A stretch of 64,000 nucleotides of DNA from Antedon mediterranea (Eukaryota; Echinodermata; Crinoidea; Comatulida; Antedonidae), in assembly GCF_964355755.1 (NCBI RefSeq), contig NC_092676.1, positions 21,744,288 to 21,808,287 on the forward strand. Direction: 5' to 3'. The first letter of the stretch is position 1. Each line of letters begins with the position of its first letter. This document shows positions 1 to 64,000 of this stretch, piece by piece. Below the pieces are notes generated by a model that ran no database searches, was not told the origin of the DNA, and saw nothing but the letters and a program-made list of their open reading frames with translations. The translations under genes and the position numbers were made by a program.

Positions 1-792
1 AAGAAAGACGATAAAAGATTATTACATTATTATGATAAATTTTTGTATGATTTTTTAAATAGTTTAATGACAAAAGTTAAGTTAATTAATGAAGTTGATA
101 ATTAAGTAAGAATTGTTAGGCATGTCAAAGGTCAAGAAATGGATTGGTTTTTTTGTTCCAACTATTATGAAGTCACCTCAATGGTACTGTAGGCTTCTGT
201 CTGTGAACAACATAATTCAGTTGTCACAGAGTGACAGTGACTTGTCACAGTGGGTGATGTATACTAGATGTACAGGGCTAGGCTATGTTATCCTAAGCTG
301 TGGATTACTAGCCAGGGATCTGGCAGAGAAAATGATTTATTGACAGTTCAATTATTAAAAAGTAAATTGGTATTCCAAGTCTGCTTTTAATTTCACTTCT
401 TATACCATCATATTTTTACAATGTGCAACCCCAAATTAATTTGTTTAGCTGCCCATATTGTATACCATATGCATGACAAATTATTTTGCAATATTCTGTA
501 CAGTAGCAACCATTCTTTCTTAAATTTTTACATATACAATAGTTAGTAGTACATTAATCTTACAGAAACCATGAAAGCCAATTCCAAATACTTTTATAAA
601 AGAATGTCTCCAATTTTTGGTTTTTGCAAAGCACATTCTAATCTCTCACAAAAAGCTTGTCTGTCATCATGTGATAATTAGAGATTGGACATTTGCCAAC
701 TAACTCCTGGTTAAAGTTGAATAAATAGTGGCCCCTGAATAACCCTAAATAGACAGGTTCCATTTCTCAAAAAACGGCCTAGAAAACGAATC
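1..792. other. Intronic or intergenic DNA, no gene seen
   Basis: AT-rich sequence with no exon I can support. Open frames here have no recognisable domain. It probably belongs to the long intron upstream of the first LRP5/6 exon in the window, because the preceding EGF1/propeller-2 exon of that gene was not found anywhere before 6866. That placement is inference. Confidence 0.4.
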
Positions 793-1569
793 AAGAAGCA
801 TTTTTGGGTAGAAGCTGGGATCCACTTGGTTTAGGATATTTCGACCTCGCTGATTACGAATATGGCGGATCCCAAGCGAAATTCGGCCATCTAAGCCCTT
901 AATTTGCATAATTAAAAATGGCGGCCATTTTTTATAATTACCCTATATCTCGAGAACCACTAGTCACAGATAATTAATTTTGGTGTCAAAATGTTTTAAA
1001 TATATGTTTTTATATTCACTTTAATGACACATTTTCTCAAAAAATTGATGCAAGTCGTATTTCTGACATTTTGACCTTTGACCTTGATTTATCGTATCTC
1101 AGTAACCAATAATCGGAGAGACACGAAATAGGGCTCAAATTGTTCAGAAACTATACATTCATATTTATTATAATGAAATGTTTTTACAAAAAATGGCCGA
1201 TTCTACAACTATTGACCTTTGAACTATTAGTCAAATATAATAATATAATAATAATATAACTTTGAAAATTGTGGTCTTATGAATTTTTTTTTCTTTTTAA
1301 ATTGTTTAAAACATGTGTGTTTCTATCCAGTCTAATGGCATATTTTGTACAAGAATGGCCGATAGTATGGTTATTGACCTTTTAACTACAGCATAGGCCT
1401 ACTGTATACTAAATATAATATAATTGCATAACTATGAAATTATTTATACACAATAATAATTAGTAACATTATAAAATTCACTGCCATCAAATATGATGTG
1501 TTATGATTTATATAGATTTAAAAAGGAATTTGAATACGCAAGTTACATTTTTTGAAATTTGAAATTTGA

Positions 1570-2190
1570 AATTACCTGCCATCAATATGATGGAGTGTGC
1601 TTATAGATTTTCTAAAATGTGAACATGTCAGCTACATTTGGAAATTACCTGCCATCAATATGATGGATTATGATTATAGATTTAAATAAAAATTTGAACA
1701 CGTAACCTACATTAGAAAATTACCTGCTATCAATATGATGGATTATGATTATAGATTTAAAAAAGAATTTGAACACGTCAGCTACATTTGGAAATTTGGA
1801 AATTACCTGCCATCAATATGATGGATTATGATTGTATAGTACCTGCCATCAATATGATGGATTATGATTATAGAATTAAAAAAGAATTTGAACACGTCAG
1901 CTACATTTGGAAATTGGGAAATTACCTGCCATCAATATGATGGATTATGATTATAGATTTTAAAAAGAATTTGAACACGTAAGCTACATTTGGAAATTTG
2001 GAAATTACCTGCCATCAATATGATGGATTATGATTGTATAGTACCTGCCATCAATATGATGGATTATGATTATAGATTTAAAAAAGAATTTGAACACGTA
2101 AGCTACATTTGAAAATTACTTGCCATCAATATGATGGATTATGATTGTATAGATTTAAAAGAAAATGTGAACACGTACGTAAGCTACATT
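1570..2190. repeat. Subterminal repeat array of fold-back element, left arm
   Basis: About nine copies of a roughly 75-80 bp unit (some spacings about 37 bp). Each is centred on CCATCAATATGATGG and followed by a conserved GATTATAGATTTAAA stretch and a GAACACGTMAGCTACATTTGG stretch. The same array occurs inverted at about 3740-4200 in the right arm. Clustered palindromes near the ends of DNA transposons often serve as transposase-binding sites, but that role here is inference. Confidence 0.75.
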
Positions 2191-2309
2191 TGGAATGAAC
2201 ATGTTAAGGGCATCAGTTAAGATCATTCATGCAAAGGTTTCCGTCATCTTTAGCGTTGTTACAGCGGCATAAAGCTGTACATGGTAGTTTTGACTTCTTG
2301 CACCTACAT

Positions 2310-3300
2310 CTATTGGCAGGTTATGTATCGTGTCTTGCATCCACAATAAATCATCTCTAACGAAGCAGTAGGAATAGCTTCATTTTTCAGAAGCACTGGT
2401 TGAAGTTTACCATTAGATAGCTCCCAACCAAAATATGTTGGTGATGGCAAATGCTGGATTGGCGATACAGCTTTTTTCCATACGAGTGCTTGGAAGTGTG
2501 CTCTTTTTATATGTTGGTGCACTGCATCGCTTGTTGGAGGTAATGCCTTTTTTTTTTAAAGCCTAACTTTATTGGTACTTTTAACTTGACCAACACCGTA
2601 AACGTAGCAAATGAATCTTTCCGATTTCATAATAACTTGGTCACTGATAGGTTTTCTCCCAGGTCTTTAATTAGTTCATACCTTTTTTTAATACTTCCCA
2701 TGCCGATGCCTTTGAGTGACCACTTAGATATGAGCAGTGAAGAGTTAAATTACTGTATGTATGTATTAATATAATTTAACTCTTCCCTGGATATGAGGTA
2801 GTATCGCATCCACTAATAGTGTGGAATGGAATCAGTGCTTTTGCAGAACCCTCGGGCAAGGCTTGAAAAATGTCTTTTATAGATACTTTCTTTTTTTGGA
2901 TGTCCCTGTCATCATCCATTTGGATACCATGCTTTGGTAGTGAGACACTAGAATCACTAGTACGTCTGTATCCCTAGAAGCAACTACAACTGTGTCGTAT
3001 CGGACATTGGCAGCATGACAAGTCTCGTGTCCGATTCTTCATGGTCTGACCAGAGACAACGTATTCGTGTACAATTTTGATGATTTAACAACTGATTCTT
3101 TCATAAATCCACCAGCTGTGACAATTTCTTTGTCTATAGGAGCTTGACGAATCAACTCCTCTGATAGAAATCGTGTCAGATCTGCATTATTATCTTGTAA
3201 TGCCAACAAGTTTGACCAGCAATTTGGCAGCGGTATTTCACCACTTTCTATAATTCGACGAATTGGTCTCTGTGTTTTGGTTCATCTTTGTCTGGTGGTG
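2310..3300 (-). pseudogene. Decayed nuclease-like transposon gene
   Basis: Read on the minus strand, this region carries three ordered motifs that I recognise from a large family of uncharacterised invertebrate proteins: HEESDTR (about 3045-3023), SRDTDVLVIL (about 2985-2955) and SGCDTTS (about 2815-2798). The family's C-terminal block follows (2522-2310), with SPTYFGWEL and a CGCKTR start of a cysteine-rich tail. The spacing of acidic residues resembles a PIN/XPG-like nuclease core, which is inference. The frame is broken by several frameshifts and stops and by a 55-bp MITE at 2735-2789. The C-terminal block lies in the left inverted repeat and is therefore present again at 3345-3585. The gene is dead here. 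Confidence 0.6.
2735..2789. mobile_element. Tiny hAT-type MITE with 8-bp target duplication
   Basis: A 55-bp palindromic insertion. Its ends are CAGTGAAGAGTTAAATTA and, in reverse complement, CAGGGAAGAGTTAAATTA. It is flanked by perfect 8-bp direct repeats GATATGAG (2727-2734 and 2790-2797). The CAGNG terminal motif and the 8-bp duplication are the classic hAT signature. It interrupts the decayed nuclease-like gene just after its GCDTTS motif. Excising it with one duplication copy restores the local reading frame into the family's GHSKASAWEV motif. Confidence 0.8.
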
Positions 3301-3344
3301 TCCTTTATCGACAGTTTTAAGTTAGGCATGCCCTGTTTAAAAAA

Positions 3345-3585
3345 AAAAAAATTACCTCCAACAAGCGATGCAGTGCACCAGCATCATATAAAAAGAGCAC
3401 ACTTCCAAGCACTCGTATTGAAAAAAGCTGTATCGCCAATCCAGCATTTGCCATCACCAACATATTTTGGTTGGGAGCTATCTAATGGTAAATTTCAACC
3501 AGTGCTTCTGAAAAATGAAGCTATTCCTACTGCTTCGTTAGAGATGATTTATTGTGGATGCAAGACACGATGCATAACCATATAG
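3345..3585 (+). pseudogene. Second, inverted copy of the C-terminal block of the transposon gene
   Basis: This plus-strand open stretch encodes LPPTSDAVHQH, then SPTYFGWEL and CGCKTRC, matching the minus-strand block at 2522-2310. It exists because the right arm of the fold-back element duplicates the 3' part of the gene. It lacks the nuclease-like core and has no supportable start of its own. The cysteine-rich tail stops after a few residues in both arms. Confidence 0.6.
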
Positions 3586-4895
3586 ATGTAGGTGCAAAAA
3601 GTCAAAACTACCATGTACAGCTTTAATATGCTACTGTAACAACGCTAAAGATGACGGAAACCTTTGCATGAATGATCAAAACTGATGCCCTTAACATGTT
3701 CATTCCCAATGTAGCTTACGTGTTCACTATTCTTTCAAACCTATACAATTATAATCCATCATATTGATGGCAGGTAATTTCCAAATTTCCAAATGTGGCT
3801 GACGTGTTCAAATTCTTTTTTAATTCTATAATCATAATCCATCATATTGATGGCTGGTACTATACAATCATAATCCATCATATTGATGGCAGGTAATTTC
3901 CAAATGTAGCTGACGTGTTCAAATCCTTTTTTAAATCTATAATCATAATCCATCATATTGATGGCAGGTAATTTTCTAATGTAGCTTATGTGTTCAAATT
4001 CTTTTTTAAATCTATAATCATAATCCATCATATTGATGGCAGGTAATTTCCAAATGTAGCTGACATGTTCACATTTAAAAAAATCTATAATCATACTCCA
4101 TCATATTGATGGCAGGTAATTTTAAATTTCAACAAATGTAACTTGCGTGTTCAATTTTTTTTTAAATCTATATAAATCATAACACATCATATTTGATGGC
4201 AGTGAATTTTATAATTTTACTAATTATTATTGAGTATAAATAATTTCATAGTTATGCAATTATATTATATTATATTCAGTATACAGTAGGCCTATGCTGT
4301 AGTTTAAAGGTCAATAACCATACTATCGGCCATTCTTGTACAAAATGTGCCATTAGACTGTATAGAAACACACATGTTTTAAACAATTTAAAAAGAAAAA
4401 AAAATTCATAAGACCACAATTTTCAAAGTTATATTATTATTATATTATTATATTTGACTAATAGTTCAAAGGTCAATAGTTGTAGAATCGGCCATTTTTT
4501 GTAAAAACATTTCATTATAATAAATAAGAATGTATAGTCTCTGAACAATTTGAGCCCTATTTCGTGTCTCTCCGATTATTGGTTACTGAGATACGATAAA
4601 TCAAGGTCAAAGGTCAAAATGTCAGAAATACGACTTGCATCAATTTTTTGAGAAAATGTGTCATTAAAGTGAATATAAAAACATATATTTAAAACATTTT
4701 GACACCAAAATTAATTATCTGTGACTAGTGGTTCTCGAGATATAGGGTAATTATAAAAAATGGCCGCCATTTTTAATTATGCAAATTAAGGGCTTAGATG
4801 GCCGAATTTCGCTTGGGATCCGCCATATTCGTAATCAGCGAGGTCGAAATATCCTAAATCAAGTGGATCCCAGCTTCTACCCAAAAATGCTTCTT

Positions 4896-6865
4896 ACATC
4901 ATATTTCAGAGGAAATAGAACTTGTCTAAAAATGCACAAAACAAAACTCTGGCTTCTACACACCCTGACATGCACACCATACAAAACACTTGTGTTTACG
5001 TGTGTGGAAACATGTGATGTTTGCTATGTGATATGAACGGTGTACAGTAATGTATGAAAGTGCTTATAATACTGTATTATAATTTATAAAAACGCTTAGT
5101 ATGTCTTTATTCTACTTGTACTGCATGCATTTTCTGTTTATTATGTTTGATCTTTGGTATTAAGGAAGATTGACAGAATTTTCTATTTGCTTTTGCTGTG
5201 GTTCAGTCACTTTGATTGGCCATTATGTTATAAACATAATGTGTGTAAATATTTGTCTATGTCTAGTCATGGAGTTGACAATAATGAGCTGTTGGTTATG
5301 GCATACAGTTGTTTGTGAAGAATAAAAAAATATTGCAAATTATAATGCCATTCAATGTTGACCAATAGTAGTACAGTACAGTAGCTAAGAGCAATATTGC
5401 TGTTAATTTTACCATTTACTACTACTGTACTGTATGTGAAAGGTGATACTGTATACTGAGGTACAGCAATTTACCACAGTACAGTATGGTGTACAGTATT
5501 TAAAAATTAATACCTGTACTACTAATAGCCCTGTATGAAGAAGCTTGGTGTACTAATATTTTCATGATAGAACTTTAGTTTCAGAAAAATAGAAGACAAA
5601 AATGATCTTTTATTTGGTACTGTTATCCTCTTTTCATGTCCCTCATTACTATTTTTTTGGGGGGTTCTTTGTATTGAATTCGTATTATAAATAATACAGT
5701 ATTAACCAAGTGTACTGTACTCTTTTGTATACGAACAGTTGGAATAAATACAACTTCGTTTAGTCCTCTATTTATTCACCAGATCTATTGTGACTAGAGT
5801 GCTCGTCTGTAAACTGCTAAGTGCCCCAGCCTATTGTGTTTGGTATACAGATTGTAAAAACACAGCCATCAACCTGTTTCCCCAGTCTATTTGCCATGTA
5901 CTTAAGGTTTGACATTGATTGATAAGGTACAATCAACATTGGCAATCTTCCACCATTATGTTGGCTGATATTTAACAGGACTTTGCACCACATTTTCAAT
6001 AGCAAACCTCTCAAGCAATATCAAGTATTTTCATTTTATCAATTTATGTGCATGGTTGAATATCATTCATTTCTGCTATTTTCAATTAAACAAATAGATT
6101 GGTAGATATCTATTACTGGATGGAGGGTAAATCTACTTTTAATATTTGTGGTGAAACAATAAACATAATGTTATGAAATAGTTTGATTGACAGGCTGTCA
6201 GACTGGGGTGAGTGATCACCAACAATAAGTTCAGAGATTATAAGTACTTGGTGATACCTTGTGATGTTATCATAATTGCTAATAGGGAACCAATAGACTG
6301 TTAGTGATACACTGATAGAGTTTATTATGAAAAACCATAAATTTGTATAGGCCACAATCTATGGTAGATAACTGTTAGAACTATTTATACCTTGAGTGTG
6401 ATTATATTATCAAAAGGCAAATGAGGCACTAACAAGTGTTTTCAAGTATAAGGACCATTAAATTCAAATCTTGAATGCAAAATATTTATCCAGTAGAACA
6501 CTATTAAATGGATCGAACAAAGTGTCCCTTTAATAGGGATGTGTCTCCATATTAGGGGTTGGTCATTATGTTAAACATATTTGTCATTTGTTATTATCCC
6601 CTTACTGTATATACAGTAGTGGTCTGAACTGAATTAGTGTAGATATTTACTTACAGTTGGTGTTTTGGAGCAGTACTGTATGAGTAGTCTATGGTTCAAT
6701 AGGTTACTTTCTCCAGCCTAATTTTAATTCAACACACACCCAAGCAACACCTAATAACTGAATACACGTTCTTATCTACACATTACTTTTTGACACCCAC
6801 CATCATTATCCCTCACTAGCTAAGCTACATAAACTCAATTTGCATGATTGTTTTGTTTTTTGCAG
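4896..6865. other. Intron of LRP5/6, no coding exon seen
   Basis: AT-rich sequence between the fold-back element and the first recognisable LRP5/6 exon. A CAGTAGAACACTATTAAATGG-like stretch with a partner at about 6530-6560 belongs to a dispersed family also visible near 11660-11735, 20790 and 48430-48510. Nothing else could be assigned. Confidence 0.4.
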
Positions 6866-9800
6866 AGAGTGAATACATCGTTACACAGGATATTTCCAAT
6901 CCAGATGGCATAGCTGTTGATTGGATCTCCCGCAACCTCTACTGGACGGACACCGGCAACAACAGGATTGAAGTCTCTCGTTTAAATGGAACCTCGCGGC
7001 TTATTCTGATCGACGATAATTTGGACGAACCAAGAGCTATTGCTGTTGATCCGGAAGATGGGTACGTATACAATATTTTTTTTAAACATTTTTTCTAGTT
7101 TTAGTTTATTTTGGACGTGGAGATATATAATTACAAATCTAAATGGAAGGAGGCAGGAACTCAAAAAGATACTTAATCTTACACACGGAAGGACAAAGGC
7201 AGGATAAATCAACCCAAAAACCAGTACAGTACGCTAGAAGGAGCCGAGGATATTTGGTGTTTGATGGTGGTGGTATGGATGGGAGGTGCAAAGTACATAA
7301 TAATTTTAATAATAATTAAAAGATATTTGTTTTTTTAGCTTATTAGAAAACAAGTATCAGTTGATATCGTTAAATATATTTGGAAATAAAGGGTCGGGCT
7401 TCATTTTCAACTGGAATCATGTTATTTCATTTTTTTTCCTACAGATATATGTACTGGACAGATTGGGGTGAAGATAATCCAAAAATAGAACGTGCAGCAC
7501 TGGATGGCAGTGATCGTAAAGTTCTCATCAATACGTCATTAAACTGGCCAAATGGAATCGCGGTCGATTACGAGCAGCGAAGAATCTACTGGGGTGATGC
7601 TCTTACAGACAGAATCGAGAGCGCCAATTTGGACGGTAGTGACAGAAAAATACTGGTAGACGATTCGGATACGCCGCATATATTTGGTTTTAGTCTTCTT
7701 GGTATGTGTAAAATACTGATACTGTCATAAATAAAAAAAACTATAATAAATAAATATTACAGAATTTCTTATTTAATTCTGAACCACTAGACTACTCAAC
7801 AATCATTCCACTCATGCCCATTTTTTTCTGAGAATGTGCAGAAAAACTTTTTGACTCAATATCATAATTTAGAGTGATAATTTAGAATGTTGTTCACAAC
7901 ACAGTAGCATTTAGTGTGATGGAGGAGTATTTAAAAGTCATACAAAAGTTATATATCTAAATGGATTTAACTAGATTACTGTTAATTAGCAGTCATCATG
8001 AAATTTGAATGTGCTGTATGTCTTGTTACAGTCATCACCATATCTTTATAGATTTGTATTATAATGTTGCCAGTAAAGATATGCTATGTTTATGTATAAA
8101 TCGATTGTCTATTGCAAGTGTATAACAGTGCCTAAAGCTTGTGTCATCTATATGATAATTTTTGCCGTTCATGTATTAATTCCTTTCACACTTTCTTTCA
8201 TCGCAGGTGATTATGTGTATTGGACAGATTGGCAACGACGATGCATCGAACGCGTGAATAAATACACCGGTAAAGACCGTGAGCTCATAATTGATGCGCT
8301 CCCGGATTTGATGGGTCTCAAGGCGATAAATCTTGAGAAGAAATCAGGTAAGAAAATGAAAATCATATCATAGCATAACTTAATATGTTTGTTTGTTTTT
8401 CAAGCAGTATGGCATTGTAGTGAACAACTCTGAATTTAGTATTTAGTTAATTTTCAACTGGAATTTAAAGAAAATTTACTAGTTGGCTAGGGTGAATTTT
8501 AAATGATCATTTCAAAATTATTTCTCATCTCTTTTGTTAATAGTTTATTTGTGTTGAAGATTTTAATAATGTTTACAAATTATTTTATTAGGAGTAAACC
8601 CATGTAGCAACGACAATGCAGGCTGTAGTCACTTGTGTCTGTACAAACACTCGGCCACCGTCTGTATGTGTCCACGTGGACTAGAGTTGCACGCTGATAA
8701 AAAGACATGCATCGTACCTGAAGCTTTTCTCGTCTTCCTTCGTCGAAATATTGGTCTTCGTCGAATCGCTCTAGAGACCAACAACAGTGATGTTGCGATA
8801 CCGGTGGTAGGGGCACGTGAAGGATCAACACTTGATTTTGACTTTGTAGGGGATCGGATCTATTGGGCTAACAGCAAAACTGGGGTAAATATAATATTAT
8901 TTTTATTTTGGAATCTCTATGGATTTGAAATGACCTAGGCCCTATGCATTATTTTGTTCCAGTTTGTCGCATGAATGCACTCTTCTCCTGTCCTAGCATG
9001 TTACAAGCTATTAAATTCAGTATTACACTTGTAGTAATAATTCAATATTTCTGCCATACATTCTGTGCGATCAAGGGTTGTGTGTTGCAATTATATGATG
9101 TTAATTTTTAATGCTATAATAATCATTTACAGGAAATAATGACAGCATTTATGAATGGTAGTGGCTTTGAGCTTGTCATTGAGTACGGGCTACGATTCCC
9201 AGAAGACCTTGCTGTTGATTGGACTGGTAAGAACTTATATTGGACTGACTCTGGCAAAGATTGTATCGAAGTATCTCGACTTGATGGCACATCTAGGCGT
9301 GTGCTCATCTGGAAAGATGTGGAGGCGCCAACTAGCTTAGCTCTTGACCCGCTAGCTGGGTAAGTTGCTGAACATTTCATTGTAGTTTGTTAGTTATCAA
9401 TCAATATTTTCATGATTCCGGATGTTTTCCTAAAAATTATGGCATTCCTGCTCGACTATTGTTTTGTAGTTAGGAATATATAGTATAAACCTCTCCTTTG
9501 GGACACCTTTATAAAGTGAGCACTTTACTATGATACACTATTGTGGGAAAGTGTATGTTCTGACACTATGGCAACTTCTATTCAGAGTGACACCCCTATT
9601 AAAGCTTGGTTCCTACTAGGACGCAGCACAAAGGACATTAGTGCAATGCAAGTGAGTTGACCAATGGCAAGCGACAGTTTAAATTGTCCATTGCTTGTGA
9701 TTAGTGCGCTTATGACTTTTCATTGCGGTATAATGGGAACCAAGCATAAGATTGTCCCGAGTGTTCCTTTAAAGTTCTATTGTATGTTTAAACTGAGGAA

Positions 9801-12800
9801 TGTTGTAATTCGTTCATCATACGTTACTTTTCAGATACATGTATTGGAGTGAATGGAGTAACCGGTATCGTATAGCAAGGGCACACATGGATGGTACTAA
9901 CCTGACGATTTTAATGTATGTAGAAGGGCGGGCTAATGGACTGACCATAGACTACCAGGCTAGGAAACTCTTTTGGGTTGACTTGGATCTTAGCGAGATT
10001 TATTCAGCAGACTTGGATGGTAAGTGGCCAGAGTTAGGCTTATATGCCAAATAACCTCTGCCTAAGCACAACAGATTAGCCTAGGTACATAAATCAGCCT
10101 TTAGGCCCAATAGAATTGGCCTAAATCCTATAGAATGCCTAGGTACAAACTTTTTACTAATTTGAAAATTAATTTACTCCAAAATGTTTGAAAAGGTCAA
10201 TATATTTTCTTGAAATTGTATGGTATATAGTAAATCAAAGATGTGTGTTTGATTTTATTTGCAATCAAATAATGGACCCTGTCAAAATTATTTTACTTCA
10301 GTTACTGCAGTAACATTTTGTTGACGCTTTAATTTTTTTATGTGATTAGCAAACTGTTTAATGCAATGACAGTTTCTACATTGGAATTAAAATTATATCG
10401 GTATTGCAGTGAACAAAATTGAGTTACTGCACTAAATTATTATTGATCCAAAATGGTGACAACAAGAAAAATATGAAGTTTATTATTCACAGAAAATAAC
10501 GTTTCTATGTACATTACCTGCTGTATTTGTTATATTTCGGTTTTAACTAAAAAAGTATTGATACCATATATTTGATCCTGACCGGCAAAGCCATTTATAA
10601 CTAGTGTTGTTATTTTTCAGTGTGAAAAGTTATAATACAGCTTTGTTGTTACTCACTAGGCTATTGTTCAATCACTATAGGCTATTGTTAATATGTGGGT
10701 CAGGTTGTGAAAAAAAGCTATGCCATACTTAACTAATATCAATTGAATTTAATTCTTTTTTATCTTGTTCTTATTAGGGAGTAATATAATACAAGTCGTA
10801 CAGGACGATATAACCAATCCCTTTGGACTAACCCAATACAATGAATTTATTTACTGGGCCGATTTGTCGGCGATGACTATTGAGCGAGCTAACAAGACCA
10901 GTGGAGGAGGACGTGAGATTATCCAAGGGCAACAAGACAATGTGCTCGACATCAAAGTTTTTCACAAGTCCCGCCAAGCAGGTTGGTGACACAAATTTTG
11001 AACTTATTAAATTAAAAATGTTGTCCCAAGTGAACAGTTGAATTTGTGAAAGAATCATTGACTGTATGTTGGTAGTCTCTGAAGGTGTTATATAATTACA
11101 CAGACAGATTCACACTATCGCAAGCTAAACGATTGCAGGCTGCATGATAATTCTGCACTTTTTCTCTCGATTCAATACTTTATTTAATCTTTTTGCGTAA
11201 TCATGCTTTATTTTCTATATCTAGGGGGAGGGTAAATATTACTAAAAATGGTTATTGTTATACCACTCACTATGTAAAGTTGATCGATTTGTTGATATTT
11301 TTTTTTTATTCACTTGCTTGTTTCCGTCACAAGGTTTTGTCTAATGTCAGTAATATCTAAATGTTGTCTTGTTATCTGTTGATTTTTGCTTGTATATATT
11401 ATATTATTTTATGCCTTTCAACCCTGTTAATGGTGACGTTTGGTCACTGTAGGGTGATGATGAAATAAAATTAATTGTTAATAATTATTTTCTTTGAAAT
11501 AGGAATCAACAGGTGCAATTCCAACAATGGTGGTTGCTCCGATTTGTGCCTTTCACATCCGGATGGATTTAGGTGCATGTGTGCTACACACCACACATTG
11601 AACGCAGATAACCGTACATGTTCACGTAAGTTTTCTAAGATTAATTTAAATACATATACAGTAGAATCCCTATTAAGAAGACACCTTTGAGACCCTGTCT
11701 CCTTAATAGGGGTGTTCTAAAAAAAGGGGTTCTGATAGGCCACATTAAAGATGTATTGTCATATAAAACGGAAAAAATGATAATAATAATTATCAAACAA
11801 GATGGTTAATTTGTGTATGACTGAGTAGTGAGTGCGACTTTTAACTAGCGTATCCGATTGGTCGATTTGATGCAGCCATATTCAATGGTCCCTACCCATG
11901 GTGGTTCGCTTTTTGGGCTGTGAATATGTTGGATTTTACTCTCTAGTTATAACATAATAATTCTATTCCTGATGCTTAGTAACTTGTTTGTATTAAAAAA
12001 AATGACAACATTAATTTTTTTGATTATTCAATTTTATTTACAGCTCCTGAAGCATTTCTTGTCTACAGTCAAAGGGATTCTTTAAACCGATTGCTGTTTG
12101 ATTTTGACGAACCAGATATTGTTCTACCAATCAGTGAAACCGAGGGGGTGAGGGCGATAGAGTATGATTACCAAGCAGGATACGTGTTCTGGATCGATCG
12201 TAAAAATAAGGAAATAAAACGATCAAGAAGTAATGGTGTTGAAGTAAGTAACTGTTAAGCGTGGTTCCCACTAGAACGTAACGTAGCGACGTATTGACGC
12301 AAAGTGATGTATTGTGTAATCACAAGTGGGAACCGACGACGCAACAGTGCTGCAAAAATGACAGGTTTGATTTCACGCAGGCGGGGGAAAACACAATTAT
12401 TAGAAGGGCATTTTCTTACGTTGCGTCGCTAGTGGGAACCAAGCTTTAATAAACAATAAGTAAATGGCATTCCTTATATGGCTGCCATTGCCGCACGGTT
12501 AAATTGACCAAGGCCAACCGTTATTTTACACACCCCTGCCTGCCTTTAATACATAGTTTTCATACTCATGGTAAAACAATGTGAATTTAGGATTAAAACA
12601 ATAAATAAAGACTTTTTAAAGGTTGTGGGCTAGATAAAAAAATTAGTTAGTTTAGTTATTTAATTATGTTTATCATTTTATTCATTTAGCCCAAATCGTT
12701 GGTAAAAGTTGACAAATTCACTCCATATGACATGGCATTTGAACCGTACAGTCGACTTATATTCTGGACTTGTGAACCGTGCAACCAAATCAACGTCGTC

Positions 12801-15800
12801 CGCGAGAATGGTTCGTCGATGGGATTCGTTATGAAAGATCCTAACAAGAACCCAAGGAGCATTGCGTTATTACCGTTAAGAGGGTGAGTGAGAAAATGAG
12901 GCAAGGTACATTCAGGCTTTTAATGATTGAATGAAATAATGATGTAGGATGTAAGAAATGAACAAAACAAATACAAAACATTAATTATTTGTTTTATAAT
13001 AAAGTAAACAATAATTCCAAAAAGAATTTGGAACTCCCATTTCATAGAATGACCTCGGTTACAGATAGGTTTTCCATCTCACCTACATTTAAAATATGCA
13101 CCAAAGATTTTGAAAAATGTGTGGGTGGGGATGTAAAGCGCTGGGGTGGAGGAAAAGTGTTGAAGCGGAGGAAAAGTGTTGGGGTAGCCCTTCTAGGCTG
13201 AACATCTCTGTCAGTACCTGTTATTTGGCATCAAATTACTGCAAATTATATACCTAACAAATTCTATTCCATAAAATGTATTTGTAGGCTAATGTTCTGG
13301 ACCAATATAAAAGAAAGCAAATCAGCCACTTTAGAGATGGCAACTATTGATGGTGATATGCACAAAGAACTGATAAACACTGGCATATATCAGCCAGGCC
13401 CTATCACAGCTGATGCGGAATCTGACCGAGTTTACTGGTTTGAAGACAGAACCGGTAACATTAAATATGTTAATATTAATAGTAAGTAAATATTGCCAAA
13501 ATGAATGTATACATAATTTCAGTATCATGATCAATTGAGAAAAATGGCTAAAGATCTGTCTACGCTATCAAACTTTATGTGACAAAAAAAATGTGATGTA
13601 CCCATATATGGACATGATAATACCATATTTAAGAATATCACTACCATATTTGGGCACGTCACAATTTTGTTGTCAAACTAGTTTGATAGTGTAGACAGAA
13701 CTTAACAGGCATCTATAATTTATTTGTGTTCTGCATTTATGGGTTACATAATAATATATATATAACATATAATATATAAATTGTCTTACAGCTGGTGACA
13801 GTGGTAAGATAGTCGATGACCTTGTGTTAGTTTCAGGTCTGACTGTTTACAGAAATTACATTTATTGGGTGGATAAACAACTTAAACAGATAATGCGTGC
13901 CGACAAATATTCTGGAGAAGACAGACAAACCATGCTTGGACGTATTGATCACCTGACAGACATCCTTGCTGTTAAAAGACCGGAAGATCGTAAGTCTATG
14001 ATGATTTTTACTTTCATATATAGAATCCCAATTAAGAACACATAAGGGACACTATCAGGACAGGACTAGATTTTTTCACTTTGACTTGACATTGAGTGTA
14101 CCAATATGTCGGTGTGATGTGTACGGATTGTTTTATATTTATAGCGAACCAGCCATGTTCCCGTAGAAATGGACAATGTTCGCACTTTTGCATCCCAACC
14201 GGTATGGGCACTGCACGTTGCTCCTGTCCCAGTCATCTAAATCTCCATGAGGATGAAGAACAGTGTATTGGTAAGTAACAAGTCTGCCGAATCTGAAGTA
14301 AACCCCATATATGGATTTTATACATGACAAAGGGCTACATAATATATAGGTTATGTTCACTCCTAAGGTGGTGAATGCATACCCCATGTGATGTTTCACA
14401 ATAACCGTGATATTTCAAACAGTCAATGTTATGTAGAGACTACTATGGACAAAAAAAATTACATTTTCCAAAATTTGCAACTTATTATTGAATATAGATG
14501 ATGCCTAAGGTATAAAATACATGAATACAGTTTTAAATTTTTAAAATCTTTTGTTAGGCCATTCTTTCAGAAATTCTCCCGATATTTCACTTTACCTAGT
14601 TAATACATCTATTAAAGTATATGAAGCCATGTTATCTTGATATAACTCTTATATAACTTATTTTGATAGATCCACTTACGTGTGCCCCAGATAATTTTGC
14701 GTGTAAATCCGGTGATGTTGAATGCGTTCCAAAGACTTGGCTTTGTGATACCGATCCTGACTGTGAAGATGGCAGTGATGAAATAGGATGTGGTAAGAGT
14801 CGCAGTTTTTTTGGGGGGGAATTCTTTTTTTTAGGTTTTAGAATGGACTTGGACTAGACTAGAATTCTCATGGAGTCTCCAGAATTCTCTTGGAATGTCA
14901 AGAATTCTATTGGAGTCTTCACAATTCCCTTTGAGTTTACACAATTCTATTGGAGTTTTCAGAACTCTTTTGGAGTTTTCAGAACTCTTTTGGAGTTTTC
15001 AGAATTCTTTTGGAGTTTTCAGAATTCTCTTGGAGTTTTTAGAACTCTCTTGGAGTTTTCAGAATTCTCTAAGATTTTTCAAGATTCTTATTGAGTCCTG
15101 AATTCACTTGGAATTTCCCGAATTCTCTTGGAGTTTTCAGAACTCTCTTGGAATTTTCACAATTCTCTTGGAGTTTTCACAATTCTCTTTGAGTTTTCAC
15201 AATTCTCTTTGAGTTTTCACAATTCTCTTGGTGTTTTCACAATTCTCTTGGAATTTCCAGAATTCTCTTTGGAGTTTTCACAATTCTCTTGGAATTTCCA
15301 GATTTCTCTCAGCTCAAAAATGTATTATAACTATAATATTGTTTTTCTAGATTTGTGTGCCGACGATGAATTTGCGTGCGACAATGGAGTGTGCATTCCT
15401 GAGAAATTCCAATGCAATGATGATTTTGACTGTGATGACGGATCTGATGAAGACGATTGTTTGAAACCGTGCAAGAGCTTCCAGTTTGCCTGCAAGAACA
15501 AACTGTGTGTTGATTCTGATGCCTATTGTAACGGTTTCTTTGATTGCCCTGACAAGAGCGATGAGTTCAATTGTACAGGTAATTTGATGTGTTGGTTATT
15601 TATGTTGAATTCTTTTTTTATACATATATGGAATGGTAGCAAGCATGTTTCAACAAACCTAAAGCTCTGTTTACACTATCAAACTAGTTTTACAAAAAAA
15701 GTAGTGATGTGCCCAAATATGGTAGTGATATGACATCATGTCCATATTATGGGCACATCACATTTTTTATTACATAAGTTTTGATAGTGTAGACATAGCT

Positions 15801-18800
15801 TTAGGCTTTTGTCTTTTCTCTGACCGTAGTACCAGGATTTTTCTCATGGCCAAAACTAATAATAGAGGTTACTATATAAATACAATATTTTTTATTTATT
15901 AGTATGTAATGTTTAGGCAACTGAATAATAAAAAAAACATTGGTTTTATTTTCTTCAGTAAGAAGTGATTCAATTCATCAAAAACCAATCACAAAAGAAG
16001 TTCTAGTTTCTGTTGTCATTTTTGGCTTTGTTATACTCGCTGTTGTCATAGTTACCGTCGTATGTTGCAAACGTAGAAATCGCAGTGAATCGCTGGACAA
16101 CCGGAGGTACGACAGCGCCAGTCAGCATAACCTGTCCACGGTTCTGGTCCTCAACCAACTCAACAAAGAACAAACAACTCGTAAATATTTAACATGTAAG
16201 TTGTAAAGATTTTGTTGTCATATCATGTTCTTACTTGAATCTTACTTGAATCTTCGGGCTCTTGATTAAGGCAAATGCCTTTTAAACGCCCTCCATTTCT
16301 TCTGTATTTATCTAGAATTGGTAGCAAAATTTATCTCCCATTGCTCTGTCTTTGTTTAGTTGATCCTTGAATGCATTTATGTTTTCTGCTTGTACTGTAG
16401 TGTGGTATAGATTGTTCCATGTGTTGACGATTCTACATGAAAAGGAGTGGCTTCTGATTTTCAGTCGGGCTCTTGGCTTTCTTAATTTGAATTGATGGCC
16501 CCTTGTTCTACTGTCCTCTCTAAAGTCAAAAAAGGTTTCGGCTTCAATATCATCCAAGCCCTTGATAATTTTAAACACTTGTATAATGTCCGCTCTCCTT
16601 CTTCTGTAATTCAGTGTAGGTAATCCAAGCTCTTTTAATCTCTGATCGTAAGATTTATCTCTTAACTTTTTGACAATTTTAGTGGCCCTACGCTGCACTC
16701 TTTCAAGCTTATCCAAATCACCTTTTAGGAGAGGGTACCATATACAGCTTGCGTATTCCAGATGAGGTCGAATTATACTTTTATAAAGGGGCAGGAACAT
16801 ATCCTTATCCATGTAAGCAAAAGATCGCCTTACCAATCCAATGAGTCTATTTGCTTTATTTACAGCTTCATTCGTATGTAGTGAAAATTTTAAAGACTGA
16901 TCAAAAGTAACTCCAAGGTCCTTTTCAGTATTGGCATTTGGCAGATCCTCGTCACCTTCCTCTGTTGGCATAGTGAATTGCATTTGTGGATTTGAATTTC
17001 CATAATGTATTACTTTACATTTATTAATGTTGAATTTCAGCTGCCATCTTTTAGACCAATCGGATAATGCCTTGAGATCATTTTGAACAGTATCATTTCT
17101 GTTTTCATACACAACATTAAACATCTTAGTGTCATCTGCAAACATCCATACTTTAGATTTAACTGCATCAGGTAGGTCGTTTATGAAAATGATAAATAAT
17201 AAAGGGCCTAACACGCTGCCTTGAGGGACTCCGCTTTTAACCGTAGACCATTCAGAAAATGCTGCGGCCACTCTAACTCTTTGTTTCCTCCCTGTCAAAA
17301 ATTGATGTATCCATCTCAGTAGGTTTCCTTTTATTCCGTACGCTTCCAATTTTGTTATTAATCTCTGGTGGGGGATAGAATCGAATGCCTTACTAAAATC
17401 CAAATATACAGCATCAAAGTTTTCTCCCGCATCCAGCAATTTCGTCCATTCTTCCATCACCTCCAGCAATTGTGTGACGCAAGATCTACCTTTCCGAAAC
17501 CCATGCTGTGCTTTTATAATAAGGTTTCTATCATTTAGAAACTGTATAATTTTGTCTCTCACAATTGATTCCAAAAGTTTGCATACGACAGATGTCAAAC
17601 TTACTGGCCTGTAGTTTCCAACCTCCGTCTTGTCCCCTTTCTTAAAAATTGGTACTACATTTGCACATTTCCAGCACTCCGGTAACTGTCCAGTCGATAG
17701 TGATTTGTTGTATATTGACGTCAATGGAGTTGCAACAATTTCTTTAAGTTCCTTCAGTACTCTTGGATGCACGTCATCTGGTCCAGCTGATTTATTTGAG
17801 TTCATCTGCTGAAGGCATGTAAGCACTTCCTCCTTTGTCACTTCAATTGACTCCAAATGGTCATCCACGTCAACTCTTGGTGTAACTTCTGGCAATGACT
17901 CGAGGTCTTCATTCGTGAATACACTTGTGAAAAATGCGTTGAAAATTTCCGCTTTATGCTGATTGTCATCAGCCATATTACCCTTTCCATCCTTCACCAA
18001 TCCAATAGATTGAGTTGTTTTGGTTTTCTCTCTTACATATTTCCAGAAACTTTTAGGATTTGTTTTTACTTCATTGCAAATTTTCCGCTCCAGTGCAATC
18101 TTTGCTGCCCTTTTTTCACCTGTTACTATATTTCTTGCCTTTTTGTAACTGTCATAATCCTTCTGTTGTCGAGACCTTGTAAACTTTTTCCATGCATTAT
18201 GTTTCATTTTAATTTTCCTCTGAACGTCACCAGTCATCCAGATAGGTTTATTTTCTTTTTTTATGTTTGACTTGGGAATACAGATCTGAACAGCATTTCT
18301 TATTGATTTATTTAAAGCTTCACAGGCCTCTTCAACATTTGTATTTTCAAATTGGTAGTCCACCTCAGTAATCAGTTCTTTCATTTTAATATAGTCACCC
18401 TTGTTGAAATTTAGCTTGTATTCCATTTTCTCTTGTATTTTAGTTACACAGTCATATGAAAACAAGATTGTTACGTGGTCGCTTTTTCCTAATGGTGGAC
18501 CTATCTCCATTTCACTTTTGGTTTCATCCATGGTGATTACTAAGTCGAGTATGTTAGGTGTTTGACCATCTCGAAATCGTGTTGGTTGCTGTATACACTG
18601 GCATAGAAAATTATCTCTAAGGCATTCAATAAACCGATTACTTTTATGTGTTTCATTTTTATTTGTACTCCAAGAAATCCAATCAATTTCAGGAAAATTG
18701 AAATCTCCTAACATGATGAAATCAGAAATACCATTTAGTTCACTTGCTTTGTTGATAGCAGATAGTAACGCTTGATTATTTTCGTCAATACTGTTAGGAC

Positions 18801-21800
18801 TTCTGTAAATACATCCGCATAATAGTTGTTGCCTTTTATTTATTTCAATTTTGATCCATAGTGCTTCCACAAAATTTAAATTCAGTAATTCGTTACAGAT
18901 ACTGGCATTCAGCTCTTCCTTCGCAAAAATAACCACACCTCTACCACTTCTGCCAGAATCAAATTTTGTGTATCCCTTGATGCTTAACTCAACTTCCAAT
19001 ATGTCTGTACAAGTTTTGTTATTTACTTCAGTTATTGCAACCACATCAGGTTTCCTTTGATTTATAATATCACGTAACTCACCTATTTTATTTCTCAGGG
19101 CATCTGCGTTTGTGTAAAGAAATTTCAACGACTTCTCATGAAAATCAACAATATCATCGTTTCTTAAACTAGATTTCTTCTGCTTTAATCCTTCTATAAA
19201 AGTTTTAAATTTTTTCTTGTCCTCTGAACATTTTTTTTTTCTTATAAATTTTTGTTTCACTTTTCTTTCTAAATTAAAATAATTTTCTTCAAAACAAAAA
19301 GATTCTATATTTGAAAATTCTTTATGATGATGAACTAGGGCCTCGAAAACGATCAAACGCCAGTTCGCTATCCCGCTTCATAATTTTACCTCTTCTTATA
19401 ACAAGATCAATCTCGCCGTTATCTTTCCTTGATCTTAGTTCCTGTCTTAACTCATAGTTCATTTGCCTCTCTTTTTTTGATCTATCAGGATTAATATATA
19501 TGTTCTTTAGAAATGCGTGATCCGTGCTTCTAAGTTTTTTTGCATTTACCATCACTTCCCTTTTACTTTTCAGGCTATCCAGAGAAACTCTTGCCATTCT
19601 ACACCCGTCTTCCGTGTATTTCCCAAGCCTGATCACTTCTGTTATTTCAACTCCCTCTATCTCTAGACACTCATTGAATAATTTCTCAATAGCAACCCTG
19701 TCTTCCTTCAGTCTCTGCTGAGAACTTTGGTTATCAGATTCAGGTAGATTTTCGATCACAATATTTAATTTACGAGATTCTCTATCTCTATATTCTTCAA
19801 TGCCTTCCTGAACACTCTCTTTAATTTTCCCATCCATTAGATCGTAGCTCTCTTTTAATTCTATCAAATTATTTCTTGTGTCGACCTGGATTTTTTCAAT
19901 GACTTCAATGTTTTTATTGGTTAGTGATGCTCTAAGCGCCTGATCTTTTTGCGTTTTTTCCACAATATTTAATCTCGCATTCATATTTTCCTGCAATTCA
20001 TTTATCTCCGCAATTTTCTTCAACAAAGGTAACTGTACAAGGCATGTATCACATGACCATAAAAAATTCTTTATTTCGCTGTCGGAGAGGAGAGCATACA
20101 TTTTATTTGAGAGTTTTGAACATTTCAGGCAGAAACACCTCTTACAAATGTCACAATTTACGCCCTTATCCTTTTCGCCTATGATGGTTTTACAGATAGC
20201 ACAAGCTCCCTCAACTGACTGTGGAGTTGCTTCCTGTTCAGGTTGGCTAGGCCTAGGCCTAGCATCTGCAGGCCTAAATCTAGGTTCCAGTTCCATATCC
20301 TTTCTATCCCTTGCCTTCCCTCTAGTAGTAGGCCTACCTTCAGCCATGGTTGTTAAGTTCAAGGAACACTAGGCCTAGCCCCTACACCCTGCTTCCAGGA
20401 CTCTATGCTCCTCTGTATGGATACTGTAGGCTTCACATGGGTCCAGTTGACTTACCCCGACTTAGCAAACACGCTTCCAGAATATCGAAAAATATATCCT
20501 TTTTGATACAAATTTCTTGGTACTAGTACTTATTATCAATTAATATATCATATCATCCACTTTGAAGAACAATTTAAATCCCGGTTTCAAAGATTTTAGC
20601 AGATTTAATTCATGAGGTTCAGAGCAAAATAAAACTACATGTTGCATTATCGAATAGCGCCACCACTGTTGTCAAATTGATTAATTTAATTTCTTCTATT
20701 TCATCCGGTTCATATGTAGAAATTCAATTTGACATCAGAATTCAATTTGAGATATAACAGGAAATTAGAGAAACCCCCCCCCCCCCCCCATAAAAGAGAC
20801 ACTGCTATTAAGGAGACATCATGCATGCGGTTCTACAGGTACTGTAATTGAAAATATACTCCAATATGGGTATTAGTTCAGCCTTAGAAGTGCCCATAAT
20901 TAAATTGATAAATACTACAAAATGGAACAAACCATTTTATAAAGGGGTATTTATTGGGGGTTATCTATATATAAATTTACGTAAGGGCAAAATGCGGTAA
21001 ATCGCGCCTTACTTCTAGAATTTTTACTCGATGGTATATAAAGTTGCTTCGTACTTTCGGTACTGATTTTAACCACCTGATGTAACCCTGTTTACTAATT
21101 AAATTAAGTTAGATAATTAGTTATTGACGATTAAAACAAATTTAGGTTCAACGATTTGCCCCAAATAGGGGTGTTTTCCGATCGTGGTATACACTGTCTG
21201 ATGGATGTCCATCTTGAAAAATACCCGCCACAAAAATGCGAGGAGGCTTCGCATTTTCCTATCTCCTCCTACGATAATTGTTTTTAATAGCTGAAAACCT
21301 GTTGAACAGCTAGAGTACAGCATCATAATGTTGAAGACAGGCCGATTTTCTTTAAAAAATACTATTTTGATAGATATAATATACGATTATACAAATGTAT
21401 TGATTTGCGATGAATGGAACATCCCAATCTCTCAGTCTGCCAGAGTTTGGTTTAACACAAGTAGGTAAATTTATGAGCCCTTGGTTTAACACATACGGTA
21501 GGTAAATATATGGGCCCTTTGAGAATAAACTTGCAATACTTTGAAAATACTGTAAATACCTGTTAACTATTTTTGGTCCTCATTTAAATCGAACATTTCT
21601 TACTGTGAATGGGTGTGAATGTTCGTACTGTTAGATGTAATATAAAAATATATACAAATAAACTTTATGCCTGAGATTGTGGATAGGCTCTACTATTAGA
21701 TATATAAACACATTATTATATACAAATAAACTTTATACTGACAGTTCCTTCTCAACGTTTGTATTAATTAATAATTACCAATAATATAAACGTCGTAGTG

Positions 21801-23908
21801 GTGTATCGTGACATGTTTCAATCGATTATGACAGTGACAGTTTTAACAAAGTATTAAATCGCAAATGTTTTACTGTATTTAGAGGTATATTATTTATAGG
21901 CCTATAAAACATGAAAAAAATATTTCGTTACCGAGTGGATAAAGAATTATATTTAAAAATTGTTCCTCTTTGTACCTATCCGCTTTCCCATCCCTCAACC
22001 CTAATGTTACATACAAAACACAAATTGGGTTTCTTTAAATGAGTCCAAATCAAAAATTTGGACTCATTTTGTGATAAGTTTCTTTCGGAAGTAATTCCCA
22101 GGATGCTAATTTTAGTTGACTACATAAATCATCGTGTCTATTTATTCGTTTCTGTAAACGACAATGTATTATAGTCCTACGGTACGTACATTTGAAATCG
22201 CCAGTTTTGTTACGCTGAAATTACTGTGTATTCGAGAACCATCTGTGGACACGACCTAGATGGTACGCGAGCGAAGCGAGCGTACCATCTAGTTACAACA
22301 ATTTTGAGAAGTAATGCTTAGCTTTGAGAAAATAAAAAAAAATATTACCATGGTAAATTTTTCTTTGGGAGCGAATCGTGTTTAATTTAATCGTTTTATC
22401 AAAGAAGCAAATTGATTTTTAAGAATTTTTAAGAATATGCCTATGAGGGTAGGCGTTTACACAAAGTTACATCAATAACAATATGGACACTTTAAACATT
22501 CAACACTTTAGGATTAATTTGAATTACAGCAAATTATTTTTTCCTGTATTTTTATAGCGTGATATAACATTGGATAGCTTCAGGCTAATATTACTGCATT
22601 TTTAAACTGTTGATTGACATGTCCGTCGATTGACTGACAATGTAGATAAAACGTGTTGCCCAAGGACACAGTTAAGTGACTAGAATGGGAGTCAAATGAA
22701 GACCTAGTTCACAGCTGAGATCACCTCCTTTTCTGCGTTAGTTAGTTATTCATTCATTTCTGATTGACATTGATCATTTTTTTGATTGATGTTTATGTTT
22801 TTGTTAGGTTAAGTGCTTTTTCAAATAATACATTTATTTTTACTCATTTCAAAATACATTGAGAAGGAGAAAAACTTATATTACTAATTGCAGAAAAAAA
22901 GAAGTGAGAGTAAATGATAATTTTTTAGATGAAGGAAAAATTATTCTATTGCATTTACTGCAGTAATTTCTTTTTTTTTACTGTGTGTAATGTATTAGTT
23001 TAACACAACTGTAAACATGATTACCTCCCCCCCCCCCACACCACACCCAAAAGCTTGCTAAATAGTTATGTAAACAAGTTTAAAAAGTAGAAAAATAATA
23101 TTAAATAGAATTAAATGGAGACAGCCACTATACTAGAATAGGTAATTACTGCAGTAACTTACAGTAAACTCATGTTAACTATAATTATATATTTTTATTT
23201 CTAATTACAGCTTCAGTAATGATGCATCCAAAGTCTACGAATCTTACAAACTCACAAAAAGCGAGTACAAATGTGTCAGGCGTGAACGAGAGGCCTAGAC
23301 CTACTGGAACGTCATCTTGTTCGAGTAACAGTGTCTCGGGATATCCAAAAGAAACTTTAAACCCGCCTCCTAGCCCTGTCACAGAACGCTCACACTTTCC
23401 TGTTGTGTATTATAACCAGCCAAGTCCCAAAACTCAACTAAAATCTTCTTATAAGTAAGTAGTGAATATGTATTTGTTTTGTAACAATTTTACCACCTCC
23501 AACCAAATGATTATATTACAGTACATTACAGTTCTTTTACAATGAACAGCTTAAAAAAATATGTATTGGTTATTTTTGTCGTCATATTTTAATAGTTAAT
23601 GTTTTTGTATTTACTTTTTCAGACATTACAAAGTACGAAATATTCCACCGCCTCCGACACCGTGCAGTAGTGACATTTGTAACGATAGCGAGACGAGTAC
23701 AAACATACCAAAAAAGCGTCGTAGAGGAGGCCGATATTACAAATCTGTAGAGGTAAAATACGATCTTTCGGATCCGTTTCCGCCACCTCCAACGCCTCAG
23801 AGCTGCTTATCAGACAATCAAGAAAGTTGCCCGCCCTCACCGTCGACGGAAAGGAGCTTTTTCGATTTGTATCCTCCTCCGCCGTCACCGGCAACCGATT
23901 CAACTTAA
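6866..23908 (+). CDS. LRP6: LRP5/6 Wnt co-receptor, 3' 18 coding exons (5' end outside window)
   Basis: Single-pass co-receptor for Wnt with Frizzled; its phosphorylated tail recruits Axin. Exons: 6866-7061, 7445-7701, 8207-8347, 8592-8884, 9133-9359, 9835-10019, 10778-10981, 11503-11625, 12044-12243, 12690-12883, 13288-13481, 13792-13989, 14145-14270, 14670-14792, 15351-15578, 15959-16195, 23211-23454, 23623-23908. All have GT/AG borders and compatible phases, giving 1217 residues. Order: rest of propeller 2 with YWTD repeats; EGF2 plus propeller 3; EGF3; propeller 4; EGF4; three LDLR class A modules ending in SDE motifs; a transmembrane helix ([20 protein letters not shown]); a tail with all five PPPSP-type motifs ([51 protein letters not shown]). 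Human LRP6 has 1613 residues; the missing N-terminal part lies upstream. It cannot be split into LRP5 versus LRP6 because invertebrates usually have one gene. The donor at 16196 has an in-phase alternative at 16181. Confidence 0.95.
9602..9746. mobile_element. MITE family A copy 1 (LRP5/6 intron)
   Basis: Short palindromic element with ends AAGCTTGGTTCCCACTAG and GGGAACCAAGC. Related copies lie at 12259-12445 and 62479-62654, with a decayed one near 31033-31155. The left flank reads TTAA, which fits a TTAA-target (piggyBac- or Kolobok-like) MITE. The right flank is degraded. Confidence 0.65.
12259..12445. mobile_element. MITE family A copy 2 (LRP5/6 intron)
   Basis: Same ends as the other family A copies (GTGGTTCCCACTAGAACG and GCTAGTGGGAACCAAGC), flanked by TTAA on both sides (12255-12258 and 12446-12449). 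It starts only about 15 bp after the splice donor of the exon ending at 12243. Confidence 0.75.
13551..13703. mobile_element. MITE family B copy 1 (LRP5/6 intron)
   Basis: Palindromic element with ends AAGATCTGTCTACGCTATCA and, inverted, TTTGATAGTGTAGACAGAAC. Inside is a further conserved inverted pair around GTGATGTACCCA and ACCATATTTGGGCAC. Copies occur at 15662-15801, 36851-36982 and, truncated, about 44880-44978. Flanks are TAA-rich, suggesting a TTAA or TAA target. Confidence 0.7.
14870..15310 (+). repeat. 20-bp minisatellite in LRP5/6 intron
   Basis: About 22 tandem copies of a 20-bp unit, consensus TGGAGTTTTCAGAATTCTCT, with substitutions such as CAGAAC or CACAAT. It fills most of the 558-bp intron between the exon of the first LDLR class A module and the exon of the next two. 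The open frames it creates (F, S and L rich) are by-products of the repeat, not protein. Confidence 0.9.
15662..15801. mobile_element. MITE family B copy 2 (LRP5/6 intron)
   Basis: Ends AAGCTCTGTTTACACTATCA and TTTTGATAGTGTAGACATAG, with the internal GATGTGCCCAAATATGGTAG block shared with the other copies. It lies in the intron just before the transmembrane exon. Confidence 0.75.
16312..19356 (-). CDS. LINE ORF2: AP-type endonuclease and reverse transcriptase
   Basis: About 1014 residues. It makes the target nick and copies LINE RNA into the genome. N-terminal half: an apurinic-type endonuclease with [10 protein letters not shown], the [10 protein letters not shown] motif and SDHVTI near its end. 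Centre: a reverse transcriptase with [54 protein letters not shown] and the catalytic FADD box. C-terminal part: the [13 protein letters not shown] and [10 protein letters not shown] blocks usual in CR1/Jockey-group ORF2. The frame is open, with all catalytic motifs present. It opens with a non-ATG codon (TTG) and the frame is open further upstream into ORF1, so its start is uncertain; translation by frameshift or reinitiation after ORF1 is likely. The motif set fits the CR1 clade best. Confidence 0.92.
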   Translation of the reverse strand: MIVFEALVHHHKEFSNIESFCFEENYFNLERKVKQKFIRKKKCSEDKKKFKTFIEGLKQKKSSLRNDDIVDFHEKSLKFLYTNADALRNKIGELRDIINQRKPDVVAITEVNNKTCTDILEVELSIKGYTKFDSGRSGRGVVIFAKEELNASICNELLNLNFVEALWIKIEINKRQQLLCGCIYRSPNSIDENNQALLSAINKASELNGISDFIMLGDFNFPEIDWISWSTNKNETHKSNRFIECLRDNFLCQCIQQPTRFRDGQTPNILDLVITMDETKSEMEIGPPLGKSDHVTILFSYDCVTKIQEKMEYKLNFNKGDYIKMKELITEVDYQFENTNVEEACEALNKSIRNAVQICIPKSNIKKENKPIWMTGDVQRKIKMKHNAWKKFTRSRQQKDYDSYKKARNIVTGEKRAAKIALERKICNEVKTNPKSFWKYVREKTKTTQSIGLVKDGKGNMADDNQHKAEIFNAFFTSVFTNEDLESLPEVTPRVDVDDHLESIEVTKEEVLTCLQQMNSNKSAGPDDVHPRVLKELKEIVATPLTSIYNKSLSTGQLPECWKCANVVPIFKKGDKTEVGNYRPVSLTSVVCKLLESIVRDKIIQFLNDRNLIIKAQHGFRKGRSCVTQLLEVMEEWTKLLDAGENFDAVYLDFSKAFDSIPHQRLITKLEAYGIKGNLLRWIHQFLTGRKQRVRVAAAFSEWSTVKSGVPQGSVLGPLLFIIFINDLPDAVKSKVWMFADDTKMFNVVYENRNDTVQNDLKALSDWSKRWQLKFNINKCKVIHYGNSNPQMQFTMPTEEGDEDLPNANTEKDLGVTFDQSLKFSLHTNEAVNKANRLIGLVRRSFAYMDKDMFLPLYKSIIRPHLEYASCIWYPLLKGDLDKLERVQRRATKIVKKLRDKSYDQRLKELGLPTLNYRRRRADIIQVFKIIKGLDDIEAETFFDFREDSRTRGHQFKLRKPRARLKIRSHSFSCRIVNTWNNLYHTTVQAENINAFKDQLNKDRAMGDKFCYQF
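19322..20362 (-). CDS. LINE ORF1: PHD-like zinc finger plus coiled-coil/RRM-type RNA-binding protein
   Basis: 346 residues with an ATG start. An arginine/proline-rich N-terminus is followed by a C4HC3-like zinc finger at about residues 53-107 ([27 protein letters not shown]), typical of PHD-bearing ORF1 proteins in CR1-group LINEs. Next comes a coiled-coil stretch of about 70 residues, then an RRM-like segment with [14 protein letters not shown] and a basic C-terminus. It probably binds LINE RNA as a multimer; that role comes from the family. The gene overlaps ORF2 by at least 35 nt. The genome-wide AGGCCTA motif occurs inside this ORF near 20240-20280, where it encodes a proline/arginine-rich stretch. 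Confidence 0.85.
   Translation of the reverse strand: MNLTTMAEGRPTTRGKARDRKDMELEPRFRPADARPRPSQPEQEATPQSVEGACAICKTIIGEKDKGVNCDICKRCFCLKCSKLSNKMYALLSDSEIKNFLWSCDTCLVQLPLLKKIAEINELQENMNARLNIVEKTQKDQALRASLTNKNIEVIEKIQVDTRNNLIELKESYDLMDGKIKESVQEGIEEYRDRESRKLNIVIENLPESDNQSSQQRLKEDRVAIEKLFNECLEIEGVEITEVIRLGKYTEDGCRMARVSLDSLKSKREVMVNAKKLRSTDHAFLKNIYINPDRSKKERQMNYELRQELRSRKDNGEIDLVIRRGKIMKRDSELAFDRFRGPSSSS
20964..22292 (+). mobile_element. Helitron-like non-autonomous element, copy 1
   Basis: A 1329-bp element starting TCTATATATAAATTTACG and ending CTAG. It is inserted between A (20963) and T (22293), as Helitrons do. The last 37 nt form a hairpin with perfect 13-nt arms (CTAGATGGTACGC and its complement) around the loop GAGCGAAGCGA. 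An internal perfect hairpin (AATGAGTCCAAAT arms) lies at about 22039-22070. It shares most of its sequence with the copies at 52649-54104 and 62889-63881. It has no transposase-like protein. A roughly 70-residue minus-strand frame near its 5' end is preserved only because the DNA is repeated. Confidence 0.85.
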
Positions 23909-26560
23909 GAGGTGTTGTTGTTGAGAGAGAATTATTTTGTAATATTATAATTAAGAAAAGAAGATATTTTTGTATAAAAGGATTGGGTCTAAGGGTTGTT
24001 GTATATTATGTATAGATACTATGTGAATATTGTACAGTTATTTAGTCGTTTTATATTGATAATGATAATTAAAATAGTAAAAGGAATCAATTTTGTTTTA
24101 AAAGAAGAGCCGGGCTAAGATAAAATTGTCACAATCAAAAGTATATGCTACTTAAAGTGATATTACAAATATTGATAACAAAGCATAAAATAAATGGTAC
24201 ACAAGTTGCAATATAACGCTGTTTTAAATAAAATATATAGTGTAACTGCCATCAAGATTTTAATCTTAATTCTATACAATAAATTGACATTTATTTTCTG
24301 AATATTACCAAAAAGACAAACTACAAAATACAAGTAAACATTTTTAAATTTATATTTGATACGGATTCAAGACTTTGTATGTATGTATTCACTCAAATAT
24401 TTACTATTAAAAAAAATCACAGTACAGTATTAATATTTATAAAATACAGTATATGGTAACAATTCCAATTTTATATCAATTTTATATAACAAATGAATTT
24501 AACAATTTGTCTTGTGTCTTTTTCAAAAGGAACTATTTCAACAAAACAAAGCAGTCTTTAGGTCAAAGGTTATTATAGTCATTATATAAATGAATAGATA
24601 GAAGCTTTATACAGCATTTTGGTACTGTATAACGAATTCCAATCCTATTGTGTTAAAATAATGAAAGATTTAAGAATGCGGAAGACTGAGTTTAATTTAA
24701 ACTCACCGTGAGAGAGTGGGTTTAGTTTTAAAGTTGAACTATAAATTGATCAGTTAATTTATGCGTTTTGTATGCATTTATTGAAATATTTATTTTATGA
24801 TCGTTTTTTAAATCATACACTTTTAGTTATGGTTCTGAGATGTTGTATTTTAGATAACAAAATGTATTCACAGGTATGACGATAATTATAACAGTTATTA
24901 CATAATTTATTTCTTCCAAAACAAAGTTCCAAGCATGATTTTAAAATTTCTGTATTTATTGGTACAGTAGTAGAATTGTATTTATTTATTGTATTTAGCG
25001 TTGAACATATCTACCACTAGTAAATGTTTATATTATAAGTGCCTCAAACCATAGAGATTATTATAAATATCTCTATGCTCAAACTAAAATGTTGAATTGA
25101 TGAAATTTTTTACAGTGTTTTTCATCTGTACGAGATTATGTATTTAGATTTTATGAATAATAATTCTTGGTCTTCCTAGTTAAATCTAACAACATAATTA
25201 TGTCCAAGTATAAATGCCTAAAAGATTCAAATAAATTTGTATCTTCCTTCATTTTGTAACATTAATATAAAATTCTATTGAATACTTGTTTATATTATTT
25301 TAAATCTATATATTATGACATAATAAAATTTAAACCTTTTTATAATTTTCTTTGTCCGGTGAATAAAAATGCATTGGTCATGCAATTTTTAAAATACTCT
25401 GTTTTTAAAGTTTCATTAAGGCTAGTGGTTTTACTGGAAATAATGGGGTCGCTAAATGATAACAAAATCAATGATAACAAAATCAAAGATTGCCACATGG
25501 ATCTTCTTCTGTCCGCAACATTTTTATTCCTTGATATCTCAGGCAGGAATTATAATTCTTAAGATAAACTATAGGACATTATAAGAGCATGAACATGGAT
25601 AATAGGTTGTATCAACGGTTTCAGCAGGCCAACTTGTTGTATTGTGTAATTGTCTGGACTTAGCCCTGGATTCGAATCCCATCAAATGGCAAGAAATCAA
25701 AATTGTTTCTCAATCCTGAGCTGTATTGCATCATAATTAGTCATCTACCTCACCACACATCTCAATGTTGAACAAGAGATACGTCTTATCAAACACACAT
25801 CATTACAGTTGGTCTTTATTTCACAACTCAAGTTTACAATACACACGCAATAAATACATCTACAAAATATTGCTAATCGTATTACAATGAAGTACAAATA
25901 ATGTAAATCGTCATTCCGTTACTGGAAATATGGTCAACTCAGACAACTAGATTTCTTCACTCCACTTCTAATACCTTGGACAGCTCTGTGATATAGGTCA
26001 CATGTTCAATACAACTGCATCATGAGGTATAATTATAAGTTTTGTCATATCACTTGTTACACTGTATTTAGGAATTTGACTATGGCAAAATACAAACTAT
26101 ATTTTCCTAGCACTCACGAGAATTTCTTAGGTCTATAATATTGTTCTTGTTTGGTCATTGTGTACAATTGTCTGAGGACAAGCTTCCCAATGTACTTAAC
26201 TACGGTAAACTATAGAATCTTAGAAAATATAACATGTAAAAATAATTTCATAAAATTAATATAATTCATGATCAAATCAATGTTTTAAATTATTACTCTA
26301 ATAATCTGAAACATAATATATCTACAATGGATATTTATTGATTTCAGTACTACAACACTAACATTTTACTTTACAGTACATTATTCTGTGAATAAAACAA
26401 TATATACATATTCAAGCATTGCACCATAAATAGCTCCCTCAATTAATATTGGTAACGGCATATTGGGATAAAGCTTTTCAGTAGCATCACCCTATAACAA
26501 AGGCAAATAATTACACAATGCACTAACAGCTGATGTGAAATAGCATGACAGATATCGCAA
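23909..26560. other. LRP5/6 3' UTR and intergenic DNA
   Basis: AT-rich sequence after the LRP5/6 stop codon. Candidate polyadenylation hexamers (AATAAA) occur near 24190, 24230, 24280 and 25215, so the 3' UTR may be a few hundred to about 1300 nt. No coding sequence could be supported. LRP5/6 and RIC8 converge on this interval. Confidence 0.45.
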
Positions 26561-26562
26561 CT

Positions 26563-26965
26563 TGATAGAAGTCACAATTTGACACGAATGACATTATGAA
26601 TGAAATCAGTGACAGAAGTCACAATTATGATAGAAGTCACACATATGACACAAGTCATAATATGAATGAAATCGCATGACAGAAAAGTTACAATTTGACA
26701 GAAATCACAATATGATACAGAAGTCACATGAAAAAGGTCACAACATGACAGAGGTCACAACATGACAGAAGTCACAATTTGACACGAATGACATTATGAA
26801 TGAAATCAGTGACAGAAGTCACAATTATGATAGAAGTCACACATATGACACAAGTCATAATATGAATGAAATCGCAGTGACATAAGTCACAAACTGACAG
26901 AAGTCACATTAAAAGTCACAACATGACATAAGTCACAATATGACAACATTTACAATTTGACAAGA
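26563..26965 (+). repeat. Tandem repeat with TGACAGAAGTCACA half-palindromes
   Basis: Many short units of the form TGACA-GAAGTCACA-AT. Superimposed is a larger duplication: the roughly 120-bp segment near 26565-26690 recurs almost unchanged near 26760-26880, about 195 bp further on. TGAC/GTCA inverted halves are frequent. No coding potential. Confidence 0.85.
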
Positions 26966-27102
26966 AACATGAAAACCAACAATTTGTTCAGCATGCACTA
27001 AACAATAAAGTAGCAATTATGAAAAGCTAGAGAGTTCCTTTTCTATAAAATAAATGTACCAACAATCTTAGATCCATACCAAATTACAAATGCAATAACA
27101 GC

Positions 27103-27476
27103 TCGAGTGAGTGGCCGAGCGGTTAAGACAGTGGAACCGTAATTACGTAGCCATAACATCGGCAAGGGTTCGAGGCTCACTCGCTCCATGGTTCTGGTGG
27201 TAGAACGAGTCTTCTCGGATAAGGACTACAAACCATAGGTCCAGTGTACACATAGCTCATGCGCACTTTAAAGAACCTAGTACATCTTTCGAGACGAGTA
27301 GGGGGTACCCCGGTGTACTAGTCCACACAAACACAGCCACTGTCACACACAGCCACTGTGCAAATTGGGACTGGACCGTGTTAGAGGTGTTTACCACCTG
27401 TTGGTCCAGATCCCTCACTAACTGAGTTAGTGAGAAGTCGAATAAATAAAAAAAAATAAAAATAAAAAAATAAAAA
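27103..27476 (+). mobile_element. tRNA-derived SINE, copy 1
   Basis: The head resembles a Leu/Ser-type tRNA, with A box TGGCCGAGCGG and B box GGTTCGAGGC, the internal RNA polymerase III promoter. About 200 bp of tRNA-unrelated body follow, including TTTAAAGAACCTAGTACATC and an AGACGAGTAGGGGGTACC block, and then an A-rich tail (AATAAATAAAAA). A second copy lies inverted at 51664-52017. The head does not fold as an intact tRNA, so this is not a tRNA gene. Confidence 0.85.
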
Positions 27477-27796
27477 CAAACTGTATCAGATAACAGTGGC
27501 CATATTTACCATTCATACCCATTCTAAAGGTAAACACCCTTAGAACATGCTTAGAATTTAAAAAAAGAATATTTAAAATATTTATTTAAGCAAATTTAAA
27601 TTGTGAAAATACAACTACTGATTGTTGACACAAATTTTGTCGTTCTTCCTTCAATCCAATAGACCAGTAAAATGGTTGGAATGGTTATCTGATGTCTGTC
27701 TAACATTGCATGCATGGAACACCACATTTTGTTACAAATACAGTCAAAGTTGATTTCACTAGCATTTTTATGTTAACAGAAAATGTTAATAGCAGT

Positions 27797-30700
27797 TCAT
27801 GTGTCCTCCTCTGAATCTGCATTTGGATCTGGTGGTAGTGACATCTGACTGAAGCTCTCTTCTAAACTCACCATCTTTCCATCAGGTCCAACTTGCATTG
27901 GTTTGATTATTCCCTCCCTAAAAAATAATAAATTGCCGATTTGCTTTATAATATCGAATCCAACTCTTGCTGCATTGCTTGTATCCTTATGCAAGATAAT
28001 TTACTTACGTTTGCCTCTCTCCACCCAGGTGTATAAATGGGAACCCGGTTAGACCAAGACACAACTTTGCGCTGATTACTAGCTGCATTATGGGAGTATG
28101 TTTCCATGGGTGTTTGATCAGGAAAAAATGACTGGGGTAATAATGTTCAGCGCTTAAAGGTTTCACAACATTAGGCGCTATATAAATCCAGGATATTATT
28201 ATTATTATAATGGTTGCCTAATACAACTATATTTTACACAATGAAGTCTATGGAATATCCTATAATATACAGTAGTGTAGAATGGTTCCAACAGTACTCT
28301 CTGTTCTACCAAACTGAAATACATCATTCTTTGTACCAGTTTTTCTAGTAAACAATTAGGTTTGGAAAGAATTGAACCAGCCTCAGTGGCATCAAAAACA
28401 CATAATATAATATTTTACCTTGAAAGTTTAACACATAACTGAGCAAGTTGATGTGCTTCGTACTCTTTCTGCTCCTCGGACATGCCCTCTAGTGGACTTG
28501 GCTTGTTTTCCTCTACCCTACCAGTCACTGGATTTATCCTTTTTGGTTTAAAAAAGGTACATGTAAATATATGGTTATTTGCAACAGTACTAATGGGTAA
28601 CTTCGGGACACCTCTATTCAGGGGACACCCATATTAACACCTTAATGTTACATTAAATGTTTGTTCATTTGGGCCGAATAAACATTTAGGGCATTGACAG
28701 CATGTTGACTGCATCGACATATAACATCAAAATGCACACTTTTTACAGTGCATTTTTAGCTAAAGCAAGTTACCAAATATGGACTTTGAAATCTATCTCT
28801 ATTTTCCCCCCAAGGACATAACTATACACACTACATTAGCTTATACAAGTGTTATGGGAGTACAAGTAGTCTTAATATGCCATGGTATTCTATGTATATT
28901 CTATTAGACACAATTAGATTATACTTTATAATTCAATTAGTCTATTGTCACTCACTTGTCTATTACTCTTGTGTATGTTTCAGTGTCACTGTCTTCGTCT
29001 GAGCTATAGTCCCCATGCCCCTTGCCAAGTGTCATTAGACCTCTGCGGGCTAGCAATCCGGCTGCATTACCATATCCTGTGTACTTCACCAGACGCCCAG
29101 CTGTGTCAATATAAAAAGACACACATATATATTATATAAAACCGCAAATTACTGAAAAAATGACAATGCTGTGGGTATCAGTGGTTGGATTTCAATGGAG
29201 ATACAAAATAAAATAAGTAAAAAGCTAAATCAAAACGATGAAGTAAAACAGCCAAACAAAATTAGCAGAGCTTTCGGGCAACACTAGCCCTTGTCAGTGC
29301 AAGTGTTATATATATGTTGAAGGCCATGTGTATGGAATTATTACATATGTATGTAAAGCCCAATCAGGGTGATGGCCAAATCTACCAAAAAATACAATTA
29401 CAAACAGAACCAGAACAAAAGTATACCATAAATTAATGCGATTGTACTTGTACTTACGATTCTCTTTACACAAAACGAACAAGAATTCTGCTACAATTTC
29501 TTTTACATTAGTGTTTGGGCTTGTCATAAGACGAACAAGTCTAAGAAAAGGAATGGAAATATTTATAATTAATGAAAAATGAACCTCGAAAAATGATGTT
29601 TAGATACACACCTTACCAAAAGCAGCCCAGACATACAGTCAGAAGACTACTCAGCCTAAAGGCTGTAGGACAAATACACTTGTACAGAATTAGATATCTC
29701 CTAGATTCACAAACTATGAACAGATTTGTTACAAATTCCTTCTGACACTATATGGATACGTACTGAATACTCATTCAATTAGTTATTTTGCTTACCTGTT
29801 TCTTGTTGTGTCGCCCTCTTCAGGTAGCTGTGAGCAAATGGTAGCAGTTAAAGGTGGTAAAATCTGTTTAAAAAGAAACGTTTATTTAAATATATTTATT
29901 ATTAATATATAATTTATGTGATATACTGAAATTTAATTAATTAATTTATTCTTAAAATGAGTTTCTACATTATAGGGGTGTCTCATTGGAATAGTACTGC
30001 TCTTACCACATCTTTAAGGTATTTCCGGATGATAGCTTCCGTCTTGGAAATTGCACACAGTGCGGTAATTGGAGGAGAAATCAACTCAAAACCAGCTATT
30101 CTATTATTATTATCCTGGACCTGGAGAAAAAAAAATATAATTCAAAAATTTATAAATTAAAACTAACAAATCGTGCTATTGATAAGCATTAGAAAAGATC
30201 TGAAATTTGGATGAGTGCTGGATATAAACAATGTTGTGTTTTTCTGGGTTTTGAAAAGTGCACTCATGATGTGTACACAGGACCTCCAATTTATTTCTTA
30301 TGTGATAATTTATTTTCTACCACCAGAACTATAGTCAAGGAGAAGCTGTACAAAATGTATGGCTATGATTTTCCGTGTCCCTTCCTTCTACGGCCACTCG
30401 ACTTGACTTGCAATAATTTTAAATATCTTCCAGCGTGTGAATCGTTCCTTTTTACTCACTTCATCCAGCTTCTTGTTCATGAACTTGAGCAGAATATCAA
30501 CACACTCCATAGAATGTCCCATGTAAATGGATGCTCCTCCACAGGCGCCCTCATCGGATTCTGGTACAAGCTCTTTGACACATACCTTCGGCAAGAAGAC
30601 AGTCAAGAAATTTGTGATGTGGCTGTAAAAATGAAATAGTTTACACCGATTAGTAATTTACCCAGAATATAAAAATTGTGTCTTGAATGTCCTTTCCTTC

Positions 30701-33016
30701 ACCGTGAATGAAAACTCATACAATTATTTACACTTCTATTATATTCAAACACTGTTTTAAAATATAATAGAATATACAATACCCATGTAGCTTGTGAATA
30801 TCTTCGTCTGTTGGTCCTTTTATTAGAAGCAACTTCTGTATAACATTTCCTAGAAGCTCCAATGTTTGATCGTTTTCCTTAACACAAAAAAAAAACGTTT
30901 ACTTGTTTATCTTGGAAAAATCAAATATTGGGAATATTTTTAAAAACATGTCTAAACTATAAAGGATGCTATAATTGTTTTTAAATGACATCAAACCATA
31001 GAGGGTGCTATTCAAAAATATATCTAGATTGAACTTGGTTAATGCTAGGACACAACACAATTTCTGATGTGCAAAGAAATTTGACCAATCGCCAGCAATG
31101 GATGATCCACTGCTTGTGATTTGTCAATGTGTTTACGTCCTAGTGACAAGCAAACTTAAACGCAAATGTACCTCATCAAGATCAGCATCTATCGTGACAT
31201 TAAAAAAGCATTTGAGAACTTCAATCGCAAGTTGGAGTTGTTGACTTGTAATAGTGGTGTTATCTGGCTGTAGAATGTGGTCATGTAGTGTTGATGTTAG
31301 CACTCGTACAGCATTGTAGTCCAGTCTGGCCATGCTCCTATAAAACACAAAAGAATTTTGTGAAAATCCTGCTATATGCATGATAAGATCTGTCAACAAT
31401 TTTAATAATGCATATTGTAAAAGAATAACAAAAAGTGACAATACCTCTACAAAATAATATAATTAAGCTTGTATAAAATGTCATATATTTATTATCTCAA
31501 TGCATTCAATTATTTAGTTGAAATAAAAAATTTGTATTTCACTTAAGTCAATAAACATTTGAGGATTTCACTTAAGTGGTACTCACAACCAAACATTTTA
31601 AAAACAGAATGAATAATTATACACTCTCACTAACCTGGTGTTTGGATTAAAAGCTGTTATTAGAAAGAGTAATCGCAGGTCGTAATATCTTGTATCGTGA
31701 TTCAATGTAGAGTTATTCACGTTGTTGACTCTCATTAAAATATGCTGAACACAATCTCCATTACTGTAAAGAAATTACAATCCAATAATACATTTGTACC
31801 TGATTTAGCGCTCCATTTTAAAACCATTTGAAAATGTAAATGAATACAAAGTTATAATACCTCTTTTTGGAAAACCCCTTTAAGGGTACATTTTCTGATG
31901 AAACAAAAGTGGTACAATGTATGTACTAGAAGAAGTTCTTACCTGCTAATTTGTTGTACAGTCTGGCTGTTGTAGACTAAGTTACATAAACATTTTTGTG
32001 CTTCTATCAAAGCTGTGTAGACAATGCAAACAGTAATAAACAAATTTAGAAATGGAATGTACTTTTAACTAACTTTGTTCTCATTCATGGCAATATCATT
32101 CTGACCCTTTTATAATGGTCATTTTTCTGTGAAATGAATGATGTAAAAAATATGTTATTTGATGTAGGTTTGATATTTTTGATACATTCCTAATCTTACC
32201 ATCTGTAATACAAGTTTCATTTGTAAGCCCAGCAAACTTCATAATTAAATTAACCCCGTCTTCTTCCTGTAGCTGTAACAGGCGATACTTGTCCCTGCTC
32301 AAGATTCGAACCATCTCCAAACACAGGCACTTGCACTCGTTACCATAATCTGCTTCCTCAAGGCATCGCAGCACATCACCTATCAGTTTCTATTACAAAA
32401 CAATAGCATTAGCATGCAATTACAATATTTATAAATCATATCAATCATCATTAAAAAAGAAAATTGGTCAAATACATGTCCTTTCTTCAAGTAGGCCTTA
32501 GTCAGGCTTAGTTAGGTAGTCTACAGTATCTACTTGTTTAATATAGTTATACTTACCCTTTTTGTTTCAGTTTTGAGTGGTCTAAAGGAAAATATTTGGG
32601 CATTCTGTAAAAAAAAAAAGATGCATGTAGAGTATTAAATATTTCTGTGTAAAAAATGTTATTACGCAACACCCCACCAGACCACGCCTCTACCCTTCTC
32701 ACCACATACGCAGCTTTCTTTCTGTCAGGTTAGCCTTTTCCATAGCATTTAAGATAGGCCTAGGGCCTAGGCCTGAGCCTAGCCCATCATTATACTATCT
32801 AGCCTCTAGGCCTAGGCTATACTTAGAGGCCTATATATGCCTAGCCTAGGTAAACTTCGTTATCATAAAATACAGTATTTACGTATTTAATCCATTTTAT
32901 TTACCAATGGAATAATAAACACTTACCTCTTTATTAAATTCTTGCAATTTACTACATATTTGTGCTTCATTTCTGCTGTCAAACACCGTAAACATTGACT
33001 GCACAAATTCTTCCAT
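27797..33016 (-). CDS. RIC8A: RIC8 (synembryn), G-alpha chaperone and exchange factor
   Basis: Armadillo-repeat cytosolic protein that folds nascent G-alpha subunits and acts as a GEF for monomeric G-alpha. Fourteen exons, listed 5' to 3' on the minus strand: 33016-32927, 32604-32557, 32389-32200, 32012-31943, 31763-31635, 31337-31172, 30877-30783, 30622-30460, 30120-30007, 29863-29796, 29540-29458, 29100-28956, 28538-28419, 27917-27797. Phases are consistent throughout and give 533 residues plus stop, against about 530 in human RIC8A. Recognised blocks are [54 protein letters not shown], the acidic [13 protein letters not shown] cluster matching vertebrate CK2 sites, [19 protein letters not shown] and the tail [19 protein letters not shown]. 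The A versus B paralogue split is vertebrate, so this is the single invertebrate gene. Confidence 0.95.
28018..28205 (+). mobile_element. SINE/LINE-tail fragment with ATT microsatellite end
   Basis: Contains CCAGGTGTATAAATGGGAAC and a GCGCTATATAAATCCAGGAT-like 3' block followed by (ATT)n. This combination is common in dispersed retroposon tails of marine invertebrates (recalled, not searched). It lies in the last RIC8 intron. A similar tail, inverted, may be present near 50265-50300. Confidence 0.55.
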
Positions 33017-33564
33017 TTTTGTCGCGACACAATAATTAAAATATTAATATTGACAAAATCCATGTCGTGATGTTGAAGATTACCTAACGGTATAAAACAT
33101 TAGATTTGATTTGCTAAATATCTGAAAGAATAACTAGTTATCCAATCACAATGTTTCTTTCATAGACAATAGACATTAGCCATATATAGTGATGATGGAC
33201 GACGGAGAAACGCATTTTTTCGCAAAAACGAGGTATAAAATACAAGTAGTTTTCGTTGTTTTATTTTTAGTTTCAATATGAGTGGTAGTATCAATTTCTT
33301 TAATTATGAACCTTCATATTGGGTTAACAAATTATATATAATATAGGGTCGATTGGCAAATATTGTGTGTTTTGTTAGAAGGCCTACTGAAAACCAAATG
33401 CAAGGCCTAGCCTGCCTAATTAATTAGCTAGATTAAAGGAGGCCGTGTCGTCGATGGCAGCACGACCATTCGGCCCGGGACCATTCGGCCTATTGTCGAA
33501 TATGCATTTTATAGATGTTTTTTTTTTTCTTTTCATGCTTTTAACATTCAATGTTTTTCTTCAG
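33017..33564. promoter_or_regulatory. Shared head-to-head promoter region of RIC8 and FNBP4
   Basis: Only about 550 bp separate the RIC8 start codon (33016, minus strand) from the first supported FNBP4 exon (acceptor ending at 33564). The interval must hold both promoters. A possible non-coding first exon of FNBP4 ends at a GTATAA donor near 33231, with an ATATATAG stretch about 50 bp upstream. Neither transcription start is visible in the sequence, so the assignment rests on arrangement. Confidence 0.5.
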
Positions 33565-33635
33565 GGAAGATGATGGTTACAGAGTTTAAATTGTTGATTT
33601 GAAAACTACGACCGACTTATCAAAAGAAAACTAAA

Positions 33636-36600
33636 ATGGGTAGGAAAAGGCAACTCCAATTAGCAAGTGCACCAAAGAGAAGAACTGTTTTACAGTTAGA
33701 TGACAATCGAGGTAACCGCTAATTTTTTTATTTTTTTTTAGGCATATCTATTGTTTAAAAATGGTTTTAATTTATATATGATAATAAATCTAATAAAATG
33801 TTGTATGAAATATAGTAAACACTAGGCCTAGGCTAGGCCTATCTCTCGGTCTCATTTTTCTATACAAATTATAAAAACTGTGATTTAACCACGGATGGTT
33901 AAAAAAAGTTTGATATGGTAAAGCAAACTCTTCTTACTTAAAAAGGTGAGGTAAGACATTAAGGTTCTATACACAGATGAAGAAATAATATATACAAAAA
34001 TAATATATTCCCGAAAAGTTTCTGATAATATGGTTTAGGGACGATTCGGCCCACTTTTGGTGGGACGATTCGGCCCACTTTTTTTGGGCCGAAACATCCC
34101 ACGTTGTGGGCCGAAACGTCTCACTTTAGACCAAATTCATATTCATTTTTTTGGGTATTATCAAGTTTTTAAAGGTGTTTAACAATCCGTATTTTATTGA
34201 TATTGACAATTTTGATATAATATATATAATAAATTACTAAAAAAACATAATTTTATATTCAATTTATTACTTCGAAAACCTTGTTTATTTCGTGCATGCA
34301 TTCGCCAAGCAGCCAACAGAGGGTGTACCTTGTTTACATCGTTCGCGTGACTAAAAAATGATCATTTTTGACAATTTTTTCAAAATGTTTGCTTTATTGC
34401 ATCTTTATCCCTAGTAGTACTACCCCATATTATAGTCTCTCTGGAAATAACGTTTGGGGAAAAAGCTTATTTTGTGCTTATAAAATGCATATCAAAGCCA
34501 ATAAATTTAAGTGTGCCAAATCGTCTCAGGGCCGAATCGTCCCGGGCCGAATCGTCTCAGGGCCGAATCGTCCCGTTACCGATAATATATATATATTTCC
34601 TTATTTGTTTTCTTTAAAGGTACTACAAATAATCGAAGCAGCCCTGTTACAGTTAAACAAGGTAAGATTATTCGCTTTAATTAATAATAATTAATTTTGC
34701 AGTGAATCAGCGAGAGAGAAATATACAATTTAAGATTCACATTTTAAATATCTCAAATGCAATATACAATTTGAAACCTGACTTTGAGTTTAATTCATAA
34801 ACAATGTATAAGAATTTATTTTTACATTATTATTATTGTACATTACATTGCAGGTAACTCGTTAGGGTTGATAAGTCATTATGGAGAAGATAGTGAAGAG
34901 GAAGAAGAAGGTAACGAATTTACATAAATTCTCCGAAGTGTCTTGAGGATGTTTTTCCCTTCTTAGTACCCCATCCTCCTGCCTTAAAGTTGTTAAAACC
35001 TACCCCTAGAGTTTTCTCTACATCCCTAATTTATGCATCCATTATTAAATTTGCTTAAAATTTTGACATGAAGTACTAAGTTTCTGGTTTCTTTCATTTT
35101 TTACAGAAGAAGTACCAGCTAAGCCAAAAACAGAAATTGACTTGAAAGTGGCAGACTTCCTTGCGGTATGTACTGTTATGTTTATATTCATATAAAAACA
35201 TTTTGCATAAAAGTAACATAGTATTGATAGTTATATAAAGTTTACTGTTTTTTGTTAAAAGTATTGACATTTTTATACAAAAAAATGAACGTTCAATAGT
35301 GCCGGTCATCGTTAATTAGTTCAAAATAATGACCAGCATGTGATGCGTAATTAGCCAATCAAATGGCAAGAATATAACCAAGTGTGTTAAAAAAATATAT
35401 CTTATTATTTCTGGTATTGTAACAATTTAATTCCCCTGAAATGTTGTTAAACTTTTGTGGTGCCCCGCCAATCATTTGATCAAACCATTAACATTAAGTA
35501 AACTAAAAGTTTAATTTTAAATTTTTTTTAATAAAACTTTGTTTCTATTTATAACAGGAGATAGAAGCATTAGACACTCCAACAGGCAGTGGATCCAATA
35601 CACCTAGAGAAGAGATTGTTGATGAGGAATCTGTTGAAGTATCAGAACAACCTGCTGCACAAACTACAGAACAATCTGCAGAACAAATAGGTATTTAGAG
35701 TAAATGTATTTGTCAGAACTGTGACACATGTATATTCAAATATGCATTTTATGCACTTGACAGCCTTAATTGCTTCCAGACACACTTAATAAATAATAAT
35801 TAAATAGATAGTGCCCGTACATTAGAAGGGTAATGGCAATCAATATCTCTGATTGTGACTTCGGTCAAGAAATACCAACAACAGAATTTAAAAGTGTTTG
35901 AGGTTTAGGAGAAAAGAGTTGATTCAGTGCTACTATAGTATATAAGATTAATTTAAATTATGCAGTCATTTAAGATAATTTGTGTTTTCTAAATCCATAG
36001 GTGAATGGCAGGAGCTACTAGATCCAAATACAAACTGCATGTATTTTTGGAACACAGTAACCAATGAAGTTACATGGGAACTGCCACAGTCACTTCAGAA
36101 CGTAGCAGAACCTTCAACTTCTGCATCCTCTGTGACTACTTCTGCAAACCACACAATAAACAATAAACATAACATCAATAAAGAGGCAGAGCCTAGTATC
36201 CCAGAAGTCCCAGAAGTGCCAGAAAATGACACTGAAGATATGGAGGTTGACGCTTCACCAGCATTTCCTCTCTTTGGACCTAAAGCACCAAAGCCAGACT
36301 TGGATGCAGACTTAAGTAAAGCATCGACAGCTGTTAATCAGGATTTAAAAAAAGAAAAGCCAGATATTTCTAAAGAGTACGGGATATTTGTCAAAGGTGA
36401 GCCTTTGGTGCCATCTAATGAAAGAGATTATGATATTTTTGCGGACAAATCACCGGTTAAGGAGGTGAAAGAGGGAAATGATGTCCAGGGCAGAAGTGAC
36501 AATGAAGATGATCATTCTATGGAGTCAGAAGAGAAGGAAGATGGTTCCACAATTGATGGACAGGCAGCGGAGGAAGAAGATGCAAAGGATTCAGCGTTGG

Positions 36601-39600
36601 AATTTGATGAAGACGATATTGATGCCCAGTTAGAAATGGCACTTGAACAGAAAAAAGTAAGCTTCTTTTACAGTATATATTGCCTACTAAATTCTGAAAC
36701 TTCAAATTAAAGTAATATTATACAGTTTAAATGACATGTGCAGACAGACTTACTTTATATGAAGACCGAAAACCAGAGAGATCAGATTGTAGCATTTGCT
36801 GCAATATCCTGGATGAGGAATACACAGTACAGGCAATTATTAATCTACTAAAGCTCTGTCTAGTTTGACAAAAACAAAATGTGATATGCCCAAATATGGT
36901 AGTGGTATGCCCAAATATGGTAGTGATATGACATCATCATTTTTTTTTTGTCACATAAAGTGTGATAGTGTAGACTGAGATTTATGATTGTTGTTTTTTC
37001 ATTTTATAGGCAGAGTTACGGGTTCTTGATGAAATTGAGCCATCTGATTCATCTGAGGAAGTGACTACAGTACAAAAGCGCAAACAAGATGAAATGTCTG
37101 AGAATATTTACAGTAAGTTTAAACTTTTAACATTGTCTTGAAGGGAATAGATTTCTGCATGCCATCTCAAAGCAGAATTAATGAATAAAGATATCGAAGA
37201 ACAAAAAATTTATATTTATCGTAACGTTGTGAAACTCAACAGAACTAAATATATGTGGTGTATTGCAAACTTTATATCAACATTTGATTTCACCATGAAA
37301 ACCTTAAAAAAAAAAAATAATAGGTTAACAGGAAACAGGCCAAGAAGTACAGGGAAAATATTTGACATATTAATTGAAAACTTTGCCATTTTAATGGTTT
37401 TTTGTTTATGTTGTGTCTAATATGTTCTTGTAGCCATCTTCTTCTGAAGACACATGACTGACATTGACGGATACTTGGTATCAGTTGACTTCACTGCTGG
37501 TGTACTGTACTCGAGATCTATGTTTATACAATGCTATATACACTTTTATTTTAATTATTGAATAAATATTGAACTTGCACCGTTTATTCTTTTAATCACA
37601 AAAAATGTTTTGCTTATTTCTAGCCGAAAATGGAGAGATAAATCTGCTTCCATTCAAGAAGAAACGTATGGAAATGCTAAAAGGTCAGAAGCAGGCATTA
37701 ATGGAAGACAAAGCCACACAGTGCGATGACCTGGACGTAGCAGAAGCTGCAAATGAAAAGACCAAACAGAAATCAAAAGAAGAAGCAGATCTGAAGGTAA
37801 GCTATAACTGAAATTGAGTTCAGATGAAAAAAGGCATATATAAAGACATCTGCAAACTATAGAAATTAATACAGACTTTCACGATAACTAGACATTTTAT
37901 GCCAGCACAGCGGTATATGGTTTGACAATCTAAGTATTTATTCCAATTATAACGTTTTGAAGGTTACTATCAGTATCTATATTATACAGAGTGGTATTAT
38001 TTATTACATTCTACAATAAATTTAATTGGTTAGTATACAAATAATGAATGTTTATGAGTGGAATGGTACAAATAATTTCATAAATACACAAAACTCTCAT
38101 GAGAGCATTTCTAAAGCATTATTGATATGCTGTTTGTAAGAGTTTGCGCCCTCTGGCCTTCCATCAACAAAAATAGAAATACACCATGATTGCGAGCATT
38201 TATTTTTTATCATGTTACCCACAATCGTCCAATGAAATGACAGGAATATATCTAGGTGTTATATAGTTTATATGTTTAGTAGGACTTTCTCCCAGTGCAC
38301 TATTATGTTTGAACATTTATATCTATTGTTTTATTGTTGTTCTTCATAGGCTGAAATTGCTGGAGTGACATCAGATTTAAAAAGCAAGCTTGGATTTCTG
38401 GGAATGTCAAGGAAAGATCTCAACAAATTTCACATACTTTTGATTGAAATTGAGGTATATAGAAATCATTTGTCAAGTAAAATGGAAACATATTAAACAA
38501 TATCCGACATTTTTATAATGTCACTAATTTCCTTAGTCAAACAATTTTTTTTACAATAAAACTTCCAAAGTTCTGTGTTTCTCTTTTCCTGAGACTTCAA
38601 ACGTCCCAAATGTGTATTTGTATGTTTACAGTCAAATACCTTCTGAATATTGGCAGGGATGTCACCACGCTGGTCGGCGCTGGTCGGCCCCGACCAGCAC
38701 TCAACATTTCCGACCAGGATTTACAGGCTGCCGACCACCACTATTATTTATTAATCATTACGATATTTATATTAGGCCTAGGCCTAACTAAAATTCGTAC
38801 TAAAACATTTTACCTAGCACATCGTCAAGCTAGCCTCATATAGATAAGACAAAAGACTACAGCAAATGTTTCCGTGGTTACGTACGTTACTTTATTTGTA
38901 ACACAATACCAGGCCTACCCTGCCCTGGTATTCATTGTTACAGCTTGTGAGTCATGGCGAACAACGTGCTACACAGCACAGTGTACAAGTTTAAAGTTCA
39001 CATAGCGACCATTCAAGCGTTTTATTTTGCACAGATTAAAAATACAAACAAGTACGCAGTAATTAAAAATGTACAACTACATAGACCCAATAAAAATCAT
39101 TTTTAATTGCTGAATGTTTTGTCACCCTGCTTTAATTATATTATGTTACTAGTTTTACATTTTTGTACTCTACGAACTATTAAAAAAAATAAAAAAACAT
39201 GCGCATGGTTCAGTGAGACCGGGCAAGTTCGTTCGTTTATGATCGCCGAGCATGGTACAATAATTACACGTCCCTGGGATAACTTCAGGTTGCTGAACTT
39301 CAGTTAACCCATAAACACGTGTCTGTTCTTGCCGGCCATGCACTACATGCTTGCCGCACAGTTGTGAAACAAAAAATCCGGAATTCGCGAATACGCTAAA
39401 CAACTCTCGCGCAAAAGAACACGAACATTATATCGAGCAACAAGTAGTAAGGTCTAGGCTAATAATTTATCTACAGTATTTGATTAGGGATTAGGCCTAA
39501 ATAAGGAAGCGCCTGTTTTTGTGGAATTCAGATTTTGGGGCATCTATCTAAGCCTTGGCTAGGCCTAGTGGTCGTAGTGTCTACAAGGCTATTGCTATTC

Positions 39601-42600
39601 ATTTCGTAGGCGTTTTTTTTGTTTTCGCGAATAATAACGGCGACTCCCCGGTGGTACAAGGTTAGGCCTAGACCTGACGCAATTTGTTGTTATTATTATT
39701 TTCATAATTCTTTATGTTTCGCTAAAATAACGACAAACCCCGGGGGGGGGATACCTCGGGGGGACCCCCTCCCCGGGAAATTTGCCGACCGGCACTCCAA
39801 AAAGCTGGTGACATCCCTGATTGGAATTTCTGTTTTTGTTGATTTTTTTTTGCGTTATTACATTGCAATGATTTTCTGTTTTAGACACGTGTGCAAGACT
39901 GGCGAGATGGAATTCTAGACGGCAAGCACTTGAAGAAAAAATTAGAAATTGCTAACTGGGAATTAGAACTCTATGAACGAGAAGCTGCACCGCCCAGTTG
40001 GACGTGCGCGTGGGACAGGTACGGTCATTTCTTTTTTCTTGAGATACCAAAAATGACCGTACATATCATACACATTGAATGTTGTAACTTTTGTTGTTGA
40101 AAGTTTTAAGGAACACCGCAAAAAATAATCTCAACGAATTGACGGTAGTGAACAAAAAAAAAACTTGCTGAATCAGCACTAGTTGCAGAAGGAGTCGTCC
40201 GTAGCATATTTTTTTTTACAAATTTAATATACATTACCACATCAACAACATACAAACAACTTTTTTTTAAATATTTTTTTACAATAAATGAGGGTGGTGT
40301 AATTTTTATAGAATATATTAAGTTGGCATGTAAGCCATATTTTTTGCTATGTATGAAATTTTTCTGAAACGTGGTGAGAGAAGATGCGGCTATCTTTTAC
40401 GATGAAGTAATGTGCTACAGAGGTGTAAAAATGGTCTTTCTGACGAGTACAACGATTTGTGAGTATGCCTTATACCCTAAGTCAGTCAAAGTTGAATGCA
40501 ATTTTGACTGCCTTCTAAACCGCACTGTCTGGATAGCCGTAATTGAAAGGTTATTCCGACACTACCTTTCATGTTGTCAAAAATTATAACTTGAAAGATG
40601 AAACGTCGATTCAATACCAATGTCAATTTTTTATTTCAAATTTAAGTAAAATTTATTAAAAGAATGATAATCTTCTGTTTTTCGCGCTTCATATTTTCTT
40701 GCCGGTTTTGACTTATTCCAATTGAAAACAAAATTGCAGCATTTTGTTATAATCCAATGTTTTCTGTCTTAGTACAAACATAGTGTTTGCAAAAAAGACA
40801 GTGAGACGATGCAGAAATATTTCATTAGTTACTGACTTTTTTTTAGTTTCACAGGACAGGGACCTTCTGATCTTCTTAGTTATATATTCTATACTTGTAT
40901 GACATTCTCTCAAGTCAACCGAGTTTGAATTACAATTGATATAAGTTGTATTTTTCGTTCCATAGAACGCACAAATTGTACTATTACGTAAACAACAACA
41001 CCGGTGATTCACAATGGGAATACCCGTTAGAAGCGTTGCAGCAACACAAGCAGACAGTCGGCTCGGAAGGCAATCATGATCAGTTTGTGTGTAAGGATAC
41101 TTTCAACCAGGCGTCTAGTGTTGGTGGCTACAACAACGAAAACAAAGATGAGACGGGTCACAACCAGAACAAACAAAAAGGTGTGTTCATGTGAATATAA
41201 ATTAATTTATTAAATTGAAGGCACTTTTCTTAAGTATCAATAAGAATTTGTTACCATTATATTGTACATATAGATCCGGGCATCATTTGATTGAATTTTT
41301 GAAATATTATTTTCACTATAAACCGTATAGATCTAGGATTACAAACTTTTATAATCTTGTTTCCGTGGAAAAAAAAAATTATTTATTGTCAGTCATTATT
41401 CTGCTAGTATAAACAGGCATCTATCCTCAAAATATACCTATTCACATTTCTCATTGAAGGTCGTACTTATAATGTACTATATATGCAGTGTTATATTTTA
41501 TTTGTTTGCAGAAATGGACAAAATTAGTAAAGAACCAATTGAGGAACCTCGCCCATCAATTGATGTAGACATTTCATCAGAAGTCTCAAGCGCTCCTCCA
41601 TTACCTGATGAACCCCCTCCTCCACCACCCCCAGAGTTAGACATTCCACCACCTCCCCTTCCCAGTTCACCACCACCACCACTTCCTCCTAGGCCTCCTC
41701 CAGATTTTGACTCTGACAGTGAACCGCTTCCACCAGGAGTGAGTCCGCCACCTTCACCACCCCCAGAAATACCTCCAATGCCATCGGAACCTTTACTTCC
41801 ACAAGAGCCTGTTTCAATTGTATCAAAACCTGTGGTGAGATATGTTAATCCTGTATCGGTTGTCAATCCACCCATTATGATGGTACCAAGCTACTCGGCT
41901 GTACCGGTGCAACCGACACTGTATGCCCAACCAACTGTAGCACCACAACCTCCTCCACCACAGCCTGTAGTAAAGAAAGAACCTGTTCCGGTAAAGACAA
42001 AAACGAAGAAGACTAAAAAGGTACATTGACTTTTGTACTGGATAAATGACATAATAAATGTAGTGTATCAAATAAATTAAAATAACATGGAATAGTAACA
42101 AAATATTCTTCTGCGATTTTTATTAAAAAGATTTTTGTGATATACCTGAAAATAAAGATGGTTTTCAAAAATAAAACAATTATTTTGGGAACAAATTTGA
42201 CGCCCTTCTCCAACCTTCGCACCAATATCCACGCAATCATGTATGATTTTCTTTCTGTTATTAATAATATACAATTTTTATTTTTAACATAGACATGCAT
42301 AGCACTGTGTAGTTTGTGGTTAACATGCTTGCTTACCATCTCCATAGTCCTTGGTTCGAGTCTTTTCTTTGTCAAAGTACCATGATTGTTATCATCACCA
42401 TCGCCTTGTTTGTGTTTGAAATAAAATAATAATTTCATTAAATTTGATTTTTTCTTTCAGATTAAAAAAAACCTTGCCAACAAAACTCTTCCCTTGCATT
42501 TAGTCGAGAAGTGGAAACAGATTAAGGAAGAGCAAGAAAAAGAGGAAGAGGTTGTTGAAGAAGAGGAAGAAGACATGGAGACAATGAACCAAAGAAGGAT

Positions 42601-43767
42601 AGAAGAGTGGAAGGAAAAGCAACGTCTCACGTAAGTACTGACTTACTCTGTTCAGACTTGCATCATTAAGGTGCCTTATCTAAAGCAAGGTGTAACTTAG
42701 TCCATAGCATTCAGACACAACAATTAACTTTCCTGTCTCTTATTTTTAAATAACAACAGTGTATGAATTTTAATTTAACTCTTGTTTGAACACTAAAGCA
42801 AGGTGTAACATAATCCATAGCATTCAGACACGACAAATAACTTGTCTAATGTTTAAATGGAAATTCCTTCGTCTATGTTCAGACTCGCAGCATTGAGGTT
42901 TCTTGTCTAAAGCAATTTTTCATATGCTTAAATGGAAATTCATCGGACTCTGTTCGGACTCGCAGCATTAAGATTTCGTATCTAAAGCAAGGTGTAACAT
43001 AGTCCATAGCATTTAGACACGACAAACAACTTTTCCAATGCCTAATGTTTAAATATAAATTCATTAGGCTTCCTTCGTCTATGTTCAGACTCGCAGCATT
43101 ATGGTTTCTTATCTAAAGCAAGGTGTAACATAATCCATAGCATTCAAATTATTTGATACAATTAATTTTCCCAATGTTTAAATGGATATTTTGAAAATTT
43201 AGACTTGAAACATTAAGGTTTCCTATCTAAGTGTAACATAATCCATGGCATTAACAATTAAGGTGTTCAGACAAAACTATTAATTTTCCTAATGCCTAGC
43301 ATATAAAATCGTGGTCTGCTTATTTTTCGGTATCAAAATCGTCGCTAATTACAGCCCTGCTCGCGAGCCCTGTCGAAATGTTATTTTTGAAATAAGTCAT
43401 ATAAAATGTTAAAATTAAAATTGATAAACTGGGGTTGTTGGAAGAAGACCATGAAGAAAATCAAATATTCAGGGCCGTAACCAGCATGAGGCAGAGAGAT
43501 TTTCAATTTTCACTACCCGCCCTATTTCCCCAGCAGAGATCATCATATTTTATATTAATAATTATATTTAAAGCATCTTTGCCTTGTCAATTTTCTCTCA
43601 TTGCTACAGCCTTTTAATAATGATATAATAAGATTAATAACAAAATAATTTAGCTTTACGTTAAATATCCTTTATTTTTCAGAGGAAAAGCGTCTTACAA
43701 TGCTAATTTTGAAACGATCAAAGGAGATTGGAGAGAACGTCTAAAACGAAAAACTACAAAATCATAA
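33636..43767 (+). CDS. FNBP4: Formin-binding protein 4-like, two WW domains
   Basis: Nuclear WW protein that in vertebrates binds proline-rich formin/splicing partners. The exon with the start codon opens at 33565 (coding 33636-33711). Then 34620-34661, 34854-34910, 35107-35165, 35558-35690, 36001-36656, 37010-37112, 37624-37796, 38350-38454, 39885-40018, 40966-41180, 41512-42020, 42461-42630, 43683-43767. Phases agree, giving 838 residues. Features: start MGRKRQLQLASAPKR; acidic GLISHYGEDSEEEEE; VADFLAEIEAL; WW1 at about 124-152 (GEWQELLD, WELPQ); acidic centre; LGFLGMSRKDLNKFHILL; WW2 at about 506-536, split by an intron (WTCAWDR, DSQWEYP); a proline-rich region at about 590-670; a basic segment; tail IEEWKEKQRL and NFETIKGDWRERLKRK. 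Shorter than human FNBP4 (about 1000). An AATAAA at 43826 suggests a very short 3' UTR. Confidence 0.95.
34038..34574. mobile_element. Inverted-repeat element with reiterated GGGACGATTCGGCCC ends
   Basis: The left end carries GGGACGATTCGGCCC twice in a row, followed by inverted GGGCCGAA copies. The right end carries GGGCCGAATCGTCCC in the opposite orientation three times. The interior of about 0.4 kb is AT-rich and codes for nothing recognisable. A lone fragment with CCATTCGGCCCGGGACCATT lies at about 33460-33500. It sits in the first FNBP4 intron. Superfamily unknown; no clean target duplication. Confidence 0.65.
36851..36982. mobile_element. MITE family B copy 3 (FNBP4 intron)
   Basis: Starts AAGCTCTGTCTAGTTTGACA and ends AGTGTGATAGTGTAGACTGA. 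A 21-bp internal block GCCCAAATATGGTAGTG is duplicated in tandem, distinguishing it from the other copies. Confidence 0.7.
38654..39819. mobile_element. hAT-like non-autonomous element with 5-bp target duplication (FNBP4 intron)
   Basis: A 1166-bp element. The left end is CAGGGATGTCACCACGCTGG and the right end, in reverse complement, is CAGGGATGTCACCAGCTTTT. ATTGG is duplicated on both sides (38649-38653 and 39820-39824). The CAGGG terminus is hAT-like. A 5-bp rather than 8-bp duplication would fit the hAT5 group, which I recall but could not check. Subterminal GGTCGG and CCGACC motifs repeat at both ends. There is no transposase-like frame. Confidence 0.75.
42640..43300 (+). repeat. Degenerate tandem repeat of roughly 130 bp in FNBP4 intron
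   Basis: Five to six diverged copies of a unit containing CTAAAGCAAGGTGTAACATA, GTCCATAGCATTCAGACACG and AATGTTTAAATGGAAATTC. It occupies most of the first two-thirds of the last FNBP4 intron. Open frames here are by-products. Confidence 0.75.
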
Positions 43768-44019
43768 CATTAACCACCTTAATACTAGGTATATTTGTTG
43801 TTGAACGTTCATAAAGTCATGGAGAAATAAACCATGATGGACATTGTAAATATCTTTCGTGGATAAAGGTATAGCCTTATGAGGGCGCCCTTTAAATTAT
43901 GAACAAATATTGCAAACTGTATCTTTACATTTGTAATGTCATTATGTGCCGAAAGCATGTCTATTAGGGTATGTAAGTTTTTACCAAACAAGTTTTATTT
44001 TAATTTAAGCTATACTTAA

Positions 44020-44639
44020 AGACACCTTCCCTACGTTTTTTAGATCTATTTTAAGATCACAAACTATATTTAATGTAAAAATAATACTATATGGTCCTAT
44101 TGCGATAACTTTTTTCGTCTTTAAATGGTTAAAAATGTGAAAAATAAGTCGATTCTAATAATTATAGCGGCCCGCTATAAATCCCAAAATGCATTGCGCG
44201 CGGATTGATATTTCTGCTTTTCTTCTGTAATTAACCCACTTTTCGATCGATCGCGAGGCCAAAACAAATGGAAGACTCCTAACTTTTCAGCGAAAATACC
44301 GGGTTTTCCCCAATTTGTATCAACGGAGTCTGGCAAAAATAGAAAGACAATTAATGCAGCAACTATACAACGTCAGGCTAGGTATATAGCTAGCGTACGA
44401 TGTTCGTACGTTACCAATGTTTACCAGGCGGCCTACAAAACTAAGCTAGGCTAGGCCTAAAGACCGTCCACGAGAGGTCAGTTGCAGTGAGCTACTTTAG
44501 TAGTGCATTGTTTCTCACTTTTTATTATAATTTACCATAAAACGTACATTTAAGACAAGGAATGACCTGGTTTAATGTTTTTAAAGTAATATATATGTAT
44601 TATTTTTACAAAACGTCACAAATTGTAGGGAAGGTGTCT
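44020..44639. mobile_element. TTAA-target MITE with 15-bp perfect terminal repeats
   Basis: Ends AGACACCTTCCCTAC and GTAGGGAAGGTGTCT are perfect inverted repeats, flanked on both sides by TTAA (44016-44019 and 44640-44643). Length is 620 bp with no coding capacity. A TTAA duplication points to a piggyBac- or Kolobok-like autonomous partner. It lies about 250 bp after the FNBP4 stop codon. Confidence 0.8.
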
Positions 44640-44879
44640 TTAAATACTCTATGTATGATTGTAGTCTCAGGATTGCATATTGGGTTTCCATTGAGAAAGC
44701 GGATTAATTTTTATACTGTATAATTTGAAATTGTACTACATAGTCAGTTCATCTAAACTATTTGGCATATTCTAATCGTGTTCTAATGTTTACCCAATCT
44801 GATAATGTTATTTATTTATTATTATAAATCATGTACCATGTTAATAATTGATGTTAATGCAATGATTAATTGCCACCAA

Positions 44880-44978
44880 TAATGCCCAAATATGGTACTG
44901 ATATGACTTCATCGTGTCCATATTATCGGAACAATACATTTTTTTGTCACATAAACTTTGATAGTGTAGACAGAGCTT
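44880..44978. mobile_element. MITE family B copy 4, truncated
   Basis: Carries the internal GCCCAAATATGGTACTGATA block and the right end CTTTGATAGTGTAGACAGAG, but the left terminus is missing. Same family as 13551, 15662 and 36851. Confidence 0.65.
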
Positions 44979-45300
44979 AACTCAATAAAAACTAGTAGAT
45001 TGGTATTATTCAGAATAAAAAAAAATTCAAAACTTAATAGGAGTCTCTAAAACCTTTAATTCATCTCCCAGTTTCCAGAAAAGCGAAATGCCATGAATGT
45101 TATTTTTTTTTATGAAATCATTTAAAAAATAAACTTCATAAAAATCAAACTGAGGAGTCCGTAAACAACACACTGAAAATTCTGAGTGTATTAAGGGATC
45201 ATGTCATTATAAAATAATCTACCGCAGTTACTGTAATGATTTCAGTTTGTTTTATTGTTTGTAAGGCATTCATTGTAATAATCATGGTGACTGTATGATT

Positions 45301-46570
45301 AGGCCTAAAAAAAAAAATTGTTTGTTTGCTGTCAAGTTTTTTTTTTTTGGTAGGGGGGGCGGGTGGAAAAAAGTTTTTTTTTTTTTTTTTTTTTTTTTTA
45401 ATGTTAATTTCTCTGTTAATTGCTCGCGAATTTGAGAGTAACAAAACACACTGAATAAAACAACGAGCTCAAACATCTATTCATAATTTGTTTCACACTT
45501 TAATTCTGTTTTGGGCACGTTAGGCCCCGTGTCTAAACTAGCCTAGGCTAGGCCTACTACACTACACAGTAGGTCGTTGTTAGCAGGCCTAATTAAATAT
45601 TTTAATTTTTAGAAGTTAGTGTACCGTATATTTCGGTGTATAAGTCGCACCTGTGTATAATAAGACGCACCCGACCCCTAACTGAGAGTAAAATATCGGT
45701 ATTTTGTATATCGTCGATGTATAAGACGGCCGCGCCCAGTAGCCTCAACAAGAAGGGAAGTCCCCCATTCCGTCAGTTCTTTCTAACTTGTTATGAATGA
45801 GTTTCGCACCCGCAACATCGAGTGCATGACCGCACGTGTGTGTGGGCTAGCCTCGCTCGATCCTTTTATCGAGAGGCGCAAGTACGTTTTCACGGACAAT
45901 CGTATTCGATTAGTATCTATGTATCCTGAAGTGTGTACGCTAGGAGGTCTATGCTATAATCAACTGGAGAATATACTAGTCGAATACTGTGTAAACAATG
46001 TGGTTGCCAAGAAGGGCTCGCTCGCGCTGGGGGTACGACGGTCGTGCGTATAACTATAATACTATTCCAATCGTAAACGTCGTTTTCAAATGAAATTTTA
46101 TCGGAGCGCCTAAAAAACAGCTCCATAATGAAAAAATCACGCTAAAATGCCTTGAAAACTAGCAGGTTGCTGTTACGCTAGTACACTGTAGCTAGGCTAG
46201 GCAACTCTTTAGACTTTAGTAATACTAATAGGCCTTACCTTAAAAAGCCCAGGCCTAGCCAACAAGGTGGCGATATCTGTGTGTTGAGGCATTTATGTTC
46301 GGTGTATAAGACGCACCCTTAATTTAGAGGTTAAATTTGCGTGTCAAAAGTGCGATTATACACCGAAATATACGCTACGTTATTATTTTTATTGTTTCAT
46401 CCTCGCACACTCGATTTTTACACCTTTTCGGCCAAAAAAAATCATTAAAAAAAAAAAAAATTTAAAGCGCCCTCAACGTAAAAAAAAACTTTTTCTTATT
46501 TCCGCCCCAAATTTTTGGCGAAATTAGGGGCGGCGGATGACAGCAAACAAACTATTTTTTTTTTTTGGCC
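45301..46570. mobile_element. Outer inverted-repeat element, host of a nested insertion
   Basis: The left end carries AGGCCTAAAAAAAAAAATTG followed by GTTTGTTTGCTGTCA. The same string appears in reverse complement at the right end (about 46530-46570). GC-rich GGGGCGGG-type stretches and poly(T) or poly(A) runs follow inward on each side. The interior is occupied by a second inverted-repeat element at 45625-46374. Boundaries are approximate. Confidence 0.6.
45625..46374. mobile_element. Inverted-repeat transposon with CGTATATTTCGGTGTATAA ends
   Basis: Left end CGTATATTTCGGTGTATAAG and right end the inverse, with a TCGCAC block just inside both. GTATAAGACGCAC motifs recur inside both ends (45690-45730 and 46290-46320). 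Its interior is more GC-rich than the surroundings and has an 86-codon open frame (45793-46053) with no recognisable domain. The terminus recalls ISL2EU-type ends from vertebrate genomes, a memory-based suggestion only. Confidence 0.65.
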
Positions 46571-46722
46571 TTACCAAAAATTTTGCTAGACAATTGCAAA
46601 AACAGGTTAAAAGTGTGAACAAAATGTGGTTACTGCAGTAACTGCTGTAGCTTGCTTTTTTACATACTCCCAACATTTTGAGAAATTGCAATCCTTTCAT
46701 AATTTAGTGTAATGTAGTACTG

Positions 46723-46982
46723 TAGATGGGTGGAAATAGCCTTTTGAATCAAACAAACTGCAAAAGTGAGTTTTTTTGCTGAAACATCTAATTATTATGT
46801 CAAATGGCAGCCATTTTGATTTTGTGCAAATTAGGCCACTTATACTGGGCAGATCAGGGTAGATTTTGGATATAGCATTCTCTAATATATTGTTAACATA
46901 TTTCAACAACAATAAATAATAAAACAAACTTTTGCAATTTGTTTGATTCAAAGGCTATTTTTTACCTATTTCCACCCATCTA
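46723..46982. mobile_element. 260-bp MITE with long inverted repeats
   Basis: Ends TAGATGGGTGGAAATAGCCT and, inverted, TAGATGGGTGGAAATAGGTA. The inverted repeat extends about 50 bp with one small gap and includes GAATCAAACAAAYTGCAAAAG. It ends immediately before the 33-bp minisatellite. Confidence 0.75.
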
Positions 46983-47017
46983 TAGATATAATAAATAACT
47001 GACCATTCTTTTATATC

Positions 47018-47943
47018 ATGTTTTATACTGTATAATACCTCTTCTTTGAGTCGTTTTATACTGTATAATACCTCTTCTTTGAGTCGTTTTATACTGTATA
47101 ATACCTCTTCTTTGAGTCGTTTTATACTGTATAATATCTCTTCTTTGAGTCGTTTTATACTGTATAATACCTCTTCTTTGAGTCGTTTTATACTGTATAA
47201 TACCTCTTCTTTGAGTCGTTTTATACTGTATAATACCTCTTCTTTGAGTCGTTTTATACTGTATAATACCTCTTCTTTGAGTCGTTTTATACTGTATAAT
47301 ATCTCTTCTTTGAGTCGTTTTATACTGTATAATACCTCTTCTTTGAGTCGTTTTATACTGTATAATACCTCTTCTTTGAGTCGTTTTATACTGTATAATA
47401 CCTCTTCTTTGAGTCCTTTTATACTGTATAATACCTCTTCTTTGAGTCGTTTTATACTGTATAATACCTCTTCTTTGAGTCCTTTTATACTGTATAATAC
47501 CTCTTCTTTGAGTCGTTTTATACTGTATAATACCTCTTCTTTGAGTCGTTTTATACTGTATAATATCTCTTCTTTGAGTCGTTTTATACTGTATAATACC
47601 TCTTCTTTGAGTCCTTTTATACTGTATAATACCTCTTCTTTGAGTCCTTTTATACTGTATAATACCTCTTCTTTGAGTCGTTTTATACTGTATAATACCT
47701 CTTCTTTGAGTCGTTTTATACTGTATAATACCTCTTCTTTGAGTCGTTTTATACTGTATAATACCTCTTCTTTGAGTCCTTTTATACTGTATAATACCTC
47801 TTCTTTGAGTCCTTTTATACTGTATAATACCTCTTCTTTGAGTCGTTTTATACTGTATAATACCTCTTCTTTGAGTCGTTTTATACTGTATAATACCTCT
47901 TCTTTGAGTCGTTTTATACTGTATAATACCTCTTCTTTGAGTC
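47018..47943 (+). repeat. 33-bp minisatellite, about 28 copies
   Basis: Nearly perfect tandem units containing TTTTATACTGTATAATACCT and CTTCTTTGAGTC. Two variable sites (CG/CC before TTTT, and ACCT/ATCT) give three unit types. Because 33 is divisible by three, long frames with no stops appear on both strands (11-residue repeats). I treat these as artefacts, as neither has a plausible start, splice context or non-repeat domain. Confidence 0.95.
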
Positions 47944-50330
47944 ATTCGTATTAAGAGGACAAAAGGGTTCTTTAATAGAGGTTTCACTGTAGTTCTACAA
48001 AAACTACTGTATGAGAAAGTGTCTGATTTTTATATACTGACTTAAATGTTTACAATTACTGACTGTACCAATACGTTTCCAGGCTACTGATTATCAGTTT
48101 TTACTTGTCAAAAGCCATTTGGACTACTAGTAACGTTTAGTTGTTTGATATCAATGTTTAAGCTTTCACAAATATGTTTGAGCTCTGGTAAGTAGTAAGT
48201 GATTCGAACTACCGATTAAGTGGTCTTGTCTACCACTTTCATGCAATGCTATTCAGTTCATACAATGCAATTTCTGAAACATTCTTGAGTTTTTTATTTC
48301 GTAAATAACCACAGTGTATGAAAAGTTTGTTTGAACAACCAAGAAGTTCTTCTTGAAACAACAGAATAATGACATGAATTCCTTCGAATGTATATAAATA
48401 TTAGGTTAGTTCCAATACAAGGTTGTACAATACATCTCGTTAATTAAGGGGACACAGAACCCAGCACATTGTACCTTTAATAAAGGGTGTCCTAGAGGAG
48501 GGTTCCATTGTAATTAAAAAAGCAGTTTTGTGATACCGCATTACAAATGCGTCAGTTTTGTATCATGGAATGATACATGACTTGCATGGGATGAAACATG
48601 TCTCGCATGGGATGAAACATGACTCCCATGGGATGAAACATGTCTTACATGGGATTGGATACACATAGTACCCTGTACCATGCAGTTTATTTGGAAAGAT
48701 GGTAGATACAGTACTGAGATTAAATCTGTTGAAAATTAAATATTTAAATTAATTGCATAGTACCGTGCTGCTCTTCACAGAGTTTATTCAAGAAGAGTAT
48801 GTCTGCCTGTTTATCAAACGTTCCTTCTGAGGTAGCATTACATCATTGTGTCAATGTTATGAATGTGCATTAACAGGAACAGGATTCTCTGTAGAATTAT
48901 TTTGAAGTTGTAACAGTGACATTTAACAGTAGACATTGTCTACACTAGCAAAACATTTCTTGACAAACTAAACGTTTGGTCAAGTTGGTAAGTTTAGACT
49001 TCGCACTTTATAAGAAGAGTGTGTGGCAAACTAAGTACAGTGTACACTAGTATAAATATACTCATTTCTCAATGGTAAAACCAAGCTGTTTTTTTAAATG
49101 ATGAAAATAAAGTTTCATATTAAATAACATGCTTTTTTTTATTTATTTGATTAAACCTTTATTGAGGATGACCAGCAATAAACGGAAATAACCAGCAAAT
49201 ACTGACAAGGACACGTAAAAACACAGATGTAAAAGTAGGCCTTCTACAAAAACAAAAGTATAGCATTAATGTGGCTGATTGATACCTAATTTTATTATTA
49301 CATTTACACACTTCGCTGACGATATTCTCACTTTAATATTTTCATCCCTATTTACACTTACCACAAAGCCGGCACTTAGTTCTCGCAAAGATCGTTTAAT
49401 TAGGATGACGTCACACTCGTCGGATACCATAGACATACCAGAAAATCCTCTTGGTTTTAGTATTACAGTTTATTTTTAATTTGGTTTTATCGAACTCCCG
49501 TCTTATCTGAGTATTATCTGTTTTAATCTAGTCTATCTTTATTTTTATACAGTACTCATATTTTTTTATATTGTATGTTTAATTGTTTTAAGGATGCACC
49601 ATTATTATGTGTGCCGCTGTTCAAAAAGCGTTTTCCAAATAAATTATTATATAGGCCTATTATTATTATTTGCGCCACAGCCGCAAAACACCCCTCCCTC
49701 AACGGCGGAGACATATGGCGAAGGAATTTGTATTAAATGACACCTCCAGTTGGCCGGAAATGGTACTCTCGCACGTAAAATTCACGATAAATAGAAATGA
49801 CGCTCTATATCGGGCTACAGTAGAAAACAGATCGTATCACGCCTGTTTTTTCCGCCGGTAAAACACAAGCGACAAATAGGAAAACATTTTTTTCGTTCAA
49901 TGCGAAGGTCAGAGGAGGTCCCTGACGAAGGTATTTCCGGTCATGTAATAAATGTTAGGAATTAAAATCAATTAATACAAATTAATTATTATCAATTAAT
50001 AACTAGAACAATTTCGAAAAAAAATGTGAAGCTACTGCTATAAATATATTGAGCAAAACGTTATATTGTATCGGGAAATCGGGAAAAGAAGCGTAAAAAA
50101 GAGTAAAGTATTTTTACTTTTGATTACAATACATTGTTTCAGCGCCGTGCTAATTTACTTTTTATTAGAGGTCATCATTGCCGTTGCTGTCTGTAAATTT
50201 GTAGGAGTTGCGAAGTGGATTGCCTATTTTCACCTGAAAAATAAACGCATTTTGGTCCCTGGATAATAATAACAATAATAGTCTGTTCTTATAGCGCATA
50301 TAAAATATCTACTTCTCAATAGAAGTAACC
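47944..50330. other. Intergenic DNA, no gene seen
   Basis: Contains a short 21-bp tandem repeat at about 48575-48655 (CATGGGATGAAACATGTCTC units) and a fragment of the dispersed TTAATTAAGGGGACACAGAA family near 48430-48510. Two small open frames (49279-49479 and 49670-49861) have no recognisable domain or splice context. Confidence 0.4.
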
Positions 50331-51515
50331 ACACAAGAATCGACTACAGTGATGGCCTAGCACAATATTATACCACTGTAGATGAATGTGAAACAGAGTT
50401 GTGTATACAACAGAAGCATCTACAACAGAGGCATCTACATCAGATTCGCTTACAACAGTCCTCTGCAATTGCTATATTTACAACAAAAGAAGGAATCATG
50501 GCATAAGATTCCACAACGTATGAATCTAGGCCTACTAATGTAGATGAATTCGAAATTTAGGCATCTACAATTGTGACATTTACAACGGATCCATCTACAA
50601 CTAAGGTATCTACAACTGAGCTCTTCAACAGAGTCGTCTGCAACTGCTACATTTACAAAAAAAGAAGCAACAATACAAAAATCGACTACAGTAAATGACA
50701 TGGCAGAAGAATACATAACGTATCAATCTACTTACTGTATGAACTTTAAACTTAGGCATCCACAACAGAGGCATCTACAACTGAGGTATATACAACTGAT
50801 GCATCTGCAACTGGTGTATTTACATCAGAGTCGTCTACAACAGAGTCATTTCCATTTACAACAAAAGAAGTAACTACAAAAGGATCAACTGTAGATGGAT
50901 AAGAATTAGCTGTACTCTAGATGACAATTGAATCCACGTATCAGTATGTAGATGAATTTGAAACTGGGGTATCTACTATTGAAGTATCTACAACTCCAAC
51001 AGAGTCACCTACAACTGCCATAATTACAACAAAAGAAGGAACTACCAAATGATCTACTACTGTAGATGAAATAGCAGAAGAATCCACAACGTATCAATAT
51101 ACTACACTGTAGATGAATTTAAAACGTATGCATATACAATGGAGGCATCTACTAGTAAGCTATCTACAACAGAGTTACCTACAACTGCCATAATTACAAC
51201 ACAAGAAGAAACAATGACAAAAGGATCTACTACTGTAGGTGACATGACAGAGAAATCCACAACGTATCAATCTACTACTGTAGATGAATAACAACGAAGG
51301 TATCTACAACAAAGTCGTCTGCAACTGCCACATTTACAACAAAAGAAAAAAACTACAAGATCAACTACTGTAGCGGCGGAACTATCGCAATCGTAGCAGC
51401 TTCACCAAGTAACAATTTGGTACATCAAGTTATGGTGGTGGTAGATGCTAACGGAACCCGATACCGTCGGCACCGCTACAGAGTGTGTTTTCCGAGAGTA
51501 GAATGAATCACATAG
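50330..51515 (+). pseudogene. Decayed Thr/Ser-rich tandem-repeat (mucin-like) coding region
   Basis: About five diverged copies of a unit of roughly 170-190 bp. Translated in short in-frame pieces, they read STTEVSTTE, TATFTTKEG, STTVDE and ESTTYQSTT. The pieces are separated by stops and frameshifts, so no long frame remains. At the 3' end one frame stays open (to a stop near 51509) and leads from TFTTKEKNYKINYC into VHQVMVVVDANGTRYRRHRY, which is not repetitive and might be the end of the original protein. Thr-rich repeats of this type form O-glycosylated extracellular stalks. The parent gene is not recognised. Confidence 0.5.
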
Positions 51516-51663
51516 CGCATTTATTGAGACATACACATCAACCAGTAAGTAACTTCTAATTGTTAATTACGGGATATGGTCGCTTAGAACATTTATAATT
51601 CATGCCTTGTCATCAAGTTAATGTGTAATTTGTGATCTAATATTACGGGTTTTTGTAGTGTTG

Positions 51664-51850
51664 GATTTTGTTTTGTTTGTTTGTTTTATCTTTATACCGG
51701 GTGACCTCTTCAGTCAAAGACTGATCTCCCAGAGGGCCCAGTTGGTGATCAGTGGCTGTGATGTACTAATACACCGGGATAACCCCCTACTCGTCTTGAA
51801 AGATGTACTAGGTTCTTTAAAGTGCACACGAGCAAGTTGTGTACACTGGA

Positions 51851-51882
<32 letters not shown>

Positions 51883-52017
51883 CGTTCTACCACCAGAACC
51901 ATGGAGTGAGTGAGCCTCGAACCCCTGCCAATGTTATGGCTACGTGATTACGGTTCCACTGTCCTAACCACCGCTCGGCCACTCACTCACTCTAACCGCT
52001 CGGCCACTCACTCACTC
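51664..52017 (-). mobile_element. tRNA-derived SINE, copy 2
   Basis: Reverse-complement relative of the SINE at 27103: it has the same CCGCTCGGCCACTCACTC head (A box), a GGTTCGAGGC-type B box, the TTTAAAGAACCTAGTACATC body and a (AAAC)n-like tail at its low-coordinate end. The 3' third differs from copy 1. About 27 bp of the head is duplicated in tandem at 51970-52017. Confidence 0.85.
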
Positions 52018-52648
52018 TTTTATTCCACTTAATTTTTTTCTAATTTTGGAATAACCTTTTTTATTTTATAGGTGTATGACAACAGTGGATACTATTATAG
52101 GAACAACTTAGATCGAAGTTGATAAAAGGTAAATTTAATATGGAAACTAATTAGTTACACTTCTCATTGTGAGTAAAAATCCATAACAAGATAATAATGA
52201 TAACAATACACTTTATTTCAGCACTATAAAGCTTATTATATAATACACAAGACAATTACAATATAACAACATATCATTAAAATACAGGACACTGATTAAA
52301 ATATTACACAGTTTCAATGGAGCCTCGATTTTTTTTTCATTGTTAGCCATTTTCCATGGGTGGATATAGGCCTCTCCGTCAATCCTCTATTAGTCTCTTC
52401 TAAGCCAGTTGTTTCCATTCCTCCCTTGCCTCTAAACTCTCTACTTATCTCGCTACCGTCTGTTTTGTCTACCTTCTCCGTTTCTTCCATGTGGGTTAGG
52501 TGTACAGTCTATGGCAAACTCTTCTTTTCTCCTGAATATGTGTCGTGCCTAAATCCACTTTTTTATTTCTTTGATTATTCCGTTTATATTGTTCTTTCTC
52601 TGTCACGGTTGGTAACTCTGTTGCGTCTCTAGTCCCTAATAGCTCTAA
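52018..52648. other. Intergenic DNA, no gene seen
   Basis: Low-complexity and AT-rich; an isolated acceptor-like tract ends at about 52071. Nothing could be assigned with confidence. Confidence 0.3.
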
Positions 52649-54104
52649 TCTATATATAAATTTACGTAAGGGCAAAATTCGATAAATCGCAGTTTATTTC
52701 TAGAATTTTTACTCGATGGTATATAAAGTTGGTTCGTACTTTCGGTACTGATTTTAACCATCTGATGTAACCATGTTTACTAATTAAATTGAGTTAGATA
52801 ATTAGTTATTGACAATTAAAACGAATTTAGGTTCAACGATTTGCCCCAAATAGGGTGTTTCGTGGTCGTGGTATACACTGTCTAATGGATGTCTAACTTG
52901 AAAAATACCCGCAGACAATAATGCAAGGATGCTTCGCATTTTCCTATCTCCTCCTACGATAATTGTTTTTAATAGCTGAAAACCGGTTGAACAGCTCGAG
53001 TACAGCATCATAATGTTGAAGACAGGCCGATTTTCTTTAAAAAATACTATTTTGATAGATTTAATATACGTTTATACAAATGTTTTGATCTGCGATAAAT
53101 GGAACATTCCAATCTCTGTTCCACAAGTGTCTATTCCCTCAGGCGTCGTAAAGACAAGTACTGTACAGTCATAACAGAAATTCGATACATTTTTTTCCAA
53201 TCTGTGGAATCCTTTTTTTTTAACGCATAATGAGCTAGCCTTTCCAGTCGCCGTCTATTATGTACAATCAACTTTATTATTGCAGCTAAACCACCACCAA
53301 CATCACCACCCTCCCCTCACTGGCATGAGTAGCGTTGTAAAGTCAGTAGAGGACAGGCCTACAGTACGAATGATCAGTACATGCCCTAAACGCAGAACAA
53401 CTTTGGTGGTTAGGAAACAACTTAATTTTCAATACAAGTTGGGTAGCATAATTGGCTCTATGAAACACTTGACCATTAGGCCTACTAATTAAGTTGAGTT
53501 AGATAATTATTTATTGACGATTAAAGCGAATTTACGATTTGCCGCGATTAGAGGTGTTTAATATATTACTGACAGTTCCTTCTGAACGTTTGTAATCATG
53601 TAACTTCAAAAAAATATAAACGTCGTATTAGAGTGATGTATCGTTACATGTACTGTACTATTTCAATCGACTATGACGGTGACAGTTTCAACAAAGTATT
53701 AAATCGCAATGTTTTACTGTGTTTACTGGTATATTATTTGTAAAACATGAAAACAATTCATATTTCGTTACTAAATCGATAAAGAATATATTTAAAAATT
53801 GTTCGTCTTTGCATCCATCCTCTTCCCCATCCCTCAACCCAAATGTTACATACAAAACACAAATTCAGTTTGTTTCTTATTTTGTGACAAACTTCTTTTT
53901 CGGAAGTAATTCCCGGGGTGCTAATTTTAGTTGAGTACATAAATCACCGTGTCTATTTATTCGTTCCTGTAAACAACATGTATTATTGTCCTGCATGTGC
54001 ATTTGAAGTCGCCAGTTTTTTAAACGCTGAAATTACTATGTATTCGAGAACCATCTGTGGGCACGACCTAGATGGTACGCGAGCGAAGCGAGCGTACCAT
54101 CTAG
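52649..54104 (+). mobile_element. Helitron-like non-autonomous element, copy 2
   Basis: Same 5' end (TCTATATATAAATTTACG), 3' hairpin (13-nt arms, loop GAGCGAAGCGA) and CTAG terminus as copy 1. It is preceded by A (52648) and followed by T (54105). At 1456 bp it is longer than copy 1. About 350 bp of unrelated sequence (about 53120-53490) precede a second, partial copy of the element's own TTGAGTTAGATAATTA block (53494-53565). The added part contains an acceptor-like tract and a 70-codon open frame (53280-53492) of unknown nature, so it may be captured or recombined sequence. The T after its CTAG is the first base of the next element. Confidence 0.85.
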
Positions 54105-55437
54105 TCTATATATAAATTATGGTTAATTCTGACATAGGCGAGCACAATGCAAAAACTTCTCTACAAATCTCCGCCTTGGATACCTACCTTATCTATCCGA
54201 GATGTACCGCGAAACGTAGATTTGATAACATTAGTGTGCACGCCGACGCTATTGTTCCATATTTATATCTTAGGAAGATATTATAAAGAGTTTTTTAACA
54301 ACATTTATGATTTCAACATTGGATTTTCCTCTCAATTTCAATTCTTCCCGGTCAAAGTAATTTCCGGGTTTAAGATAAGTTCACCTTAGTTTCAAATATT
54401 TTCTCTCTTTTATACACAAGGGAGCAGTTAAAATAATAGATTTGACCCTAAAGGTGACTGGAAACAGGCACTTTCCATCAATCAATACAGTGTCCCTTTG
54501 GAAGACGAAAAAAAAATTGGCCATTAATCATAGCCATTTCAGTTTTTTGTTTATTTTAAAACATACCACACGTGTGTGAAGGTGCAGTAGTTAAATAATA
54601 GGAATTATACTGCAAATTAATAAAGATCAAATTAAATATACGCCATAAAGAATCAGAATATATTGTGGGGAATAGTATTATAAAATTACATAGGGAGATT
54701 TGATAAGACATTTTTCGAGTGAAATCCCGATAGCTGAGTTTTATTGAGTAAGCTTGCAGGAATAACTGTAGGCTATCTTCCTGTGTCCCGTTAGGACCGA
54801 GATGTCTGCCCATGTTGCAAGCCGTAATGTCTTCTTTCTTGGGCCCACTCTGTCACGGCAGTTAGTTTCAAAAGATGATTAAATTAAATAATGTATTAAT
54901 AATTATTAGGATGGTATTCATTTGAATAAACGCCTCTCCAATAAAACATCACTTTGAATAATAACCCCCCCCCCCCCCCCCCACACACACAACCCAACTA
55001 TCTAATAAACGTCCATTCACATATTTATAATAACACAATTATACTATTTGTAGTAGAATTCACCGCACTGTTATCTGCAATTTACCAAGCATTTGTTATT
55101 CTTTTTTACCACTTTTCATATCTATGAGACGATTTCATTTGATTATAAATGTTACCATATTATTAGAACTAAAAAATTTAACATATATCCCTCGAATAAG
55201 CACCTCCCTCAAATGACCTCCGCCTTTCCAAAGGGCCCTACCAAACAATAAAAACTATACTTTAAAATGTTATTAATCATCTAAAACACTGTGAAACAAA
55301 GTAGTTTAGTTTTACGAATGTCAAGCATTTTCAATAATGGTAACCGACAGAAAATGTATAAGGAGAACATTATGATTCCGAGAACCATCGTCTACACTTC
55401 CTAGAGGGGGAGCGAGCGAAGCGAGCTCACCCTCTAG
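54105..55437 (+). mobile_element. Helitron-like element of a second subfamily
   Basis: Starts TCTATATATAAATTATGG, sharing only the first 14 bases with the other copies. It ends CTAG followed by T (55438). Its final 37 nt form the same hairpin layout as the other family: 13-nt arms (CTAGAGGGGGAGC against GCTCACCCTCTAG, one mismatch) around the identical 11-nt loop GAGCGAAGCGA. The interior is unrelated to copies 1-3 except for GAGAACCATC just before the hairpin. A poly(C)/CA microsatellite lies inside near 54966-54990. Confidence 0.8.
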
Positions 55438-58400
55438 TAAGGACAATTTATACAGACGATCGGTTACGGTAAGCGGAAATCAGCATAGATATTCCCAATA
55501 GAGGCTGTATCCTTAATGGGGTGTTGCTCAACCACCCGTCATCTCCACATTTTTTATAAATGGTCATAAGAAATAACATGTATTCTATATTTTTGGTTTT
55601 TTCGCTTACCGTTACCGCTTACCCTGTGTAAATTGGTCTTTACTCACGTAGTTTAGTTATTGTTTTCATGTGGTTATCTATGTCAATATAAGACATTATG
55701 CACTGGTATAGGTTGAATTGAAACGTAACACTCACATTAATAACCACTACTTAACATAACTAAACATTAAAGTAATAACCCAATAACCACTAACATAATA
55801 ATAATTTTAACTGTTAATAATTTATTAAATAAACAACAAACACCTTGATATTTAATTTTAACTATGCTATTAATAATAAAATCATAAATTCATTTTTTTA
55901 CAGATTTTGAAGATGGCAAGTAATGGCGTACGCTTTGACGTCATGGAAATAGTGCCTGACAAACTTCTACAATCCATTTATTGTACTCAAGTAATGTTTT
56001 TTGTCAACATTCTGTCTTTTTACGATATTGAAAATTTAAATCAAATTTGAATACAGATTTTCAATCAGAAATAATGTATTTTTACCCTTTTTTTCTGCTA
56101 CAGTATTCGTTTAATGTATAACATAACACGTGTCAGTTTCAAGGATAAGACATGTTTAATGGTTTAAAATTATTAATGGCTTTCCTATTATAGTACAACA
56201 TAAAACAAGAAAACCAATTTATATCAAAGTAGAAATTATAATAACATTATTAACTAGAGGCAATTTACTTCTTCCAAACAGTGGATGCTTGTCACAGCTA
56301 CCGATGTATTCTGATAATTATGCTCATTATTAAGTCATTTATAATACATATCTTTTGAATGATTAATAAACACAAACCGAAGATATTAATATTATTATTC
56401 ATTATTGTGTTCGTTATGAATGATTCCTGTATGCCTGCACCTTTAATTGATTGTTTTATTAGTGTAGTTAGTTATAAAGTATTTATGGATATCATATATG
56501 ATCTGTTATTTATTAATTTTAAATCTGAAAAATATCGTCAATTAAATGATTAATAATTACTAGGCCTAAATAATGTAAAATAAAATCTTATTTTTCAACA
56601 AATAAAGTATAAATGATCAAATATATTGGTATTCTTGATTCAATTGATGGAATAGACCAAAAAATAAATAATTATGAACACAGCTATAACACAATAGCAT
56701 TGAGTTTTGTAACAAATTTGATGGATGAGAACAAAATCAGTCTAGGGCAAGATTCGTCAAACTCGACTATTGAGTATTTTTACGTTAGCAATTACGTCAT
56801 ACATTATGATCATAATGGCCTCTATAAGGTTTTAATTTATGCCATAATTTATAGTAGGCCTATGTCCTTCATTTACGATCTGTGTCTTAAAAGCAGAAGA
56901 AAAGAAGAAGAAAAGAATATTAATTCGGCCGTACTTTTGAACATGCAAGCAAAATCGCTGGATGCACCACCCACATGCTTCTTGAAAACGCAACTAAGGC
57001 ATACTGTAGCTTGTATTAAACACCTGGATATAGAATTAAATTGTCGTCCAATCAGAATACAGACCGTTGTTACGTCAGGTATTCCCATTTTTTTATTTGA
57101 AAAACAAATACGTATCAATCAATGCACAAAAACTCATACATCACTCAATGATCGACTTTAACAATACTGTATTACCTGTTTGGTGGATAGTTGGAATAAA
57201 TAAAGGTATTAATGGCAAAACTAAGCAATCAACTGTAAAAAATTTAATAATATTATCTATCACCTAGAATGTCCATAATATGAAACACAGGGCTAATAGT
57301 TGGATAGAGATTACGCGCGATGCCAGCCGACACAGCTTCTAGTTTGATCCCTCTACTTCGCAATACGTATAGGCTTAGTAGGCCTAAGTCTTAACGTAAC
57401 GTGAAATAATAACGTTGTGTAATCTGATTAGAATTAAACTGAAAACTGAATTATAAATGACGTCATTGATACGCTGCTTTCAAAGAAGATTAATCGGCCG
57501 TACTACTATTGGTTTGCAAGGTAAATCATTGGAATTAATAACCATGGAGGAAAGTTTCCGTTTCAAGTATCTGACGATGACGCAGCTTATCCGGTTATAA
57601 CGCCATTGTCCAGTTATTACTGTACGGTGAGGCGAGTGATCTCAAAGGTCATAAGGTAAGTCATACGAAGACCTACTAGCCCACTGTTAATGTAAATTAT
57701 AATCATTTTCTTTGTAAAGATAGGATGTGTAGTTGGCTATAATAGTATAGTTTGGTTAAGAACTGATAACTATTTGAAGTGTAACGACATAATTTTCTTA
57801 TTATAATTCGTGTCTTAATTAGGCCTAGACGCGTTGGAACTTTTTGTCGGTACTATGAAACAAAAAAGTCATCATTACAGTTTTTTCATGTTTCCGGTTC
57901 CCGTGTTGTCCTGTTTTTTTCAGCTTTATGTGCCACCTCTCACAAGCCTTTATTTTGTTAGTTTGCTTCTCTTAGTTAATTCAAATTATTGTAATTTAGG
58001 CCTATATTATAAACTTGGAGAGAATTAGGCCTAAATGTGTTTTTTTATTTTTTTAAAAATTAATATTCATATAACACAATCTTATTCATAACGAGAACTT
58101 GTTCACAAACATGACCTTATTCCTAAATGAATTCGTTCAAAAATGATTTTTTTAAATAAACTTATATCATCAATTACAATTTCATTTCAATCAATGAACA
58201 CGACAGTAAATTTCATTACAAAACATTTTGAATAAATCGGACCTACTTCTATGCTCGTAAATGTATGTTGAAACAACTAAGAGAAAATAAAATATATAAC
58301 TATTTTCTTAGGATTCGTACAATATAGGTGATCAAATAAGTGTTACCTACCGTACTATCACAAAAAACAATAAAATATAAATAATCTGATCATTGATTTG

Positions 58401-59705
58401 CTGATTTAGGCCTACTTAATTAGAAAATGTTACAAACACATTTAAAAAGATAAAATGCAAAAGAGATCGTTCAATTACTAAACTGTCTGTGTTCAATGTC
58501 TTTGTATACACCAACACGAACTTGACTCAAAATATAGATCCATACGGATTTAAAAATAAAATATACACATACACACGGATTTAAAAATTACAAATAAGAC
58601 TACTGGGCTACGTAAAAGTTGACCGTACAGTAATATAAATTAATTCATCAAGCTATGGATTTAATAGATTTATTGGAAAAAAAGTGAAGGTCAATTTTAA
58701 TACCTATCCACGAAAGCATAAATACAGATAACAAAAATCATCGCTATTGTTGAGTTGATACTTCTAAATCTTTTATTCCAATCACCAATTATTTACCATT
58801 GGAATAAACTCAATTGGATTGGATTGTTATGTGAAATAAATTCGGTTAGTATTAAAACTAGTTCGGTTGTCAGTGAGTTTTTTATTTTATCTTATGCATC
58901 ATATTATAAGAAGGTTTTTGATAAGCTTACATCATTTGACGTTTCGGAACTGTACACAAGGAATACTTTTTACACTTTAACTTTAGTTTTAGTAGGCTAA
59001 ATGAGCCTGAGTGTGTTCAGTTTCAAGCAAGTCCTATACGAAAGGCAGGCTATCAACAAAAGCCAAAGGCAAATTTTAGGTTAGTACTTTTAATTTGTTT
59101 ATAGAGGGCCTAATTTTGTTAGAAAATAAAAGTAGGCCTAGAAAATTAGGTAGTCTAAGTGGTCAAGTTCACAATAACCGACTATATACAGATCGATTCA
59201 ATATTAATTGTTCGTACACTTCTTCATTATCATGGTTTATGTTCAATAGAGTCTTAATATAGATAACGTATTAACATTAACGAAATAAAATCATGTTTTT
59301 ATGAAATAATGCATACAAATAGGATCCGTACGAACAGACCATTCATACACTAGGATTAATGAAGTGAAAAACATCAACATACAACAATTAAAAAATAATC
59401 TTATAAACGAGATTAGCGTAGGCGAATATATGAAAATAATCAATTATAAAGATAAGGAATCGTTATTGCTATGCAGCATTACTTAGTTTTAAATCGCAAA
59501 ATTTATTTTTTTATCAGGTTTTTTTAATAGAGAAGATTGTAATTACTTATTTTGTCAGAAACTCATTTTTAGATTGGCGTGGCTTAAAAATTTGCTATTA
59601 CACTTTGATGGCTTGTTTTATTAATTGACAGTAAACGTGCACGAACTCGTGTGTATTTTTAACGGTACGTTTATATAATGTTGAAACATTTATTCTTTTC
59701 TCCAG
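55438..59705. other. Intergenic DNA upstream of the GH18 gene
   Basis: AT-rich with no supportable coding exon. An acceptor-like tract followed by a short frame (about 55912-56050) and a 182-codon frame (56613-57161) match nothing I recognise. A possible untranslated first exon of the GH18 gene could end at a GTAAGT donor at about 57656, since the first coding exon has a clear acceptor at its 5' side. Confidence 0.35.
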
Positions 59706-59720
59706 ACTTGAGCAACTAAA

Positions 59721-62202
59721 ATGCATCTTAAGATTCTCATAATATTTACAGCGTTGATGTTTTCAAATGTTTCCATGATTGAAGAATCACGAGGTAAACT
59801 AGAGTAATTATTTTGTTGTTTTTGTAATTGAAGAACTTCGTATTTGTTCCATAATCTATACGACTTTTCCGTTCTTAAACATTTTGCAGCAGTCATGAGA
59901 TGGATTCTAACTGACTATCCATAGTCAGTATAGAAACATGTCTAGGTGTATGGAATACTTTTAAAACATGTTACTATGATATTTGTTTGTTTAATCCTTT
60001 AAGTACGGTAATGTATGATTTTAACAGTATATTTCAACTTTATAGTGTATTATTTTATATCATTCTCCTGATGTAAAATGTACCGTTTACTTAATGTTCT
60101 GTTTATTCACCATTCTTAAACAAAAAAACAAGAATAGACTATTTCTAATTCAGTCTTGCTATGTTGCTTTCTAAGATTTTTTAAACATTATTCATCTTTT
60201 TAACATTATGGTAATTCTAATCTATAGTTTCAAATGACTTCATCTCCATGTGCTACGTAACATCATGGGCACAATACCGAGCAGGAATCGGAGCTTTTAC
60301 TATTGACAACATCGACCCAGAACTCTGTACTCATGTGATCTATGCCTTTGCAACTGTTGACGATAACTTGCACATAGCCGCAGCAGAGTGGAACGACATG
60401 TCCACAACATGGTCTGTGGGAAACTACGAGAAGCTTCAACAGCTGAAAGACATAAACCCACATCTGCGTACCATATTGAGTGTTGGGGGCTACGCTCTGG
60501 GGACAAAGAAGTTCACACAGCTGTCTTCAAATCAAGAACTACGCGCAGATTTCATCCAGCATTCTGTGACGTTTCTAAGAGATAATAGATTTGATGGTCT
60601 CCAAGTTGATTGGACATATCCAACATTTGGAGACAGTCCTCCTGAAGATCGGCAGCGATATACTTTGTTATTGGAGGTATGTGAGGTTTTTATGTATTAT
60701 CTCCAGTTTTGTTCCGTTGGTGTCTTTCCACTTTGAACATGACATTTAAACTGAAACTAAAACTCAAAATATCAAGAGAAACTATACCGTACTTTACAAT
60801 AGTAATACAATATGTTTTTGTATTTTGAAGAGGTAAGTTAATCTTTTGGATTAATTTATAACGTGTTGCAAATAATTATATTATTTGTTTCTTCTCTTCC
60901 GCCACTTAACGTTTTAAAGTACTAAGCATACAAAAGATCTCCATTCACAAAAAAAAAAAAAATAACTCCAATTAATTGTTGTTTATTATATTATTATATT
61001 TGACAAAATTCAGGTCAACGAGCCTCGAAATATCTAATACTTACCAATTCATTTACCAATAATTTAAATTTTAAAAGGTTGAAATTCTTTGCAGTGTAAA
61101 TTCATGACTATAGTATACGAATCAATTACAGTTTTTCCTGTAATCAGTGGTAGTAAGATAAGTTGGTTAACTCTGGCATAACTGTATCGCTTATCCACCA
61201 GTAAATTGATATACATGTAAATCATGTAACGTCATGAATATAATAATTATTAATTACTGCTTTCCGGGAATGAAAAATAGGAACACGGTTTATTCAACTC
61301 TGACGTAATCGTTCTATGCTTTATAATGTACTGAGTTTTTTGACCGTTTATGGTTTGTAGCCATCATTTACTGGTAGGCTTACTAACGATGTATTAAAGA
61401 ATATTACTATTTTATTATATCAAGCTTATTGACCGTTAAGAAGATTGAATTAGTAAGTTTGTATTGTTATCCATGTCAACAAGTTAAGTCATAGACCTTC
61501 TAGTCGGTACTTGATTAAAGTGTAAATAATTTTAAAAGGACAGTTTGTCCAATCACATTTCATTTTTTATATTGTATGATAAAGTATATATAATTATCAT
61601 AAGTAGACATCACGATTGCCGCCACTAATAGAATAATGCAGATTGGTTTTAACACAAGCTAAAAAACTGTAATCTAGGCCCTATGAAATTTATAAAATAA
61701 CACAACATAGTTAATTTTGATTGATACGAAATTAGGGGAAAAAAGAAACATTACAATTATTTTTATTTGTAAAATGTGAAATTTCTCATTTTGTGATTGG
61801 TCATCGAATGCACGAAAAGATGATTTAACCAGTGATCCTTAAACAAAATGTGATAACAATAATGGAAAAGTGGGGCACTGTGAGGCAGTGGGGTACACCA
61901 AGAAACTGTATATTCCTCCTCACTCAGGGGGGACCGAGAAAAAGATGGGTACTTTGTTTAACAAGTACAGGGAAGGTAATTCAGAAAATACACTTTGGTT
62001 TCGAAATTTACTGAAAAAGTTCAGTTTAAGAAAATCGGATTATACATCATTTAACAATATTTACTACCGGTACTTTGCAGGAACTGGAAATAGCGTTCCG
62101 CAAGGAGTCTGAGTTACCAGGAAGACGTCGCCTTCTTCTCATCGCTGCTGTAACCGGAGAAAAGTACTACACGAAGGCTTATGAAATCGATAAGGTTGCC
62201 AG
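59721..62202 (+). CDS. Secreted GH18 chitinase-like protein, 5' three coding exons, catalytic residues lost
   Basis: Exons 59721-59793 (its acceptor ends at 59705), 60228-60676 and 62081-62202, with compatible phases, give the first 214 residues. The rest lies beyond the window. Exon 1 encodes an ATG and a hydrophobic signal peptide (HLKILIIFTALMFSNVS). Then come the GH18 barrel strands MCYVTSWAQYR, ELCTHVIYAFA, RTILSVGGY (SxGG motif) and RFDGLQVDWTYP, followed by RRRLLLIAAVTGEKYYTKAYE. Active GH18 enzymes need DxxDxDxE. Here the positions are D147, Q150, D152 and T154, so the proton-donor glutamate and one aspartate are gone. I infer a chitin- or glycan-binding lectin-like protein, similar in principle to vertebrate CHI3L1 but inactivated by different substitutions. 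The intron after 62202 contains a MITE and a Helitron-like element. Confidence 0.88.
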
Positions 62203-62478
62203 GTAGTAAAAATACTCTTTAAAAAAAAATTCATTATTTTCAGGTTTATTATTACTTTGACTATCAAGTGGCTAATTGTGAAGCTTTAAAGTACGCGATC
62301 GTGTTGTTGAATATAGTTGAGTCACAATGTTTGTTTTGTAATGTTTTTCCCCTAAACGCAATGACATACACGCAACACAATTGATTTTACCAATAACAAC
62401 AGACCATCAAAACCTGTAAATTGGATTCGTTACACGTGCGTACGTACGTCCTTGTGCTAGCGTCGCAACGGCTACTAA

Positions 62479-62654
62479 AGCTTGGTTCCCACTAGAACGC
62501 AAGGACGTAAACGCAACGCAAGCGTTTTAACCAATGACAAGCAAAGTTATAGACAGTTAGCAATATCACAAGCGAATAAGCCATCGCTTGTGATTGGTCA
62601 ATTCACTTGCGTTGCGTTAAGTCCTTGCGTTGCGTTGCTAGTGGGAACCAAACA
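62479..62654. mobile_element. MITE family A copy 3 (GH18 gene intron)
   Basis: The best-preserved copy: AGCTTGGTTCCCACTAGAAC at the left and TTGCTAGTGGGAACCAAACA at the right. CTAA on the left and TTAA on the right fit a TTAA target with one mutation. Internal AACGCAACGCAAG and CTTGCGTTGCGTT arms extend the palindrome. Confidence 0.75.
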
Positions 62655-62888
62655 TTAAAGACGTACTTAAGACGCGTCGAAGCTTAAAAAACCGACATTT
62701 ATTTAAAAAGATATTAAATATTTGCAAAGGATTGATTATAATAACAAATCTAAACACATTTTGTTAATGCAGAAAAGGTTGCTGGATATTAAGTTGCGTG
62801 GTTATCTGTTTCCCATTTGAAATATATACGGTTTTTTAATAGTTAATGTGTTTCTTTTTTGTCATGGGAATTATTAGTGTAGGATGAA

Positions 62889-63881
62889 TCTATATATAAA
62901 TTTACGTAAGGGCAAAATTCGGTAAATCGCGCGTTATTTCTAGAATGTTTACTCGATGGTATATAAAATTGGTTCGTACTTTCGGTACTGATTTTAACCA
63001 CCTTATGTAACCCTGTTTACTAATTAAATTGAGTTCGATAGTTAGTTATTGACGATTAAAACGAATTTAGGTTCAACGATTTGCCCCAAATAGGGGTGTT
63101 TTCCGATCGTGGTATACACTGTCTAATGGATGTCAATTTGAAAAATACCCGCACACAATAATACGAGGACACTTCGCATTTTCCTATCTCCTCCTACGAT
63201 AATTGTTTTTAATAGCTGAAAATCGGTTGAACAGTTCGAGTACATCATCATAATGTTGAAGACAGGCCGATTTTCTTTAAAAAAATGCTATTTTGATACA
63301 TTTAATATACGTTTTTACAAATGTATTGATTTGTGATGAATGGAACATTCCAAATTATGTGGTTTAACCATAGAGGTATAGGCTTACCTCCATGGTTTAA
63401 CACAAGTAGGTAGATTTATGGGCCCTTGGGGAACGTAAATGTTTCACTAGACTGTATGTAGTGGTATATTATGTATAGGCCTATAAAACATAAAAAAATA
63501 TATTTCGTTACTGAGTGGATAAGAATATATTTAAAAATGTTTCGTCTTTGTACCTGTCTTCTTCCCCATCCCTCAACTCTTAATGTTACATACAAAACAC
63601 AAATTGGGTTTGTTTAAATGAGTCCAAATAAAAAGAAATGACTCATTTTGTGATTTTGTGACAAGTTTCTCTCTCGGAAGTAATTCCCAGGGTGCTAATT
63701 TTGGTTGACTACATAAATCATTGTGTATATTTATTCGTTTCTGTAAACGACAATGTATTATAGTCCTGCAGTACGTACATTTGAAATCTCCAGTTTTTTC
63801 TCGCTGGAATTACTGTGTATTCGAGAACCATCTGTGGGCACGACCTAGATGGTACGCGAGCGAAACGAGCGTACCATCTAG
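62889..63881 (+). mobile_element. Helitron-like non-autonomous element, copy 3
   Basis: 993 bp, between A (62888) and T (63882). Same 5' end and 3' hairpin as copies 1 and 2, with one loop change (GAGCGAAACGA). It lacks about 330 bp of the interior present in copy 1, and its internal GAGTCC hairpin is degraded on one side. It lies in an intron of the GH18 gene or just downstream of the last exon seen. Confidence 0.85.
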
Positions 63882-64000
63882 TAAATATAATTATTATTAA
63901 TTATAATAACTTTATATATTAAAATCCAGTTAACATATCATCGCTTGGCTATTAGTAACGGTACGAATATTATTCATATGTTAATAATTTATCACAGGAA

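Follow-up and report, generated by a model that had tools for sequence, protein, structure and literature searches.

A Helitron lineage in the crinoid Antedon mediterranea with its hairpin at the very 3' end

The window analysed here, the whole stretch of 64,000 nucleotides from Antedon mediterranea (Crinoidea; GCF_964355755.1, NC_092676.1:21,744,288-21,808,287, forward strand), contains four elements that appear to be non-autonomous members of one Helitron lineage. Judged from its sequences, the lineage is a variant of known Helitrons in which the hairpin lies at the very end of the element instead of subterminally. Its members have TC...CTAG ends, insert between A and T without duplication, carry a spacer-free terminal hairpin with a constant loop and differing arms, and prefer one base at position +9 of the target. 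We give a probability of about 0.78 to this lineage and the mechanism inferred for it, in which the hairpin would stop the helicase, taken together. The observation made in the original prediction is partly confirmed and its interpretation is supported.

The prediction placed four elements, each starting with TCTATATATAAATT and ending in CTAG, on the + strand at 20964..22292 (w1), 52649..54104 (w2), 54105..55437 (w3) and 62889..63881 (w4), and all four were found as described. The left terminal sequence TCTATATATAAATT has four exact copies in the window (+), at 20964..20977 and beginning at 52649, 54105 and 62889. With two or fewer mismatches allowed, eight matches to this 14-mer were found against a shuffle mean of 4.09; since the window is AT-rich and 5 of 100 shuffles reached eight, the 5' 14-mer alone is not beyond chance. 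The interiors had been considered otherwise unrelated, which did not hold for w1, w2 and w4. These form one family, with pairwise identities of 92-93% across the initial ~465 nt and 88-89% across the final 230-430 nt, and w4 is a short member of it. Only w3 has an unrelated interior, and it has in common with the others 14 nt at the 5' end and, at 77-80% identity, 64-69 nt at the 3' end. Over its last 66 nt, w1 matches the end of G5, a putative autonomous copy described below, at 92% identity, and it is assigned to the G5 family as a non-autonomous element. Likewise, w3 is a non-autonomous member of the G2/G3 family, with 97.6% identity between its first 167 nt and the proposed 5' end of G3 and 80% identity for its last 59 nt.

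As predicted, all four elements end in a 37-nt hairpin that has arms of 13 nt and the terminal CTAG as its foot. On the + strand, the hairpin of w1 (22256..22292) reads CTAGATGGTACGC-GAGCGAAGCGA-GCGTACCATCTAG with a DNA fold z of -6.45, that of w2 (54068..54104) is identical to it in every letter, that of w3 (55401..55437) reads CTAGAGGGGGAGC-GAGCGAAGCGA-GCTCACCCTCTAG, and that of w4 (63845..63881) has the loop GAGCGAAACGA, with one mismatch. The claimed fixed 11-nt loop is exact in three of the four elements, and the claimed complementary arms, although 13 nt long in all, form 12 of 13 pairs in w3, which has one G·A mismatch. The fold z values of the three distinct window hairpins range from -6.5 to -4.1, and GAGCGAAGCGA occurs in three exact copies in the window compared to 0.00 in 100 shuffles. 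The 15-nt core of the hairpin is GCGAGCGAAGCGAGC. The same hairpin was found 0 times in the viral collection (viral_contigs) and 0 times in the bacterial and archaeal DNA collection (genome_contigs); a match at L023 was rejected as a lone core without CTAG and without pairing arms.

As had been claimed, of the four positions at which the arms of the main family and w3 differ, three are compensated; a simple estimate puts at 0.0018 the chance that three 3'-arm changes would each hit a partner position and bring the pairing letter. In a six-row alignment that left out G3, whose arm gap was misplaced by MAFFT, 95.6% of arm cells paired and seven cells were changed on both sides, and 0 of 500 shuffles were as high. 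Two of the five covariation measures were not above the shuffles in the same six rows (pairs changed on both sides, 128/500; pair types, 350/500). The compensation between families comes down to some three double changes, and in further families a position in the middle of the arm does not pair or bulges out. Arms that vary without pairing, which were to count against the prediction, are present among individual copies, as expected from decay after insertion, whereas the majority of changes between families do pair.

The Helitron identity and the common Rep/Helicase that the prediction had suggested are borne out by G5, G2 and G3, putative autonomous copies that carry the same terminal hairpin. 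The G5 copy (C1:29677649-29686831) has a 1439-aa Rep-PIF1 frame, whose product, P0001, aligns with Helraiser from residue 85 to residue 1422 (E=1.1e-243) and contains the domains PF14214 and PF05970. G5, G2 and G3 all have the HUH motif (PHVH) and the tyrosines of KYIYKY. The fusion of a Rep, with HUH and tyrosine pair, to a PIF1 helicase is whole in G5, and G2 and G3 have the Rep part and Walker A only. The terminal hairpin lies at the end of 3/3 fetched loci of the lineage. The 5' end of G3, which precedes a tandem-repeat region, was placed by the 167 nt over which it matches w3, and the G2 sequence examined stops short of its 5' end. From these frames, G5 and G2/G3 probably encode the Rep-PIF1 transposase of the lineage. 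Two other classes were rejected as autonomous partners, as GAGCGAAGCGA was absent from the single fetched locus of class B (~3.1k-aa Rep-Hel-endonuclease; L009/L010) and from that of class C (1.6k-aa; among L009-L012).

It is extremely improbable that these are Helentron/Helitron2-type elements or TIR-type MITEs, both of which likewise yield short non-autonomous families. Helitron2/Helentron, represented here by class B, has a rolling-circle Rep-Hel in the published accounts available (PMC4067079, PMC5148889), Helitron2 termini are also described with hairpins (PMC5148889), and the 5' hairpins of Fusarium Helitron2 are given GAA triloops, as here (PMC4067079, PMC5148889). However, the same accounts describe asymmetric terminal inverted repeats and T-rich or TT targets. 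In the four window elements, no inverted match beyond chance links the 5' 60 nt with the 3' subterminal 113 nt, and insertion is at A^T, not TT, without duplication. In addition, a domain scan found no endonuclease domain in P0001; in the single class B frame that was scanned, it found endonuclease and OTU domains.

Helraiser/Helibat1 of bats, as described in the accessible text of PMC4778049 and PMC5876387 (PDB 7lcc), has the same TC...CTAG ends, A^T insertion, a single Rep-PIF1 protein and a 3' hairpin. Its palindrome of 19 bp is set back from the end by 11 nt, whereas the spacer is zero in the four window elements, G5, G2, G3 and 37 of 40 ordinary copies, instead of the canonical 10-15 nt; the atypical terminal position that had been predicted stands. 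The G1/G4/G6 family of the same genome has a Rep of the same type and ends with a hairpin, then TATCTTTG (8 nt), then CTAG (ATAG in G6) followed by T. For example, in G1 the hairpin CCCGCC-CTGG-GGCGGG is separated by TATCTTTG from CTAG, unlike the zero-spacer lineage. In a comparison without G6, the proteins of G1 and G4 were 35-39% identical to those of G5/G3. Since this family has the ordinary hairpin-spacer-CTAG end, the terminator hairpin would have moved to the very end in the G5/G2/G3 lineage.

An ordinary Helitron with a subterminal hairpin, the stem of which is extended to the end by a chance, self-complementary and functionless inner CTAG, is an unlikely explanation. CTAG is a palindrome, canonical Helitrons as well as G1 and G4 also end in it, and the inner CTAG is missing in 3 of 40 ordinary copies. 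Nevertheless, it is kept in 7/7 aligned hairpins, including G5 and G3, and in 37 of the 40 ordinary right ends, which were picked without requiring an inner CTAG and all lie on C1, from the first 100 listed of 895. Moreover, the 8-15 nt spacer of the G1/G4/G6 family and, as far as they are described, of published Helitrons is absent here. At 13 places the inner-foot CTAG is itself followed by T, with A at +9 in 12 of the 13, so the hairpin may at times not be included or not be needed. These places were not accepted as proof of inner cutting, as slippage between the two CTAG repeats gives the same product. Among them, L167 and L168 are one duplicated locus and L171 has a decayed hairpin.

Perfect palindromes bind dimers. 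This one could work as double-stranded DNA or RNA, either as a dimeric protein site or, as the hairpin of G5 lies downstream of the transposase frame, as a transcription terminator of the transposase gene. Such a role is quite unlikely for a hairpin that short non-autonomous elements retain precisely where the transposed unit ends, and that has an asymmetric, strand-specific 11-nt loop which is constant across families whose arms differ.

The genome search for the same ends gave 895 exact copies of the main-family right 24-mer and 1841 copies of the w1-type left 25-mer starting with TCTATATATAAATT. The termini are the 5'-TC and 3'-CTRR of canonical Helitrons, and insertion is likewise between A and T. 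The left end follows A in 1609/1841 copies; among 100 listed of the 232 exceptions, counted by eye, the preceding base was T in 70, G in 30 and C in 0. The right end has T at +1 in 847/895 copies. In the window, T follows all four elements and A precedes w1, w2 and w4; w3 is instead preceded by the G of the w2 CTAG, as the intact 5' end of w3 abuts w2 directly with zero gap. Head-to-tail CTAG-TCTATA junctions are also present in the genome; they are compatible with rolling-circle transposition through a circular intermediate but are no proof of it.

Empty sites were searched with 20 joined flanks of 23 insertions, leaving out one tandem and two repeated flanks. The evidence for insertion without duplication comes from one insertion with many empty copies and a second with one. 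For the first, the joined flank was uninterrupted at 40 places with 100% identity, which gives A^T, no target duplication and a boundary exactly at CTAG; for the second, one place was found at 91-92% identity. Neither target duplications nor boundaries beyond CTAG, which were to count against the prediction, occurred at the 40 empty places, and the gapless w2/w3 junction likewise speaks against the prediction being refuted in this way. The other 18 of 20 flanks had no match, with 40 of 2703 candidates scored, and are uninformative.

The target extends beyond A^T to a strict preference at +9. A was found at +9 in 64 of 67 distinct flanks, at similar rates in ordinary (34/36) and loop-inverted (30/31) copies, and AATT at +8 or +9 in 49/67 flanks compared to a maximum of 42 in 2000 shuffles. 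The flank profile was reduced from 95 to 70 to 67 rows by removing repeated flanks and three head-to-tail flanks, and left out L117 and L123 (true G), L118 (arm lost), L101 (CTAT, then A) and L089 (duplicated hairpin stretch). Since non-T rows were left out and the profile never included L026 and L031 (true G and A), the 67/67 with T at +1 partly reflects how the profile was built; the fair figure is the 847/895 counted in the genome. The true non-T right ends have A at +9 in 2/4. The host flanks of w1 (22293..22303, AATT at +8), w3 (55438..55448) and w4 (63882..63892), all on the + strand, carry the motif T N6 AATT, and AATT lies at +8/+9 in 6/6 of w1, w3, w4, G5, G3 and G2 compared with 0/3 copies of the G1/G4/G6 family. 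For Helraiser, by contrast, the available text describes AT-richness only, within about 20 bp and strongest on the 3'-end side (PMC4778049, PMC5876387).

G after CTAG (47 copies) was not accepted as flank decay, as 38 of the 42 non-T right ends examined (of 48) have an inverted 11-nt loop, three have a true G and one a true A. The 38 verified inverted loops (38/895, about 4%) are scattered over the tree rather than forming one inherited subfamily, with 23 label changes against a shuffled mean of 24.7 (160/500 shuffles as low) and at least five changes forced by starred branches. The tree left out L117, L123, L118, L128, L140 and L143 and retains three identical inverted copies, L112-L114, which are one duplicated locus. 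Nor are the inverted copies older than the others, with no age difference found (p 0.57 and 0.98). In an energy model the normal and inverted loops are of near-equal stability (-14.0 versus -13.6). Both the scatter and the ages would suit a parvovirus-like rolling-hairpin mode, in which a 3'-OH at the foot primes copying and terminal resolution inverts the loop to give flip and flop copies; copy L180, with about 8 nt of body reverse complement after its CTAG, would suit it as well. However, this mode is very unlikely, as nearer half of the copies should be inverted, the Rep is Helitron-type, and circles are known for Helraiser in the accessible text of PMC4778049. Similar recurrent flipping of a loop between inverted repeats is described for plastid hairpins without a transposon (PMC6824564, as far as available), whereas the Antedon inversions are nuclear and at the ends of many element copies. 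In the mismatched-arm family the inverted loops were 0 of about 286 (an estimate, 80 of 100 listed rows, by eye, times 358) compared to 38/895 in the main family, which suits strand switching from arm to arm.

In the mechanism that we favor, Rep would open the left end by a plus-strand nick between A and T, and the helicase would then peel the strand off. The single-stranded right end would fold, its innermost GA-GCGAAGC-GA forming what we take, from mini-hairpin chemistry, to be a compact cap, and the folded hairpin would halt the helicase. Rep would then cut behind CTAG, where the stem has its 3' foot, and the cut end would be joined to a target opened at A^T with AATT 8-9 nt downstream. Recognition would fall to the loop, with the stem serving mostly as a scaffold, by analogy with Helraiser, for which the accessible text of PMC4778049 describes swaps in which the loop of the hairpin mattered and the stem sequence did not. 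A possible but doubtful extension is one code for donor and target, in which Rep cuts A^T ahead of AATT (position +11 of the left end TCTATATATAAATT, +8/+9 of the target) and the right end is set by shape, a capped stem with two CTAG feet cut at the outer and rarely the inner one. If true, the single code would explain landings at the left ends of other elements (the w2/w3 junction, L174), and inverted loops and hairpin-less copies would be footprints of hairpin formation in vivo.

No description of a zero-spacer Helitron hairpin, a +9 target base or loop inversion was found in the available text of the open literature (including PMC6544945, PMC13286980, PMC10527192, PMC5148889, PMC4778049, PMC5876387, PMC4067079 and PMC6824564), Repbase and subscription journals lying outside this search.

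To our knowledge, the recognition of Helitron 3' ends is poorly settled, and loose termination is thought to be the route of Helitron gene capture. Since canonical and terminal-hairpin ends occur here on related transposases, with ~900 exact copies of the latter, the genome lends itself to reading and testing what hairpin distance, loop and CTAG each contribute. A near-fixed +9 base would be an unusually strict target choice for a Helitron, and the inverted loops would record hairpin formation in living cells.

The four elements predicted in the window, w1 (20964-22292), w2 (52649-54104), w3 (54105-55437) and w4 (62889-63881), were all confirmed in its sequence; each starts with TCTATATATAAATT and ends in a CTAG that forms the foot of a 37-nt hairpin. 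The original prediction of a common loop held as the exact sequence GAGCGAAGCGA in three of the four, but the w4 loop reads GAGCGAAACGA, and the complementary arms, present in all four, carry one G·A mismatch in w3. The interiors had been described as unrelated, which applies only to w3, whereas w1, w2 and w4 belong to a single family (92-93% identity across the first ~465 nt, 88-89% across the last 230-430 nt). At 54104/54105, w2 and w3 are joined head-to-tail, with CTAG directly against TCTATATATA. Since the two belong to different families, at least this junction represents insertion at a left end and not a concatemer. The same junction, CTAG|TCTATATATA, was also seen at C3:30549900-30552700 (L183).

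The hairpin placement is atypical, as claimed. Its distance to the end is zero, compared with reported distances of 10-12 nt (PMC5148889), 11 nt (PMC4778049) and 10-15 bp (PMC13286980), and with the ordinary Helitron arrangement in a separate Rep-Hel family of the same genome (G1, G4 and G6). The G1 right end is CCCGCCCTGGGGCGGG-TATCTTTG-CTAG-T, G4 has lost part of its hairpin and G6 has ATAG in place of CTAG; G1 and G4 are 35-39% identical, where compared, to G5/G3, Rep-Hel loci with the terminal hairpin. One frame of the canonical family (L001) has N-terminal peptide repeats with a weak, below cut-off match to Pfam STPRs; these repeats also match a fibroin-modulator-binding protein in the PDB.

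Putative autonomous Rep/Hel copies with the same kind of terminal hairpin were found among 87 genome matches to PF14214. G5 (C1:29677649-29686831) has a 1439-aa Rep-PIF1 open frame (P0001), residues 85-1422 of which align with Helraiser (PDB 7lcc, E=1.1e-243). Its right end is the hairpin CTAGATGGTACGC-GAGCGAAGCGA-GCGTGCCATCTAG, then T, and its 5' end is TCTATATTATAATTAACATACGTAAGGGC, with TACGTAAGGGCAA common to G5 and w1. G2 and G3 both end in CTAGAGGGTCGC-GAGCGAAGCGA-GCGAACCCTCTAG, then T, and are 99% identical in the parts compared, the G2 stretch stopping short of its 5' end. The proposed G3 5' end matches w3 at 97.6% identity across 167 nt and is followed by tandem repeats; the 5' regions of the two loci (L015, L017) are full of differing tandem repeats with periods of 61, 195 and 333 nt. 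G5-type and G2/G3-type proteins are 69% identical in compared parts. Based on these matches, w1, w2 and w4 are assigned to the G5 family and w3 to the G2/G3 family, the parents being putative. More than 30 of the listed PF14214 places hold Rep-Hel genes with open frames of ~3,000-3,180 aa, some clustered on the same strand ~20-50 kb apart (e.g. on C8 and C1), which looks like recent activity. The sole large frame scanned (L009, 819-9998) is Helentron-type, with Rep, PIF1, OTU, herpes-tegument-like and endonuclease domains.

Across the genome (354 Mb, 18 contigs), the w1-family right-end 24-mer had 895 exact matches and the w1-type left-end 25-mer 1841, with none for either control (read backward for the former). 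In addition, 358 places combine the same loop with a non-T base at arm position 2; of 100 listed, 80 carry the w3-type right arm over the length shown. Thirty-one of these are also non-G at arm position 5, with arm pairs including AGGGTGCGC/GCGAACCCT and AGGGAGAGC/GCTCACCCT. At L023, an isolated GCGAGCGAAGCGAGC core lies without CTAG arms in unrelated context.

T follows 847 of the 895 right ends and A precedes 1609 of the 1841 left ends. Among 100 listed of the 232 left ends lacking this A, 70 have T, 30 G and none C; G is expected from head-to-tail CTAG|TCTATA junctions, three of which occur in one array read. Empty sites were sought with 20 joined flanks (45+45 nt each), and 40 of 2703 candidates were scored. 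One joined flank matched uninterrupted at 100% in at least 40 places, with A^T and nothing gained or lost, which bears out insertion without target duplication and a boundary at CTAG; a second matched one place of equal length at 91-92%, inside another w1-family copy.

The target extends beyond A^T. The ninth base of the right flank (+9) is A in 64 of 67 distinct non-tandem flanks (34/36 ordinary and 30/31 loop-inverted copies). When each flank was shuffled 2000 times, none of the 40 columns reached more than 42 A. AATT begins at +8 in 27 flanks and at +9 in 22; no other position among the first 40 has it in more than four. It is found at +8/+9 in w1, w3, w4, G5, G3 and G2 (6/6) compared with 0/3 in G1/G4/G6, and in 3/4 w3-type right ends followed by G; of four w1-type true non-T ends, two have A at +9. 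At least 40 empty copies of one insertion carry the motif, so in that case it belongs to the target. Helraiser has a preference for AT-rich DNA that is strongest on the side of its 3' end (PMC4778049); the nearly fixed +9 base is sharper. The left end TCTATATATAAATT itself has AATT at +11, and we infer that Rep may read both alike. At L174 (C7:1005537-1005707), a hairpin-less element end is situated 2 nt into the left end of another, w3-type element, in the register where that left end fits the motif (A at +9).

Across seven aligned hairpins, the loop and its flanking GC on both sides are invariant apart from the single w4 change; loop variants do occur among individual copies with intact arms. 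In the predicted DNA folds of two of the three window hairpins, but not in that of w4, GC pairs with GC on either side of GAA; GA-GCGAAGC-GA is thus not necessarily an open loop. As a DNA mini-hairpin, d(GCGAAGC) has extraordinary stability, and stacking is favourable for tandem G·A pairs. In PMC10527192, the value for CGCGAAGCG is 88.5 C, and a 2-bp hairpin is listed at 76.5 C. Covariation of the arms between subfamilies was partly upheld. For six hairpins, pairing holds in 95.6% of cells, and seven cells changed on both sides; these counts and the covariation score were equalled in 0/500 shuffles, and slid structures paired at most 48.7%. However, neither the three pairs changed on both sides (128/500) nor the pair types (350/500) exceeded shuffles. 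Ten of 15 pairs are invariant and about three events underlie the signal.

At 13 genome places the subterminal sequence is followed directly by CTAG and T, with A at +9 in 12 and AATT at +8/+9 in 10; L167 and L168 derive from the same locus, and L171 represents a decayed hairpin. These places could reflect either occasional Rep cutting at the inner CTAG or loss of the hairpin by deletion between two CTAG repeats.

Of the 48 right ends lacking T, 42 were examined: 38 of them carry an 11-nt loop inverted with respect to the element body, and the others are three true G and one true A. The base past the outer CTAG is T in 36 of the 38, the exceptions being L101 (CTAT-A) and L118 (arm lost). A tree built from 37 copies of each kind, inverted and ordinary, with the hairpin excluded, requires 23 changes of orientation (shuffled mean 24.7; 160/500 as low), five of them forced by starred branches. 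Inverted copies were not found to be more divergent, and the energy model gave no clear difference between ordinary and inverted loops (-14.0 vs -13.6). A flip/flop cycle such as that known from parvoviruses is unlikely. Given that hairpins in plastids show the same kind of flipping (PMC6824564), strand switching between the arms is the simplest cause; a partial duplication within the L089 hairpin also fits such switching. In the w3-type family, whose stem is mismatched, a loop-only search and four G-followed ends yielded no inversion (38/895 w1-type vs 0/~286 w3-type, the second denominator estimated; p 3e-5). The sole loop-only match, L182 (C10:10541813-10542013), has a w3-type hairpin with apparently swapped arms and normal loop orientation, and L178-L181, with G after the end, are not inversions. 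At L180 (C6:14797728-14797928), a w3-type end, the flank opens with ~8 nt of reverse complement of the element's own body; the 3' end may have been extended as if by snap-back copying, or this may be chance.

In Helraiser, the hairpin loop mattered and the stem sequence did not, according to PMC4778049, and by analogy a terminator mechanism would apply here. These elements form a genuine Helitron lineage whose terminator hairpin is displaced to leave no spacer, and for which family members and putative autonomous parents are identified.
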